Shown piece by piece: positions 1 to 64,000 of a stretch of DNA of 64,000 nt. A program made the position numbers and the translations under genes. The notes beneath the pieces are model-generated. The model made no database searches, was not told the origin of the DNA, and was given only the letters and a program-made list of their open reading frames with translations. Each line of letters starts with the position of its first letter. Positions within the stretch are counted from its first letter, which is position 1. Source of the stretch: Isoetes taiwanensis (lineage: Eukaryota; Streptophyta; Lycopodiopsida; Isoetales; Isoetaceae); assembly GCA_021234155.1 (NCBI GenBank), contig JAJEKV010000062.1:2639305-2703304 (forward strand), given 5' to 3'.

Positions 1-872
1 CAAGAGATCAGCGACGGAGGTATAACACGGCGTTGGGGCATAGAAACGATGGCTAGGGTTGTCCACTCCATCCGCCCCTCACATGCACACTTTGCGGATG
101 AGTCGAATCATGCTATGGCGTCACTATAGCCTTTAGGAGCCTTGGACTTCGAGGTACCACCCTTGAGCCTACTCGGGTTACATCTCCCACAGTCCGATGA
201 GGCGGTCGGGAAGTGTTCCCTTCTAGGATCGCGGCGGTTCCATGGGTGAGCTAGAGAATCGTGCGCCGCATCGGCGACCCCATCCGTGCAGACCTACTCC
301 CCTAACTTTATCATCAAAGTCTGGGATGCCCCATACGGGTCACACCTCTCGCACCCGGGGGAGTGTCGGACCCATGCCCGCCCCCTCGTGACCAGACTAT
401 CGGGGCCTAGCCCTTTGTAGGAGTCTCGGGGAGCCTTTTATGTTAGTGCAAGACCCCACCCCCACTTCACCACTTGTGTCCCTTCTGCAGTCTTTGAGCA
501 ATTCCATAGCATCCATGGCCCAGGTGTCTCTTGTGCCTGGGGGCGCAACTAATGGGAATATCTGAGGGGCTCTATCTAGGAGCATACTACAATACATGGG
601 CTCGAGAGGTCTCTACCCCCGTAATCCCCCATCTTGGTGCTAACTAAGCAAAGAACTACTAAACCATCAACCAAAGCACATACAGAGACTAGAGATGAGA
701 ATACTCACCATATCAATCAAGGGTTAGCCTAACAGGTAAACCATAGAGAAAACAGAGAGAGAACACACCCCAGAGAGGCGCTATGCTATAAATTAACAAG
801 GTAACCTACTGACTAACCGTCAAATCGGTCTTGGGCCGCTCCGTCTCGACTAACTGAAGGGCGCCTGGCGGC
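1..872. other. Unassigned left edge, no recognisable gene
   Basis: I see no conserved domain here. A short open stretch on the minus strand (397-597, 66 codons) has no motif I recognise. The last 250 bases are AC-rich and run straight into the LTR that starts at 873. The part could be the truncated end of another repeat, because its 3' portion loosely resembles 11,000-11,160, which also abuts an LTR-like sequence. Confidence 0.3.
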
Positions 873-1206
873 TGCTTCTCCTCCTCCATCTCCAATTGCT
901 CCTAATTCGAATTGGGGCACAAAAGCCCTAATTTGGGGGGGTGTCCAAAATGGAAACCCTGCCTTGCCCAATCGATTTGGGCCAGGTGGCAAGTCATTAA
1001 TTAACTAATTTGGTATTTTAGCCCTTTTTAATATTAGGATAAGCCCTAAATTTGAATTAGGGTTTTGGGTTAGATTTCCACCTTTATAATTTAATTATTA
1101 ACATAGCTAACCATAGCTTATAAATAATTAATGTGCCATTAATTATTCATAGTGACGTGTCATGTATTTATACTTAAATATGTGTATAAATATGTGGAAT
1201 GTCACA
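873..1206 (-). repeat. LTR, left copy of the gypsy-like element
   Basis: This is the 334-base left copy of the repeat, TGCTTCTCC to GTCACA. It lies next to the polypurine tract, so it is the 3' LTR of a minus-strand element. It contains AT-rich, TATA-like stretches near its right end. Confidence 0.75.
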
Positions 1207-4200
1207 TTCTCCCCACCTTAAAAATGATGTTGTCCTCAGCATCAAGACTACTCTTGTTGCAGGCAACACATCATACATTGGAAGGGAGTCTCCCCTCCTT
1301 AAAGAGATAGCGTGAGATTATAAGTCACACAGACGTCGTCATGTTCAAAGTGATTAAGTTTGAAATGACTTGTAATGTGCAATTTATAACTCTGGAATAT
1401 AAGAGGTAGAGGTATAGATCAGACATGATAATCGCTTAGGACTGTCAAAAGTGAACAGTCAAGGTTTGTGGAAGTCTCACTGTTTCATTCGTGGTGACGA
1501 GTTCAAAGTCTATCTATTTTAGAAATCATTCTTTCTATACATACAGGTAACTGATTATATATTAAAGACAGGTATAGATATAAAGAACTTCTATTTGTTG
1601 TCATATTATAATACAGAGTTATTAACCTCGCACTGTTTAGTAGAAAGTCATTCTAAATAGTTACCCTTTAATAGAATTATATATTGTACTGTATTTGCTA
1701 TTTTGACCTATATACTTTAATATTAATTACAGACAGACGTTCTTCATTTATTATTCATAACCTTGTTATAACATTATCTAAGTCTCGTTATTCCCTTAAG
1801 AGTTTGTGTAAGACATACATAATTATATCCTTCTATTATATTTGACTATGTGTTTAAATAGCTTTCCCCTTTTGAGTATCTTTAATGTTTCCACACTCAC
1901 ACTCTCGATCCATAGTTTACACTTAGCTGTAACTGATAGCCAGACCCTGATATGTGAGGGTTAAAGACCCTTAGAAAGTGAGACTACATTGTTGATTTAA
2001 ATGTTGGTTTAATTTCAAATAAAGTTCTAAGGTGTAAAACTCCAATTGCTATATTGTTGGCTTTAAGTAACCATGGGTAAAACCTTTGTGGCGCTAAATC
2101 TAAAATCATGGATCTAAGGCTTGTATCTGATAATGCTGCAAAATAGAATAATAGATGATTCCTTAGGTTAATTGGCCAACGGAATTTCGAGGCGAACTAA
2201 TACTAAAACGAGCTTTACCTCACATGAGCACACATATTAATTCCTTAGTTATATCTATACGTTTATTAGATATCTAGACATTCGTACATTGACATGGCAC
2301 AGGTACGACGGAAGCATAGAAAGCATGCCTGGTGCTTCTTGAGGCCATTATGTAATAGTGGTTAAGCAGGTCCTGGGCTCTTACTTGAAGTAGACGTGCT
2401 GAATGATGGGAATAAGGAGTGGTAAGGTATCCTTATTTTGAATGGATACTGGAGAAAATTGATATGACGATGGTTATTATGCGATTGAAACACTGGACCT
2501 AATAATTACGAGGATGAATTTACCATGCGGCATATATGTTGCCATTGAACGTAGAAGGAGACTGGATATAGCACTATATATCTGATGGAGAAGTGGTTTA
2601 TGATTATCTACCGTAGACCACGTTAAAGAGGTACTATAGTAAGGTGGAAAACTGGATTATAAATACCCAGCTCATGAAAGGGAGATCACTTTAGAAGTGT
2701 AGGTTTCGACAATGGTGGTGAAGGTATAGAATGTCGACCTACTTGAGTTGAGGTATAATTCGCGGAACGGTAGAGAATAATGTCGTATGAGGATGTTGAT
2801 CCATAAACTATGGATTTTAAGATTACACATTTATTGTGTTTGGTAAAGAGATTAATGTTCCTGAGGCGTGAAATAAAGACGCAAGATTATAGACGACTAA
2901 GAAGACCACGTAGCCTCGTGGATATACTTAATGACGTTGGTGAAATGCATGACCATTATGCATGGTATAAATTAAGGAAATGGACACATGTTATGTCTGC
3001 TGAGAGCATCGAGATGCCGTATAACAGACTGGAGAATAGTGTGGAACGTAGTTTCCACATAAGGTCAAGAGAAGACGACAATTGGTAGGAACAGGCGCAA
3101 CCATCGAAAAGCTGCAAGGTATGTTGCATCTTTGGTGAAGCCAGACTATGAAGGAAAGTTGACCTTCAACTAATGATACATTAGGAAGGCAAGTAATGTA
3201 CCCACACGACAAGTGGGAGACAAGAGGTGCTTGAAAGTTGTTGTAAACAGCGTTTCAAATATAGAGAGTTTGACACGTTGAATGTACCAAAGTCTGGAGC
3301 TTGAGGACGAAGGCAAAGTAAGGTTAGTGGTGTCGAAACCACAACATGTGTACGGTACTAGATAACCAAGTTGGAGAATTAAGTTGGCATAAGTCCACGA
3401 ATATAGCTAGATGCCTATGTCAACAAGTTACATAGGAGTCTAGACTTAGGGTTGGTGCACACATGTTACTATATCATATAATAACAACGTAGCGGTCTTG
3501 GATGTAGGAAGGATTTAGTAGTATCAAATACTATAGTGGTGATCATATCGAGGATGTCAATTGTGATATTTAGATGTATATCATATTAAAATATAGTAGA
3601 ATATTCGTACAAGGCGAGGGAAATATTACTTGACAAGGTTTAAGGAATGAGCGTAATGATATGCTTATATACGAAGATATTGGGTTAGGTATGCTTTACC
3701 AGAGATAAGCATTCAAGTTATCCCAATGGTTGGAGTTGACTATCTTAGATACGTCGTACTAAGGAAGATGAGAAAAGTTTAAATCAGTGAGAATAGCTAG
3801 AGTAAGTCTAGCATATACGGTGATGTTACATTCAAAAACATCCCGAGGATGGTTGGAATGGTGTTGGAATAAACGGGAATGAGAGCTTAGCCACTCAAAG
3901 GTTCTAGATACCAATGAATTACTTAATTGTTATAAGTTGAGAGCATTTATGTGGTTTTGGGAATGAAAAGATGTATAAAAATATCGCGTCCCCCTGATGG
4001 AAGAAAAGAAGGAGTACGATGACTTTGGGGATTATACTTTTAGGGGTAACCGAGAAGAGGCAATACATAGGAACTCTAAGTCCCGATAAAAAAAATCAAG
4101 TCGAGGTGTATAGATTACAAGGAGTGAGATTATATAGACCAGTAGTCCATATATCCTAAGAGTTACCCTACTCGCGGAGAACAATTATAGGTACTGAAGT

Positions 4201-5328
4201 AGAAGGTGGAGGATCCGTTGCCTTGAGGCATAGACCCGTTAGTAGAGATTATGAGTTTGAAACGCTTAAGAGGGTAAGGAATTGGATAACCATATGGCAG
4301 TTACTAACGAAGATTGAAGCGTTGGGTTTTCCTATTAGAAGACCAGGAGGTTTTAGTGCCTCGACTTCATTATGAGGGAGCCAAAGACGACAGCATTTGA
4401 AGCTGATCAAAAGCTGAAGTCCACATGATAACTTAAGAAAAATAGGTTAATTGTAACTAAGCATGGGTAATATGAAGGACACAAAGGATCCTTAGTGAAA
4501 GAAGCCTTTAGAAAAACTCTGCATGTGAGGTAATAGCCTTCGAAATTATGGCATAATCCCATGAGGGAAACCATAGGTTATGTACGGGGTTAAAGTACCA
4601 TCAGGCACTAAAGAAATGGTTGAAATAAGTAGAGACCCTATCAAATTATAGGCAGCATATACAAGTCCAACATAAAATTCATTTTGTCCATTTGGGAAAT
4701 AGGTGGTGAAACCACATCATAAAAGGTACATAGGCAATGGGTTTGTTTGGAAGAACTACCACGGTTATAGTTTAGCTAAGTTAGAAGCGAGCTCTAGCAT
4801 TGTGGGATGTGGAGATATGTCTATTATGTACATACCATGTACTCATCGATAAACATCTTAGGGAGGTAATCTAGGTGGCGACACAAGGAGAGAAAGCGGC
4901 GTATCCTAAAGTTCTTGATGAAGGGAGTGCGGAGATACGTTGAAATGTGCAAAGGACCGTCAATCCGTTGCATGCTAGGGTATGATGTGGTAGTTGGCAC
5001 TTGAAATAAATGTCAACGGCCAATAGAATAAAGCTTAAGGTAGTGGGGTTGAGTAGTACAATAGTACAATTCCAGGATAAGTAGCGAATAGCAGTTACCT
5101 GCTAAATGTTCGAATGTGTCTTGCATAGACACCTAAGACTAGCTTTCCCATATGATCCATACCTGGATCAGGCAGAGGTGACGCCATGGGTTACATGGGG
5201 GTGCAAGTTAACATATACAGGACTCGAACATTGATACAAGCCCGGGTTATATTAAACGTAGGTAATTGTAGAAAGGCTCACAAAATACAAGGCAAGCACC
5301 TTGATGACTCCAGGTAACTTACAAAGGC

Positions 5329-5658
5329 TGCTTCTCCTCCTCCATCTCCAATTGCTCCTAATTCGAATTGGGGCACAAAAGCCCTAATTTGGGTGTCCAA
5401 AATGGAAACCCTGCCTTGCCCAATCGATTTGGGCCAGGTGGCATGTCATTAATTAACTAATTTGGTATTTTAGCCCTTTTTAATATTAGGATAAGTCCTA
5501 AATTCGAATTAGGGTTTTGGGTTAGGTTTCCACCTTTATAATTTAATTATTAACATAGCTAACCTTAGCTTATAAATAATTAATGTGCCATTAATTATTC
5601 ATAGTGACGTGTCATGTATTTATACTTAAATATGCGTATAAATATGTGGAACGTCACA
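5329..5658 (-). repeat. LTR, right copy of the gypsy-like element
   Basis: This is the 330-base partner of the left LTR, about 98% identical to it. It would be the 5' LTR of the minus-strand element. Confidence 0.75.
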
Positions 5659-5760
5659 TGTGCTAAGCCTGAAAAATGAAAAACCACCTAACAACATAAC
5701 ATGTCATCCACTTTCAAGAACATAAAATGCAACTTCGATAAGCTTCAATGTTATATGATG

Positions 5761-8700
5761 AAGAAAGGAAGGAAGGAAGGTGCTTTTATCATCCACGGAG
5801 ACCAATCGGTCTATGGGACCCAATACAAAAACGCAGCAAGCGGATTACTGCCCGGATTAAAAAACCCCCGCCCCGAAGGGTTTTCGAGGGAAAAACCGTG
5901 GCGACAATCAACTGTTGACAAAGCTAATCTAACATATAAAATCTGAAAACATCCAAATATATCTGATCATGCACCGCACCCGTAGTGCCTAATCGGCGAC
6001 AGCCCGAGGCGGGGGCAAAGGTGACCTCGCGAGTCGATTACCTCACGAATGTATGACCCCAAGGCGCGTCTTGGCCCGGTGTGTTCATCGGCAAATGTAA
6101 GGGCAAGTCACGGCCGTACTAAGGGGCGTATCGGCCGGATCGGTGAGCGTTGAGCAACTTCTGGAAAGTGTGAGACTCATCCTCAATGGCACCGTTTGGC
6201 GGCCAGCGAGCACGTCTGGCGGGGCTCCCAATCCACTGCCCGTCTCGATCGCGAAGATGGTGGGCACACGTGAATGGAGGCAATGAGTGCAGCTTTTGAG
6301 GGCATTTGGGGAGCCTTGAGGTAGAGGCTGTGGGCCCGGGCTATGCGGGGTTGATGTGCTCCTTGTAATGGGCCATTTTGACCTGCTCTAGAAGCGTAGG
6401 GGTCATGAGCTTGCCAAAGGAAACAAAGCGTCTAGGTACCTCGCGGTACATCCGATATCATCCTGTGTCCACACGCGCATCGTGCTCTTGCACATTCCAT
6501 CTGGCGAACCAGCAGTCTCTTACCCCTCCAGCGGGCCCCTAAGCGGCTGCGGACCCATTGCCCGCGGTGTAAGCCCGGTCGCGGGGCGAGCATCACCCAT
6601 AGTAACCACTTTTCGAAAATAGGCGATGTGTCTATCAAGGGCTGCCAGTGCGGCAAGAATCCGATTTCTGCGGCGAGAATCGATAGGGGTGAAGGTTTCA
6701 CCCAAGTGCGGGTGCCAAAATGCCTTACGCACGCTCCAAGTCATTCCATGTAATAAGCAAAGAGGCGGCCGGGCCCCCAAATCTCGACCCGTCTGAAGGG
6801 CGGGGCTCGACCGGTGTCGAACGGATGTGGCCCGATGGCCCCAATCATAGAGCTCTGCACGGTGGCTGTTGTTACGCATGGCATAAAAGCGCTTTCCGGC
6901 TAGCTGTCACCCATAGCGGATAAGGCCTCCCGCCAGGCGAGGAGGGAACTCCACCCTAGGTACTTGTAGGTGGGCGTGGCGTCCACGGTATCCCCGATAT
7001 GTGAGTCACGGGAGGCATGGGGTGGCGTGAAGAGGATATGAGAACCACCACGGTCTTGGCGGTTCCGCAGCATGTCGTAGCGACAAAATGTGTCTAGGGC
7101 ATCGGTGAGAATTGCATAACCACGGGGGGTGTGGGCGGCCGAGGCCAACATCGTCCACATAGATGGCTGGTGGATGACACGGTGCAAAAGGCGTATGCCA
7201 TCCCCCATGCTTTCGGTAAGCCCGAGCTCTAAGCCCGATCAATGTAGAGGCCAAAAGTGTTGGTGAGAGGGGGCAACCTGGGACCCGATACTCTTGGTGA
7301 ATGCTTGGCCCGTCGGTGCATCACAGCCAAAACAACTCTCATTACAGCTGTATATGGCATTACGCACGGGCGGCGGGAGCCCCGATTGGCCTTGATCTAG
7401 CCCACCCTTTTTCAGGGGGCAACCGTATCAAAGCCTTCGAAGTCCACAAAGCGGCAATACAAGTCACCCGATGATTCCGGCTGTCTTCAATCGATGCCCC
7501 GGTGTAAAGATATGGTCAATCGTTGAGTGGCGGGGTCTAAAGCCTTTTACTGTGTGAGGGCTTCGCACATGTCTTTGCCTACTGCCCGGTGGGTCAAGCT
7601 GCTTTCTTTCGAGAATGCCGATAGCGGTTTGGCAAATCTTGAAGCCCGACCATGATGCGTCCGGTGGTGGCGGGGCGATGTGGGTCGCCCGCCTTGTGAA
7701 TGGGGACAACCACAGCTTGTGGTCCATTGTCATGGGAGACCTTCACCTGCAATGCTTCTGTTGAAACGAGGTAGTGAGGGGCCGGCACAAGGCGGCTGCC
7801 ACGCCCATTTGAGTAACTTCGGCACGCATACCATCGAGGTCATTTTGCCTTCCCATTAGCCGGCCGTTCTGAGACCCTCCTTAACATCCTCCTCCACGAG
7901 AACCAATGGGGGCCATCACGTGGGGGTATAGGGTGCGTGTCCACTGGCCGGGTCATAGAGCTCTTGTAAATCTTGTTCCCCATTGCGGGTGTGATGTCCC
8001 CACGTAAGGTGGGCTGGCCTTGAAGCACTCTGCGCCAAAGGTTCGAGGATGAGTGTCAATGGGCGAACATCTCCCCACGATGCACAGCAAAGGTGCAGCC
8101 TTTGTCTCCGCCCGGATGGGCGTGATGCGTATGGTAACCTGCAGCGAATTACACGGATCGAGAATGTGCCGGAGCTGCCGCTTGCGTTCTTTACACTCGC
8201 ATCAAACCATGGTTCTGGCAGGGGAATGTTGCTGACCACGGCGGCGGCCGCGGGAGATGCGCCAAAAGCACATCCGGCGCATCCGTAATAGCGAAGTCGG
8301 CTGGTACATCTGCTGCTCTAGTGTGGAGGTCCCGGGAATTACGGGGAGGCGTCCATGAGCATCTCGGCGTAGTCCTCTACACTGCTCATAATCTAGTCTC
8401 AAGCGAGGGGCGGCGAGCTGGCATAGTGGGGGTTGGCGGCTTGCCAAAGAGGTCCAAATAAAGTGGGAGGTGATGCGAGTCGACCTCCTCATCCCGACTG
8501 TCATGCCCACCCGGGAAACAAGCGATGAGATGCATATCTTGCGCAACTATGAGCACATAATCCACCACACTAGACCATCCCCGATTGTCACATGCGCATG
8601 TGCACTTGCGAGAATCAGACCCCGTGAGGCCGTTGCAAATTATGAAGTAAAAATACCACATAGCGAGGGTGAAAGCATGCCTTAAGCGAGTGACACAGGC

Positions 8701-10990
8701 TGTCATCCGATCCTCGTGGCCAAGTTGCTTCTGCGTAGGCTGCGGGACATCGTCGGCCGAGGGTCAAGTCGCGCATGGGCTGCTCTACTCTGTCCGTGCA
8801 TTGAAATCTCCAAGAAGGACAACCCTACCCAAGCTAGCTTTGGTGCTCTTGTATGTCATCATATAGATCGACATAAGGGTCCATCCTATCCGCATCGGGA
8901 TGGCTGCGATAGAAGGTGCTCTGCGTGAAAATAACAGGTGACCAGAAAAAGAGGTTGCCAGCGGTATTATGCACGAACCCACAAGTACGGTTGTGTCATG
9001 CGTCTTACGGAGGGTAGCCGAATGTGCCAAGGTTGTCCGGTAGTAGCAAGCCACTCCATCATGACCCCTCGTCTGTCTACAATTATTGAAGACCGAAAAT
9101 GTTGGTAACCCGGCGAGATCAGTGCTCAGGCTCGGCATGCTCCCATGTCTCCATGAGAAAATAAGTCCATATGTCCGGCTGCCACGGAGTTGTTTTGTCC
9201 CCTTCGCCAAGGGAAACTCGACAATTCCATGAGACCACCGGATAACACAATTCCCTATTTGTCGGCCCGGGGGGATGGTATCTGGCTTGGTCCTTGGGGA
9301 GGGCGGAAGCGAAATTTGAAGTGAGAATAGATAGGCGGAGGCGACATGTGGCTGAGGGATGGAGTGCGTGAGGAGGCGAGGATGGGAGGAAGGGGGCGTG
9401 GTAGGAGAAAGCGGCGCGAGACCACGTCACGGTGCCGGTTGGGGCAGACGTCTGCCGGTAGTAGCAGTTTGTCGGAAAAATGTGCATCTGCCAGGGCCAA
9501 TCTGCGGCACCCCCTGGTGGCGAATGCCTCTGACCGCGACAAGCTCTGTCTGCGTGCCTCTGACTACCGCGAGGTGTGAGGTCAGTCCACGAGCTGGGGA
9601 TGTCCCCGCCGAAGACTGCCCCCGGCGCTAATATGGCATCAGCACCTGTGCATCCGCACAACCGATGAATATGACAATCGGTCCACGGCCATTCTTTGAA
9701 ACCCCCATGATCGCTGCTCGAGAAATGTGAACTGCCGGGAATGTCATCGATCGAAATGTGTGTTCGGATGTTGTGGACGAGACTCTCCCCTGCTGCTCGC
9801 ATGCCTCGAACTACCCAGTTGTAGCCTCTCGCTGGCCCACGGAGTTTTGGCCTCCTGGCGGGTCAAAGGTAGGCGGGCGAGGTCCCGATCTTGGGGGTGG
9901 GGTGGGGTGGTGGCTGGGATGGCGTGGGAGTGGCTGGAGTCTGGGAGGCGGCGGTCGCGGGGCCTGGCTGCCCGGCGTGGGAGGCCGTGGCGGGTAGCGG
10001 TCTGAGCCCAGCGTTCACCGACCCTATGGAAGTCGGGGAGCACAGCTCTTGCAGGGCTCCTGCTGCTGCTTGGCCATCTCCACACTGCCTTTGCTGCAGC
10101 CTGACTATGAACCTCGGTAGGGAGACCACGGCTCTGTCTATGGATGGTTGCCCGCACCCCACAGGCTCCGGGCTCTTAGTAGCGGGCGTGCTCGAGCCCG
10201 GCACCTGAGCATCGGGGCGGGCTTCTTGCTGTTCGATCTTACTCACGAAGATCCCGAGGCGTAATGCAGGCACATGCGCAAAGGCAGCCTGCGCTTCCGT
10301 GCCATGGTGGTGGCTGCCTCCACCTCTCGGTGAAGCGAACACCTTTGTGACCATCGTCTCACGCATTCGCGCTCCCTCTCTGTGTCATGGTGTCGGTGAT
10401 GAACCACGAGTCTAGGCGGGCCCGGTAATGTCGGCGACCTCTGCTGGCTTTGTTGCGCGCTCGAAGTGTGCCAGGCCCAAGGCCATCTTCCACATCGGCG
10501 TCTTGGGTCTCGGACACGTGATGCGGTTCTTCGACCACCATTTGCCTTTTGAGCACATGGGATGCGAGACTCCATCTCCAACGCCATGCCCGGCCCGGTG
10601 AGGCACTATTAGCCTCAATCTGAGCCTTTGTTAGCCTCCACTGCCGCTTTGACATGGCTCCAATTCTCTACCGAGGCAGGAGTTCCTATCTGGTCTGAGC
10701 AATCAATCCCTTCCGGCCGGGCTGGCCTCGCTGAGGGGGCCTTAGCCTTAGCCTGAGCCTCCTTCTTCATGGAGGATGACTCTCCCCTGTCCATGATGGC
10801 TGATCGGGACCGTTTGTGCGGCGACCCCTCGCCTTGGGTTTCCCAGGCTGGCCCATCTTCTGTGGCCATGAGGGCAATCGCCAACATAGTGATAGATCTC
10901 AAGGCAATGTCTCCAAAAAGGACAACAAAGTAACATGGTCTAAGCGCAAGCACACATATGAGAAAGCCAATGAAACAAATGCAACAAGAA
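5761..10990 (-). mobile_element. LINE A, old AP-endonuclease LINE, degenerate
   Basis: This minus-strand LINE is GC-rich and badly broken, but its order is readable. An ORF1-like part with low-complexity Pro/Ser/Thr sequence lies around 10.99-9.86 kb. The endonuclease follows, with VVSWNCR and METWE near 9.25-9.13 kb, GDFNART near 8.79 kb, then SVVDYV, RDEE and LPLYL at about 8.6-8.45 kb. The reverse transcriptase fingers and palm follow, with ELYDP (about 7.95 kb), ANGKAK (7.85 kb) and GFRPRHSTIDHIFT (about 7.5 kb). A thumb-like part with YKYLGW lies near 6.97 kb. The same blocks occur in the same order in LINE B (50.16-54.0 kb), so both belong to one family. The 3' end carries the shared tail (5781-5905) and a (GGAA)n run at 5761-5780, read as a TTCC tail on the element strand. 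Stops and frame changes are frequent; it is clearly dead. Confidence 0.75.
5781..5905 (-). repeat. LINE-family 3' tail, copy 1
   Basis: This roughly 120-base unit contains TATGGGACCC, TTACTGCCCGG and AAAAAACCCCCGCCCCGAAG. A related unit occurs at 23,600-23,735, and a partial one at 12,389-12,480. Each full copy ends, on the minus strand, in GATAAAA followed by a short tandem tail, here TTCC repeats. That is how a LINE or SINE 3' end with a microsatellite tail looks. Confidence 0.55.
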
Positions 10991-11162
10991 AATAACCACA
11001 TACAAACTTCAAACAGAACATCAATAAGAGATTAATCATCCATCTAAACAACTAAGGGTTAATCTCTATCTAGAATCTCAAGCTAACTAAGCCTACTAAC
11101 CGGTATCTAAGCTAGATCTCCCATCTCTTGGGTTCTCCATGCTCTACTGGTTGAATAAGCTT

Positions 11163-11410
11163 CTCCTCGTTCTCCAATTGCCCCCAAATCGAATTGGGGC
11201 AAATTGGGGCTGAATTTGGTTAGGCCAAAGTTAGGAAGTTCTCTTGGGCCAATTGATTTGTCCCAAGTGGCATTTAATTACTAATTAGTTAATATAATTC
11301 ATTATTAATCAACTAATCTTGGGTATTTAGCTTATTTAATTAAATGGCAAATTAACATAGCTAACTTTACCATTACGTACCTGTGGTGACGTGTCACGTA
11401 TGTCTGTGAA
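11163..11410. repeat. Diverged LTR-like copy related to 873-1206
   Basis: It shares the run of landmarks with the gypsy-like LTR in the same order: GCTTCTCCTC, TCTCCAATTG, TCGAATTGGGGCA, GGGCCAATTGATTTG, AACATAGCTAAC and GTGACGTGTCA. The spacing differs and the identity is much lower than between the two LTRs at 873 and 5329. I found no partner in this window, so it may be a solo LTR or the end of another element. Confidence 0.5.
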
Positions 11411-12388
11411 TGACAAAATATTCAAGCGCATCAGTCAAGAGTTTATAGAAGAATTTCTCATTGTATAGCCTTTCTCCCCAATCCAAGTAGCTCATAGCAT
11501 AGAGTAAGGACCATACAAACTGCTCATATGGTCTAAGTCAAAATATAAAGAACTATCAACTTTAGAAAACAAAAGATAATACTTAGTGCACGCTCTAGAA
11601 GGCTGCTTCAAACTGCAAGATCTTAGCATTAAATTCAGCAAAGCCACATTTAGCATTAAATTCAGCAAGCCACATATGATCTGGTCGTGATTATTCTAGA
11701 AAGAAGAGGGATGTGAAGACATGGAATTCGAAATAGAAATCAATTAAAATAACAAGCGATGCATGATAAGGAATCCTGAACATACCATAGCTTTTTTTTA
11801 ATCAAACCCTAGGTCTTAGGAGCCCCTTTGCTTCAAACTGCAAGAAATTTGGTGTTGAACTGAAGATTTGCTTTGATCAACACTTTTTCGCGATGCTCTA
11901 AATAAATGCAAAAAGAATCATGAAAGATCATGACCTACCAAAAGCTAGATGTTAGTCTGAATCAGAAGCTTGCAGAAGCTCTGCCCATGTGCATTGGACG
12001 GATTTGGACAACTCTGGATTTGCACACTCACATGATTTCATACCTATTTTCGCCACAATTCTTGAATCCTAAGATTTTGGAGTTTCCATTTAGCATTTGG
12101 AAAGCTTAGGCTAGATTACGAAAAGAAAATGTGTTCATTACCGTCTGTTTCCTTAGATCAACATCCTATGGTTTAAGTAAGTCCACATCAATTTTTTGAT
12201 CACGTGGTTGGTTGTCTTCTTCAAACATTTTATGAAACTCAACTCTGGTAAGGGACTCGCAAGGAACACAAAAACCGGTCGAATAGATAGGCTTGTCATT
12301 CATCACAGCAGCAATATACAATGTTTAAATAATAAGATGGGGAGCTGGCCATAGGAACAATGTCGAGCTACCCCATAAGAAAGAAAGT
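11411..12388. other. Intergenic, no gene seen
   Basis: This AT-rich stretch has no convincing coding frame. It contains a small tandem duplication (TTAGCATTAAATTCAGCAA twice, about 11,626-11,675). At 12,244-12,275 it also contains a 32-base sequence that recurs in the same orientation at 35,092-35,123. Confidence 0.4.
12244..12275 (+). repeat. 32-base direct repeat, left copy
   Basis: The sequence starts TCTGGTAAGGGACTCGCAAG and recurs exactly at 35,092-35,123. The two copies lie outside the two ends of the nested transposon. Confidence 0.8.
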
Positions 12389-12680
12389 GTGCATAGGCAG
12401 TATAGAAGATTAGTGGCGACAACTTCTCATCGGGATGAAAAACCCCGCCCTTTCGGGTTTTCGAGGAAAACCCTAATGAGAAATGGTCGCCAACAATCTT
12501 GGATGGTTGTCTGGAGAATTGAAGGAAGTGGGGCGATGGCGTACGCAAGAGGGAGTGTACTTGTGAGACGACATAATACCTGCAAAAGAAATAAAACATA
12601 TAGAAGGCACCCATTAACAGTTAAGGAGAATAAGAACGTGCATGACAGCGAAGCGGCAAGCTGTAGAACAAGAAGCACCC
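12389..12680 (-). repeat. Possible LINE 3' end fragment, copy 3
   Basis: The bases around 12,440-12,475 (AAAACCCCGCCCTTTCGGGT and following) resemble the core of the LINE tail at 5781-5905. To its right, the minus strand has an 83-codon open stretch (12,427-12,678) running into the tail, which would fit the end of a LINE ORF2. No motif in that stretch is diagnostic. The core can also fold as AAAACCC...GGGTTTT. Confidence 0.3.
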
Positions 12681-12744
12681 AAAAAACTGATGTGAGTGAT
12701 TAGTAATGAGGAGAAAATAAAAAATACATGGCAGAAGAGAAGGT

Positions 12745-12925
12745 AGCATCGCCCGGAGGGTGGAGAGAAAAAGCATCACCTAGAGAGTGGAAGAAAGAAC
12801 ATGATAAAAAAAGAAATTTGCGTCACCCTCAGGGTGGAAATAAACAGCATCACCCACAAGGGGAGAACAAGGCAGCACCAAGCAGGTGCAAAAACATGAT
12901 TATAGCAACACCCAGGGGGTGGACA
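12745..12925. repeat. Minisatellite of CACCC/GGGTG mini-hairpins
   Basis: About six degenerate units of 35-50 bases each carry a GCATCACCC-NNN-GGGTGG core (for example CGTCACCCTCAGGGTGGA near 12,820). Each core is a short inverted repeat. The array ends about 30 bases before the left terminal repeat of the large transposon. Confidence 0.55.
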
Positions 12926-12951
12926 ACAATAAGGTATGCATGAACAGAAAC

Positions 12952-12955
12952 ACAT
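12952..12955 (+). other. Target-site duplication ACAT, left
   Basis: ACAT lies directly before the left terminal inverted repeat and again directly after the right one (34,910-34,913). A TA duplication with the repeat starting one base pair inward would also fit, so the exact length is uncertain. Confidence 0.6.
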
Positions 12956-12986
12956 AACAAGGTGACGGTGCAAACGCACTAATGAC
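12956..12986 (+). repeat. Left terminal inverted repeat, 31 bp
   Basis: It starts AACAAGGTGACGGTGCAAAC and matches the reverse complement of 34,879-34,909 base for base. Directly inside it, GCGTTTGCAC (12,988-12,998) is the complement of GTGCAAACGC within the repeat, so the left end alone can form a hairpin. Confidence 0.9.
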
Positions 12987-13314
12987 TTGCGTTTGCACTA
13001 ATAAAAAGCATCTTTCAAAGATTCCCTAAGATACCCTTAAATTCAGCCACTTTTGGGGGGGTCAATTAAAAAAATGACCCTAAATTTACGAATTCGGTAG
13101 CCATTTTAGGGGTCAAAATTACCAAAAAAATGGCGTCTTAATTATTTGACATCCCCATTTTAGGTATAAAAATAATAATTTAATTTAGTTGTTTTAGGTA
13201 CACATTCAGAAAGTCGCAAAATGAAACAACGAGCAAATTCTTGACAATTTTTAAAGACAAAAACCATAAAATGGAGCCGTATACATTTTTTATTGCTCAA
13301 GGAGCAGCACACAT

Positions 13315-13392
13315 GCTATGCGCGCATAGGCAAGGCACAAAAATAGTTTGCTACAAAAGAAACAAAAAATGCAAAATGCTATGCGCGCTTAG
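13315..13392. repeat. CTATGCGCGCATAG palindromes, outer-left pair
   Basis: Two copies, GCTATGCGCGCATAGG and GCTATGCGCGCTTAGC, lie about 60 bases apart next to the 3' end of the transposase frame. They are the leftmost members of a palindrome family found only inside this transposon. Confidence 0.7.
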
Positions 13393-13460
13393 CAGGGATC
13401 CTAAGTTTAAAAGACGAACATTGTACAAACTAGTCATGTACAGCTGTACAAATATTCAAA

Positions 13461-16131
13461 TTACACGAGTAGCTTACGCCCTTTAAGAAGAGCAGGTATT
13501 GGAATGTCGTCGTACTCATCAATGCCTTCAGACTGGTGATCACTCTCCTCATTGACACTCTCCTCAGTATCGCTTGAAGTGGTGGAAGAGCTAACCGCCG
13601 GAACGCTATCCTCGTCTTGTTCAGCTTCGTCCTCGCTATCCTCGCAGAAAGACTTCAACAACGTTGTTATACGAAGTCTGTTATCAACCTTTAAAGTAAA
13701 ATCGTAAGCCAAGACTTGAGTTTCAGCCAGGTCCAGATTGTCTAAGTGATTCTTATTCACTGTTTTTCGTCCTTTCTTAAAAGGAATTATCACAGGATCA
13801 TACCGACCAACAAATTATCCTTAGTGGCATACCAGTGAACTTTTATCACTGAGGGTAGGTTGTCTTTATAAACAATGTCTTTAACCCTTGCAATCCAAAA
13901 AGGACGTTCTTCTTCATCGTCAGTTGAAGGTACCGCCACTAGCATTCCTTTCTGTAGATCTGCAAGTTTCTCTGGAGTTTGACCTTCCTTTTTCTTGAGT
14001 GCACGTCGAGATCCCAGGTACATTGCACGATCAACAGGCTCCTTGTTGATAACAGTATTGATAACAGATTCTTCTGCAATTCCTTGGGCATCCTCAACAG
14101 GAGGAGAGGTTTGGCTACCAGGCCAACAAAAAGGAATCTCCAAAGTGATGCTGTTTAAGGACATGGTCACGTCTTTCATGATTTCAAAGAAATTTTCCCA
14201 CCAGCCCTTTTCTTCCTCAATAAAGTACTTAAAACACGAGCTTATGCTTTTCTCCATGCTAGATAGTGAGACAAGAGGATTCTTGTCTTTGTTCTTCTCA
14301 GTGTTGTCTATGGCACTCTTCGATGGGCTGGCTGAATGGCTCTTCTCATTTCTTTAACCGGGGAACCGTCTCAAGAATTGTAACCCTGCCTCCTGGAAGC
14401 CGGGATCGCGAAGTTACAAAGTACTTTCCTTGAAGAATGGCATTACCTTCTCGAGAAAAAGAACTTCACATGATCTTTGAAAGGTCAAATTATTCAACTT
14501 GTGAATAGCGGGACCTATGTCGGTGTCGTTGGAAAACAAATTCCACGAAAATCACAAGTCTCGCTAAACGCCGACAAGCGGAGTTGGATTGTAGGCTTTC
14601 TCGATCCTGCTTGCACAAAGAGTGGAGACAAAATGCCTTTTTCTGCGCAACCTTACGAGAAAATCGGTGAACATTTGGTCTATTTGATCATGCGTGTGGC
14701 CAACAAGTAAGAAGCCAACCTTGACCTTTCGGAAGATACCTAATTGGACCAGCATTGCACAAGATGAGGCAAATAGAACTTGGTTTTTATTTTCCACCTT
14801 TGTATTGTCTAGGCTATGTATGTAGAGCAGAAGGCAACTTCTCCGTTGCTAGAAGAATCTTGTTGATATTGTGGCCAGTGAGATTAGGATCACTTGTATA
14901 TTTTGGGTACATCAAAAATACTACGCACTTAACCATACGAAAAACTAAAGCACCAACTAGATGCAACTTCAAAAGTCAACTTCATCTAAATCCTTAGGAA
15001 CATTTATAAAATGAGAAAGGGGGCGTCTTCTTTTGATCCATGCCATCTACTACCACAGACATGTATTCAAGAGGCCTCTCAAAGCTTTTTTTTTTGTGCT
15101 TTGCAAGCTTCTTTCTTTCGAGGGCTTGAGCCTCTCTGTGTTCCTGTAATTGTTGAGTTATTTGATCTGCAACCAAAGACATTTGTCAATATCACAGTCA
15201 CTTGCTTTGCTATGCGCGCATAGACACAATGACACGTATTTAGTTTCTCGCTATGTGCGCGCATAGACAAGCGACCGAGAATTTACATAAAGCATGTTAT
15301 GCGGCGCATAGACAAGCGACCGACGAAGCGAAGCATGCTATCTTGGCGCATAGACAACATGCGACGAGAAAATAGGAAGCATGCTATCGCGGCGCGCATA
15401 GACATGCGACCAGAAAAAAGCGAAGCATGCTATCGCGGCGCGACATAGACAAGCGACCGAGAAAATAGGAAGCATGCTATCGCGGCGCATAGGCCGGAGT
15501 CCTTGCTTTATAAAAGCGTGCTATCTTGGCGCATAGACAAAAGACAAATCTAGTTAACACGTATTCACGAGCACATAGATATAGAAACGATACTTTGAAT
15601 CAAAGAGCGTGCTTTTTCTCGGGAAGATTCTTTGCCATGGACCTTTTCTCCTTCAATACTGAACATGTAGAACATCTTGAGAACCGGTGGCTTTTGGGAT
15701 CCTAACAAGATTGAATTCTTGCTTCCACAATCTTAAGAAGTAAGAGTAGGATATGAGCAATGACTTGAAGGCTGGAAGAGATCTCATACATGATGTAGAC
15801 TTCTTTCTTGGTAATCTTTGTCCGTATGATGATGAAACGGGGACTGTTGGGTAGTCGCTCACGGTTGGGTCAAAGAAGCCCACCAACCATGCTTTTGCTT
15901 CAAGCGGTGCACACAACTACTTTCTTTGGGTGGCGGGTGTCGTCAATGCATGGATTTTTGTCTAACGTTTTTGTACCCTTGACATCGGCGACTTCCAATG
16001 GCATGTATTCTTTTGAAAGCCGGTGGCAAACAATTACATTCAACCGTACGTATATGAAAAATTATAAGCCTCGTTCGGGCCTCCGCGTGATATGCTAGGT
16101 AGGATTCCTGGTCACCTTTAGACATTGACAA
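13461..16131 (-). pseudogene. DUF7869-type transposase, broken
   Basis: Read on the minus strand, four conserved blocks occur in the expected order. SYFLRLWKQEFNLVRIPK (about 15.7-15.8 kb) matches the helical block before the zinc-binding part in this family. YMSVVVDGMDQKKT (15.0-15.1 kb) matches the first acidic block, usually written IIDGMDQ.KT. VGFLLVGHTHDQIDQMF (14.7 kb) is the family's hallmark block with the next acidic residues. The C-terminal part has PFWIARVKDI and VIKVHWYA (13.85-13.9 kb), a small beta-rich domain common at the end of these proteins, then an acidic Ser/Glu tail stopping at 13,461. Frame changes separate the blocks, for example near 13.79 kb. The part between the first and third blocks is poorly preserved or intron-split. 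The predicted role is cut-and-paste transposition in the nucleus. Confidence 0.65.
15205..15540. repeat. Palindrome array 1
   Basis: About seven units carry GCTATGCGCGCATAGACA or variants with CGCGGCGC or CTTGGCGC in the centre. They are joined by AGCGACCGAGAAAATAGGA-type spacers of about 45 bases. The array falls within the transposase region between the SYFLRLW and DGMDQ blocks, probably in an intron. Confidence 0.7.
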
Positions 16132-17634
16132 GAAGGATTGTCTTGTTTGCCTTAAGGGCCGAAAAAAGGAAGTTCAATATACACTTCTTTTGACAACAAG
16201 CCCGGGCCTTAGCAGCCTCATGTAAGTTAGTCCCATTAACCGATTTATAAAAGCATGTCCTAAATGCCCTTCTTGTAGGGTCCCTCTTAAATCTCTTTGC
16301 ACTGCTTGTATGGATTTCTCTGAATTCGAAAAGCTTTGCGGGGAACCCGATTTGGGCTGGAGCCTATGATAGGTCTTTCACGGAGTACAAAGCGGGCTCG
16401 TCTTCAATAGTTGTGTGGTTAACCTTCTCCTCTCAACCGGGAACATGGAAACAATGTTCTAGATTTCCTCCTTAACATTTGTAGGTCATCCTCGGCGACC
16501 CTTTGGGTTAACGAGGGGGCCTTTTTCTTGTTGAAGAGGTCTCTCTGAGAATCAATTATGTTTTGCAAAGAAGCAGTTGCAATTCACAGTAAGGTAAGGG
16601 GTTTCAAAATTGAGTGGAGTGCGTGTGTAGGTGAGGCCGAGGAAATGTCTTGTCGGAGAGTGAGGGATGAGGGAGATGGTGTTCTAAACACGGAAGAACA
16701 GCAGTAGAACGTGTGTTGGTGAAGGAGTTTGAAAGGAGGTAGACCAGCATTAACTTGTATTGGCGGCGGAGAAACAAAGCTTCGGATGGACTATCACGTA
16801 AATCTTCGTCTTCAACTTTGCTTTGTCAGGGTGTCTTTGAACCAGCCTCGAGGCAATAATGTAAGATTCGCAGGCGGAGATAGAAAACTTTTCTTGAGTG
16901 GCTGCCGTCCATCTTTGCAAATGGACAAATACCTATACTCATAAACAAATATGCACCACACCTACTATGCATGTACTAAGTAAGGAAGTACACTAACTAA
17001 TTAAAATAGAAATAATAGTAGCTTGCCTATCTTGCGCATAGCCCGGTGTAAGATGAACTCTCGTTGCCCATGCGGCGCATAGACAAGATATCAAAATTAC
17101 TTGTGAGAGATAAGCACTGTTACCTACTTGAGCACGGGGAAGGCGTGTTAATAAATTCTATAGCTCAAGCGAAGGAAGACAAGATAAGATCTGGCCTGTA
17201 AAGGAAGAGCGGGGAAAGACAGAAGAGACTTTGTGTGGGCTTGACCTCCATAAAGGGCTGCATGAAATGAAACGCTACACTCTTCATGTATAATCTCATA
17301 GAATATCCAAGTACTAACATAGACAATAAATAGGAAAAGAAGGGCACATTTTCTGCACAGGGCCAAAGCTCTGAGCTCGACCTCCTTCACACTCACCCAC
17401 TTTTTTTACCTATCGAATTCTATAAGAAGCTTGTATGAACCACACGCCGCAAATGGTAGGTGGAAGGTCGTCAAGATCTTAATTTTACTATAATTAGCTC
17501 ACTTTTAAATGTTTTTGTGCATTATTTGCTTCATTTGGCTGCCTTCAAAGCGATTAAAAATGTCAATTTCTTAAGTATTTCTGGCCTTCTTCCTCTGTTC
17601 TAGGTATGTTTTGTTTGGTTTGAGTCGTTTTCTT
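16132..17634. other. Transposon interior, no clear gene
   Basis: The upstream part of the transposase gene should lie here on the minus strand, but I recognise no block. Two more degenerate palindromes occur at about 17,033-17,080. A minus-strand open stretch at 17,148-17,396 is hydrophobic and has no motif. Confidence 0.35.
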
Positions 17635-18070
17635 AAGCTTTGCCTATGCGCGCATAGACACAAAGCTTTTTTCACAAAGCTTTTTTCATAAGCTTTGTGT
17701 CTATGCGCTTTTTTCATAAGCTTTGCCTATGCGCGCATAGACACAAAGCTTTTTTCATAAGCTTTGCCTATGCGCGCATAGACACGCTTTTTTCTTAAGC
17801 TTTGCCTATGCGGCGCATAGACACAAAAGCTTTTCATAAGCTTGCCTATCTTGGCGCATAGTCCACAAAAGCTTTTCATAAGCTTTGCCTATCTTGGCGC
17901 ATAGACACAAAAAGCTTTCTTAAGCTTTGCTTATGCGGCGCGCCAGACACAAAGCTTTTTTCTTAAGCTTTGCCTATGCGCGTATAGACACAAAGCTTTT
18001 TTCATATGTAATATGCCTGTCACTATTGAATTGGTTGAATTGGTTGGCTATGCGCGCATAGGCAAATGAT
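17635..18070. repeat. Palindrome array 2, central satellite
   Basis: About nine units of 36-46 bases repeat AAGCTTTGCCTATGCGCG, then CATAGACACAAAGCTTTT and a TTCATAAGC spacer. Each unit is itself an inverted repeat: AAGCTTTG on one arm and CAAAGCTT on the other, around CTATGCGCGCATAG. The array lies between the two divergently read genes of the transposon, where a shared control region or transposase-binding region would be expected (inference). Confidence 0.8.
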
Positions 18071-18099
18071 GTCTTAATTCTTTACTGTTCTTTATACTT

Positions 18100-19219
18100 C
18101 AGTAAGAAGAGAAACCTTGGACGGGGTAGCCAGGATTATGCAGGTGTATCCTCCCAAAAGGTCGCCAAAAAGAAGAGAACGCCGAAGGATCCAAGTTAGG
18201 ATGTTCTGGCTCCAAGTCAGCAGCATTTTTAGGAGGCCGATGATGGCTCCTATTTTTGTAAGGATCAGCAGTGGTTGCTTGTCGAGGGTGTGCGGTGAAC
18301 CCGACAAGCTGCGCATTTTTATATTTATACATTTGTTCACGAGACCGGCAAAGCAAACCACGGGGATCTAGAAAGCTTGAAGATGTGGCGGGGCTTGTAG
18401 ATGTTGAAGCTGTTTGGTATGTACTACATCAAGTGCCCGACCACCACCACCAAGGGCGATCAACATATATATTAAATGGATAGTTCATTTTTGAGCTGAG
18501 TTTGTCTTCTCGGAAGATATGCAAGGCTACATTCGGGCAAGAATGAAGAGTAAAATTGTAAGTGTTATTTTCTGCACGAAAGACTTTACCAACATGTTTG
18601 GTCTATGACATCATAGGTTTTGTTTTGCGGGGATCTTCTTTCTATACTAAAAGATCTTCTTTTGACTAAGGATCCTCTGTTAAGTTCTAAGCGCCTCCTA
18701 TTAAGCTTTGAAGGATGCCATGCCATCTCTGCCAAGCTAATCATCCCCGAATCTCAAGCTGTTGAGTTGGCAGCAAAGTGGATGAAGATGAACCTTGAAT
18801 CCGAATCGAGGAGGAAGAGTTTGAGGTTGAAGTGGTGGAGAGGCCCGAGAAAAAAAAAGCCAAAAGAAATTATTACAAAGGCGGGCCTGGTGGCCCGACA
18901 TTGCTCCGGCAACTAGCAAGGCATCAAGAAAAGGCACTAAGGTAACTTTGCCTCCAGCACCGGGTACAAGGATTGCCAGTAAGGAAAAAGACATGGCTTC
19001 TAGGAAGCTCGAAGAAATTGAGCTGAGATGTCGTGTGCCTGGGATCATGCACCTGCAGGTTGATTGTGTTAAGTTGTGCCCAAAGGATGAGTCCGCGAGA
19101 GACCTTTGCAAGTAAGAAAAATTTACTCTGGTCATTTTATGCGCTCTTAAAGAGCGATATAAAGGGACGGACCAAATCGCGGACTCTGACCACACATTTG
19201 CATTGTTGACCCTTCCTAG
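18100..19219 (+). pseudogene. N-terminal part of the ParB-methyltransferase gene, broken
   Basis: Several frames in a row read as protein-like sequence, including a basic stretch (KVAKKKRTPKD, about 18.15 kb), EDMQGYIRARMKSKI before a GT donor near 18.56 kb, and KLEEIELRCRVPG with VDCVKLCPKDESARDLC near 19.0-19.1 kb. The pieces are split by introns and by stops. I recognise no named domain in this part. The assignment to the same gene rests on strand and position just before the ParB-like block. Confidence 0.4.
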
Positions 19220-19688
19220 TGCATGGAAAGGGATTCTTTTGTAAAGGAAGAGGATGAAAGATACATGTATTTTGTTTTGGGTGGCACTCACAGCTTTAAG
19301 GCGAGGAGGCAGCTTTACAAAGAAACTAAAGAACACTGCTTCTCTCAAATATTTGCATTTGTTTACGTGGGTGTCAACACTCACGAAAATAAGTTGCTTG
19401 CTATGAGCCACAATGTGGACAATGGATATCGGATGAGCATGAGCTTCATTGATAAAATTAAATTTATGCACAAGGAATACGAGCTTTTTAGGTTGGAGCA
19501 TAAGGGTGACAAAGATATAAAGGATGATCAAAACCTATATCTGGCTCTCAAAGAGCGATTGTGCTACAAAGTCTTTGCTTAACCCAACTCGGTGATGCGG
19601 AGCCTCTCTTGTGAAGTCGACAACTACTTCCAACTAGCTTTTAGGACTTTCTTCTCCAAGTTCTTTGACCATGCCAAGATAGCCATTC
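19220..19688 (+). pseudogene. ParB-like domain segment of the cargo gene
   Basis: A likely acceptor (CCCTTCCTAG, ending 19,219) opens this exon. The protein reads YFVLGGTHSFKARRQLYKE, then FAFVYVGVNTHENKLLAMS and HNVDNGYRMSMSFIDKIKFM. This is the ParB pattern: a GG.HS..AR box in place of the G.HR..A box, a strand with a hydrophobic core, then an ALA.N....M....-type helix. ParB-like domains bind or cut DNA or bind CTP; in phages and mobile bacterial elements they are often fused to N6/N4 methyltransferases. The frame runs on past one in-frame stop to MRSLSCEVDNYFQLAFR and ends at a GT near 19,689. The match is by eye. Confidence 0.55.
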
Positions 19689-20204
19689 AGGTTTTCCTAC
19701 CTTTATTTCTTTCTTGTCCCTTTTAGGTCCAGGAACTTCAAGAAAATTTTTTTGATATGTTTCTTGAGGGTACACTTGAAATCTAAAGGGAAGGTGAAGG
19801 ATCAAAAAAAAAAAAAACTGAACACCGCAAAAGCGTAAGGACATGGGTATCATGGTTTGGGAGGAAATGCAAGGTCTAAGAAATACGAGAAAAGGTTTGT
19901 GAGGTCTTTGCGAGAAGGTGGTGAATGGCCACTTTAGCTTGGAAGAAATGCAAGGTGAATTCAAACGGTAAGTTCTTGCTAGTTCTCATTTGGTAGTTTT
20001 ACGTTCAGAAGTTTTTAACCTCCTTACTTTTTTGCGACCAAAAGGATTGTGCACTCTGTCGCTGACAACTCATGGTCCACCTTAAGCTGTGATACACGGG
20101 AGAAAGTTAAAGAATTATACCCTACATGGGTCGGATGAAAAGATAAACCAATATGCTTCAAATTTTACAAACGGGTAAAATTTGTTGTTCCCCTTATCTT
20201 GTTG

Positions 20205-20505
20205 TGTGCCTATCGCGGCGCGCACTACAAGAAGTCCGTTCTTGTGGTGCTATCGCGTCGTAGGCTAACACCGAACTTTTGTTTCTTTCTTCTTCTTCAT
20301 GAAGTTGTTTTCTTGTTGTTGTGTGGCTATCGCGGCATAGCATTCTTCTGAAGTCCATTCTTGTGGTGCTATCTTGGCGCGCATAGGCTAACACTTGGAA
20401 CCTTTGTTTTCTTCTTACCAAGGCTGTTTTCTTGTTGTATGTCTATGCCCGCGCATAGCACCACAAGAAGTCTGTTACTATGTTGCTATCTTGGCGCGCA
20501 TAGGA
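20205..20505. repeat. Palindrome array 3
   Basis: About five degenerate units combine GCTATC(G/T)(C/T)GGCGC-type palindromes with CACAAGAAGTCCGTTCTTGTGG-like inverted repeats (that is, ACAAGAA on one arm, TTCTTGT on the other). The array lies in what is probably an intron of the methyltransferase gene. One more copy is at 21,018-21,036 and another at 34,664-34,681. Confidence 0.65.
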
Positions 20506-20769
20506 AGACACTTTGAACTTTAGTCTTCTTGTTTGTACTAAAAGCTGTGTTACGTGGTTTTAGAAAAAGAAGGACCCGATGCCGCCGGGGGTTTCTTAAC
20601 ATGGTTAGACTTGCTAAGGAAGAAGCGCCAAGCTTAAGAAGAAGGAAGAAGGCGAGCAAAGTTTTGTACCAACGTAATTTGAAAGGTTTGACATGTTTGG
20701 CCAAATTGTTTATACCGGATATATCATGGAAATTGTGTCAAACTTGACCATACGTTGAAACACGGCAAT

Positions 20770-21432
20770 TATTAGTTATGTATTCTTTGATATTCCTTAT
20801 GGGTTCAAGCTACCTGATAGTCGTGGAGATGATTCTCCATTTACTTATGCTGAATTTGATTCTTTCTTGAGGCGTTTAGCCAAAATAAATCTTGCACCGC
20901 TTTGGAGGATAGTAGTTTTCATTTAAATGTCATCAGGCGGGTATGGTACAAAGCTGCAATGAGAGAAACCTTTGCAAAGGCGGTTCGAGCCAACCATTTG
21001 GTAAGTTATTTCTTTTTGCTATCGCGCATAGCACACAATAACTCATTGGTTCGCGGTTCGCGGAGTTGAAGACGCGAATGTAAGAGGAAATGGCGGTGGT
21101 GCAAGGCTTGTAAATGTTTGGGAACAGATGCACATTGGTTACCACAGCATTGGTGGGCAGAGAAGCATTTTGCATTATAATACTGCTGGCATGGACTTGC
21201 GTAATGCGTTTCAATTCCCATCAGTCATTCAGAAATTAACAGACCCAGTACACCAGGGTTGTATAGTCAATCCTTATCAGAAGCCTCAACAACTCATTAA
21301 TACCCTTTTAGAGATGTTTTCACAGCCAGGTGACGGGGTCGTCGATGCCTTCTCAGGTCAGGGACCACCTTGGCTTGTGCTTTAAAAAAGGGTCGCAACT
21401 GCCTCGCAATTGATTTTGATAAGGATTCTGTG
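20770..21432 (+). pseudogene. N6/N4-type DNA methyltransferase, catalytic part
   Basis: The frame reads YVFFDIPYGFKLPDSRGDD, with DIPYG in place of the catalytic (D/N)PPY motif IV, then FTYAEFDSFLRRLAK. After a short gap it reads EQMHIGYHSIGGQRSILHYN, NPYQKPQQLINTLLEMF and SQPGDGVVDAFSGQG, then LACALKKGRNCLAIDFDKDS. The KP..L...L box, the VDAFSGQG SAM-binding motif I and the following AIDFD acidic strand are those of the N6_N4_Mtase family (PF01555). Motif IV before motif I is the order of that family. The frame shifts by one base within the FSGQG region, and a stop lies after motif IV, so this copy cannot make the enzyme. The gene is cut at 21,432 by the CACTA element and resumes at 34,283. 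Confidence 0.8.
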
Positions 21433-21589
21433 CATACAAGAAAAAGGGGGTATTAGAGTCAGTTTTAGCGTCAGAAGGATATTTCTGATGTTTTTTGAGG
21501 TGAAAACAATGTTCTGTAGTTATTAGCAGCACTTATAGTTAGATATTTCTCTGCTGCTAATTCTGACGCTATATCTGACTTTATGGATG

Positions 21590-22560
21590 ATGCTATATCA
21601 TTTTAACCAATCTAGCAACAGCGGTGGCGTTATAGCTGAGGTAGAAGCTGATGCCGCGATGAGTCAAAGGTGTTAACATTAGGTTCAAATATACATGTCA
21701 TCTGACTCTAATTTTGACGTTATGTCTGACTCTAAAGATGATGCTATATCATTTTAACCAATCAAATGCTATAACGGCGTTATAAGCGACGTAATGGTGA
21801 TGCACTATGAGTCAAAGGTGTTGGCATTAGGTTCAAGCATACATGTCATCGACTCTAGTTACGACCATACAATTGGCGCTATGCTTGACTTTATGTTGAC
21901 CTCTACTTCCGGCGCTATGTGCGACACTATCATTAGTTCCAATTGACTCTACTAGTGACTCTAGTTCTTGACCTTACTATTGACGATATGCTTGACTTTA
22001 TGTTGACCTCTACTTCGGCGCTATGTCCGACTCTAAAGACGATGCTATATCATTTTAACCAATCCTTTGCTATAACCGGCGTTATAACCGGCGTAACAAG
22101 CGATGCACTATAAGTCAAAGGTATTGGCATTAGGTTCAAGCATACCGTCATCGACTCTAGTTACGACCATACAATTGACGCTATGCTTGCCTTTATGTTG
22201 ACCTCTACTTCTGACGCTATGTCTGACACTATCATTAGTTCCAATTCTGACTCTACCTGTGACTCTAGTTCTGACCTTACAATTGACGCTATGTTTGACT
22301 TTATGTTGACCTCTACTTCTGAAGCTATGTCTGACACTATCATTAGTTTCAATTCTAACTCTATCAGTGACTCTATATTATATGCTACTATTGACTCTAT
22401 TTCTAACCCTATGTCTGATGCTACTGTTGACTCATTCAGTAGTACGAACACTACTACTCATGCTAACATGTGATCTAACTTTTGTTTGTACACTATGTCT
22501 AGAGTTGATGCTATCATTGACTCTATGTCTAACTTTATACCATTGACTCATATCGTATGC
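21590..22560. repeat. CACTA left subterminal repeat array
   Basis: Short units such as TCTGACGCTATGTCTGAC and GACTCTAGTTCTGACC repeat many times. A larger unit containing GATGCTATATCATTTTAACC and AGTCAAAGGTGTTGGCATTA recurs three times (starts near 21,590, 21,740 and 22,040). Such arrays are binding sites for the element's own proteins in known CACTA elements. The open frames seen on both strands here come from the repeat and are not genes. Confidence 0.75.
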
Positions 22561-23159
22561 ACTCTACTTATAGTCATGCACTTTACTATTTGTTTTAAGC
22601 CTTTTGAATAATCCCATATGCAAAGATACCAAAAAGAGACACTTGCCATCTATTCAAATAACCATTTGTCTATACACTCTTAATATAACTACTCTTAATA
22701 TAACTACTCTTTCTCTACATTTTTCATTTTCTCAAAATTCCTCATTTCATGCATACCTATGTGGCTAGAACAAGATTGCCAAGGCTACGAATATACAATA
22801 AAGTGTGCATTATCATACTTGTCTCATATGATTTAAAAGTTCACCAATACATAATATTAGCAATTGTATCAAGAGGATCTCAACACAATATTCCTCAATG
22901 ACAATGACATATACTTAAAAATAAAATCATTGAACTAGTCTTTAGTAATGTCATATAGCAAATCCTGCTCAACTTCTTCTATTTCATCATCATCCAATTG
23001 CAAAGGGAGTCGCGATACATGTCTCTCTCTGTCCCATTTTCTGTGTCGTTCCTCATCAAAGTAGTCATCAAGTATACAATGTTCTGGGCTATGCATTGGA
23101 GACCTTACCTGAAGGCCTTGATGGTCCTCTAATTGTGAATCATGCTCGTGGTCAATGGT

Positions 23160-23561
23160 TTATTCAACTGGGTCAATCAACTCCAACTCACGAGGAAGTG
23201 GAATATCAGATGATGATCCTTGGGTGTCACAGTTAGAATCATTGAGGATAGGCATGGCAATAACTCTTCGAGAAGTTGGTTGTGAATGAACCACTATCCG
23301 CCATTTCTTATCCCTAGGATTATCATGGAAAAATACTTGCTTCACCTGACTAGAAAATATAAAAGGTTCGTCTAGATCTCTTAAGACATGTGAAGTGTCT
23401 ACCTCATAGAATCCAGAAGGGTGTACTGGAATGGTTTGATTTCTTCCTTGGGTTTGTGTTTTGAACCATTTGGCCTTTAGCACGTTCACATGGAATGAAC
23501 GAAAGTTCAAGTCCATGATTTTGGTAATAACTCCAATATATATAATCAACATTGCCATCAA
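23160..23561 (-). pseudogene. CACTA transposase, DUF4216 part
   Basis: The minus strand reads VNVLKAKWFKT, then GFYEVDTSHVLRDLDEPFIF and SSQVKQVFFHDNPRDKKWRI with VV. The KWF, DPFI-like and A/S-Q-KQVF(Y/F) landmarks are those of DUF4216, which follows the TNP2 domain in plant CACTA transposases. The frame ends in an acidic stretch and a stop at 23,160. A retroposon tail (23,593-23,735) separates it from the TNP2 part. Confidence 0.75.
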
Positions 23562-23592
23562 TAGGATTTATGTCCCCCGCACTACATTCACT

Positions 23593-23735
23593 CCTTTAAA
23601 GAATGAGAATGAGAATGAGAATGATTTTTTATCGTCCACTGAGGCCAATCGGCCTATGGGACCCACAAGGAGCGCAGCAAACTTATTACTGTCCGGGTTA
23701 AAAAACCCCCGCCCCGAAGGAAGCCATTATTCCAG
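23593..23735 (-). repeat. LINE-family 3' tail, copy 2, inside the CACTA
   Basis: It matches 5781-5905 in landmarks (CCAATCGGCCTATGGGACCC, GCAGCAAA, TTACTGTCCGGGTTAAAAAA). On the minus strand it ends in GATAAAAAATC and four ATTCTC units. The different tail repeat at the same end (TTCC in copy 1) supports independent retroposition of a LINE or SINE end. Confidence 0.6.
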
Positions 23736-23978
23736 AGTCAAAAGTGACACGACCTTTATCAACTTCCTCAATACGAAAGTGTTGTCAATATGCCCACATT
23801 GAAGAATGATATCTTATCTACAAGTGAGAATAAGAAACATTAGTGATAATTTGGTAACAAAATACAAATTGGAAAACATTGCTCGTAGTTTACAACAACA
23901 TATATATTAGATTGATATCTCTAAAATATAAATAGGACTGAAAATTTTTTAATAGGAACATTACCTTCCTCTCACAAC

Positions 23979-24702
23979 CTAAAGCAATGTTGAAGTCATC
24001 AATGGATATCTTCTCGCCTTTCTCCTTTGCTTTTCGTCGATATCTTTTTTGCCATCTTTTTCGATGGGCCATAACTCAGACATTATTTGTTGTTCCTTGA
24101 GATCATACCTTGCATTTAGTGTCTCGCATTCCCCTGTCAAGTGCCTCCACAAAGAATGTGCAACATTCTTGAAAATGTGCATTGGATCCAACAAATGTAC
24201 AATCTTTAGGTCACACCAATATTCTAGTCGATGGAATATTGACAACCTCTTCATTCCCAATGGAGGAGAGTTGGAGGTGTTATTGTTCCATTTTTCCAAC
24301 CAATCTTGAGGAGTTAGTACTCTTGATTGGTTTGTTATGTCATTATCACGAAGAGAATGACCATGTGGCAAATACTTTTGATGCCCCTTGTAAACCATTT
24401 TTGATAGATGTTTTGATCTGTACGAGGGAACTTGATCACCACATGATGGACAACCACTAGCACCTTTAGTTTGCAAACCTATATGACCCATAAATAAGTA
24501 TTAATACATCATTAAACCAAAGAGAAACACTATAATTGATCAAAGTACCTGAGGCTACATTAAACCCAGGATAATCATGGATCGTGAAACATAAGATCCC
24601 ATGAAATGTAAAAACATGGGGTGCCTTCACAATGTCGTATATTTTTATGCCTTTCCACAATGTCTCTAGCTCCTCAACAAGAGGTTCCATGTAAACATCC
24701 AT
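23979..24702 (-). pseudogene. CACTA transposase, TNP2 (Transposase_21) part
   Basis: From the upstream side the minus strand reads VYMEPLVEELETLWKGIKIY, then HGILCFTIHDYPGFNVASG. These match the VYL.PLVEEL..LW.GV..YD and .L.WTI.D.P.....SG blocks of TNP2. Farther on come CPSCGDQV, KMVYKGHQKYLPHGHSLR and LEYWCDLKIVHLLDPMHIFKN with V, matching the Y.GHR..LP..H..R and W..L..RHNLD.MHIEKNV blocks. At least one intron or frame change lies around 24.47-24.49 kb. The catalytic function would be CACTA transposition. Confidence 0.85.
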
Positions 24703-24829
24703 ATTCTTTACTTGATACTTTCCTATTGATAACGAGTGAAAAATATATGAGAAAAATGCATAAAAACATAATGCACTCTAGAAATATATTATATCTCAAA
24801 CATTTAAATACCTGGTACAATTAGTGTTG

Positions 24830-26900
24830 AAGCAGTTTTCTTCATAACTTATGGCTCGGGTGTCAGATTCGGGTGTTCTTAGTGCATTGGAAAGCTAGAG
24901 ATGTGAGCTTTCAATTGGCGTATAATTCATATAGTTTTGTTGTGTCTATCTGGGCTGGATTTGGAGTTTACAGATTTCGGCTACCATGGCAAACCCGAGT
25001 ATTAATGATCACTATGCTAAACAAAAAACCACTAGTATACGCATGAGACTATCTCATAAACTACGATGAGAGAAAAAACCACTATAGCATTGACAACCAC
25101 CATTGATAACGACGTCATGAACCACTACTAGTCTTCATACACCACGATCACTGAACACGTTAAGAACCATCATTGATAACTATGTCATGAACCACTATTA
25201 GCATTGACAAACCACTATGGCATGTGATTTTCTTTTGTCAAATAAATTCATGAATAAAAAATGACATATACCATGGTTTTTAGACGATTTGATACCAGTT
25301 AAACATGATAGTTCATTTCTGGGGGCCTTGTGTTAATACAAATGTAAACCTGCCCTAACTCACGTCTTATATACTTCCACCTATATCTACATGACATTCA
25401 CAACATTATACTAGCCAAAGCATTCATGTGTTGATTATTAGGAGCAGAAGAGTTACGTAGAAGGGTTGCAATCTATTAGCCTAATGTGGAGCATCTTTGT
25501 ATATTGCTCCTTTCGTGCTATGGAAAGGGTGCGAAGTTCAATGCTATGTGATAGGCCTATACGATGGCATTTAGATATTATTGACATTTTACGAGGGCTA
25601 TATGATGACATTATTGATTCATGTTACTAAAGGTTTTCACGATTGACAAGTACATTGCGTTGCAAGGTTATGGCAATTTGTGTACTGGAGTTTGTGTGTT
25701 TAGACATGAACTGCAAGTTCGTTAGCTCTTAGGATTAGTACAAAGCATCAAAGCTGCAATCAATATCTATAAACATCTAATAGGCAAAAGGCAGCTATGA
25801 CAAATTCTGAATTATAGCCTCTGATGAGATCAAGGATTCCAAATGAGCTCATAGGCAAAATGACAAGTTTTTAGAATCTTTTATATTAAACATCTAAGGT
25901 GATGCACTGGCACTGGCCAGAATAAAATACTTACCACGAACATAGATATTTGAGTTGAGGAACCAATGGCCGCACCTAAAGAGATGTCCTGTACACGAGC
26001 CATTCTAATGTATTAATCAGCCTATTCAAAATGCTGAACTTTAACAGACAAATGGGCAATGTTTAGAAGCTTGTCCTTAAGCGCAAACATTATCGCACTG
26101 GCATGTTCTGTGGCATTACCAACTGTAGGAAGAATTATAACAGTGAGAAAGACTAAAGGTATATTCTAGGCCCCTGATGCGCCATAGAAGGGGATAAAAG
26201 AGATTAAGACTCAAAAAGGAATCTCAAAATATTCCATAGAAATAGTAACATGTTCAAATTAAGTACCTGAATTGCATTATCGACGACATATTGTAGAAGC
26301 ACAGAGATAAATATTGTCAATACTTCAAATTATGCTATATGGCGCCCCAACAACTAAGAATTTGTTCTTCCTCATCCCCAAACTCTATGTTGTCCTATGA
26401 CATACAAGATCATTGACTTAGGTTATATGAAGTCAAACAATACAAACTATTCAATCTACTACTACACAATTAATTGTACATGCAGCATTAACATAAAGTT
26501 GTAGCCACACTCTCACCTCTTCTATATCAACTGAAAGAAGAGATACAACGCCCTCGGCCGCAAGATGTAGCACATACAACTCAATAATAAATAATAAGGT
26601 AAATAAAAGGGGGCACTCCAAGGCGGACACATCCACATCGCTCAGTATGGTGTAAATATGCAAAAAAAAAAAATCATATGGTGTAAATATGCAACCTGGA
26701 GAAGGCTCATCCAATTGTTAAGGCAAATTGTTTTTTGAAAGGTAAGAAATAAGAGGGAGAGGGGGGCAATGGAAAATGAATGTCTCAAATATACAGGCCT
26801 AGTTATGGGGTAAACATGGCAAGTCAAAAAAAAGATGTGCAAAGATGATTGCCCAGATGTTGTGAAAGCTAGCATAGCAAAAAGCGGGATGGGAGAAAAA
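24830..26900. other. CACTA interior, no recognised gene
   Basis: The N-terminal exons of the transposase would be expected here on the minus strand, but I see no TNP2 block. 25,015-25,215 holds imperfect repeats of CATTGATAACGACGTCATGA and GAACCACTACTAG. The rest is AT-rich, with open frames below 105 codons that lack motifs. Confidence 0.35.
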
Positions 26901-26904
26901 AGAC

Positions 26905-29900
26905 ATGGGTGCAAAGAAAAAAAAGGCAAAACAAAAGAACGTGAAAGGAAAATCAAAGAAAGGGGAAGGATGGCTGATAACGGGGAGGTTATCAGCCCTT
27001 AAAAAAATGGCAAAAGGAAGCGAGATATGGAGGATTTTTCAGCGGCAAAGGCAGCAGAGATGGCGAAACGTAATGGTAGAAGGAAGACTAGCAAGGGCAG
27101 AGGATGGCGATGGCAGAATGGATGCCTCCATAGGGTTTTGTTCATCTGTAAAAAATAATGGCTAGGGTTTAGGTATGTGCTGTAAGCCTTCGTTTGGTCG
27201 ATTCTTGCTTCTAATCTGTTCTAACCTGCATTTTTTTCTTAGGTAAAAGGCATTTCGGCGCTGGCTACATTGATTTCGGCCTCAAGCAAGTGAGTGGCGG
27301 TTCTCCAATTCAATGTTCTATCATTTCAACCTCTGTAGAGCAAATGGGCAGCATTTTTGTTTGGTAGATGCTCTGTCATTCCATTGTAGTTGGATATTAG
27401 CAGGTCTGAAGAGCAAATGCCAGAATCAGGGTAGGTAACTATTCAACTTCAAGAAACAAAGAATCAACTACAGAAGAACGGAGATAATTGTCTGGAAATC
27501 TTATTGAAACTATCAGAGAATACACGGATATAGATATCCCTGACATGTAGGAGCTGCTAAGTTTAGCAACCGTCAGTTTTAGCTAACATCTGTCCATTTT
27601 AGAACCGTTGGGTTATTTTGTCTCAAATATTATAATTACCAACACTCCTCCTCAAAATAAACCCTTCACTCCTGTTTCAATCAGTAGTTCAACTAAGAAA
27701 TGTTCACCTAAACTTCAATGAAAGTTAAACTACAAAACAGCAAAAGAAATTCTGTTAATATGAAGATCTGCATCCCTCCAACAGTCTTCAAAACTGTGCA
27801 GCATCCCTTAAACTCTGAATGAATGCTTCACAAGTGAACCATTCATGAATCATGTCTTCAGTTCTGCTACAATTTACCAGCATCTGAAGGATATTCAAAC
27901 CTGCACCATTCCAAGTTCTGCAACGCACTTAAGAAATTTCTTCTTCCCTAAAGCTTTAGTAAAAACATCCGCAGTCATTTTGTCAGTTCTTAAATGCTGA
28001 ATGACAACATGTCCTTCATTGACCTTTTCTTGTGTAAAATGGAATTGCACCTCAATGTGCTTTGCTTTCGAGAAGTTTGTTGGATTCTTTGCTAAAGATA
28101 CTGCAGCAGAATTATCATTATGTATAACAGTAGCCTTAGCTTGAGGCAGTAGCCTTAGCTTGAGGCACGTAAAGTTCTCTAAGCAATCTCCTGAGCCAAA
28201 TACATTCCTTAGTTGCGCTGCATAAAGCCATATACTCAGACTCACATGTAGACACAGCAGTCGCCTTTTGTTTTCTGCTGCACCAATCTACTGCTCCCCC
28301 TTGCAGAAGGAAACAAAAGCCAGTTCTAGACTTTCTAGCTACTGAATCCCCTGCATAATCGGCATCTGCAAAGGCTTGAAGAACAAGGGGCGGAGAAAAT
28401 TTATGCTGATAGCAGATACCAAAGGTTGCATGGGCATGAAGATATCGAAGCAATCTTTTTAAAGCCAACCAATGTTCGGGTGACTGTCAAGAAATTGGCT
28501 GAGGGTAATAGTGGCTTGAGCTATATCAGGACGTGTGCACACCATCAAATGCATCAAGGAGCCCACAATGCTACGGAAAGAAAGTCCACCAAAAGCATTT
28601 GCTGCAGGTGGAAGAGAAATAGCAGGCATATGAAAAATAGCCGGGGTAGCAACTCCCTTGCTACCATGCATATTACAGGCTTGCAAAAGGTTATAGACAA
28701 ATTTGGATTGATGAATAAGAATATTGTGGGACAGCGGATCTCTACTAACTTGAATACCAAGAAAGTAATGCAAATCGCCCAAATCTGTCATGTGAAAGCG
28801 GGCAGCTAAAGCAACTTTGGTATCTTTCAACTCGGAATTGTCACTTGCCAGAATCAGGTCATCTACGTACAAGACAATAATAATCACATAAGCATTGTGC
28901 CTCTTGCAGTAGATGTTCCAGTCTGCATGACTCCTTGCAAATCCTTGTTGCGTGAAAAATTTGTGAATGGTATGATACCACTGCCGTGGGGATTGCTTGA
29001 GCCCATAGATTGCCTTGTGCAGCTTATAGACTTTACCCTTCTTGGCCATTACCTTCTTGGCCAGTTTGTACAAAACCCGGAGCCTGTCTAAGATAGACTT
29101 CTTCTTGCAACGTACCATGTAAAATGCCGTCTTGACGTCCATTTGTTGCAAATCATAATTCTGAGCTGCCACCACTGCTAACACTGCTCGTACAGAACTC
29201 AGCCTAGCAACTGGCGCAAAAGTTTCAGTGTAATCCATGCCGGGAACCTGAGAACATCCCATGGCAACCAATCGTGCTTTGTATTTGCTAACAGCATTAT
29301 GCTCATTATATTTAATTTTGTAAATCCATTTAGAATTTACCACTTTTCTTCCTTTGGGCAGATCTGTAAGAGTCCATGTTTCATTGTCCACTAAGGACTG
29401 AAATTCCTCACTCATGGCTTTCAGCCATTCTTCCTTCTTAGTACTTTGCATGGTATGGGAAAAGGTTTTGGGCTCATCAGGCAGAATGGTGCTATGAAAG
29501 GCAATATATCCAGATGTCTTCTTACCCTGTGAAGTGAGGTAGTCTTGCATACGACTAGTAAGGTGCCTAGTTCTGCTGGACCTCCTTAGTACAGCTTCTT
29601 CCGGATTCTTAAGATCAGAATTGGACACCAAATCATCTAGCTCACCATCACTATCCTCTAGTTCTGAGGGAAATTCAACTTCATACTCAGAAGATTCTCA
29701 TGTATGAACATCTACAGATTCGCCTTCTTCATCATCAGAATTAGTATCACTATCAGAAGAATTACTCAAAGCACAACATTTACTGCCCGTCCCTTTTCCA
29801 AAATCAAAATTTTGTTCATCAAAACGAACACTTCTTCTAATGATCACCTTTTTATTTGAAGGAAGGAACAACCGATAACCCTTGATTTCATCTGAATAGC

Positions 29901-32900
29901 CCACGAACATACAAGGTACCGATTTGTTTGACAACTTGTCTCGCTTCAGATGAGCATATGCATTACAGCCAAAAATTTTCATATGAACCATATCAGGTTT
30001 TCTGCCCGTCCACATTTCTTCTGGGACAACCTTTGGAGATGCTTTTGTCGGTATTCTATTGAGCAAATAGACTGCTGTATGGACTGCCTCCCCCCAAAAA
30101 GAGGGGTCAATATCATTTCCAAAAAGCATTGCGCGTGCACACTCTAGAACAGTCCGATCCTTTCGTTCAACAATCCCATTTTGTTGATGCTCGTGAGACA
30201 CCGATTTCTCATGCTTAATGCCAAATTCTATGCAAAGTCTTTCAAATTTCTTATTGACAAACTCACCTCCCTGATCTGTCCTAATTTGCTTGATTGTGCA
30301 TCCAGACTGATTTTCCACAAGTCTTTTCCAAATGACAAAACAACCAAACACCTCTGATTTTCTCTTTAAGAAATAGACCCACAATTTTCTACTAAAATCG
30401 TCTATTACTAAGAGAAAATACCTGGCACCACCTACAGATGGAATCTTGGCTTTACCCCAGACATCCATATGGACCAGCTCCAAGCATTTTTCTGCTCTAT
30501 GTGCTTTCCCTTTTGGAAATTTCCTCCTGTGCATTTTTCCCAGCATGCAACCTTCGCACAACTTTGATGGTTTTCCAATCTGTGGTAGACCATCCACTAA
30601 CTTTTGTTTTGCCATTTCTTTTAAGAGCGGAAAATTAGGATGTCCCAGTCTCTCGTGCCACAATTGGGTGCTGTCCAAAATAGAAGTAGTCAGGGCTGTT
30701 CGTTGAGACCAGCTCAACTGATACAAGTCTCCATCTCTATTGCCCATAGCTAACACATTTCTTCTTCTGTCTTTGATGAGGCACTTTCCATACCCGAATT
30801 GCACCACTAAACTTGCATCATCCAGTTTAGAAATAGACAAAAGATTTGCCTCCAAGTCAGAAACATGAAGAGCTTTCTTCAAACGAACGTCTCCTGTAGG
30901 CATTTGTAGCTTAACCGTTCCAATTCCAACAATATCAAGATTTCCTTTGCCTACTTTTACCTTGCTGTTCTTAACACCTTGATATTCCACAAAGAGTTCT
31001 CGTTTGGATGTCATATGATCTGAGGCTCCAGAATCTAGGTACCAAATTCCATATGGAGTTTGTGCCACAAAATATCCTACTGCTTGTATCACGAAAAGAC
31101 TGTCAAAGCAGGACTGCAAATATTCTACAACTGCCTTTATCATTTTAAAAATCCCATGTTTAAAAGATAGAAAGGCATCTGGTAAGATAATGAAAAGAAT
31201 CCCATATCATGCTAATTTGCTTGCACTGGTTCTTTCAACCATGCAAACAAAAGCCTTTCCAGAAACAAAGGAATCACTGCTCTCAGATGATTCTTGTTCT
31301 GAGTCAGATGTGGAAGCATAAGACTTGACCTTTTTTGCTTTATGTGCTGCTGCTTCCTTCTTTCTTCCATTATCTTTTCTCTTGTCATGTCCTCTTTTCT
31401 TCCTCTTATCTGGTTCTGCACAATCTTTAGCCAAATGTCCAGTTTGACCACAATTGTAGCATTTTCTAGTTTCTTCTCTTCCACTCACCAAGGCTTGAAA
31501 GTCTCTAGAGGAACTCTTCTTTATGCCCTTTTGATTTTTCTCTTCCAAAAGCAGCTGCTGACATGCCCATTCCAGGTCTACCTTCTCAACAGATCCAATA
31601 ATGTTCTTCACATTATTGTACGAACTAGGCAGTCCCAACAAGAAAGCTGCTACAACCAAATCATCATCTAATGCTTTGTTCATACCCTGCAGTTGCTTTG
31701 CTGCTTGCCGGATAGTCCCAATGTACTCTTCCATACTCATTTCTTCTCTCAACTTTGTATTAAAAACAATTGCATACAAATTTGCTTGAGTAGAAAAATG
31801 TTTCCTCATGTAGGACTTCTGAAGTTCATCCCATGCTGCTTTGGCTGAGGATGCTAATCTGAGGCATCAAGGTATCATCTAGGTAACGAAGGATCCTACT
31901 CTTTGCCGTCCAGTCTCTCTGCATCCATTTAGCCAAGGCCTGCTTCTCAACTTCATCAGCCTTAACTTCCTCAACCTCAGAACTCCCTGTCTGAGTCTCT
32001 GTAGAAGCTATCAATCTCACATGCACCTCAGGCTTTGGTTCACCATTGACAAATCTCACATGCACCTCAGGCTTTGTTTCATCACCATTGACAATTCCCC
32101 ACAGGCCTTTCTCACACAGCTTTGCCTCACTCTAATAAACCAGTAATAGGCGTTCCCATGGTTTAAATTCTCAATCTTCATCTTGATTTCCCTGCAGTAC
32201 GTCCTCAAGGTCGATTCTGCTCTGATACCATATTCAACTTCAAGAAACAAAGAATCAACTACAGAAGAACGGAGATAATTGTCTGGAAATCTTATTGAAA
32301 CTATCAGAGAATACACGGATATAGATATCCCTGACATGTAGGAGCTGCTAAGTTTAGCAACCGTCAGTTTTAGCTAACATCTGTCCATTTTAGAACCATT
32401 GGATTATTTTGTCTCAAATATTATAATTACCAACAGTAACTTCTAGAATTTCTTTCTCATATTCATTGCTCGGGTTTAGAAATAGTTCTGGAATAGACTG
32501 CTCATGGTTATTGGCAGTTCAGCATATAATATCTTAAAATCGTGCCCTGTGGTATTTTTCATAGAGGATAATAGCATCTGTGGTTGGAAGACTAGAAATA
32601 GTGATTTATTAAAACGTTTTATGGATAGGACATGATTTTGAAATGGTCTTAATATGCACTGTGAGAAGTTCTATGCTCCTGAACGGTCAAGATAACTTGG
32701 TAGATCTGTGATGCTATTTACATAATAAGTGATGTTGGATGCTTGTATGATTATTACTTCAAAAGGGATGTGACTAGGAATATATGCAATTGGATTAGTG
32801 TAGGTTTCAAAGGCTTGGCAGATATTCGTAGATGGCACCTTAAGGATTGCCTTTAATAGACTACATAGATGCTGCTACTTAATCTTTAAGTTGGTCTCTA

Positions 32901-33391
32901 GATAGGATGCTGCTGAGATAACTTGGCTGTTGTTGGTTGCTTTTATAGCTAGCAATAAATCTAATCTCTTTTCGATGTAACATGCAGCCTCTTGCAGATG
33001 CTATGCAGCGCAGTAGGCAGAACTTATTGTTGAACGCTGACTTGAAAATGAACCCTTTAGAGTTAGTTTTTGAGGAGGTAAAAATTATTGCCTACTGCCT
33101 AGCAAGTTTGCATTATTTTTTCATGTTGAAATTATTAATTGAACATGCCTGCAGGTATCCTCAATTAAAAAACCATGCACTCGAGATCTCCTTTGTGGGA
33201 TTTGTGTGAACAAGCACCCTGGGAAGTCATCACGCTCTACTTACTAGAAGAGCTACTGCTGCTGTATGCAATGTTTAAGATGGCAATGATGACGGAGGAG
33301 ATGAAGAGATTGAAGACTTTGATGATGCCATGGACAACTATGATGACACTACAACTGAATCCTCTAACGATGAAGTAGAGAAAGAAACCTG
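26905..33391 (+). CDS. Possible second CACTA gene, split by the copia
   Basis: Plus-strand pieces flank the copia element. A Lys-rich start lies at 26,905-27,165 (MGAKKKKAKQKNVKGKSKK). Exon-like pieces follow at 32,984-33,079 (MQPLADAMQRSRQNLLLNAD) and 33,155-33,391. The last contains a Cys-rich stretch (LLCGICVNKHPGKSSR) and, in another frame, a strongly acidic end (EEIEDFDDAMDNYDD and TTTESSNDEVEKET, stop at 33,389-33,391). The copia would lie in an intron of this unit. CACTA elements often have a second, DNA-binding gene of TNPA type, but I cannot show that this is one; a captured host gene fragment is as likely. Confidence 0.3.
27440..27644 (-). repeat. copia 3' LTR
   Basis: This 205-base repeat reads TGTTGG...GAATA on the minus strand. 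It is preceded on the plus strand by the target duplication GTAAC (27,435-27,439) and adjoined by the purine tract at 27,645-27,653. Confidence 0.92.
27895..31143 (-). pseudogene. copia pol region: protease, integrase, RT, RNase H
   Basis: In order along the minus strand: protease active site LDSGASDH (about 31.03 kb); the GAG-pre-integrase domain with LWHERLGHPN (about 30.66 kb); the integrase core with HMDVWG and IRTDQGGEF; reverse transcriptase with WIYKIKYNE, KARLVAMGC and YVDDLILASD (about 28.86 kb); and RNase H with ADADYAGD and CESEYMALC (about 28.24 kb). All belong to one Ty1/copia polyprotein. It is broken in a few places. Confidence 0.92.
31207..32065 (-). pseudogene. copia gag region
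   Basis: This region encodes the capsid-like part of a Ty1/copia polyprotein (UBN2-type), with the landmark EEYIGTIRQAAKQLQGMN, and then one CCHC zinc knuckle and a Lys/Ser-rich linker. It belongs to the fossil element above; the reading frame is not whole. Confidence 0.85.
32231..32435 (-). repeat. copia 5' LTR
   Basis: This is the partner LTR, followed by GTAAC (32,436-32,440). The Met-tRNA primer site lies directly inside it at 32,219-32,230. Confidence 0.92.
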
Positions 33392-33689
33392 ATTACTAAT
33401 TGCATTGAATTATTCTGTTTTAATCTAACAACAAACTATGAAGAATATTTAAGTGTCAATTGTGTTTTAATTTTGCTGGATCATGTGTGATACTTGCATG
33501 TCAGCGAAAATCAATAAACTAACTTGCTGCAATACAAATATCAGAAGTATTTTAAGTATTCTATGTATTTTTATTTGATATATGTATTTTATGTATTTTT
33601 TAAAAAAATGTAGAATATTTTAATACTTAGAATATGTATTGTATGTGTATGGTATGCTATGTATGTTACAACCATGGCTATAACTAACT

Positions 33690-34262
33690 CAAAGACTGTC
33701 ATCTATCCTGACATTAGAATCGACTCTAATTGTGACATATTGACTGACTCTAAATCTAATGCTACAGATACTCTATTCTGACGCTACTTTCTGACCCTCA
33801 AACTGATGTTAAGGCTGCCTAAATTCTGACTCTAATTGTGATGATAGAGTTGACTCTAGTTCTAACATTATGAATGACTCTAATTGTGACTCTATACTGA
33901 CTCTAATTGTGATGGTCGAGCTGACTCTAATTCTAACACCATGGGTGACTCTAATGCTGGTGGCAGAGATGTCTCTAATTCTAACTCTATGGTTGACTCT
34001 AATTCTAACACTATGGTTGACTCTACTGTTAACTCTAATGCTGATGATAAAGTTGTCTCTAATTCTAACACTATGATTGACTCTAATCGTGACTCTATGT
34101 CTGATGAAAAACTGATGCTAAATTCTGACGCTAATTCTGACGTTTAAATGACAGAGCTTAGAGTCAGTTGTAGAGACAGCCATAGCATCAGTTTAAGGAC
34201 TTTTTTCTATTTTTTTCTGTCTAAGTTTATAACTAGGGTCTGACTCTAAAACTAACTCTAAT
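33690..34262. repeat. CACTA right subterminal repeat array
   Basis: Units such as TTGACTCTAATTCTAACAC and ACTATGGTTGACTCTA repeat throughout. They share the GACTCTA core with the left array, and the two arrays are read in the same direction. Two overlapping 68-codon open frames here are by-products of the 12-24-base periodicity. Confidence 0.75.
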
Positions 34263-34282
34263 ACCCCCTTCCTCTTGTAGTG

Positions 34283-34591
34283 GTGGTATATATAAAATCC
34301 AGAATAAGTTCTCTGCACAGCCTGCCAGATGAAAAGCAGGAGGTTGGCCTTAAGGATAAGGATGGTAATCCCGCAGCTTCAAGCTCAGAGCCTTTGCCGC
34401 CACTCACCGGGAACACCAACGATCCGGCCGAGTTCGTCGAGCTTGTTCCTGTGGAAGAGATTCAAAAGGTTGTGGAAGAGAAGGATGCCTCAGACACTGA
34501 GGAAGTTAATCCTGATAGCTCTACTAAGGTTCTCCCTCCTCCAGATTCTGATGATGAACTTCCTCACAAGGAACCTCCTCTTGATATATAA
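34283..34591 (+). pseudogene. C-terminal end of the methyltransferase beyond the CACTA insertion
   Basis: If the CACTA element and one copy of the GTG duplication are removed, the frame passes from AIDFDKDSV into VYIKSRISSLHSLPDEKQ. That is the expected place for the helix after the acidic strand of motif II. A Pro/Glu/Asp-rich tail follows (PPDSDDELPHKEPPLDI) and stops at 34,589-34,591. The tail is open over 100 codons, so it has stayed largely undamaged. It has no domain I recognise. The seamless frame across the insertion is the main proof that the CACTA landed in this coding exon. Confidence 0.75.
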
Positions 34592-34878
34592 TGTGTGCTA
34601 AAAAAATGAAATTTTTTTATGTGCCTATATTATTGTATTACATTATTGAAATATAACTTTGTTGTCTATGCACGCATAGACTTCCTTCCTTCCCTTTGTA
34701 TTTTGTTTCGTAAGAAAGTGCATTTTCTTAGTGTGTCTTAACACAAAATCTGTCGCCCGCTTTTAAAATGGCCATATTTGGAATGCAACTTTTTTTTTTT
34801 TATAGTTGTTTTTTTTTTAATGGTCAAAACTGCCGAATTTACGTTTTTTGGAAAAAGGAATCTGCAATTGCACCAAAG
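34592..34878. other. Outer transposon, 3' flank of the cargo gene
   Basis: This noncoding AT-rich stretch carries one more palindrome (GTCTATGCACGCATAGAC, 34,664-34,681). It shows that the palindrome family belongs to the outer element on both sides of the CACTA. T-runs lie at about 34,789 and 34,809. Confidence 0.6.
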
Positions 34879-34909
34879 GTCATTAGTGCGTTTGCACCGT
34901 CACCTTGTT
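34879..34909 (-). repeat. Right terminal inverted repeat, 31 bp
   Basis: This is the exact reverse complement of 12,956-12,986 and ends in CACCTTGTT. It is followed by ACAT. The hairpin partner seen inside the left end is not present here. Confidence 0.9.
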
Positions 34910-35091
34910 ACATGTGAAAAACAATAAACAAGTGCCCAAGTAAATAAGGGGGGGAAGGGAGGGAAGCAATGGGCAATGAGAGAAGTGTTGTTGTGAGAAG
35001 ATGCCGATAACCGGCCTCGAATATGGAGTGTACTTATATAATGGCCCGTCCCTACCCAGAATGGCGATTCGAGGGCTCGGATCGATGCTAT

Positions 35092-35123
35092 TCTGGTAAG
35101 GGACTCGCAAGGAACACAAAAAC
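35092..35123 (+). repeat. 32-base direct repeat, right copy
   Basis: This is an exact copy of 12,244-12,275, 183 bases beyond the right terminal inverted repeat. It is too far out to be a target-site duplication. It may be a dispersed repeat or trace of an older element into which the transposon jumped. Confidence 0.8.
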
Positions 35124-36185
35124 TGGCTGACTACCAGAGAACTTCCTTAGCTATAAGCCAAGCCGCTAAGAAACACCCAAGTGTTGAGTCGAGTCGCGAA
35201 TCATGTCGCGAGAGAAAAGATGAATGCCGGGCATGGAACAAATGCAACAAGAATTAACCACCGGATCCAAGGCGAAGGTAAGGTTATGGCCAAGGATGGG
35301 GAGAAGAAGGATGAGAGATCAAGGTTAGAGTAGAATGCTTGATGTTGATGATATGGCTAGCGAGAACAAAGGATCCAAAAATGAAATATCGTGACAAGGT
35401 TGCAATAAGGACGTAAAAAACGTCAATGACAAGGATGGTGTCAATAGATCATGTCTGTGATAAATCAAGAGATTGTATAATGCAATAAAAGATGTGCCGA
35501 ATCCCAAAAACAAATAAAGAACCCAACCTAACAAGGGTATGCCAATCAATTCGATCAATATAAAAAGAGCCCTGGCAAGTTAACTAATTATGTGTGAACA
35601 AACTAAAACAAGGTGCTGCGCACGAAGGGTTGCCCTCTGGTGTCCTGGAGGGATGTGCGCATAGTCTTTGATGTATAGTGCTCCGAACTAAGAATTAAGT
35701 TCATGATTCTTTAACTTTGTTGATCTCAACAAAACTAATGTTAAAATATGCTTTGCAAGTTGAAGCTCTATTAAAAAACATATGCGGCAACAAGAAGCTT
35801 TGCTCAAAAATATTTGTGGCAACAAGAAGCTTTGCAACAGGAAGTTTTGCTAGATGTGTATATTGGCAACGACGGTTTGCTAGGTATGTATCTCTGCAAG
35901 AAGATCCAGAAGTCTGCAAGAAGTTCTCAGAAAAGCTTAGCAAGAAGCTCATGTTGTTTTACTTGCTAGGCGTAATAGATGCCCCGATTTCCCTTCCGTT
36001 AATTCTCAAGTATTGGCTTTAAGCCATCATTGTTAATGTCACAGACAACAGAAATTTGATAGCAAGCAGCAGAAACTTGGAGGCAGACATAGTGACAGAT
36101 ACAACAAGTATGATCACATTATGATGATATATTGGAAGGGAAGGACAATACAAAGATGATTTAGCCATTTGATAAGGAAAGAAAC
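35124..36185. other. Intergenic with a degenerate minisatellite
   Basis: No gene is recognisable. At about 35,755-35,955 variants of GCAACAAGAAGCTTTGC recur four or five times. They keep an open frame on both strands that I take to be a repeat effect. Confidence 0.4.
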
Positions 36186-36189
36186 CTCT

Positions 36190-36376
36190 CCGGTTAGCGG
36201 TTTCGAGATTGGGTATCCAACAATAGAAGCCACTGCCAGTTTACAGTCAATAATGGGTTTGGAGCAGTTATTAGTATATTTCGAGTATGAACTAGCATAT
36301 ACATGGAATATGCCACAAACCCGAGAATGGTGACCCAAAAACCATAGCTCAAAAAAAAAAAAAAAAAAAAAAAAAA
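36190..36376 (+). repeat. Dispersed retroposon-like repeat with poly(A), copy 1
   Basis: The unit contains GCCAGTTTACAGTCAATAAT, then GCATATACATGGAATATGCC and ACCCAAAAA, and ends in a run of about 26 A (to 36,376). Related sequences lie at 41,836-42,010 and, in part, at 40,907-40,986. The A-run suggests copying through RNA. No tRNA-type A or B box was clear, so I do not call it a SINE. Confidence 0.45.
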
Positions 36377-38480
36377 GAGCATGGACGTCTATCACAAGCA
36401 ACCAGGATACTTGGTCGCCAGAAAGCCCACGACTTATTTGTAGCTATAGCCGCACAATATCGGGAAGCCTCTACTCTCCTATAGAACTGTCCTACAATGA
36501 GCCAGAACCTTGAATCCCTCGTGCAAAGCACGATAAAAATGATATCTGTTGGAATACAAATAAAAGGGCTATGGAGCCATGTTCAGGAAACCAGTTTTTC
36601 CAAGGTCCGGTCTAATGATGAATCAAGTCTACATTCCAATACTTTCCAAAATTGGTGTCCACCTCTTTCTGTTTTTAGACCATTGCAACAAAGGGTAGAC
36701 CATTGCAACAAAGGGCATTGAAAATGCCTGAAGATAGAAACAAGACCAACAAACCGCTCATACTCCCTGAATTATAAGACTTTTCATACAATCCTATACA
36801 TAAATCATAGTGAACCACTGCAAGAATACCTTGCCATAGTACTAAACAAATTGTGGAAAGTTTAATTGCATGTTGTTTTCAACATTGAATAAGGTAAGAA
36901 TTGGATTATGCAAGAGGTGTAAATGGCGGTTTACTTCCATATGCAAATATACGCCTCATGCCATTTATATTTAGCACCACTCTCTATTTGTTGATTTTGA
37001 AACAATGAAAAATATTAACGGCAAAACCATATAGAAGTCTCCAAATGTATATTCGGCAAAACCATATAGAAGTCTCCAAATGTATATTGGTGTGTATATT
37101 GTTATCAATGGTATTAACAATGTTGATTATTATCTCCTATGCATGTTTGATGCGAAGTTGAATAGTCGTGCGAATTCTTAAGTGATTTCAGCTATTAACG
37201 AATTCCAAAGGTCTGGCAAGGATTCATATATGTGTTAAACTTGACCATTGCAGGATGTGTAAAGTGTGAATAAGCAAAAAGAAAAATGTACTAATGAACA
37301 TATGATGCACTTCTGATTTTACATTAGCTTTCGGACTTTAAAACTTGTATGGAAGAATCCTTAAAGTCCAAGGCTATGTTCACTTCATCTGTAATACCAC
37401 TACAAATGGAGATATCATTTATTTCACTTCTTTGACCATTTTCTTCAGAAAGATAAATATTTTCCATTTCAAAACATGCACTTTCAAGAGACTAAAAGTA
37501 GACGCCCCCGCTTGCACTGCATGAAATAATTGAATTAAAAACAATGAAGACATGAAATCATAGTTTTAGCATAAAATCAAACATCAAGGCGTATGGATTG
37601 AAGATGCAAACAAATACATCTAGACAAGTTTATGTAGAAGCATACCTTCCTGCAACTGCAATCCCATTCGCAATCTCACATCACTTCAGTGGGCTCTTGC
37701 AATCCATGCTTGATATGACTTCTCCTTTTCTCGTCTAAACAGCAGAGGTTATTATTCGACTATAAGAATATCTTACAAAAGCCCAACAACATTCTATTCT
37801 GTATCCTTAATTTCAATCATCCTAAAGAAGCAGAATGTCCCAACTCCTGTTAACTTGCAAATGGAGTCCTTTACAATGGCAAGTGTAATAGAACAGTGCC
37901 TAGAGTGTGAATGAGAAAATCCTTGCGACAACACCTTGGGTATAACATGCCTAGCAATAGTTATCGAAGCTTTGTCTTGAATATTTCCTGCTCCTTAATA
38001 ATCCACCAGAAAACTTCCAGTGACATTGAAATTTTCAGCATGCCATCCAAAGGCTACAAAACATGCTGCTTTTCACAGCATGGTCAACCCTTATGTGTCG
38101 CCTTTGAAAACTTGTGCATGGAGACACAATACAAAGAGAAACTATTCATCACCGAAGCCATATCACAAATACCTCAAGAACTTGCAAAAAGCCACTAAGA
38201 CATGTAGCAACCAAATGGCTTCCCTCAGAGGATATGCTTAACCCAGAACATCCCCTCAGCTCTGTAGATTTTCAAATTGGTGAAGTTGACGCACATGCAT
38301 CCCATGCAATACATCCTAAAATATACCCAAACTGCACTAGTCTTTGTTGTTTAGCTGCAAGTCTTCAAAAAAATGCTTCTAAGAAAGTAACTAACATGCT
38401 TCATAAGGAAATTTAGATGCAACAGCCAGAAACAGAGTGAAAAGTTTTATTGCAAATTACAATTTCACATCCCCCTCTAC
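36377..38480. other. Intergenic, small tandem duplications only
   Basis: No coding gene is recognised. TAGACCATTGCAACAAAGGG is tandemly doubled at about 36,676-36,716. A 35-base unit (GGCAAAACCATATAGAAGTC and following) is doubled at 37,020-37,088. Downstream exons of the WD40 gene at 38.5 kb could lie here, but I cannot see them. Confidence 0.35.
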
Positions 38481-38914
38481 CTTCATCTACATTCCAAATC
38501 TTTACTGTTCCATCCCAAGATGTTGTTACCAACTTTGAAGTATTTGTATTGAAACGCAAGCAAGAAACTGCATCATCATGCACCCAAACCTGCAAAAGCA
38601 TATTACTGGCTCAGAGATTATAATAATACCAGAACACAAAGAACTAAAAAGAACAGACCTTCCCAAGTGACCGTCCATAGTCCACCGAGTAGGCATAAAC
38701 ACAGTTGTCATATTAGCCAACAAGAACAACCTACTAAACAAGCTGGATGAATCATACAGACTTGGTTGAACAACAATTACCAACATCCAGTACATGGTAC
38801 AGATCAAGCATACATACAGGATCCATCACTCGTCGGCACAAGTGCAAGCGAAGAAAGAGGCAAGTTCCCCAGCTTAGTTGAGCGTACTGTGAACCCTTCC
38901 GAAATAGAATGAAC
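38481..38914 (-). pseudogene. BEACH/WD40 (FAN/GFS12-like) gene exons, partial
   Basis: Three exon-like pieces read in order on the minus strand. 38,914-38,818 follows a TTTTTCAG acceptor and gives VHSISEGFTVRSTKLGNLPL and SSLALVPTSDGS before GTATGT. The next gives DNCVYAYSVDYGRSLGK, ending at 38,659 before GTCTGT. 38,589-38,481 follows TTTTGCAG and gives VWVHDDAVSCLRFNTNTSKL and VTTSWDGTVKIWNVDE before GTAGAG. HDDAVS and SWDGTVK are the WD40 landmarks of FAN/NSMAF and plant GFS12-type proteins. A stop lies directly upstream of the middle piece, and no BEACH or kinase part is visible. It may therefore be a gene fragment, though distant exons cannot be excluded. Confidence 0.5.
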
Positions 38915-39184
38915 CTGAAAAAGATTTTCCATACCGAGAAGAATGAGTAATCTAGCATCAATCCTATTGCAGCATTTTGACTGTGTACATGCAGCCCTCT
39001 TGAAACCACTTCTTTTCCCACTCATGTGGCTAAGAAGATAAGCCTTTGCAGTACCACTTATTTTAAGACTTAGCTCTTGGGCAGATTGTTGTTCAACTAA
39101 CTAGGACAACATCCTCCTGCAATTTTTGCTGTGGATACCCAGTTGAGGATTTAAGTTTAAGAACTAATATAAAACCCAAAAATG

Positions 39185-39530
39185 ATCAGGCCAGGCTATG
39201 GGGAATCCTAGAAAATGCACACCATCCAGAACTAGCAGGATCGCTTCCCCACAAGCATTGCATCCAGAATTGGCAGGTGCATTCCCTCCAGTAGCATTCC
39301 AACCAGAACTGGCGGATTCGCTCTCTACAACGACATTCCATCCAGAACCAGAAACTGTTCCATGGGATGCCCATCTCTGTGCAGCTTCAGAACTAGCTCC
39401 ATGAGTACCGTTCCACCCATTTGCACCAGCCCAGCAGGAGTTACCCCAATTAGACTCTGCTACATGAGCACCACCTCCCCAACCTACTGTAACGTTACAG
39501 AACCAGGAACTGCCAATTTTTTTAAGGTCT
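39185..39530 (-). CDS. W/G-rich exon-like stretch
   Basis: The minus strand is open and rich in Trp and Gly: VGWGGGAHVAESNWGNSCW, then AGANGWNGTHGASSEAAQRW and SGWNATGGNAPANSGCN. Spaced GW/WG pairs recall the Argonaute-hook repeats of NRPE1 and KTF1, but the number of pairs is small. An alternative is an ordinary low-complexity exon of an RNA-binding protein. The edges are not set, and a link with the WD40 pieces next to it is unproven. Confidence 0.3.
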
Positions 39531-40057
39531 CCCAGCACTATTTGCCTGGCCAGTTGCATCAGCAGCATCTCCTAAATCAACAAATTCCTGCAAGCTTTAC
39601 AATCTTATCTACATCCTCAGTACTCAAGTAACAAAACCATGGTGACACCTCCTTCCAGCTTCTCTCATACATGACAACCACAGTTAATCCCAAACCTCCA
39701 AGCTACAGCCTCTGCAAGGCTATTAAGATGTCAACTCCGGATTATACACATCTGATTGCAACCAAATCATACATAAGCCCACTTACAATTAAACATCTGC
39801 AGACAGCGCCTATAAAATATCTAGATCATTTGATATATTACCTAGTATCTAGGTTAATAATACTGTTAATTCTCCATTTTGTCGCACACATCAACAATTT
39901 TAGCTTCAAGATAACAAAAGCAGCATCAAACTCTCAAGATGTTGATATGTCTGCACAAATAGAATTTTCTCTGCATAGAATTTTGTGGTGTGTGACTAGC
40001 ATCACTATATGTTGCGTCTAGCTTGTAAAAAGCTAAGCTTTCTTTATCAAGACCTGC

Positions 40058-41915
40058 AGCACAACGAACACCTACGCAAATTTTATTGAAAGTTTTATTG
40101 AAAACCGGATTTCCTCAGTGACCTAAAAGATCCATATACAAAATTTTCCTATCTTATGAAAGGTTCCTCATTCTGGATTTAAATCTGACTTTGGCACATC
40201 AAATCAGAAGCTTGAATATATAGCTTGAGCTCTCATAAAGCTTTGACGTTTCCCAGACATTGGCAAGGAGAAACATGGGAAAGTGGAGAGAAGAAATTCT
40301 ACACTATGCAAAACTTTAAATGATATCTGGCTTAGAAATGCATTTGGGCTATTCTCCACTTATCTTACCCTGAACCACAAAGGGATGCACCAGCGAAATC
40401 ATTGGAGTCAATACATATCTGTATAATATTTTGGTTTCTTTTGTTTGTATGATAATTAGCCCATTCTCTAACTAAGTAGAGCTAAATCATGTTAAACATG
40501 CAAGATATCCAGTAAATCTTAAGCTTCAAGCATGGTAACTTCGAATCTGACAAATGCCAAAAATGAAGATGCAAGCATAGCAATACCTCATAGCAATGTC
40601 GCAGAAGGGTTTTGCTTTGTTCCAGATCCGTCCAGCTCCAGCACAGTCATCCATAAGCTTGCCATTGCCATAGCTTACCATGAGCTTACCATATGACCTC
40701 CAGATCTGCCTAAGAGGATCCGGCTTGCTTTGCATTTGTATTTGCAGCAGCAGGTTGCTGATTATAATTATTCCAAGCATACTCGTTTGCATAAGCATCC
40801 CGGTTTGCATTCCCATTATGAGCAATCATTCATGAGCAAGTACTCCATATTCTTGTTTAAAGGAGCATAAGCTCGATCAGGATGATTTTACCCGAAGCAA
40901 CCAATTACCGGTTACCCGGTTTCCAGAGTGGCTGCGCAGCAAAGAAATGACCGCCAGTTTACAGACAATAGAGGGTTTTTAGCAGTAGCACAACGAACAC
41001 CTACGCAAATTTTATTGAAAGTTTTATTGAAAACCGGATGTCCTCAGTGACCTAAAAGATCCATATACAAAATTTTCCTATCTTATGAAAGGTTCCTCAT
41101 TCTGGATTTAAATCTGACTTTGGCACATCAAATCAGAAGCTTGAATATATAGCTTGAGCTCTCATAAAGCTTTGACGTTTCCCAGACATTGGCAAGGAGA
41201 AACATGGGAAAGTGGAGAGAAGAAATTCTACACTATGCAAAACTTTAAATGATATCTGGCTTAGAAATGCATTTGGGCTATTCTCCACTTATCTTACCCT
41301 GAACCACAAAGGGATGCACCAGCGAAATCATTGGAGTCAATACATATCTGTATAATATTTTGGTTTCTTTTGTTTGTATGATAATTAGCCCATTCTCTAA
41401 CTAAGTAGAGCTAAATCATGTTAAACATGCAAGATATCCAGTAAATCTTAAGCTTCAAGCATGGTAACTTCGAATCTGACAAATGCCAAAAATGAAGATG
41501 CAAGCATAGCAATACCTCATAGCAATGTCGCAGAAGGGTTTTGCTTTGTTCCAGATCCGTCCAGCTCCAGCACAGTCATCCATAAGCTTGCCATTGCCAT
41601 AGCTTACCATGAGCTTACCATATGACCTCCAGATCTGCCTAAGAGGATCCGGCTTGCTTTGCATTTGTATTTGCAGCAGCAGGTTGCTGATTATAATTAT
41701 TCCAAGCATACTCGTTTGCATAAGCATCCCGGTTTGCATTCCCATTATGAGCAATCATTCATGAGCAAGTACTCCATATTCTTGTTTAAAGGAGCATAAG
41801 CTCGATCAGGATGATTTTACCCGAAGCAACCAATTACCGGTTACCCGGTTTCCAGAGTGGCTGCGCAGCAAAGAAATGACCGCCAGTTTACAGACAATAG
41901 AGGGTTTTTAGCAGT
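40058..41915. repeat. 929-bp head-to-tail tandem duplication
   Basis: Copy 1 is 40,058-40,986 and copy 2 is 40,987-41,915. I found a single substitution (GGATTTCC against GGATGTCC near the start). Each copy carries the same 99-codon minus-strand open frame, and a second frame with NGNANRDAYANEYAWNNYNQ that looks like a Q/N-rich exon. The duplication is very recent, or else an assembly effect. Confidence 0.92.
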
Positions 41916-42015
41916 CATTAGCATATTCCAAGCATATACTGGCATATACTTGAGATATGCCAAAAGCCCACATAAACAAGGGTTTGCCCCCCTAGGGGCA
42001 ACCCAAAAATGAGGA
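41836..42015 (+). repeat. Dispersed retroposon-like repeat, copy 2
   Basis: It is related to 36,190-36,376 over about 150 bases (GCCAGTTTACAGACAATAGA, GGCATATACTTGAGATATGC, CAACCCAAAAATG). It lacks a long A-run. It overlaps the end of the 929-bp duplication, whose junction lies within this repeat. Confidence 0.45.
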
Positions 42016-42079
42016 AAGTAAAAGCATAATGAGTTATCAATGGTATTGAAATTAATTTCCAGAGAAATGGGAACTATAG

Positions 42080-44060
42080 AGAATGAGTCCCGAAAAGACA
42101 ACGTAGAACGAGAATGTAGCCAACATAAAACCCATGTCACAAAAACTCAATGGAATGCCAAACGCAAATATATTTTTTTTTTTTGAAGGACAACAAACTT
42201 TATTGAAACTCCAAGCCAAAAGCAAAATACAAATGCAGAGGCGGGAATAAAGTCTCAGAGGATAATCATGATCCACTGAGTAGAACCACCAGCCTATGCA
42301 TAAGACAATACACTCAAATAGGACTCAAATATCAACTGTCGCTTGGTAGGAGCAAGCGAAGAGCAATGGTAAGCCTTAACAATTCTAGCTTGTGCATCCT
42401 GGAGGACAATTGCAGGAGGAATATCCAAACCCTGAAAGATAGACAGTCTTCTGCGCTTCCAGATGGACCACAACAATCATCCTGATGCTAAATGAAATGC
42501 TTGGCTCCGCAACTTATTCCAAGTATCCGGATAGACAGCCAGAAGCACTTGCTGACTTGTCAATGTCACATGAAAAAGAGAAAGCAGCCAAGACCATACA
42601 GGCTGGAGATGAGCACATAAAAAGAAACAATGCTCAATGGTCTCGTCGTGAAGAATCTGCCACCAAAGCACAGCCACCTTAGGATGAAGTAGTTTGTCCC
42701 AAGCCCAAGTCCACATACGTCTCCAATTAGGAGGTGAAAGCTGAAGGGACCACCTAGTGGATGGCGGAAGGATATCACTATTGACAAGCAGCCTATACAT
42801 AGAGTTCACAAGCCTATGCTCATGAATACTCTGGTGGGAAACCCACATGCACCCTTCAATAGCCTCCGGAGCAACCAATGGCAGAGTACTAGCAACCTTT
42901 TGCCAAATAGGTCTGTCCCATCGAGACAATGAGAATTTTGTTTGAAAGATTTGCCATGTCGCTAACTGGCCAGAATCATACCATGCCGCAACTGTCAAGA
43001 TTCCAGCTAACCTCCAGCGCCGTTGAGTTAACGGATGAACCGAGGCACAAAGTGGAAGATTATTTTCCACAGGTATCCACCAACAAGGGGCACTCAGCTG
43101 ATGACATGCAACAAGATCAATCCGAAATAGGGTCTATATTATCTCCCATGACTTCAGCAAGCCTTTCAAAAAAGAAGAGGCATTAGGAAAAGGGCATAGC
43201 TGATAAAAGAGACTCCAAGGGAGAAGCGGTTTTAATGAAGCTTTTCCAAAAGGAACACAATGTGCAAGTGACTGCTTCACCAATCACACTCCAGGTGAGT
43301 CAACCATATCCTTAAGGATCCTCCAAATGAATTTAGAAATTAGAATCTTACTCTGCAAATGGAAGTCTGTCATACCCAAACCACCTGCGAATTTTGGCTT
43401 GGTGCACTTGGACCATGCAACCTTGACCACAGCATGCTCCTCAGTCCCACCCCAAATAAAGTTACGGACAATCGTAACAATCACCTGAAATTTTGACTGA
43501 GAAGCCAGAAGGGCAGAGGCCATATAAACATGGGAATTACTTAACACATGCTTAGCAACAGTTATTCGCGCTGGCAGAGAGAGCTTAGCAGTATTCCACC
43601 AAAACAAATGCTTACGCAACCCTTCAATGATAATATCCCAAGCATCAGAGGTAGAAATATGAATACCCACAGATATACCAAGAAGTTTAATAGCCTTCCC
43701 ATGAGGAAGCACCTTCCAAGGAAAATCCGCAACACAAGAAGGCACAACCCCATCAAGCGTCCATAATGCAGAACACTTTGGCCAACCAACAAGAACTCCA
43801 GATGCTAAAGAGAAAGTATCAAGAAGAAGCTTTGCATTTTGAAGATTGTCTGTATCAGCAACAAGAAAGAGGAACGTGTCATCAGCATACTGGTTACAAA
43901 TTTCCTGTGAACCATCCTCCATACTCAACCCCTGCACTATCCCATCCTGCATAACTAGAAAATATGTCATAACTAGAAAAATGAGAACGCAAAAAGAGAA
44001 TGTATCCAATATAGAATCCATGTCACTTGGAGTGCCAAATGCAAATACATCATAACTAGA
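42080..44060. repeat. Older tandem repeat split by LINE C
   Basis: About 42,105-42,170 and 43,990-44,045 share GAGAATGTA(G/T)CCAA(C/T)ATA, CCCATGTCAC-like and GTGCCAAATGCAAATA-like sequence at roughly 80% identity. They are too diverged for a target duplication, so LINE C landed inside an older tandem repeat. Confidence 0.45.
42173..43953 (-). mobile_element. L1-type LINE, 5'-truncated (LINE C)
   Basis: The minus strand starts within the reverse transcriptase: VQGLSMEDGSQEICNQYADD (about 43.9 kb) with the YADD catalytic motif. The thumb follows with IKLLGISVGIH, RNFIWGG and KFAGGLGMTDFHLQSKILIS. After a frame change comes the zf-RVT zinc-binding part (WDKLLHPKVAVLWWQILHDE, then EHCFFLCAHLQPVWSWL at 42.6 kb). 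The 3' end has AATAAA and a poly(A) run (T-run at 42,172-42,184 on the plus strand). This is the plant L1 pattern and a different family from LINE A and B. The 5' truncation fits incomplete reverse transcription. Confidence 0.85.
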
Positions 44061-45975
44061 AAAAATCTGAAATAATATATGATAATGAGCAAGAGTACCT
44101 CCTGAAAAGCCTAAAACCGTAAAAAACGATGACAGGAAAAATTATGTAAACTAAATTTTGCCAAATAAACAATTCTATGACAAAAAATGCAATGCAACAC
44201 ATTTGAAAAGCAATGTGAAACTAGGACATAAAAGGAAGCAATAGTTTTGAAATAAGACGTTATAAGGAGAATCAATAACATGTCGAAACCTATTAATATA
44301 TACTGCAATATAAAGCGTACTTACTAGAACGAGGGACGAGGTTGAGGTAGAAGGTAGAGGTCGCAGACACGGGAGCACAAAGTCAAGAGTAAGATTAAGA
44401 ACCCTTGAATATAAGCCCAAAGACGAGGAGTATGACGAAAACAATGGACAAGGTTGAGTTAGACTCATGTTATGTGAAATGTCTGCCCAGATATGACCCA
44501 ATATAGGCACACTAAACAAATTAAATAAGCAGCATTTATAGATCAGGTAAAGTTAGAGGTGGCAGACACATTAGCGCAAAGTCAAAAGTCAAGAGGAAGG
44601 TCAAGAAGCAAAATGAGGACGGCATCAAATAGAAGTCCTTAGCAAAGAGCTGCATAAGGTCTGTGGAATGGTCTGGAACAATAATAGGAGAGCGAAGGTG
44701 AATATTAAGAGAGCCAAGGTCTGGTCAAGCTAGCAGAGTAGAAATGGATGGTGGCGCCATAAAAAATAGTACCACATGCCTAAAGCCACGAATAAATGCC
44801 CCAGTACGAATAATACATAGACAAACGAGGGACGAGATTGAGGAAGAGGTTATAGACATTGTTAGCACAAATCAAGAGGAAGGTTAAGAAGGAAATCGAG
44901 ATTAAAATTAAATCTGGAACAATTCTTCCAGACTCAAATCATAAGAGATGTCGAAGTGGATCAACAATATAAAACAGTATAATGCAAAACTAGAACCCGT
45001 TCAATATAATACCTCGTTCCCAAAACTCAACGTAGTTCGAATTGCATCGACAAAACTGAATATACTTTAAGTCCATGTAATGCCAAGTATCAAAAACTCA
45101 AAGAATGTATGATGATAAGGCGTAAGGAGAGATAATGCCCACACAAATGCAAATCCAAGTGTAAGTGCAGATGAAAAAAATGGAACTCACGATACACGTT
45201 ACCTGGAATGCTAACATACAAGATCCAACGTTAGGTAGAAAAAAATGCACCAGAAAGAAGTGGGTAAAGGAAGGCAAATAGTGCAATAGTTGTGCTTGAG
45301 CAAGACTGAAAGAGGCAACACAGAACAAGACTGGAGGCGTCAAGGGGGAGGCTGCAATCAAATATAGCAATCCCGTAGTTGAGCTTAACGAAGAAGAGAA
45401 AAAAGAGAAATTTGACAGTTGATGCTGCAAGGGATACTGAAACCATTGATGTAGTTTCCTGCAAAAGCTAATGCGAGATTGCATGCAGCTCGATGTAGAA
45501 TTATTGTGGTAGAAAGCAGGCAAAGAAGTCGCATTATTGTGGTAGAAAGCAGGCAAAGAAGTCGCGACACCACTTGTAGGCGAATACTGTCGGAGGACAA
45601 TTGAAAGGGAAAAGAAATATTCTAGAAAATGTGGATGAGAAATGTCCTGCCTAAACCTATCTATTTTTTCATGTAGGTACATGCTCTTTGCGAGGTTGAT
45701 AGACTGCACTGCTCAAGGTGAATTTTTTTTTTCTCAAGGTGAATTCTATATCAACATATTCCAAGTTTTTAAGCCAGCATTACGTTGCCTTCAAAGGAAC
45801 AGGATTGGAATTTCCTTATTCATAGCAACCGCGGAGGCATGTAAAGTTCTAATTGTGCATACAACCAAAGGCCTGTACACACTTCTCGTGTATTACAGTT
45901 ACAACTCTTATGGAGTAAAGGGCTCAATTTTCTTGAGCCCACAATAAATAATAAAATATTGATGGGAAGCACAGG
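44061..45975. other. Degenerate tandem repeats, no gene
   Basis: Three copies of a 200-280-base unit containing ACGAGGGACGAGGTTGAGG, AGCACAAAGTCAAGAG and AGGAAGGTTAAGAAG start near 44,330, 44,545 and 44,822. ATTATTGTGGTAGAAAGCAG and the 13 following bases are tandemly doubled at 45,500-45,565. The open minus-strand frame of 203 codons here (45,098-45,709) is hydrophobic, includes the doubled unit and has no family motif, so I do not call it a gene. Confidence 0.4.
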
Positions 45976-46954
45976 CTACTTCCCTTTTAATTTACAGTAC
46001 GCATAAAAACAAGACCCCAAAAATCCAAACAAGAACCATCCAAACAATATTGTCCCAAGATCCTTTATATTCCCACACATCATCTGTGTCAATGGTGAGT
46101 TGAGTGATGTGTTCAAAAATATAAAATAATTAAGACAGAATGCTAAGATGCACGAAAGCGATAGTATGGCCTGAAAACCTGGTGAATGCATATATGGAAA
46201 TCACAGTGCTGTGCCAAGCTCACCAGTCAGAAAGGTCCACAAAAGTAGTAATGGGCCACAGATCAATCCATTACATCACATTAATCCAAAACTATTAAGC
46301 CCAGTTGCTTTTCCAACACGGGCAATCATAGCAAGATAAATAGCAGTTGTGATATTGGAAGCAATCACCATAGAATATCCACCAATATCAAATGAGAAAT
46401 CCTTAACTCCAGCAAGTAATGCCCCTATCACAATAACAAACACACTGCCAACAATGGGGGAGGAATGTCGTTGACCCATGATTACATATTCTATAACCAT
46501 TGTAAAGAAGACGGTGGTTCTACGCAGGGTTGTATACATGGGTACACTAACTCCTCTTAGCGATGCCATCCCAACTACCATGTACAATAGATACGACAAG
46601 GAAAGTGGAGATGTTTTCTTCAACAGTCGAAGTGGAACCATTCCTCTTACTGGAGCATCTTTCCCAAGAAGGTCCATATGCTCTATCTCAAATGTTATTA
46701 CATTCCAAGGGCGTAAAACATACAGGAGCAGGGTCGAGCTTACCATCTGACTGAAAAAGCGTAATAACATTTGCACATGGAAATGCGTATGATGATAATG
46801 CTGCCTTGTTGAAGAGCAGTAACATTACAGCACAGGCCATGTAAGATAAGGCAGCAAACAATCCTTTTTTGCTCATCTTATCGCTCTTCCTGGAATGCTC
46901 TTCGTCCCCCATAACTGTCCCAACCGACTGTGATTTATCAACAGGGAGCATCAT
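45976..46954 (-). pseudogene. Intronless UDP-sugar transporter copy (SLC35D/UTR7-like)
   Basis: The minus strand encodes a nucleotide-sugar transporter of the Golgi/ER type. The N-terminal part reads KKGLFAALSYMACAVMLLLF, then NKAALSSYAFPCANVITLF. The core has VSVPMYTTLRRTTVFFTMVI, SFDIGGYSMVIASNITTAIY and GKATGLNSFGLM. The C-terminal part has SPGFQAILSLSC, LNYFIFLNTSLNSPLTQMMC and ends FLGSCFYAYCKLKGK. The normal gene has several introns; this copy has none, so it is probably processed. Damage: a 4-base repeat (TCAGTCAG, near 46,750) shifts the frame after VITLFQ; a TGA replaces the Trp after FGLM (46,276-46,278); another stop lies before FPYMHSPGF; and about 15 residues are missing after GWFLFG. 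I saw no clear poly(A) or target duplication. Confidence 0.8.
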
Positions 46955-47645
46955 ACAACAAACTGCGACATCGCGATCAGCACAGCCCTACGATAAATCT
47001 GGGCCATACCGCTAATTCCAGATCACCGCGTTCAAATCTAGCAACTTCCTCAAATCTATATTAGATGCTTGCAGAAAAAATCCCAATTTGGTCAAAACAG
47101 AGAACATGCAAACAGAACAATGCCTTAAATTTCTTTGACCGACAAAATAAAGAATTGAGCATTGGAAGGAGGGCTGGATCAGAGAGCATGTTGGGCTGTG
47201 AAGACGGATGGGTAGGCGGCACCCAAGGCAACTGGAGGAGGAGGAGGAAGATTTTACTGTTTCTTTACCATTTTAGCCAGCAAGAAATGACATATTTCAA
47301 GGATGTGGATCTCTTACATTTGGTTGTAGCACAACTATTCAACTTGAAATTGTACATGGTCTCCTACGCTAAATGATAGAAGCCAATTCAAATTTAGTGT
47401 TTACACATTCTTTTAAATCAAAGGACTTCCGAACAAAATTCCATAAATCCCAATTAGTAGGACAATTCCTACAGGGCAAAAACAAAATGCATCGAAGCTT
47501 CAGCATTTCCATATACAAAGATTTGCTATGCAACCAAAAAACCCTTGCAGACCTCATATCAATGAGATCCTAAAACAGCACCATTAGATAATAATAAGCT
47601 ACAAAAGTTACCCCGTGATATAAACTCGCATTGCATTGTGATGAT
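46955..47645. other. Intergenic between the transporter copy and NOG1
   Basis: No gene is seen. The stretch next to 47,646 should hold the NOG1 3' UTR and polyadenylation region. Confidence 0.4.
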
Positions 47646-49634
47646 CTACCGCCGGTCTGTCTTTCCCATAGCTCGCTTACCAGAGAATAAGTGTTTTGGC
47701 TTCAAATTGTATATGCTTCTGTCTGCTTCACCCCGTTTTGCAAGTTTGTTTCGCTTCTTCACTGATTTGTCTCCCAATCTTATTGCCTTCAATTTCTGAG
47801 TTCTATCCTTGAATCCCTCCCCTGGAACAACTTCAACAACACCTCGAGACTTTGACCGAGAGTGTCTACACAACCGTTTAATAGGCTGGTCAATGTCCAT
47901 AGCATCATCAACTTCCAGACCAACTGATCTCTGCCTCTTTCTGCCCCTGGATAAGGATCTAGATCGAGCTCTTTTTACTGCAGCAGATGCATCTATACCC
48001 AAGCTGCTAAGATGCTGACCCATTCTCTGTAATGTAAACTCCCTGTCTTTATCATGCTTTCTGGGAACCATTGGTCTGCTTTCAGCCGTGCTCTTCTTCA
48101 TCGCCGTCATTCTCATCATCTTATTCTTCTTCGCTCTTATTGCAGCAAGTGCATACATTTCTTCTGGACTCAATCCCTCTTCATCCATTTCATCATCCTC
48201 TTCCTTTGCTGTAGCTTCCTCAGCTCTTTCCAGCTCTTCCAGCCTCTCAAGAATATCAGCATCCACATAATCGGCAATGTTATGACCATCAATTGTTTCT
48301 GGAATAATATCCTCCTTCCAATCATCAACTGCCAGCATATAGTGCTTGTGTAAATTAACAGAGTATACTCCAGCACCACCATTCTCTTCCTGAAAATCTT
48401 TTTCAAGTTTCCATTCTGCAGCCCTAGCTGTGGCTTCAAACACAGCTTGAGGTATACATGGCGGTCTCTCTTTGTCATCCCTAGGCTTCGGATTAGCAAC
48501 ATGAATTCGATTCAAACAATCATTGAGCTTTTTGGATTTCATTTTTACCTCCACTCTTTGCTGCAAGAGTTTTTCACAAGCTGCATTCTTTACAGCAATG
48601 ACTCCATCTTCAGTTAGTGTGCTCATTGTTAGCAAGCTTCCACTGTCCTCAGCCATTATTCCATCAACAATAGACCCCATGGAACAGTTGGCTGCTTCCC
48701 TTTTCATTTCTAGGATCAACTTCTGGTCCACTTCTGGGAGATTCTCAAGAGACTGCAAATCAATCTTATTGCACACAATAATCAGTGGCTTATTTGCAAA
48801 CAGAGGCTTAATACTGTGAAAGAGAGCTGCTTGCTGTGCAACGCTGTATCCACAAGATCCAGATGGATCAACGAAGAAAAGTACAGCAGCTCTAAGATGT
48901 GCAAGGGCAGTAATACTTAACATCTCAATAGTGTTTCGATCTTCCAATGGATGATCCAAGATTCCTGGCGTATCTATCACTTGCCACCTTAAATATTTGT
49001 AATCGGTATGACCCACAAACAAAGACTTTGTTGTGAAAGCATATGGCTGCACATCCACGTCTGCTCTCGTAATCTTGGTGATGAATGAGCTCTTACCCAC
49101 ATTGGGATACCCACATATCAGAATAGTTCTAGTGTTAGGATCAATGGAAGGAAGTCTGGACATATGCTGGCGAACCTGTTCTAAATAAGCAAGACTTGGG
49201 CTCACCCTCTTCATCACAGTACACATACGTCCAAGTGCTGCCTTCTTCAACAGCTTGCACCGGTACAATGAATCCCCATACTTCAACAATCTTATGTAAT
49301 CCTTAGCAATTTTATCAATCAAGCGAGATGCGGTATTAATCTGATCAAGAGAAAGCTTATAATGGTCTCTATCATATAACACATTCATGAGATCACCATA
49401 AAAAGGATGAATATCATCAATTCTAGGGAAATCCTCCAGAATTGTAGTTAGCTTCTCATGAAAAGTCTGCTGGGTGTATTTAACCTTACGCATATAAAAC
49501 TGACGAATTCTAGAGATTGCATAACCTTTGTGCACCACAGTGGGCGTCTGTCGCTGGACCCGAGACAAAACTATATCCACAAAATCCTTACCAGTAGGCA
49601 CCACGGTGATTTTCTTGAAATTGTAGAGCACCAT
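47646..49634 (-). CDS. NOG1: Nucleolar GTP-binding protein 1 (NOG1)
   Basis: This is an intact single-exon gene for 662 residues, close to the usual length of plant NOG1 (about 670). NOG1 is an Obg-family GTPase that acts in the nucleolus and on pre-60S ribosome particles in large-subunit maturation. The N-terminal helical domain (about 1-165) starts MVLYNFKKITVVPTGKDFVD. The G domain follows: P-loop GYPNVGKSS at about 175-183, DTPG at 221-224 and NKID at 289-292. The FTTKSLFVGH stretch (200-209) is the switch I region. The C-terminal half has NOGCT-like sequence, an acidic stretch (EEDDEMDEEGLSPEEMYALA), and a basic, nucleolar-type tail (RSRSLSRGRKRQRS, ending GKRAMGKTDRR). The start is the first ATG after a stop-rich leader and matches the conserved N-terminus. 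No damage is seen, and the gene looks functional. Confidence 0.97.
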   Translation of the reverse strand: MVLYNFKKITVVPTGKDFVDIVLSRVQRQTPTVVHKGYAISRIRQFYMRKVKYTQQTFHEKLTTILEDFPRIDDIHPFYGDLMNVLYDRDHYKLSLDQINTASRLIDKIAKDYIRLLKYGDSLYRCKLLKKAALGRMCTVMKRVSPSLAYLEQVRQHMSRLPSIDPNTRTILICGYPNVGKSSFITKITRADVDVQPYAFTTKSLFVGHTDYKYLRWQVIDTPGILDHPLEDRNTIEMLSITALAHLRAAVLFFVDPSGSCGYSVAQQAALFHSIKPLFANKPLIIVCNKIDLQSLENLPEVDQKLILEMKREAANCSMGSIVDGIMAEDSGSLLTMSTLTEDGVIAVKNAACEKLLQQRVEVKMKSKKLNDCLNRIHVANPKPRDDKERPPCIPQAVFEATARAAEWKLEKDFQEENGGAGVYSVNLHKHYMLAVDDWKEDIIPETIDGHNIADYVDADILERLEELERAEEATAKEEDDEMDEEGLSPEEMYALAAIRAKKNKMMRMTAMKKSTAESRPMVPRKHDKDREFTLQRMGQHLSSLGIDASAAVKRARSRSLSRGRKRQRSVGLEVDDAMDIDQPIKRLCRHSRSKSRGVVEVVPGEGFKDRTQKLKAIRLGDKSVKKRNKLAKRGEADRSIYNLKPKHLFSGKRAMGKTDRR

Positions 49635-49760
49635 CTTTTTTTTTATGGGCTCGAGTGGGATTCTCTCCCACCCTCTTCTCTCTGCGCAAGTTGCCCTACT
49701 TTAGGGTTTATCTTCTATATATTGAATGACCTAATCTGCTATATTATCGTTAGGGGTGTC
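49635..49760 (-). promoter_or_regulatory. NOG1 leader/promoter with telo-box
   Basis: The minus strand upstream of the start has AAACCCTAA at 49,709-49,701, the telo-box found in plant ribosome-biogenesis and ribosomal-protein genes. A GAGCCCAT element (related to site II, TGGGCY) lies closer to the ATG, with pyrimidine/GA-rich sequence between them. This suggests control together with other ribosome genes (inference from known motifs). Confidence 0.6.
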
Positions 49761-50159
49761 TCTAAGTTTTTTGGACCATTGGATTGATGCATATGCCAAA
49801 TATTATTCCATGGGGAGCTTTTGGGCAATCCCTTCCAAATTTTTATGCGTCAAATAGCCTCTATTTCACCCGATTTCTAAGGAGGCACCTAAAAAATAAA
49901 ACCAATGGTTCTTATATAAGTCAATTTCGGATCCCTGATACAGCTTAGACTTGCAACAGAGCAGGGCTTGGGGAATCGAATCCCAACAAGAATCATATGC
50001 CCTTAGCTTACCTGATGAACCAGCCTTCGAAGTTCTGCAACAAGCTTTTCTCTGCCTTTCCAGCAAATAACTCGTTCATTATGCGTTTATTTTACCAACA
50101 TGCATTAAAGAAGTCCCCATAGCTGTGGCCTACAACACCAACCTGCCATCTCCAAAAAC
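49761..50159. other. Intergenic upstream of NOG1
   Basis: No gene is seen between the NOG1 promoter region and the tail of LINE B. A minus-strand open stretch (49,866-50,066) has no motif. Confidence 0.4.
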
Positions 50160-53100
50160 GGCAAAGACGGCCCGAAGGAAGGATCTCGGAAGGAGGGGAG
50201 GGAGGGGAGGGAGGGAGGGAAGGGAGGAAGGGAGGAAGGATATTTTAACGAAGGAACGAAGGAGACCAAGGAAGGCCTATGAGAAGGAAGCGGATACAAT
50301 ATAACGGAAGGAAAGTTCCAAACACAAAAGAAAACTACGTAAACCCCAAACACAAAACAAAACTGTCTCTACCATGGGATGAAAAAACCCCCCATGTGGG
50401 AGGAAAAACCCTTGTAGTAGGCGTTGAGAGGCCCTATCTGGGCGCTCAAATTCCCTGTGCTGTGAGGGACTCCCTGACGGTGGAGACTTGCAGAATGTAG
50501 GATGCGAGACGTGCAACAATTGGCGAAGCCAGCAGTTGATGAATTGCTATCTCAGAGCAACTGAGATCGGCATGAGCTGCTCGGATGTGTGCATATGCTT
50601 GGATTTCTGTAGAGCATGGTGTTCATCTTCTACCATCCGCATATGACAGCACTGGCATAATCTCTCATGCCGGGGGATTCCCTGCCCTCCATCTGTACCC
50701 CAGCAGCCTGTCTCAATTCTGAGATGGTGGGACCCTATCCTTATTGCAGCTATAGCTCTCCGTTTCTTGGTAGAGATGTGTGCCTTCAAATACTGGTGGG
50801 GGCCATGTTCAAGCGACGGATTAACCTGCGTGTGGTAGTGCTCTGTTTTGGGCTTTGCAAGAGTGGGTGCACCCTACAGAGAGGCAGCAAAGCGCTCATT
50901 CAAATGCAGCTCCTGCTCCGCGATATCCGACATATCCATAATGTGTTGATAGTCTATGGACCATCTTGCGAACCATCCCCTACAATGCTCCTGCCACACT
51001 CTCTTCAGACGTTGTGGCCCTTGTGCCAAAAACAGAGCCCGGGGAGGAAGACATTGTGCATCCATTCTGTCAACCTTATGGAAATACGGGCAAGGTGCCT
51101 GCGCATAGCAGAATGCTGCAGGGGCCAAAAGCCAGTCTCATACAGCAAAATCGGAGAAGGCACCGTGTCCTTGACGCCTAGGCTGTATGTCAGGAAAGCC
51201 TTCTGTACCCTCTCTAGCTTATCCCAAGTACCCTTGCTAACCGCTGGCCCCCAGACCTCTACCCCATACAGCAATACTGGTTCTACGAGTGCTCGGAACA
51301 GGTGTGCTTTGCGTGCCCAATCGCAGAGATCTATTCTGTAACAGCTATTCTGCATTGCATACAGGGCTTTCCATCTCGCGCTGACCCTTCTTTCTACACA
51401 GTCATGGTCCTTACAACTTCCATCCTTTGTCCTCTGTAATAGAAGTCTGGGATATCATGCTGCGCAGACAGGATTGGCAACAACTTGCTTTTCTACTGGT
51501 TGACTGTCATTTCTGCTATGTCACAGAATTGACTGAGAGCATCCAAATGTTCCTGCATACTCCTAGTTGTATGGGACAATAAGCCCAGATTGTCTGCATA
51601 GAGCAATTGTTGTACTGTATATGCCTCTGGCAACTGCGGGCCACCACCTCCACGTTCTTGCATCCAGGTCTCCAACTTGTCAATATAGAGTCCAAAAAGC
51701 GTTGAAGATAACGGGCATCCCTGTTTAACACCTATGGTGTTGTTCACCCGGTGGTCTGACGCAGGCAAAGTGGCATAGATGGCATTCTACAAATCCTGTG
51801 GGACATGTAGCTCCTGCAAGCGTTGCCACAACAGGTCCCGAGGGACCGTATCATATGCCGTCTTAAAATCCATGAAACATCAATACAAGTCTGGACTAGC
51901 TTCCATAAGGATTCTGAGAGTAAAAATATGATCACTCGTGGAGTGGACAGGGCGGAAACCTGCCTGGCCAACTGCACGTACTCCAGTTTCCTCCGCCCAT
52001 TGCGTTAACTTCTTCTCCAGCACACCTGCTAGAAGTTTTGCGAGTAACGGGCTCACCATGATCATACGGTAGTTGGTGGAGTCATCCCTGCTTCCTGTCT
52101 TATGAATAGGGGTGACCTTGCTAACTATCCATTCCTGCGGGAGGCCCTCTCTGATGGCCTGATTGATTATCCCTATCAAAGGCCCGAGCAAAGCTGGCCC
52201 ACCCCATTTCAACAGCTTGGCCTGAAGTCCCTGCAAGTCCTTTGCTTTACCATTAGCAAGATGCCTAAGACCCTGGTGGATGTCCTCCTCTGAAAGCTGT
52301 AGTGTTTCTCCTAGCTGATCTGGTACGTCAGCAATTGCTCCTGGGGGGTCATACAACTCCTCCAACCGCTGTCTCCACTGGTCTGAGGTAACGTTGCCAG
52401 GTGGTTGATGCCTCTTATACAGCACTCTACGCCAAAAGGCTTTTGGCTCAGTCATCAGTAGATCAAACATGCGTTGCTGATTTTCTGCAATGTAGCGATG
52501 CTTTTTGGATTTCAAGAATGCCTTATAGTCCCTAATGGCCTGTTGCCGGAGCTGCGGATCTAAGATGGTGCGTAGCTGACTCTTTAGAGCCTTACATTCA
52601 TGCTGCTGCGAGTAAGGCCTTCACCAACCATTCACACTTATCATGCAATGTATAGAGGGCATCAATCCCCTGTAGCTCACGTTCCAGTGCCACCTCATGC
52701 TTGCTTCCGATAGTTCGGGGTGTATCTCAAACCCCGAGGGCGCCTGTCCTGTGGCCACGCCACTGAGTGCCTCCAATCCAAAGTGACATAAAGTGGATAG
52801 TGGTCTGACAAAGTCTCTTCATCTCTTGTTCCTGTGCCTGTCGCGAAATCTCTAATGATATCAAGTTCTGGCACTGAAGCTAGGAGATAGTCCACCACGC
52901 TAGCTCCACCATCGCCCCTGTCGCTTCTGCAAGTGAAGCCCCCCGATCGCGGCCATCTAAGCGTACCATTGCAGATCACCATGTCAAAGATCTGACATAG
53001 CTGGACCAACTCTTTTCCAAAGGCTCCGGAGACTGCATCCTGGGAGCGTCTTGCATGCTGGGATGCCTCCGTTTCTAGCCAAAGTGGGTTGGAGTCAGCA

Positions 53101-54005
53101 TTTCCCTTAAAGGTGGCCGAATGCCACTGTGCCGTACGTGCATTGAAATCTCCCAATAAAAACACATGACCCTCCTAGCGATACTGCTCTATATCATTAT
53201 ACAGTTCCCTATAGGGCATATGCACATCTATATCTGCCTGATGAACCCTGTAGAACTTAGAAGTTTCATGGGGTATATAACATTCGGATAAACAGTGGGC
53301 GATGGTGAGGCTGCAGCACTCGTATCCACAGGTAGCGGTTGAGTCTATCAGCCTTGTGGAGAGAGACTGTGGATGCTATAGCATCTTTGAAGTAGTACGC
53401 GACCCCTCCATACCCTCGCTTGCCATGGCGCTCATTGGCCAGTGAGAAATGATGGTACCCTGGGATGTCCGGTAACAGATGACCACTATATTCCCATGTC
53501 TCTTGCAAGAAGATGATGTCCATGCCTGTAGCAATTTCAGCAATGCCCTCGCCGCGCTTCCAGGGAAATCCCCTACAGTTCCACGATACAATGCGAAGGC
53601 ACTCTTCCTATGCTGTCTGTGGTGACTGCCCTATCCCAGCCCCCATGGAGGCTGCAGGAGTTTGGCAGGTGTCGGGGCTCGGCTCTGCTGCTATGGGTGG
53701 TGCCTGGGTACTTGATCCTGGCTGCTGTGTGTGATCCGCCATTCTGGAGGTGGGGGATCCAGAAGTGCTTGGTCCCCTGGTCGCCGCTTCTGCCACTGTT
53801 GGCCGTGGAGGCACAAATACCTTCATCTTGCCATTCACCAGGCCTGCCGATCCCCCTGCCTGCCTGACCTGTCTAATCTTTGCGAACTCCTCCTGCCTCT
53901 CCTTTTGTTAAGCCGGGGTCAGATCCATGTCTAAGTACACCGATGTCCCCTTCAAGCGACTAGCGCGCTGCAGCATCAATGTCTTCGATGCCTGGTCGAG
54001 CACTC
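50160..54005 (-). mobile_element. LINE B, AP-endonuclease LINE, 5'-truncated
   Basis: The minus strand starts in the C-terminal part of ORF1 (RASRLKGTSVYLDMDLTP at about 53.95 kb). The endonuclease follows: IVSWNCRGFPW (53.6 kb), DIIFLQETWEYSG, YGGVAYYF, GDFNARTAQWH (53.15 kb), GGASVVDYLLAS and LSDHYPLYV (52.8 kb). Reverse transcriptase blocks come next: ANGKAKDLQGLQAKLLKWGG, SKVTPIHKTGSRDDSTNYR and GQAGFRPVHSTSDHIFTLR, then GVKQGCPLSSTLFGLYID and LLYADNLG. The palm motif is therefore YADN, not YADD. A thumb-type region has LLYGVEVWGPAVSKGTWDKL. A Cys/His-rich end (RLCQCCHMRMVEDEHHALQ) lies at 50.6 kb. The 3' end is a purine/pyrimidine-rich tail (50,160-50,245). Frame breaks exist, but blocks are much better kept than in LINE A. 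Confidence 0.85.
50175..50250 (+). repeat. G-rich GGAGG/GGAAG tract, LINE B tail
   Basis: On the plus strand several GGGAGGGAGGGGAGGG-type runs follow each other (about 50,191-50,235). On the LINE strand this is a CCTTCC/CTCCC tail like the TTCC tail of LINE A. The tract meets the usual pattern for a four-stranded G structure. Confidence 0.7.
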
Positions 54006-55897
54006 ATTGGAAGACATCTTTTGAAGTTTGGAAGTTAAAAGTTTGGAAGACCCCTGTATACATGGCACCAAATCCTGGTTCTTTCCTTCTCCCCCATTTC
54101 CATACTCATATCTCATTCACATTTACCTTTCTTTAACCATTGTGCCCACTTCTTCACTATACTTGCCAAGTTTGTTTATCTCAAATATTCCTCTAGCCCA
54201 TATTTTCCTTTTCTTTTCATAATACTACCATTGGGTATTCTTTTTATCATTACCCTTGCACATCCCCTTGAGTTTTCATTATTCTAGCCTCTCTCACTCT
54301 ATATATCTTCACCTCCATGACTATCATTTGTTTTTTCTTCTTCTTACCTTTTCACTCCATGGGTACCATTACCTAGGGATTTATGCCTACCTAACATAGC
54401 TCCAAATCATCTCCAAAATCGAAGGGTCACATGGCTACATTCTCCATGGTTCAAGACTTGCTAAATTTCCATGATACACTTATAGTACCCTCGAAAAACC
54501 ATGACCAAAATTCTTAAGGCTCTAAAATACGAGCATATTCGAGCATATATGCACAAAAATACCTGGACCCTATCGCGAGTTTTTGCAAAAAATACGGCAT
54601 TTAGCCCTAGAAATCAGGAACTGGCTCAAATCTCGCCGGAATTGGATTCTTAAGCTCTGAAACATGCCTATTATTGGATTCCCGCATCTAAGCAACACAT
54701 TAAGCCTAAAAATATGGTCTGAGATCCCGGAAGTCTTAAAATCAAACCTATATACAGGGAAAACGTACACAGGCAATTTTCGAAGGCCCAGAAGCGCTCA
54801 AATTCAACATTGATCAATGCTGAGCATGATCTGAAGAATTCTTGAAGTCCCTGAGCACTCCTCAATCAGATTTGCAAAGATCTGATTGATATTATTTTCT
54901 AAAAATTATTTTATGACCTGTGATTGATATCCTCCAGTATTTGAAGTATTGAAACACTCTTATTCATTATTATTGTGATCTACTTATCTCTATATCAATG
55001 AAAATTCGTTGCCAAGTTGATGAAGTTGTCTCTGATATGAACTTTGGCAATTTTGCCTTTCAAAAAAATTCTACAATAAATTCCTCTATACTCCCAATTG
55101 CCTTTGGCCCAGTTGCCATCGATCCTTGAGACCTCTGAGATCTATATGCTTTGAAAAGATCGAAAAATACCATCCACAACTTGAGTTAGAAAATCTTGCA
55201 CCCTGTTTTGACTGTTCTTGACTGTACTTTGCCAAATCCGAGTGCAAAAATACCTCTAAGCATCCAAATGAAGATTTGATTTCATGCCTCCATTCTTTAC
55301 CATCATTGTGACACATTTGCTTTGAAAATTCTCAAAAAAATGGTCAGAAACTCCAAATCCCTTTTTCTGATCACTGTTTTTCAGTTTGACCCCTATTGAC
55401 CAACTGTTGACCTCACTTTAAACTTGAATATCTCTCAGATCTATGATCTGACTGGGTCAGGAACTACACCATTGGATTCACATAACTTTTTTCTGCCAGT
55501 CTAAAGCATCTGACCCAAAAATCAATCCGTTATCGACTACTACACCAATTTGAGCAAAGGTCCCATTTCCTAGAAATGGGAAAGGTATGAAACTTTGAGT
55601 TTTTGGATTCTTATTTAGATTTATCTTGCAAAGATTGATCACCTTAAGTGATCTGGAGGTCCTAACACCAACTTGAGTCCAAACTCAAGTTGGCTCATTG
55701 TGGTTGACCTTTGAAGCCAGGTTGAGGGTCAACACTTCCAAACCTATTTATTTCACATGTCAGGGTGTATATTGTTTGATCAGAGATTCATGTGGAGTCA
55801 TGGTTTAGCTGGGGAAATCTAGCTAAACCATTACATATTTTTTTTCCGTACATATTAGTCTGAAAAACCTGCCCTTTGAACCATTGTTAACTTATTA
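54006..55897. other. Intergenic, no gene recognised
   Basis: 54.1-54.4 kb is T/C-rich. 55.38-55.6 kb (GACCAACTGTTGACCTCACT, GAATATCTCTCAGATCTATG) has the feel of an old LTR or interspersed repeat, but I have no partner for it. Minus-strand open frames at 54.57-54.87 kb lack motifs. Confidence 0.35.
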
Positions 55898-56167
55898 GGG
55901 TAAATCCCACTGGCGGTTAAGTTAGGTTAAATGTGACAAATAATGGAGACTTGCTTTCACACTAGCACTTAAGTTACTACCAGTTAAATTAGAATTTGGT
56001 TAAATTTTAACTATGGTTAACTTAACAAGGTCATTTTCATACTGACAATAGTTATGTTAAATTTAATTAAAACTTTGACTAGACCCCTTATTTTAAACTA
56101 GAAGTTAAGTGGCCTGGAAGAGGTACACTTAACTCAGTTAAGCACTATGGGTGATTTTCCACTAGAG
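55898..56167. mobile_element. Possible MITE with imperfect inverted ends
   Basis: The left end (GGGTAAATCCCACTGGCGGT, then TAAGTTAGG) and the reverse complement of the right end (GGAAAATCACCCATAGTGCT, then TAACTGAG) align at roughly 65%. The 270-base interior is rich in GTTAA/TTAAC and has no coding frame. No target duplication was clear. Confidence 0.3.
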
Positions 56168-56281
56168 TGGTGCCTCATATTTTAGCCATTTCTATTAGGC
56201 CACATAAGCAAATAAGAAAAAAAATGATTTTCTACTTTTAGAAATAAGACAGGTTCGGTTCCTCCTTTTAAGGGGAATGGA

Positions 56282-56325
56282 GTCTTATTTTATACCAGGG
56301 GATTTTCCCCGGTATAAAATAAGAC
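56282..56325. repeat. 44-base near-perfect palindrome
   Basis: GTCTTATTTTATACC is followed by AGGGGATTTTCCCC and then GGTATAAAATAAGAC. The 15-base arms match exactly, and the inner GGGGA/TCCCC pair extends the stem, leaving a very short loop. It lies just beyond the MITE-like sequence. Confidence 0.85.
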
Positions 56326-57601
56326 ACTGTCACATATGTTAAAATCAGAATGCAATCACCCTACCTTCCACAATTTCTGAAGTTTTATCCAAGTACCCCT
56401 CGGTCTCCAAATCCTGCACTGATTGCTTATGAGTTGTTGCAATTCTCAAAGGTGAATGTGGATGGACTTCCGACATCGATAGCAGCAGCATCTTTTGTGC
56501 CAGGTTCAGCAATTGGGATGTCTGAGAATGGTAAATGCAACCCCTTCCCAACAACATCCTTCTTTTCACCTACAACATAAGATTTTGCTATATTCAGAAC
56601 TTAAGCATAGTGCACGAAACATGAATTGTTTAGTTTACCACAGCTTTACTTCTTGCTTTCTTGATACTACCCATATCTGCATTGACACAATTGGGATCAT
56701 AAGCAAATAAGAAATGTAAACACTTGATTCAGAATCAAGGGGAGATGTAGAGTAGATAGAAGCAAAATCTGAAGAAAAAATAATCAGATGCAAATCAAAA
56801 CAGAACAAATGTTAATTACATGCAAGTAGGTTTTTACTACATGCAAACTTTCTGCTGATAATGTAACGACAAAATAGAAGTACATTAGTGTGCATAGCTA
56901 TCAGAATGTAAAGGAAAACCAAATACTAAATTCAAATGCATTTCAGAACATATGTAAAATGTAAAGAACAAAATATTTTATCAATACACCCTATCAAATA
57001 CATCATTCAGCATTGAATGTAAAGGAAAGTCAAATACTAAATTCATATGCATTTCTGATCACATGTAAATGCAAAGTACAGTCATATGCAATACACCCTA
57101 TTAATACACCCTGTAAAGGAATTCCAGAAAAGCACTTCGTGGCACATGTAAATGTAAAGAACAGAAGCAAATACATTTTCTCTTTATAGTAAAGACAAAA
57201 CCACGCCAAATCAAATGCTAATACAGTTATGTACATGATGGAAACTAACTACATATAAGTACACTCAAACTAATTATGTAATGAAAATAGAAATAGATGT
57301 ACCTTCAGAAGGGATTCCTAAGCAAAGGTCAAGCAGTCCCCTGACCATGAACAATCATGTACACATGTATTCGTCGTTGAAACCCTGAATACAAGACAAA
57401 ATAGACAATATGTATGACCACAAAGTGGAGATATTACCATGGTCGAGTCAAGGCAATCATTGCAGCTGCTGCAAGTATTGGTAATATGTGAGGATAAAGC
57501 CCCGCCTTGTCATGAAAGTATGGGAGCGGGCTGCAGCCCTATCGTGTCCGATCTTTCCAAATGCTTAGTCATCTCCTTTATTCTATTCTCACACGGTGAA
57601 A
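56326..57601. other. Intergenic, no gene recognised
   Basis: AT-rich. A repeated motif, AATGTAAAGGAAAGTCAAATA and CATATGCATTTCTGATCACA-like sequence, occurs twice (near 56,907 and 57,017). Short open frames at 56.35-56.58 kb on both strands have no motif. Confidence 0.35.
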
Positions 57602-58522
57602 TTAACTTCCATATCCTTTGCTGATTTTTTCAATGGTAGCTTCTAATTCTTGCAAATCAGCCTTTAAACAATCAATGGGAATCATTAGAGCATCTAAGTC
57701 AGCAATATAACTTGATTTCTCCTCCTCTAAATGGGATGCCAAAGCCATTTGCACATCGGGCTTGGCTTCCCGCTTGCTTTTAAACCCCGCCATAATGCTG
57801 AACTGCTCACATATTTTTGCATCTTTATTCTCGCACAAGTCTTGTCAAGAAGCTCTTATCACTCTCATGCTTCAACAATTCAATTTCCATTGTTTTCCTT
57901 TTCTTTTTAAAGTCTCAGATTTTCATCAAGCATGAAGGCAGAATCTAATGCTCTTCTTTCCCTCCATCTTTTCATCATTTCCAACTGCTGCCCCAATTCT
58001 ACCTAAGGCATACATTTAATAGCTTTAACATTGGAAGACTTTACTGTAGCTAATTCTGTCAGGTCAGATTCTTTTTGAGAGCCTTTTGAATGAAGACTTG
58101 CACTTGCTTTCACCTCATCCCAATCAATGCTTACTCCTTTGTAATGAAGTGCATATGCTCGGGCAAAATACAATGGAATGTGATGATTTGCAATGTCCTT
58201 CCTACAAAAAATGTGCTCATACACAGAAAAAAAAATCTGCCATCCAAATAGGCTTAATCCTGCACTCTTGATAACCCCTAACAGCAGGGGCTTCAGAATC
58301 CCAAACATCCTGCACTATTTGCACTAGCCCTGGAAACATGCTATCAAAATTGTTGCTCCTAAGCTGCCTGATGCTTACCTTGTCAAACTCGGGCGGCAAG
58401 ACCTCCCGATCTGAAGAAGACCCACTCTTGAGTTTTCGGGCGGCAGTTGTAGTGGGAGACCTTGGCATGTGCTTTACAAGTTTGTTCTTGAGGAGATTTC
58501 CTTGAGATGTCTTTTGTTCCAA
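57602..58522 (-). CDS. Unrecognised minus-strand gene, partial or broken
   Basis: Three open stretches follow one another on the minus strand. The first (58,522-58,217) has a basic start and REVLPPEFDKVSIRQLRSNN, then MFPGLVQIVQDVWDSEAPAV and IKPIWMADFFF. The second gives VYEHIFCRKDIANHHIPLYF and ARAYALHYKGVSIDWDEVKA, ending near 58,003. The third (57,838-57,602) is a likely coiled coil (LADLQELEATIEKISK-like). The first two change frame at a run of eight or nine T/A bases near 58,230, so either an intron or a length error separates them. Composition is protein-like, and the order is consistent. I do not recognise the family. It reads away from the ULP1-like gene 1.7 kb to its right, and the two could be parts of one mobile element, which I cannot show. 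Confidence 0.4.
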
Positions 58523-60189
58523 GCTGCCGTCATGTTCTGCTTCCCCGGTGCTTCAAATCTCTCAAAATGCAAGCTTTTGGCTATGGAGGTCCCGATCTTG
58601 GCTATGGAGGTTCGAATATGGATGTCAAGCTTTCGACTATGGAGGTTCGAAAGGGAGGGAGGTTGAAATCAGAGAGCCGGGAGAGAGTTCAAAATTATTT
58701 GCCCTATTAATGATTCATTCCAAGAATAATAATTTCTGGGAGGGATTTCCTTACATTTTGAATTTGTAAATGTAAAATACTGGCACTTTTTTTGCCCACC
58801 CTTTCATGCTTCTATCCAATGCTTTACAGATAAGAACCCTAATACAATATAAAATGCAGCTTACAGAAATGGTCCTACACCAACATATCTTACCCTAAAT
58901 GTGGTTCAGGAATCTTGCAACAACGGCCTAACTCTTCAGCAACAGCTTCCCAAAACAAAATATCATGGTATTTATCTGGCAGTTTTACACATGAATTAGA
59001 ATGAGCTAGAATGGCGAGATCTACCTCGTTCTTTCTGCCTGCAATGGCAATATACATAAAACACATATATTAGAAATAAAAACGAATCACATAGATGGAG
59101 AAAGGAGAAAAACCGCATGCATTACAAAACCAAAGCAATCAAATAAATCACATAGATGGAGAAAGGAAAAAATCGCATGCATTACAAAACCAAAGCAATC
59201 ACTTTGCCAAAGTCAAATTGCCAAAGAAAAGACCTTGGCAAACATTATGATAAATTCTGTGGCCTGAAGATTCCTTTAGCAGGTAGTCTCAAACCTTTGG
59301 AATGCTTCTCTGAATCAACCCACAAGTATTCTCTGTAACATTCTTGCAAATTAAGGACATGTATAAGCACTATTTAATCTAGGAACCACAAAACAAAACC
59401 TTCCACATAATATAATATAATGACTTCTTTTGTTCCTGCATGGATGATGGCATGCCCTAGATGGAACATAGAGCACATAGAGCATGCAAAAGCGATCGAG
59501 TCTATCACTTTTTGCCTATATTGTTGGCCTCTGATACACAAATCCATTCCATTCAGTTGGGTTTTGCAACATTCAAATCCAAGGATTTCAAAATTTGGTG
59601 ACTGTACAACCTATAATGTGACGATGAATAAGAAGATCCACTTCTTCAAGACATGATCCCTTGCTAGGTCTTAACTTGCAATGTATTTACACAGATGTGC
59701 ACATCAGTGAGCTTCAATTTTTCTTGTTAATCCCCTCTTGCTTCATTGCAAGACCAATTGCAAAATCAATGCAGACCTTCAGAGCCATAACAAAAAATGG
59801 CATATTCTTGCTCAAAGCCTGGCATGTCGTTCTTGAAGTTAAATCCAAGAGGTATATTCTGGATCTGTCATCCAGACAGACCTCCAAATATCCCTTAAAG
59901 CTAGAGGTCTGGCAGTTTGGCTTTGGCTTCATGAACTGCTGAAAATTTAAAGACATGTTCTGAAGACTTGTACTTTTCAGATCGATATATGTCCTGACGA
60001 TGTCCATGGTAGTTCAGAGTTTTTACAGAAGAAATCTGACATCCTATCGTGGCCAAGACTCTGAACTCTGCTCCACCAAAATCATCCACCATAATATGAC
60101 CCATTCTGATTACATTAAGATTGCATATGTTGTAGTTAGAGTTCACTAATGTTCAATATTTTGCAGCATAGTTTGTTTTCCAAAAAGAG
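58523..60189. other. Intergenic; small repeats; weak minus-strand frames
   Basis: 58,575-58,650 has three copies of a GGCTATGGAGGT-type unit. A 61-base unit (AATCACATAGATGGAGAAAG and following) is tandemly doubled at 59,085-59,201. On the minus strand 60,146-59,714 reads protein-like in two frames (MGHIMVDDFGGAEFRVLATI; then GYLEVCLDDRSRIYLLDL). I recognise no family, and it may be exons of an unknown gene. Confidence 0.3.
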
Positions 60190-61725
60190 ATGTCAGCTGT
60201 TGAAGCCGAGCTGCTATTATTGCAGCAACAAGCTGAAAGCCCAGAAAGTAATTCTCTCTCCTTTTTTTGTTTTTTTTATTTTATTTTGAAACTTACGTTG
60301 ACGTGTTTACAGATAAAATTACTGAAGATGTTGGTGACGACATTGAAAACAATCCTGAAGCTGCTGTTGAAGTTCAAGTTGAGGAAAAGTCTTGTTTTTT
60401 GGCAGGTGCGTGTTTCTTTTTTTGTCTTGCTTTCAAAACATTAGAATGAAGCACGTTCTTTACTTCAGAGACTTGCGACGATTCAATGGAGCTAGATGAT
60501 GTTGAAGAAGCCTTGGAGATTGCAGCCAAGGCTACTACTAAATTTATGGTCAAAGCTGATGCCAAAACAGCTGGAAAAAAGAGAGTGCAAACCAGAGCAG
60601 GGACATCCGCTGCAAAATGGTAATTGCTAGCTTACATTTACTTAGTTATACTTCAGTAGCTTATTAGATTTTACTCGTTTTGCAGGTCTAAACCACTGGA
60701 AACAGAGATTGGAAGGTATCAATTTATGCTTTATTGTCATGGATCAATTGTTAATATGACACTAACATCTTGGATCTGACAACAGAAATGACGACAAGGA
60801 TAAACTTATGGAATTCACGCCATTCAAGAACTGTCCGCCGGCTGAAATGAAAGTGTTTGCATCTGACGTAGCAATTTTATGTGCAACTAACTCTAAAATG
60901 AGTAGCCGCTTATTGGATCTTTATGGCAGGTAATAACCTGGTTGTAACCGAGTTGTATTTGTTGCTATTCCTTGTCTCTAATGTTAACCTTAATATAATC
61001 CAGGTGCTTGCATGAGACATTGCCTTCCGAGTGGAAGAGTAAAATCTTTTTTTATCCTGCTTACAACTATATAAGATTTAGAGAAGCTACCAGCAGCAAA
61101 AGAAAGGGTGAATCAGCTGAAGGATCACCCACCATCATTGAAATAGTGAAATCAGGGATGAAGGGGATTGTGGTAGCTAAATGCCATCATATCCTTGCAC
61201 CTATCCTTGAGAATGACCATTTTGTGCTGGCTGTTTTTATGGCCGCACCATCTGATTCCAAGATCCTACCTGCACCAGCAATTCATGTCTTGAATCCTCT
61301 TACAGGTTATGCGACGAACGAGAAAGCAATCAAAGGGTATGTAATACTTTAAGTTGTTGCTTTGCTTTTCTTCGCTATTTCGGTCTGCTAAATTTTGTGA
61401 TATGTAGGCTGCACACACAAATGTTAACCCTATCGATCGGTCAAGTATCTAGAGGCGTCGATTTCATGAAGAGAAATAATGTTAATCGGATTCAGCAAGT
61501 AGAGGTGCCACAGCAGCCCGATTTAATATCATGTGGGTTGTATGTGATGGGATTTATGCACAAATATGTTGAAGCTCTTGTCTCTGGTAGAGATATGGAA
61601 GTAAGTTGTATGCCTTCCCTTGTATGTACTGCATCTCATGTTCCTTTAAATATTTCTAACCTTATTTATGGATATCACAGATTACATCTAAATGGAATAC
61701 GCCCTGTCACGACGACAATTTCTAA
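60190..61725 (+). CDS. ULP1-like (C48) cysteine protease, eight exons
   Basis: Eight exons join in frame with GT/AG borders: 60190-60247, 60313-60405, 60469-60619, 60686-60715, 60786-60929, 61004-61336, 61408-61600 and 61681-61725. They encode 348 residues. The start is fixed by an in-frame stop at 60,169-60,171. The N-terminal 120 residues are acidic, then Lys-rich. The C-terminal part is a C48/ULP1-type domain: DHFVLAVF with His231, HVLNPL with Asn256 where Asp is usual, and PQQPDLISCGLYVM with oxyanion Gln306 and nucleophile Cys312. The last block closely follows the PQQ.NG.DCG.YV form of ULP1 enzymes, which cleave SUMO-type modifiers. Many plant genes of this kind come from transposons. 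The clean frame suggests a working or recently working gene; the substrate is unknown. Confidence 0.8.
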
Positions 61726-62170
61726 TAGATATTTTGGTCACGCATTATGATGCCAATCCGAAAGAACGTAGAAATCAGCAGTCCTCTGATTTCTGATTTA
61801 AAGAAACTTCTGATTTCTGATTTATGATTGATGCACAGTAGAAGATACGAGAACAGAATTTGAGCTGATCATGAGTCTGAGTATTCAATTTTGCAAGATG
61901 AACTATGTAACAGGCTTATATCTATATATTTTTTGTTCACATTTTTGTGAACATTTCCTATCATAAGGAATGTGTAAATGACACTATGCTGAATAGTATA
62001 CTACTGATAGTATACTTTATGACTATGTATAAGTTATAATTATGAATACAAAAAACACCTTACCTCCAAAAAAAAAGTTGAAAAAAAAGATTTCTGATTT
62101 AAAGAAGCCTTGTACCCTTTTTGATCAATCAAAACAGTCACTTGATTGTTTCGAGTGATATGTTTTATGA
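61726..62170. other. ULP1-like gene 3' region
   Basis: AT-rich and noncoding. TTCTGATTTAAAGAA-type sequence recurs at 61,788-61,830 and 62,091-62,105. The 3' UTR of the protease gene should lie in its first part. Confidence 0.4.
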
Positions 62171-62171
62171 C

Positions 62172-62452
62172 CTTGTACCACACCACACCCCTCCACCACA
62201 CTTCCACCACCACCACCACACTCCACCACACAACATCACACCACAATACACAACACCACACCACCACCACCACACCCCCCAACCACTACCACACCCCACC
62301 ACCACAGTCCACCACACCACATCATACCACCACACACCACCACAGACACCACCACCACCACCCCCCACCACCACACCCCACCACCACCACACACCACTCC
62401 ACCACCCCCACCACCACCACCTCCACCACCACCCCCCCCCACCACCACTCGG
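62172..62452 (+). repeat. (CAC/CCA)n simple repeat, about 280 bp
   Basis: An almost pure C/A strand of ACC, CAC and CCACC units, with rare T. The apparent proteins here (His/Pro/Thr on one strand, Gly/Val/Trp on the other) are only translations of the repeat. Confidence 0.9.
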
Positions 62453-62815
62453 TGGGGATTTCCCCCTAAAATTCTCTGAATTGAATGACCTTGCAATTGA
62501 TCAGTCCAATGGGAATGGCAATCCGATCTCTGTTGGTTAATTTCGGTTCTAACTAAAGGTATTTTTCTCCCTGCTCGATTTTCCCCTTTCATTGTTCAAT
62601 TTTTGCATGCACTTTTGTTGGTTCACCCCGAACTTTCTCGCAATGGTCTCTAATTGTCCAAAAACCCTAAACATTTAGCATTCCTTCACGCATTCGCTAA
62701 ATCTTCCGCTCCCGAACGATCTTCTATCCTCCAAAATTTGCTGTCCTTTCAAGAAAATCCTGCAGACACCATTCTCTTTGGAAATTTTGATAATCTGCTT
62801 CCCTCGTCTTTTGAT

Positions 62816-63580
62816 ATGGACTCCATTACTCATGAAGTGCCCTTCTGGGATAACCTTTCTGCGGATCCTGACCATAGAGGCATTCATCATCCTCTTAATC
62901 CGACCACTCGGATTCCTTTTCCTTACGGAATTGCAAGAAATCATCCGAAAATTCGATCGGATGTGGAGCTGGATGAGAGACTAAAGAGAACCAGGATATC
63001 TCACCTCCAAGAACGGAAAATGGCCATTAACAATAGTATTCCCTTGAATCTTCTAGTTGTTCATTCTAAAACTGATGCTCTCTCTCATTCTGCTGTTATC
63101 ATAAAAGTTCAGAAATGTGGCATAAAGCTTGATAAATTGTGGGTTTAGGGTTTAAATGTTGTAGATTCTAACTTATTCCTTTCTGATGATCCTAGAATAT
63201 CTTAACTTTCTGCGTGGAGAAGGAAGAAGCAAATTTGACAACCTCTCTCCTTTCAGTAATCAAGTTCATGATCAGGTTATGCAAAATGACATTGCGACAT
63301 CTATGGAATCATATCTTATGAGAAGAGATCATAGAAGATATAAAAAAGAAAGTGAAGATCTATGGGCTGCTATTTTCTGCAGAGAAGTTGTGCAGGTCCA
63401 TTGCTTATGGTTCTTTTTATCAGTCAACAACTTCATTCTTTCTGAAGCACAGTTGACAAGATATAGATCAATGTATTACAACCACAAGTTGTTTGCTGAT
63501 CTCTATGGATCCTTGTTGATTCTTTTGGAGGACAATGACAAATTCCGACTGTTTCACACTAACAACTGCAGTGTCCCCTG
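62816..63580 (+). CDS. Unrecognised plus-strand coding region, two pieces
   Basis: The first open stretch runs to 63,148. It has no ATG before 62,816 (MDSITHEVPFWDNLSADPDH), although the frame is open back to 62,654 and protein-like there too (FLHAFAKSSAPERSSILQNL). It includes PLNPTTRIPFPYGIARNHPK and a basic ERLKRTRISHLQERK-type helix. The second piece (63,186-63,580) has MESYLMRRDHRRYKKESEDL, then ILSEAQLTRYRSMYYNHKLF and ADLYGSLLILLEDNDKF. I do not know the family. An intron or frame change would separate the two pieces. The gene may start in the 62,560-62,660 stretch or farther upstream. Confidence 0.4.
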
Positions 63581-64000
63581 ACCATTATATCTTTGGATCA
63601 ACTGATGCCTTCAACACTTACTTTAACTCTGTCTTCTTTTCCGACACATGATCATCGACTGTTCTAGCTTACTTTTTTGGTGGATTATCCTATTGGCAGG
63701 TTAACATTTTTGGCAGATGCTTCAGATGCTTCAAGATGCATTTAAAGAAAAATACTCTGAACATATTTTCCTATTGGCTGCTGGTTACCATATTTTGTTA
63801 GTGTGCAGTGCATATTGCACCTTGAAATTCCTTGTTGGCTTTAATGTTTGTTTTGGTATGCTATTTCAGTAAAGGCATACTTTGCTTTGCACTTTGCATT
63901 TTATAATTAATGACAAAAACTGTCATTAACTTGAGTTGCAAACTAAATACCAAAAACTTGAGTTGCAAACTAAACTTGAGTTGAAACAGTTCTCATTAAC
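63581..64000. other. Right edge, no gene seen
   Basis: AT-rich. ACTTGAGTTGCAAACTAAA recurs two to three times in tandem near 63,930-63,990. Confidence 0.4.

Follow-up and report, generated by a model that had tools for sequence, protein, structure and literature searches.

The 64-kb stretch of DNA analysed here (hereafter the window) carries one copy of what we regard, with a probability of roughly 70%, as a decayed cut-and-paste transposon that bears a ParB-methyltransferase accessory gene, most resembles Sola-1 of Ectocarpus, has been hit by a CACTA element and a Copia retrotransposon, and contains a dispersed palindrome. Two divergent genes were found in this outer element, a DUF7869 gene on the minus strand and a ParB-like/N6_N4 methyltransferase gene on the plus strand, and both are broken in the copy studied. 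The pairing of a transposase with a ParB-methyltransferase, together with the idea of self-marking, is not new, being in print for Ectocarpus in the available text of PMC12477816. The dispersed palindrome is new anatomy, which bears on the self-marking idea without proving it.

The outer element is delimited by the following features.

12952..12955, no strand: left target-site duplication (TSD), ACAT
12956..12986, plus strand: left 31-bp terminal inverted repeat (TIR) of the outer element
34879..34909, minus strand: right 31-bp TIR of the outer element
34910..34913, no strand: right TSD, ACAT

The perfect 31-base TIRs flanked by ACAT, which the initial annotation had reported at 12956-34909, were exact on re-check, with 31 of 31 positions matched and ACAT exact at both outer sides. 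A repeat search of the window recovered the same pair with 21,892 nt separating its arms; the chance expectation for exact inverted 31-mers, over all position pairs of 64 kb and at equal base frequencies, is ~4e-10. The transposon proposed for this interval therefore stands, while its 21.9 kb cannot be the element's own length, because the span is inflated by a CACTA element and a Copia retrotransposon nested inside. After removal of 21433-34285 (the nested insertion and the duplicated GTG), the outer element's own DNA amounts to 9,101 bp.

21433..34282, no strand: nested CACTA element, TSD GTG (21430-21432 and 34283-34285), delimited by its ends and TSD, with matches to tnp2 and DUF4216
23292..24720, minus strand: remnants of the CACTA transposase (Transposase_21 and DUF4216; Pfam)
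27440..32435, minus strand: Copia retrotransposon within the CACTA element, 205-bp LTRs 99% identical, TSD GTAAC

The nested insert ends in CACTACAAG on the right and CATACAAG on the left (one base short), and its CACTA end, 3-bp TSD (GTG) and tnp2 transposase accompanied by DUF4216 are those of CACTA/En-Spm elements. The insertion point lies within the methyltransferase gene. The nesting gives the order of insertion as outer element, CACTA, Copia. The repeat TGACTCTA, which we take to be a TnpA-type and likely protein-binding array, forms blocks near both CACTA ends; with all 24 of its copies in the CACTA element and none elsewhere in the window, it was rejected as a repeat of the outer element.

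The outer element itself cannot be assigned to CACTA/En-Spm, as it ends in AACAAGG and has a 4-bp TSD, CACTA ends and a 2-3-bp TSD being features of the nested insert instead. KDZ elements have a KDZ transposase and an 8-bp TSD; this class was also rejected, given the 4-bp TSD and the lack of a KDZ family among the Pfam matches of the element's coding regions. Sola1 transposons have a TSD of 4 bp, and the outer element shares with Sola both such a duplication (ACAT on either side) and terminal inverted repeats (31/31). Its membership of Sola would be by analogy, as it is set beside Sola by features and not by Sola sequences. TSDs of 4 bp are also described for Sola2 in the available text of PMC3627910. 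The outer-element TIR had no match in viral contigs, and an Rfam search at gathering thresholds gave no matches. CpG retention was discarded as a sign of function, the observed/expected ratio being 0.77 in the left part of the element and equally 0.76 in the left flank.

Two features describe the minus-strand gene.

13464..16363, minus strand: several recognisable coding pieces of the broken DUF7869 transposase-like gene (frame displays; limits set by eye)
14483..14978, minus strand: DUF7869 (PF25273) domain in two reading frames overlapping at 14823-14848 (Pfam)

In Pfam, the domain scored 73.4 bits in one frame and 20.2 bits, below the cut-off of 26, in the other. The piece 14567-14848 gave the best score, 77.0 bits, which bears out the DUF7869 assignment proposed earlier. 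The DGMDQ block (15047-15033) and the GHTHDQIDQMF block (14701-14669) are on the minus strand as the initial annotation had placed them, but in different reading frames. Pfam labels DUF7869 as of unknown function, and the word DUF7869 was not found in the literature searched. The DUF7869 protein presumably is a transposase that would cut at the TIRs and yield the 4-bp duplication.

The plus-strand gene was recognised in five pieces.

19220..19579, plus strand: ParB-like piece, a GGTHS block followed by an HN..N block (NCBIfam TIGR03764, weak and under the cut-off; none in Pfam)
20789..20806, plus strand: DIPYGF, candidate methyltransferase motif IV (frame display)
21182..21364, plus strand: match to N6_N4_Mtase (PF01555), ending at an FSGQG box (Pfam)
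21373..21432, plus strand: methyltransferase apparently continuing, after a change of reading frame, up to the CACTA insertion (frame display)
34286..34591, plus strand: C-terminal part of the methyltransferase beyond the nested CACTA element, including the stop codon (in phase with 21373-21432)

The methyltransferase part of this gene, as first annotated, is upheld by PF01555, with 28.6 bits against a cut-off of 26.7 over profile positions 135-193 of 221 only. Against PDB, the piece weakly matched RsrI (E 0.22) and CcrM (E 0.48), and among 50,697 phage records 109 matched at E up to 1, all with less than 60% identity; the best 20 of these 109 (E 0.02-0.5) are mostly annotated as DNA methyltransferases. 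The DIPYGF piece, which we assign to methyltransferase motif IV, found no match in Pfam or NCBIfam. As the last methyltransferase piece lies within 630 bp of the right end of the element and is in phase with the piece before the CACTA insertion (odds of one in three by chance alone), we assign the methyltransferase to the outer element. An N6_N4-type methyltransferase thus lies inside a TIR transposon on the strand opposite the DUF7869 gene, and the Pfam matches support the earlier placement of the two genes on opposite strands of one such element.

The ParB part fared less well: Pfam gave no match to ParB, and we consider this part likely from the sequence, with a weak match. TIGR03764 (ParB family) is the only NCBIfam family listed for the ParB-like piece, at E 0.0031 and 17.2 bits (cut-off 143.75) over 84 residues. 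As a control, 10 other ORFs of the window reached E 0.037 at best. In the scan that gave TIGR03764, the best match of the DUF7869 piece was unrelated (E 0.03). It is quite unlikely that the ParB part is not ParB and the methyltransferase alone is present. Such a reading would fit the lack of any match to the piece in Pfam, PDB, phages or plasmids, the sole PHROGs match to a family of unknown function (E 0.044) and a poor AlphaFold fold (pLDDT 43.7), but is countered by the margin of TIGR03764 over the decoy ORFs and by the succession of GG.H (in GGTHS) and HN..N blocks, which we take to be ParB-type motifs in the ParB-type order. The AlphaFold single-sequence models of two single pieces were poor and mostly helical (pLDDT 43.7 and 53.9), and these predictions lend no support to the domain reading. 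The order and strand of the ParB-like and methyltransferase pieces suggest that they form one gene. Searches for relatives gave 3, 43 and 16 pattern matches in viral contigs and 157 in genome contigs, none of which was confirmed.

The closest described counterpart is Sola1-1_Ec32 of Ectocarpus, in which a gene for a ParB-like and N4C/N6A methyltransferase lies opposite the transposase and self-modification was proposed (available text of PMC12477816). Both it and the Isoetes element are large DNA transposons with the same gene pair on opposite strands; compared by description, the Ectocarpus family measures 21.5 kb, whereas the Isoetes element has a body of 9.1 kb, the remainder being nested. 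According to the same text, most giant families of Ectocarpus contain nested insertions and their transposase gene is often pseudogenised, both of which are shared with the Isoetes element. Very improbably, the methyltransferase might be a chance capture by a single copy and not a family trait. Only one copy is visible in the 64-kb window, as such a capture would have it, but the methyltransferase gene takes up the larger share of the body's right half, has its last piece close to the right end, keeps its phase on either side of the CACTA element, and belongs to a pairing and orientation already published for Ectocarpus. Transposons with similar proteins are also mentioned for green and red algae in the available text of PMC12477816, which cites Iyer 2011 and Petroll 2025 and terms the red algal giant elements EnSpm. 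If the host is a land plant, the gene pairing would be extended beyond algae. In phages and prophages, fusions of ParB-CTPase and N6_N4_Mtase are described in the available text of PMC12704722; these share both domain classes in one protein, but their hosts are prokaryotic viruses and not TIR transposons.

Under our preferred reading, a decayed transposon with an accessory ParB-methyltransferase gene, the 9,101-bp body would originally have held two divergently transcribed genes, for a DUF7869 protein and a ParB-like/N6_N4 methyltransferase. After the insertion of the outer element, CACTA would have struck the methyltransferase gene, and Copia would then have entered CACTA. Since both genes have frame changes, this copy would be mobile only through proteins made elsewhere.

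The palindromes are distributed over the body as follows.

13316..13329: left subterminal palindrome, CTATGCGCGCATAG, at 360 bp from the element's end; near copy at 13379
15210..15536: cluster A (7 of 23 sites), in non-coding DNA that interrupts the DUF7869 gene
17027..18061: palindromes between the two divergent genes, 9 of 23 sites
20327..20503: cluster C (4 of 23 sites), in non-coding DNA that interrupts the methyltransferase gene
21019..21031: site related to the palindrome, where a short non-coding stretch interrupts the methyltransferase gene
34666..34679: right subterminal copy of the palindrome, at 230 bp from the element's end

GCGCATAG, an octamer of the CTATGCGCGCATAG palindrome family, occurs 30 times in the 9.1-kb body (both strands), never in CACTA or Copia, and twice in the flanks, which total 42,038 bp. 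When the body was dinucleotide-shuffled 300 times, the octamer appeared 0.13 times on average and at most twice. Sites of the form CTAT..CG..ATAG number 23 in seven loci of the body, and none touches a presumed coding segment; these segments, delimited by eye on frame displays, cover 47% of the body. Neighbours within clusters are 38-47 bp apart in 13 of 15 pairs (74 and 83 bp in the other two). Spacing and identity were taken from 22 sites, picked with a pattern fixing the site ends, a set that lacks 17974, 20327 and 34666 of the 23 and adds 15297 and 17068. Core identity between clusters is 0.82-0.85, partly built in because the picking pattern fixes the site ends. The spacers differ between clusters, while their identity among units of one cluster is 0.80 in cluster B and 0.63 in cluster A; cluster C has just two spacer units.

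The CTATGCGCGCATAG-family palindrome, found in no listing, is a candidate binding site and is probably bound by a protein of the element, the transposase or the ParB-methyltransferase being candidate partners. That it has no protein partner, the sites being intronic or intergenic minisatellites or RNA hairpins multiplied by local duplication, appears rather doubtful. The units are indeed tandem and alike within clusters, and local tandem duplication explains part of the copy number, so that the sites cannot be counted as independent. As RNA, cluster B (445 nt) folds far more stably than 100 shuffles (z -10.9), which is what any palindrome array would give. The outer arms (25 sites) scored 4.72 within their own site, 4.90 against same-cluster copies, 4.00 against other clusters and 3.44 when shuffled; a better match within the site than to chance copies was thus rejected, only cluster B being high, and the figures fit duplication. 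Against a lack of partner stand the core common to seven separate loci with cluster-specific spacers, the copy in both subterminal regions, and the absence of all 23 sites from the segments taken as coding and of any site from the nested elements.

It is a real possibility, if short of an even chance, that the palindromes bind the transposase only, like CACTA subterminal arrays, and that the target of the ParB-methyltransferase, if there is one, is different. The nested CACTA element likewise has a short repeat of its own close to both ends, but with CACTA ends and a 3-bp TSD, and the outermost palindromes lie 360 and 230 bp from the ends of the outer element. Nevertheless, 21 of the 23 sites lie in the interior, within non-coding gaps or in the space that separates the genes, a layout we judge unusual for purely terminal binding.

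As for the role of the ParB-methyltransferase, we can only hypothesise that the element's own DNA is methylated, and we infer self-marking or escape from silencing as its possible purpose; the copy studied cannot mark itself, because both of its genes are broken. The available text of PMC12477816 does not name a target sequence for the algal self-marking proposal and has no occurrence of the word 'palindromic', and an element-private palindrome array would offer concrete DNA for a test. It is attractive to speculate, albeit unlikely, that the ParB-methyltransferase binds the palindromes as ParB binds parS clusters and marks, or de-represses by marking, only its own family. The comparison with parS draws on the seven non-coding loci, the spacing of mostly ~42 bp in clusters, and the presence of copies close to either end and in the region that separates the genes.

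The inverted 31-bp ends of the outer element are identical, with ACAT on the outer side of each and 21,892 nt between the arms, as the initial annotation had described them (perfect 31-base repeats ~21.9 kb apart, ACAT on both sides). A blastn search with the element as query (E 1e-4) found no further copy of these ends in the window. The features discussed are as follows.

12956-34909: outer terminal-inverted-repeat transposon
14567-14848, minus strand: DUF7869 match
15210-15536: palindrome cluster A, in a gap of the DUF7869 gene
19220-19579, plus strand: ParB-like piece
20327-20503: palindrome cluster C, in a gap of the methyltransferase gene
20789-20806, plus strand: candidate methyltransferase motif IV (DIPYGF)
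21373-21432 and 34286-34588, plus strand: methyltransferase pieces before and after the nested CACTA element
21433-34282: nested CACTA element
27440-32435: Copia element within the CACTA element

A second inverted pair (41 nt, 90%; 21435-21475 and 34239-34279) represents the ends of the nested CACTA element, which starts with CATACAAG at the left, finishes with CACTACAAG at the right and is flanked by GTG on each side. It contains matches to tnp2 and DUF4216, a combination typical of plants. The interrupted genes, Copia, CACTA and NOG1 mark the host as eukaryotic; a plant is likely, although Copia and EnSpm are also present in Ectocarpus (a table in PMC12477816). The Copia inside it has 205-bp LTRs of 99% identity, a GTAAC duplication and Pfam matches for gag, integrase and reverse transcriptase. 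Because the CACTA with its Copia is nested inside the outer element, the own DNA of the latter (the body) amounts to only 9,101 bp (12956-21432 plus 34286-34909). The outer element is a genuine transposon, now dead, whose kind had previously been described in algae; it deserves note for its nested history and private palindrome. It inserted with a 4-bp duplication, carried two divergent genes, decayed and received two later insertions in order. Direct repeats were also seen outside both of its ends (35 bp, 97%, 12244-12278 and 35092-35126; 30 bp, 90%, near 10970 and 35233), and both flanks may contain pieces of one older repeat.

Both genes proposed in the initial annotation were recovered by Pfam, the minus-strand one as DUF7869 (77.0 bits) and the plus-strand one as N6_N4_Mtase (28.6 bits against a cut-off of 26.7). 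In a longer read-through, DUF7869 was matched twice, in different frames, with scores of 73.4 and 20.2 bits (the latter short of the cut-off of 26) at adjoining profile positions (54-167 and 7-61); as the two overlap at 14823-14848, the frame changes there, leaving no space for an intron. The C-terminal part of this gene (13793-14353) resembles by eye a small barrel of the chromatin-reader type (PFWIARV..HWYATKDN), albeit with no Pfam match. The methyltransferase match ends at an FSGQG box (21364), and what appears by eye to be its continuation starts no more than 9 nt downstream, in a different frame; a stop lies near 20926 in the own frame of candidate motif IV, unless an intron begins earlier. 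A generally poor assembly is disfavoured as the cause of these lesions, since the neighbouring NOG1 gene is open across 662 aa. As the methyltransferase pieces on either side of the CACTA are in phase, the CACTA most likely inserted into this gene, the C-terminus of which would sit in the right end of the transposon.

The ParB-like piece is likely a ParB. The initial annotation's ParB assignment found no match in Pfam, PDB, phages or plasmids, and one family of unknown function in PHROGs (E 0.044); in NCBIfam, it was matched by the ParB family TIGR03764 alone (residues 11-94, E 0.0031), at 17.2 bits, far below the family cut-off of 143.75. In the same scan, the best match of the DUF7869 piece was unrelated (E 0.03). 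Ten further ORFs from the window, the majority on the strand opposite a gene or nested element, were compared with NCBIfam as well: three had E values of 0.037, 0.046 and 0.23, and the remaining seven had no match up to E 1. The single-sequence structure model of the piece was poor.

We consider the outer element best explained, with a probability of roughly 70%, as a decayed cut-and-paste transposon carrying a ParB-methyltransferase accessory gene, most like Ectocarpus Sola-1; the value is not higher because the ParB match falls so far below its cut-off and the same scan gave the decoy-like match at E 0.03. In Ectocarpus, the Sola1-1_Ec32 transposon bears a ParB-like plus methyltransferase gene on the strand facing its transposase, and self-modification has been proposed for it (PMC12477816). 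Sola1 is recorded in Physcomitrella (PMC9033089), Sola2 has 4-bp target site duplications (PMC3627910), and phages possess fusions of ParB with N6_N4 methyltransferase (PMC12704722). Passages of PMC10294476, PMC6431247, PMC4455052 and PMC9477723 contributed no decisive point. Among the matches listed, the literature included no ParB-methyltransferase transposon in a land plant and no repeated palindrome in such elements, which is weak evidence of absence, since few subscription journals were covered.

When k-mers of the element (nested CACTA parts still included) were counted against those elsewhere in the window, CTATGCGCGC was the top 10-mer and CTATGCGC the second-ranked 8-mer, behind the CACTA repeat TAGAGTCA. 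On both strands, GCGCATAG occurs 30 times in the body (9,101 bp), against a mean of 0.13 and a maximum of 2 in 300 dinucleotide shuffles of the body, and 0, 0 and 2 times in the CACTA (7,844 bp), Copia (4,996 bp) and flanks (42,038 bp); CTAT-N(2-14)-ATAG holding CG was found at 23 sites (seven loci) in the body and one in the rest of the window, albeit local duplication multiplied the palindromes and the sites are thus not independent events. None of the 23 touches the segments taken as coding (47% of the body).

9 sites: between the divergent genes (including cluster B)
7, 4 and 1 sites: non-coding gaps of the genes
1 site: subterminal, 360 bp from the left end
1 site: subterminal, 230 bp from the right end

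Perfect cores read CTATGCGCGCATAG, and imperfect ones CTATCTTGGCGCATAG and CTATCGCGGCGCGCATAG. In a partly different set of 22 sites, neighbouring sites within clusters are 38-47 bp apart in 13 of 15 pairs (74 and 83 in the others). For the same set, spacer identity within clusters reaches 0.63 (A), 0.80 (B) and 0.40 (C, a single pair), and between clusters is near that of shuffled spacers (A-B, 0.47 vs 0.44; A-C, 0.42 vs 0.40; B-C, 0.49 vs 0.41).

The DUF7869 protein would be the transposase, the ParB-methyltransferase may have bound and methylated DNA, and the palindrome is a candidate site for either one. Transposons such as CACTA typically bear arrays of sites to which proteins of their own bind (TnpA). 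In the nested CACTA, the private repeat TGACTCTA fits this habit (all 24 octamers in the window, counting both strands, lie inside the element), which makes a protein-binding role of the outer palindrome plausible. Nevertheless, the outer palindrome is internal at 21 of 23 sites, whereas the CACTA octamers form two blocks close to the ends.

Elsewhere in the window, remnants of a non-LTR retrotransposon (51800-53700) gave endonuclease matches in two frames, along with a reverse transcriptase match just under its cut-off; another endonuclease match, under its cut-off, lies in the 6-11 kb region. Host-type genes occupy 44801-49634 on the minus strand (the NOG1 GTPase plus a fragment of a triose-phosphate transporter). 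The region 60902-63700 gave a weak match, under its cut-off, to an Ulp1-type protease (Peptidase_C48), which is frequent in plant transposons.
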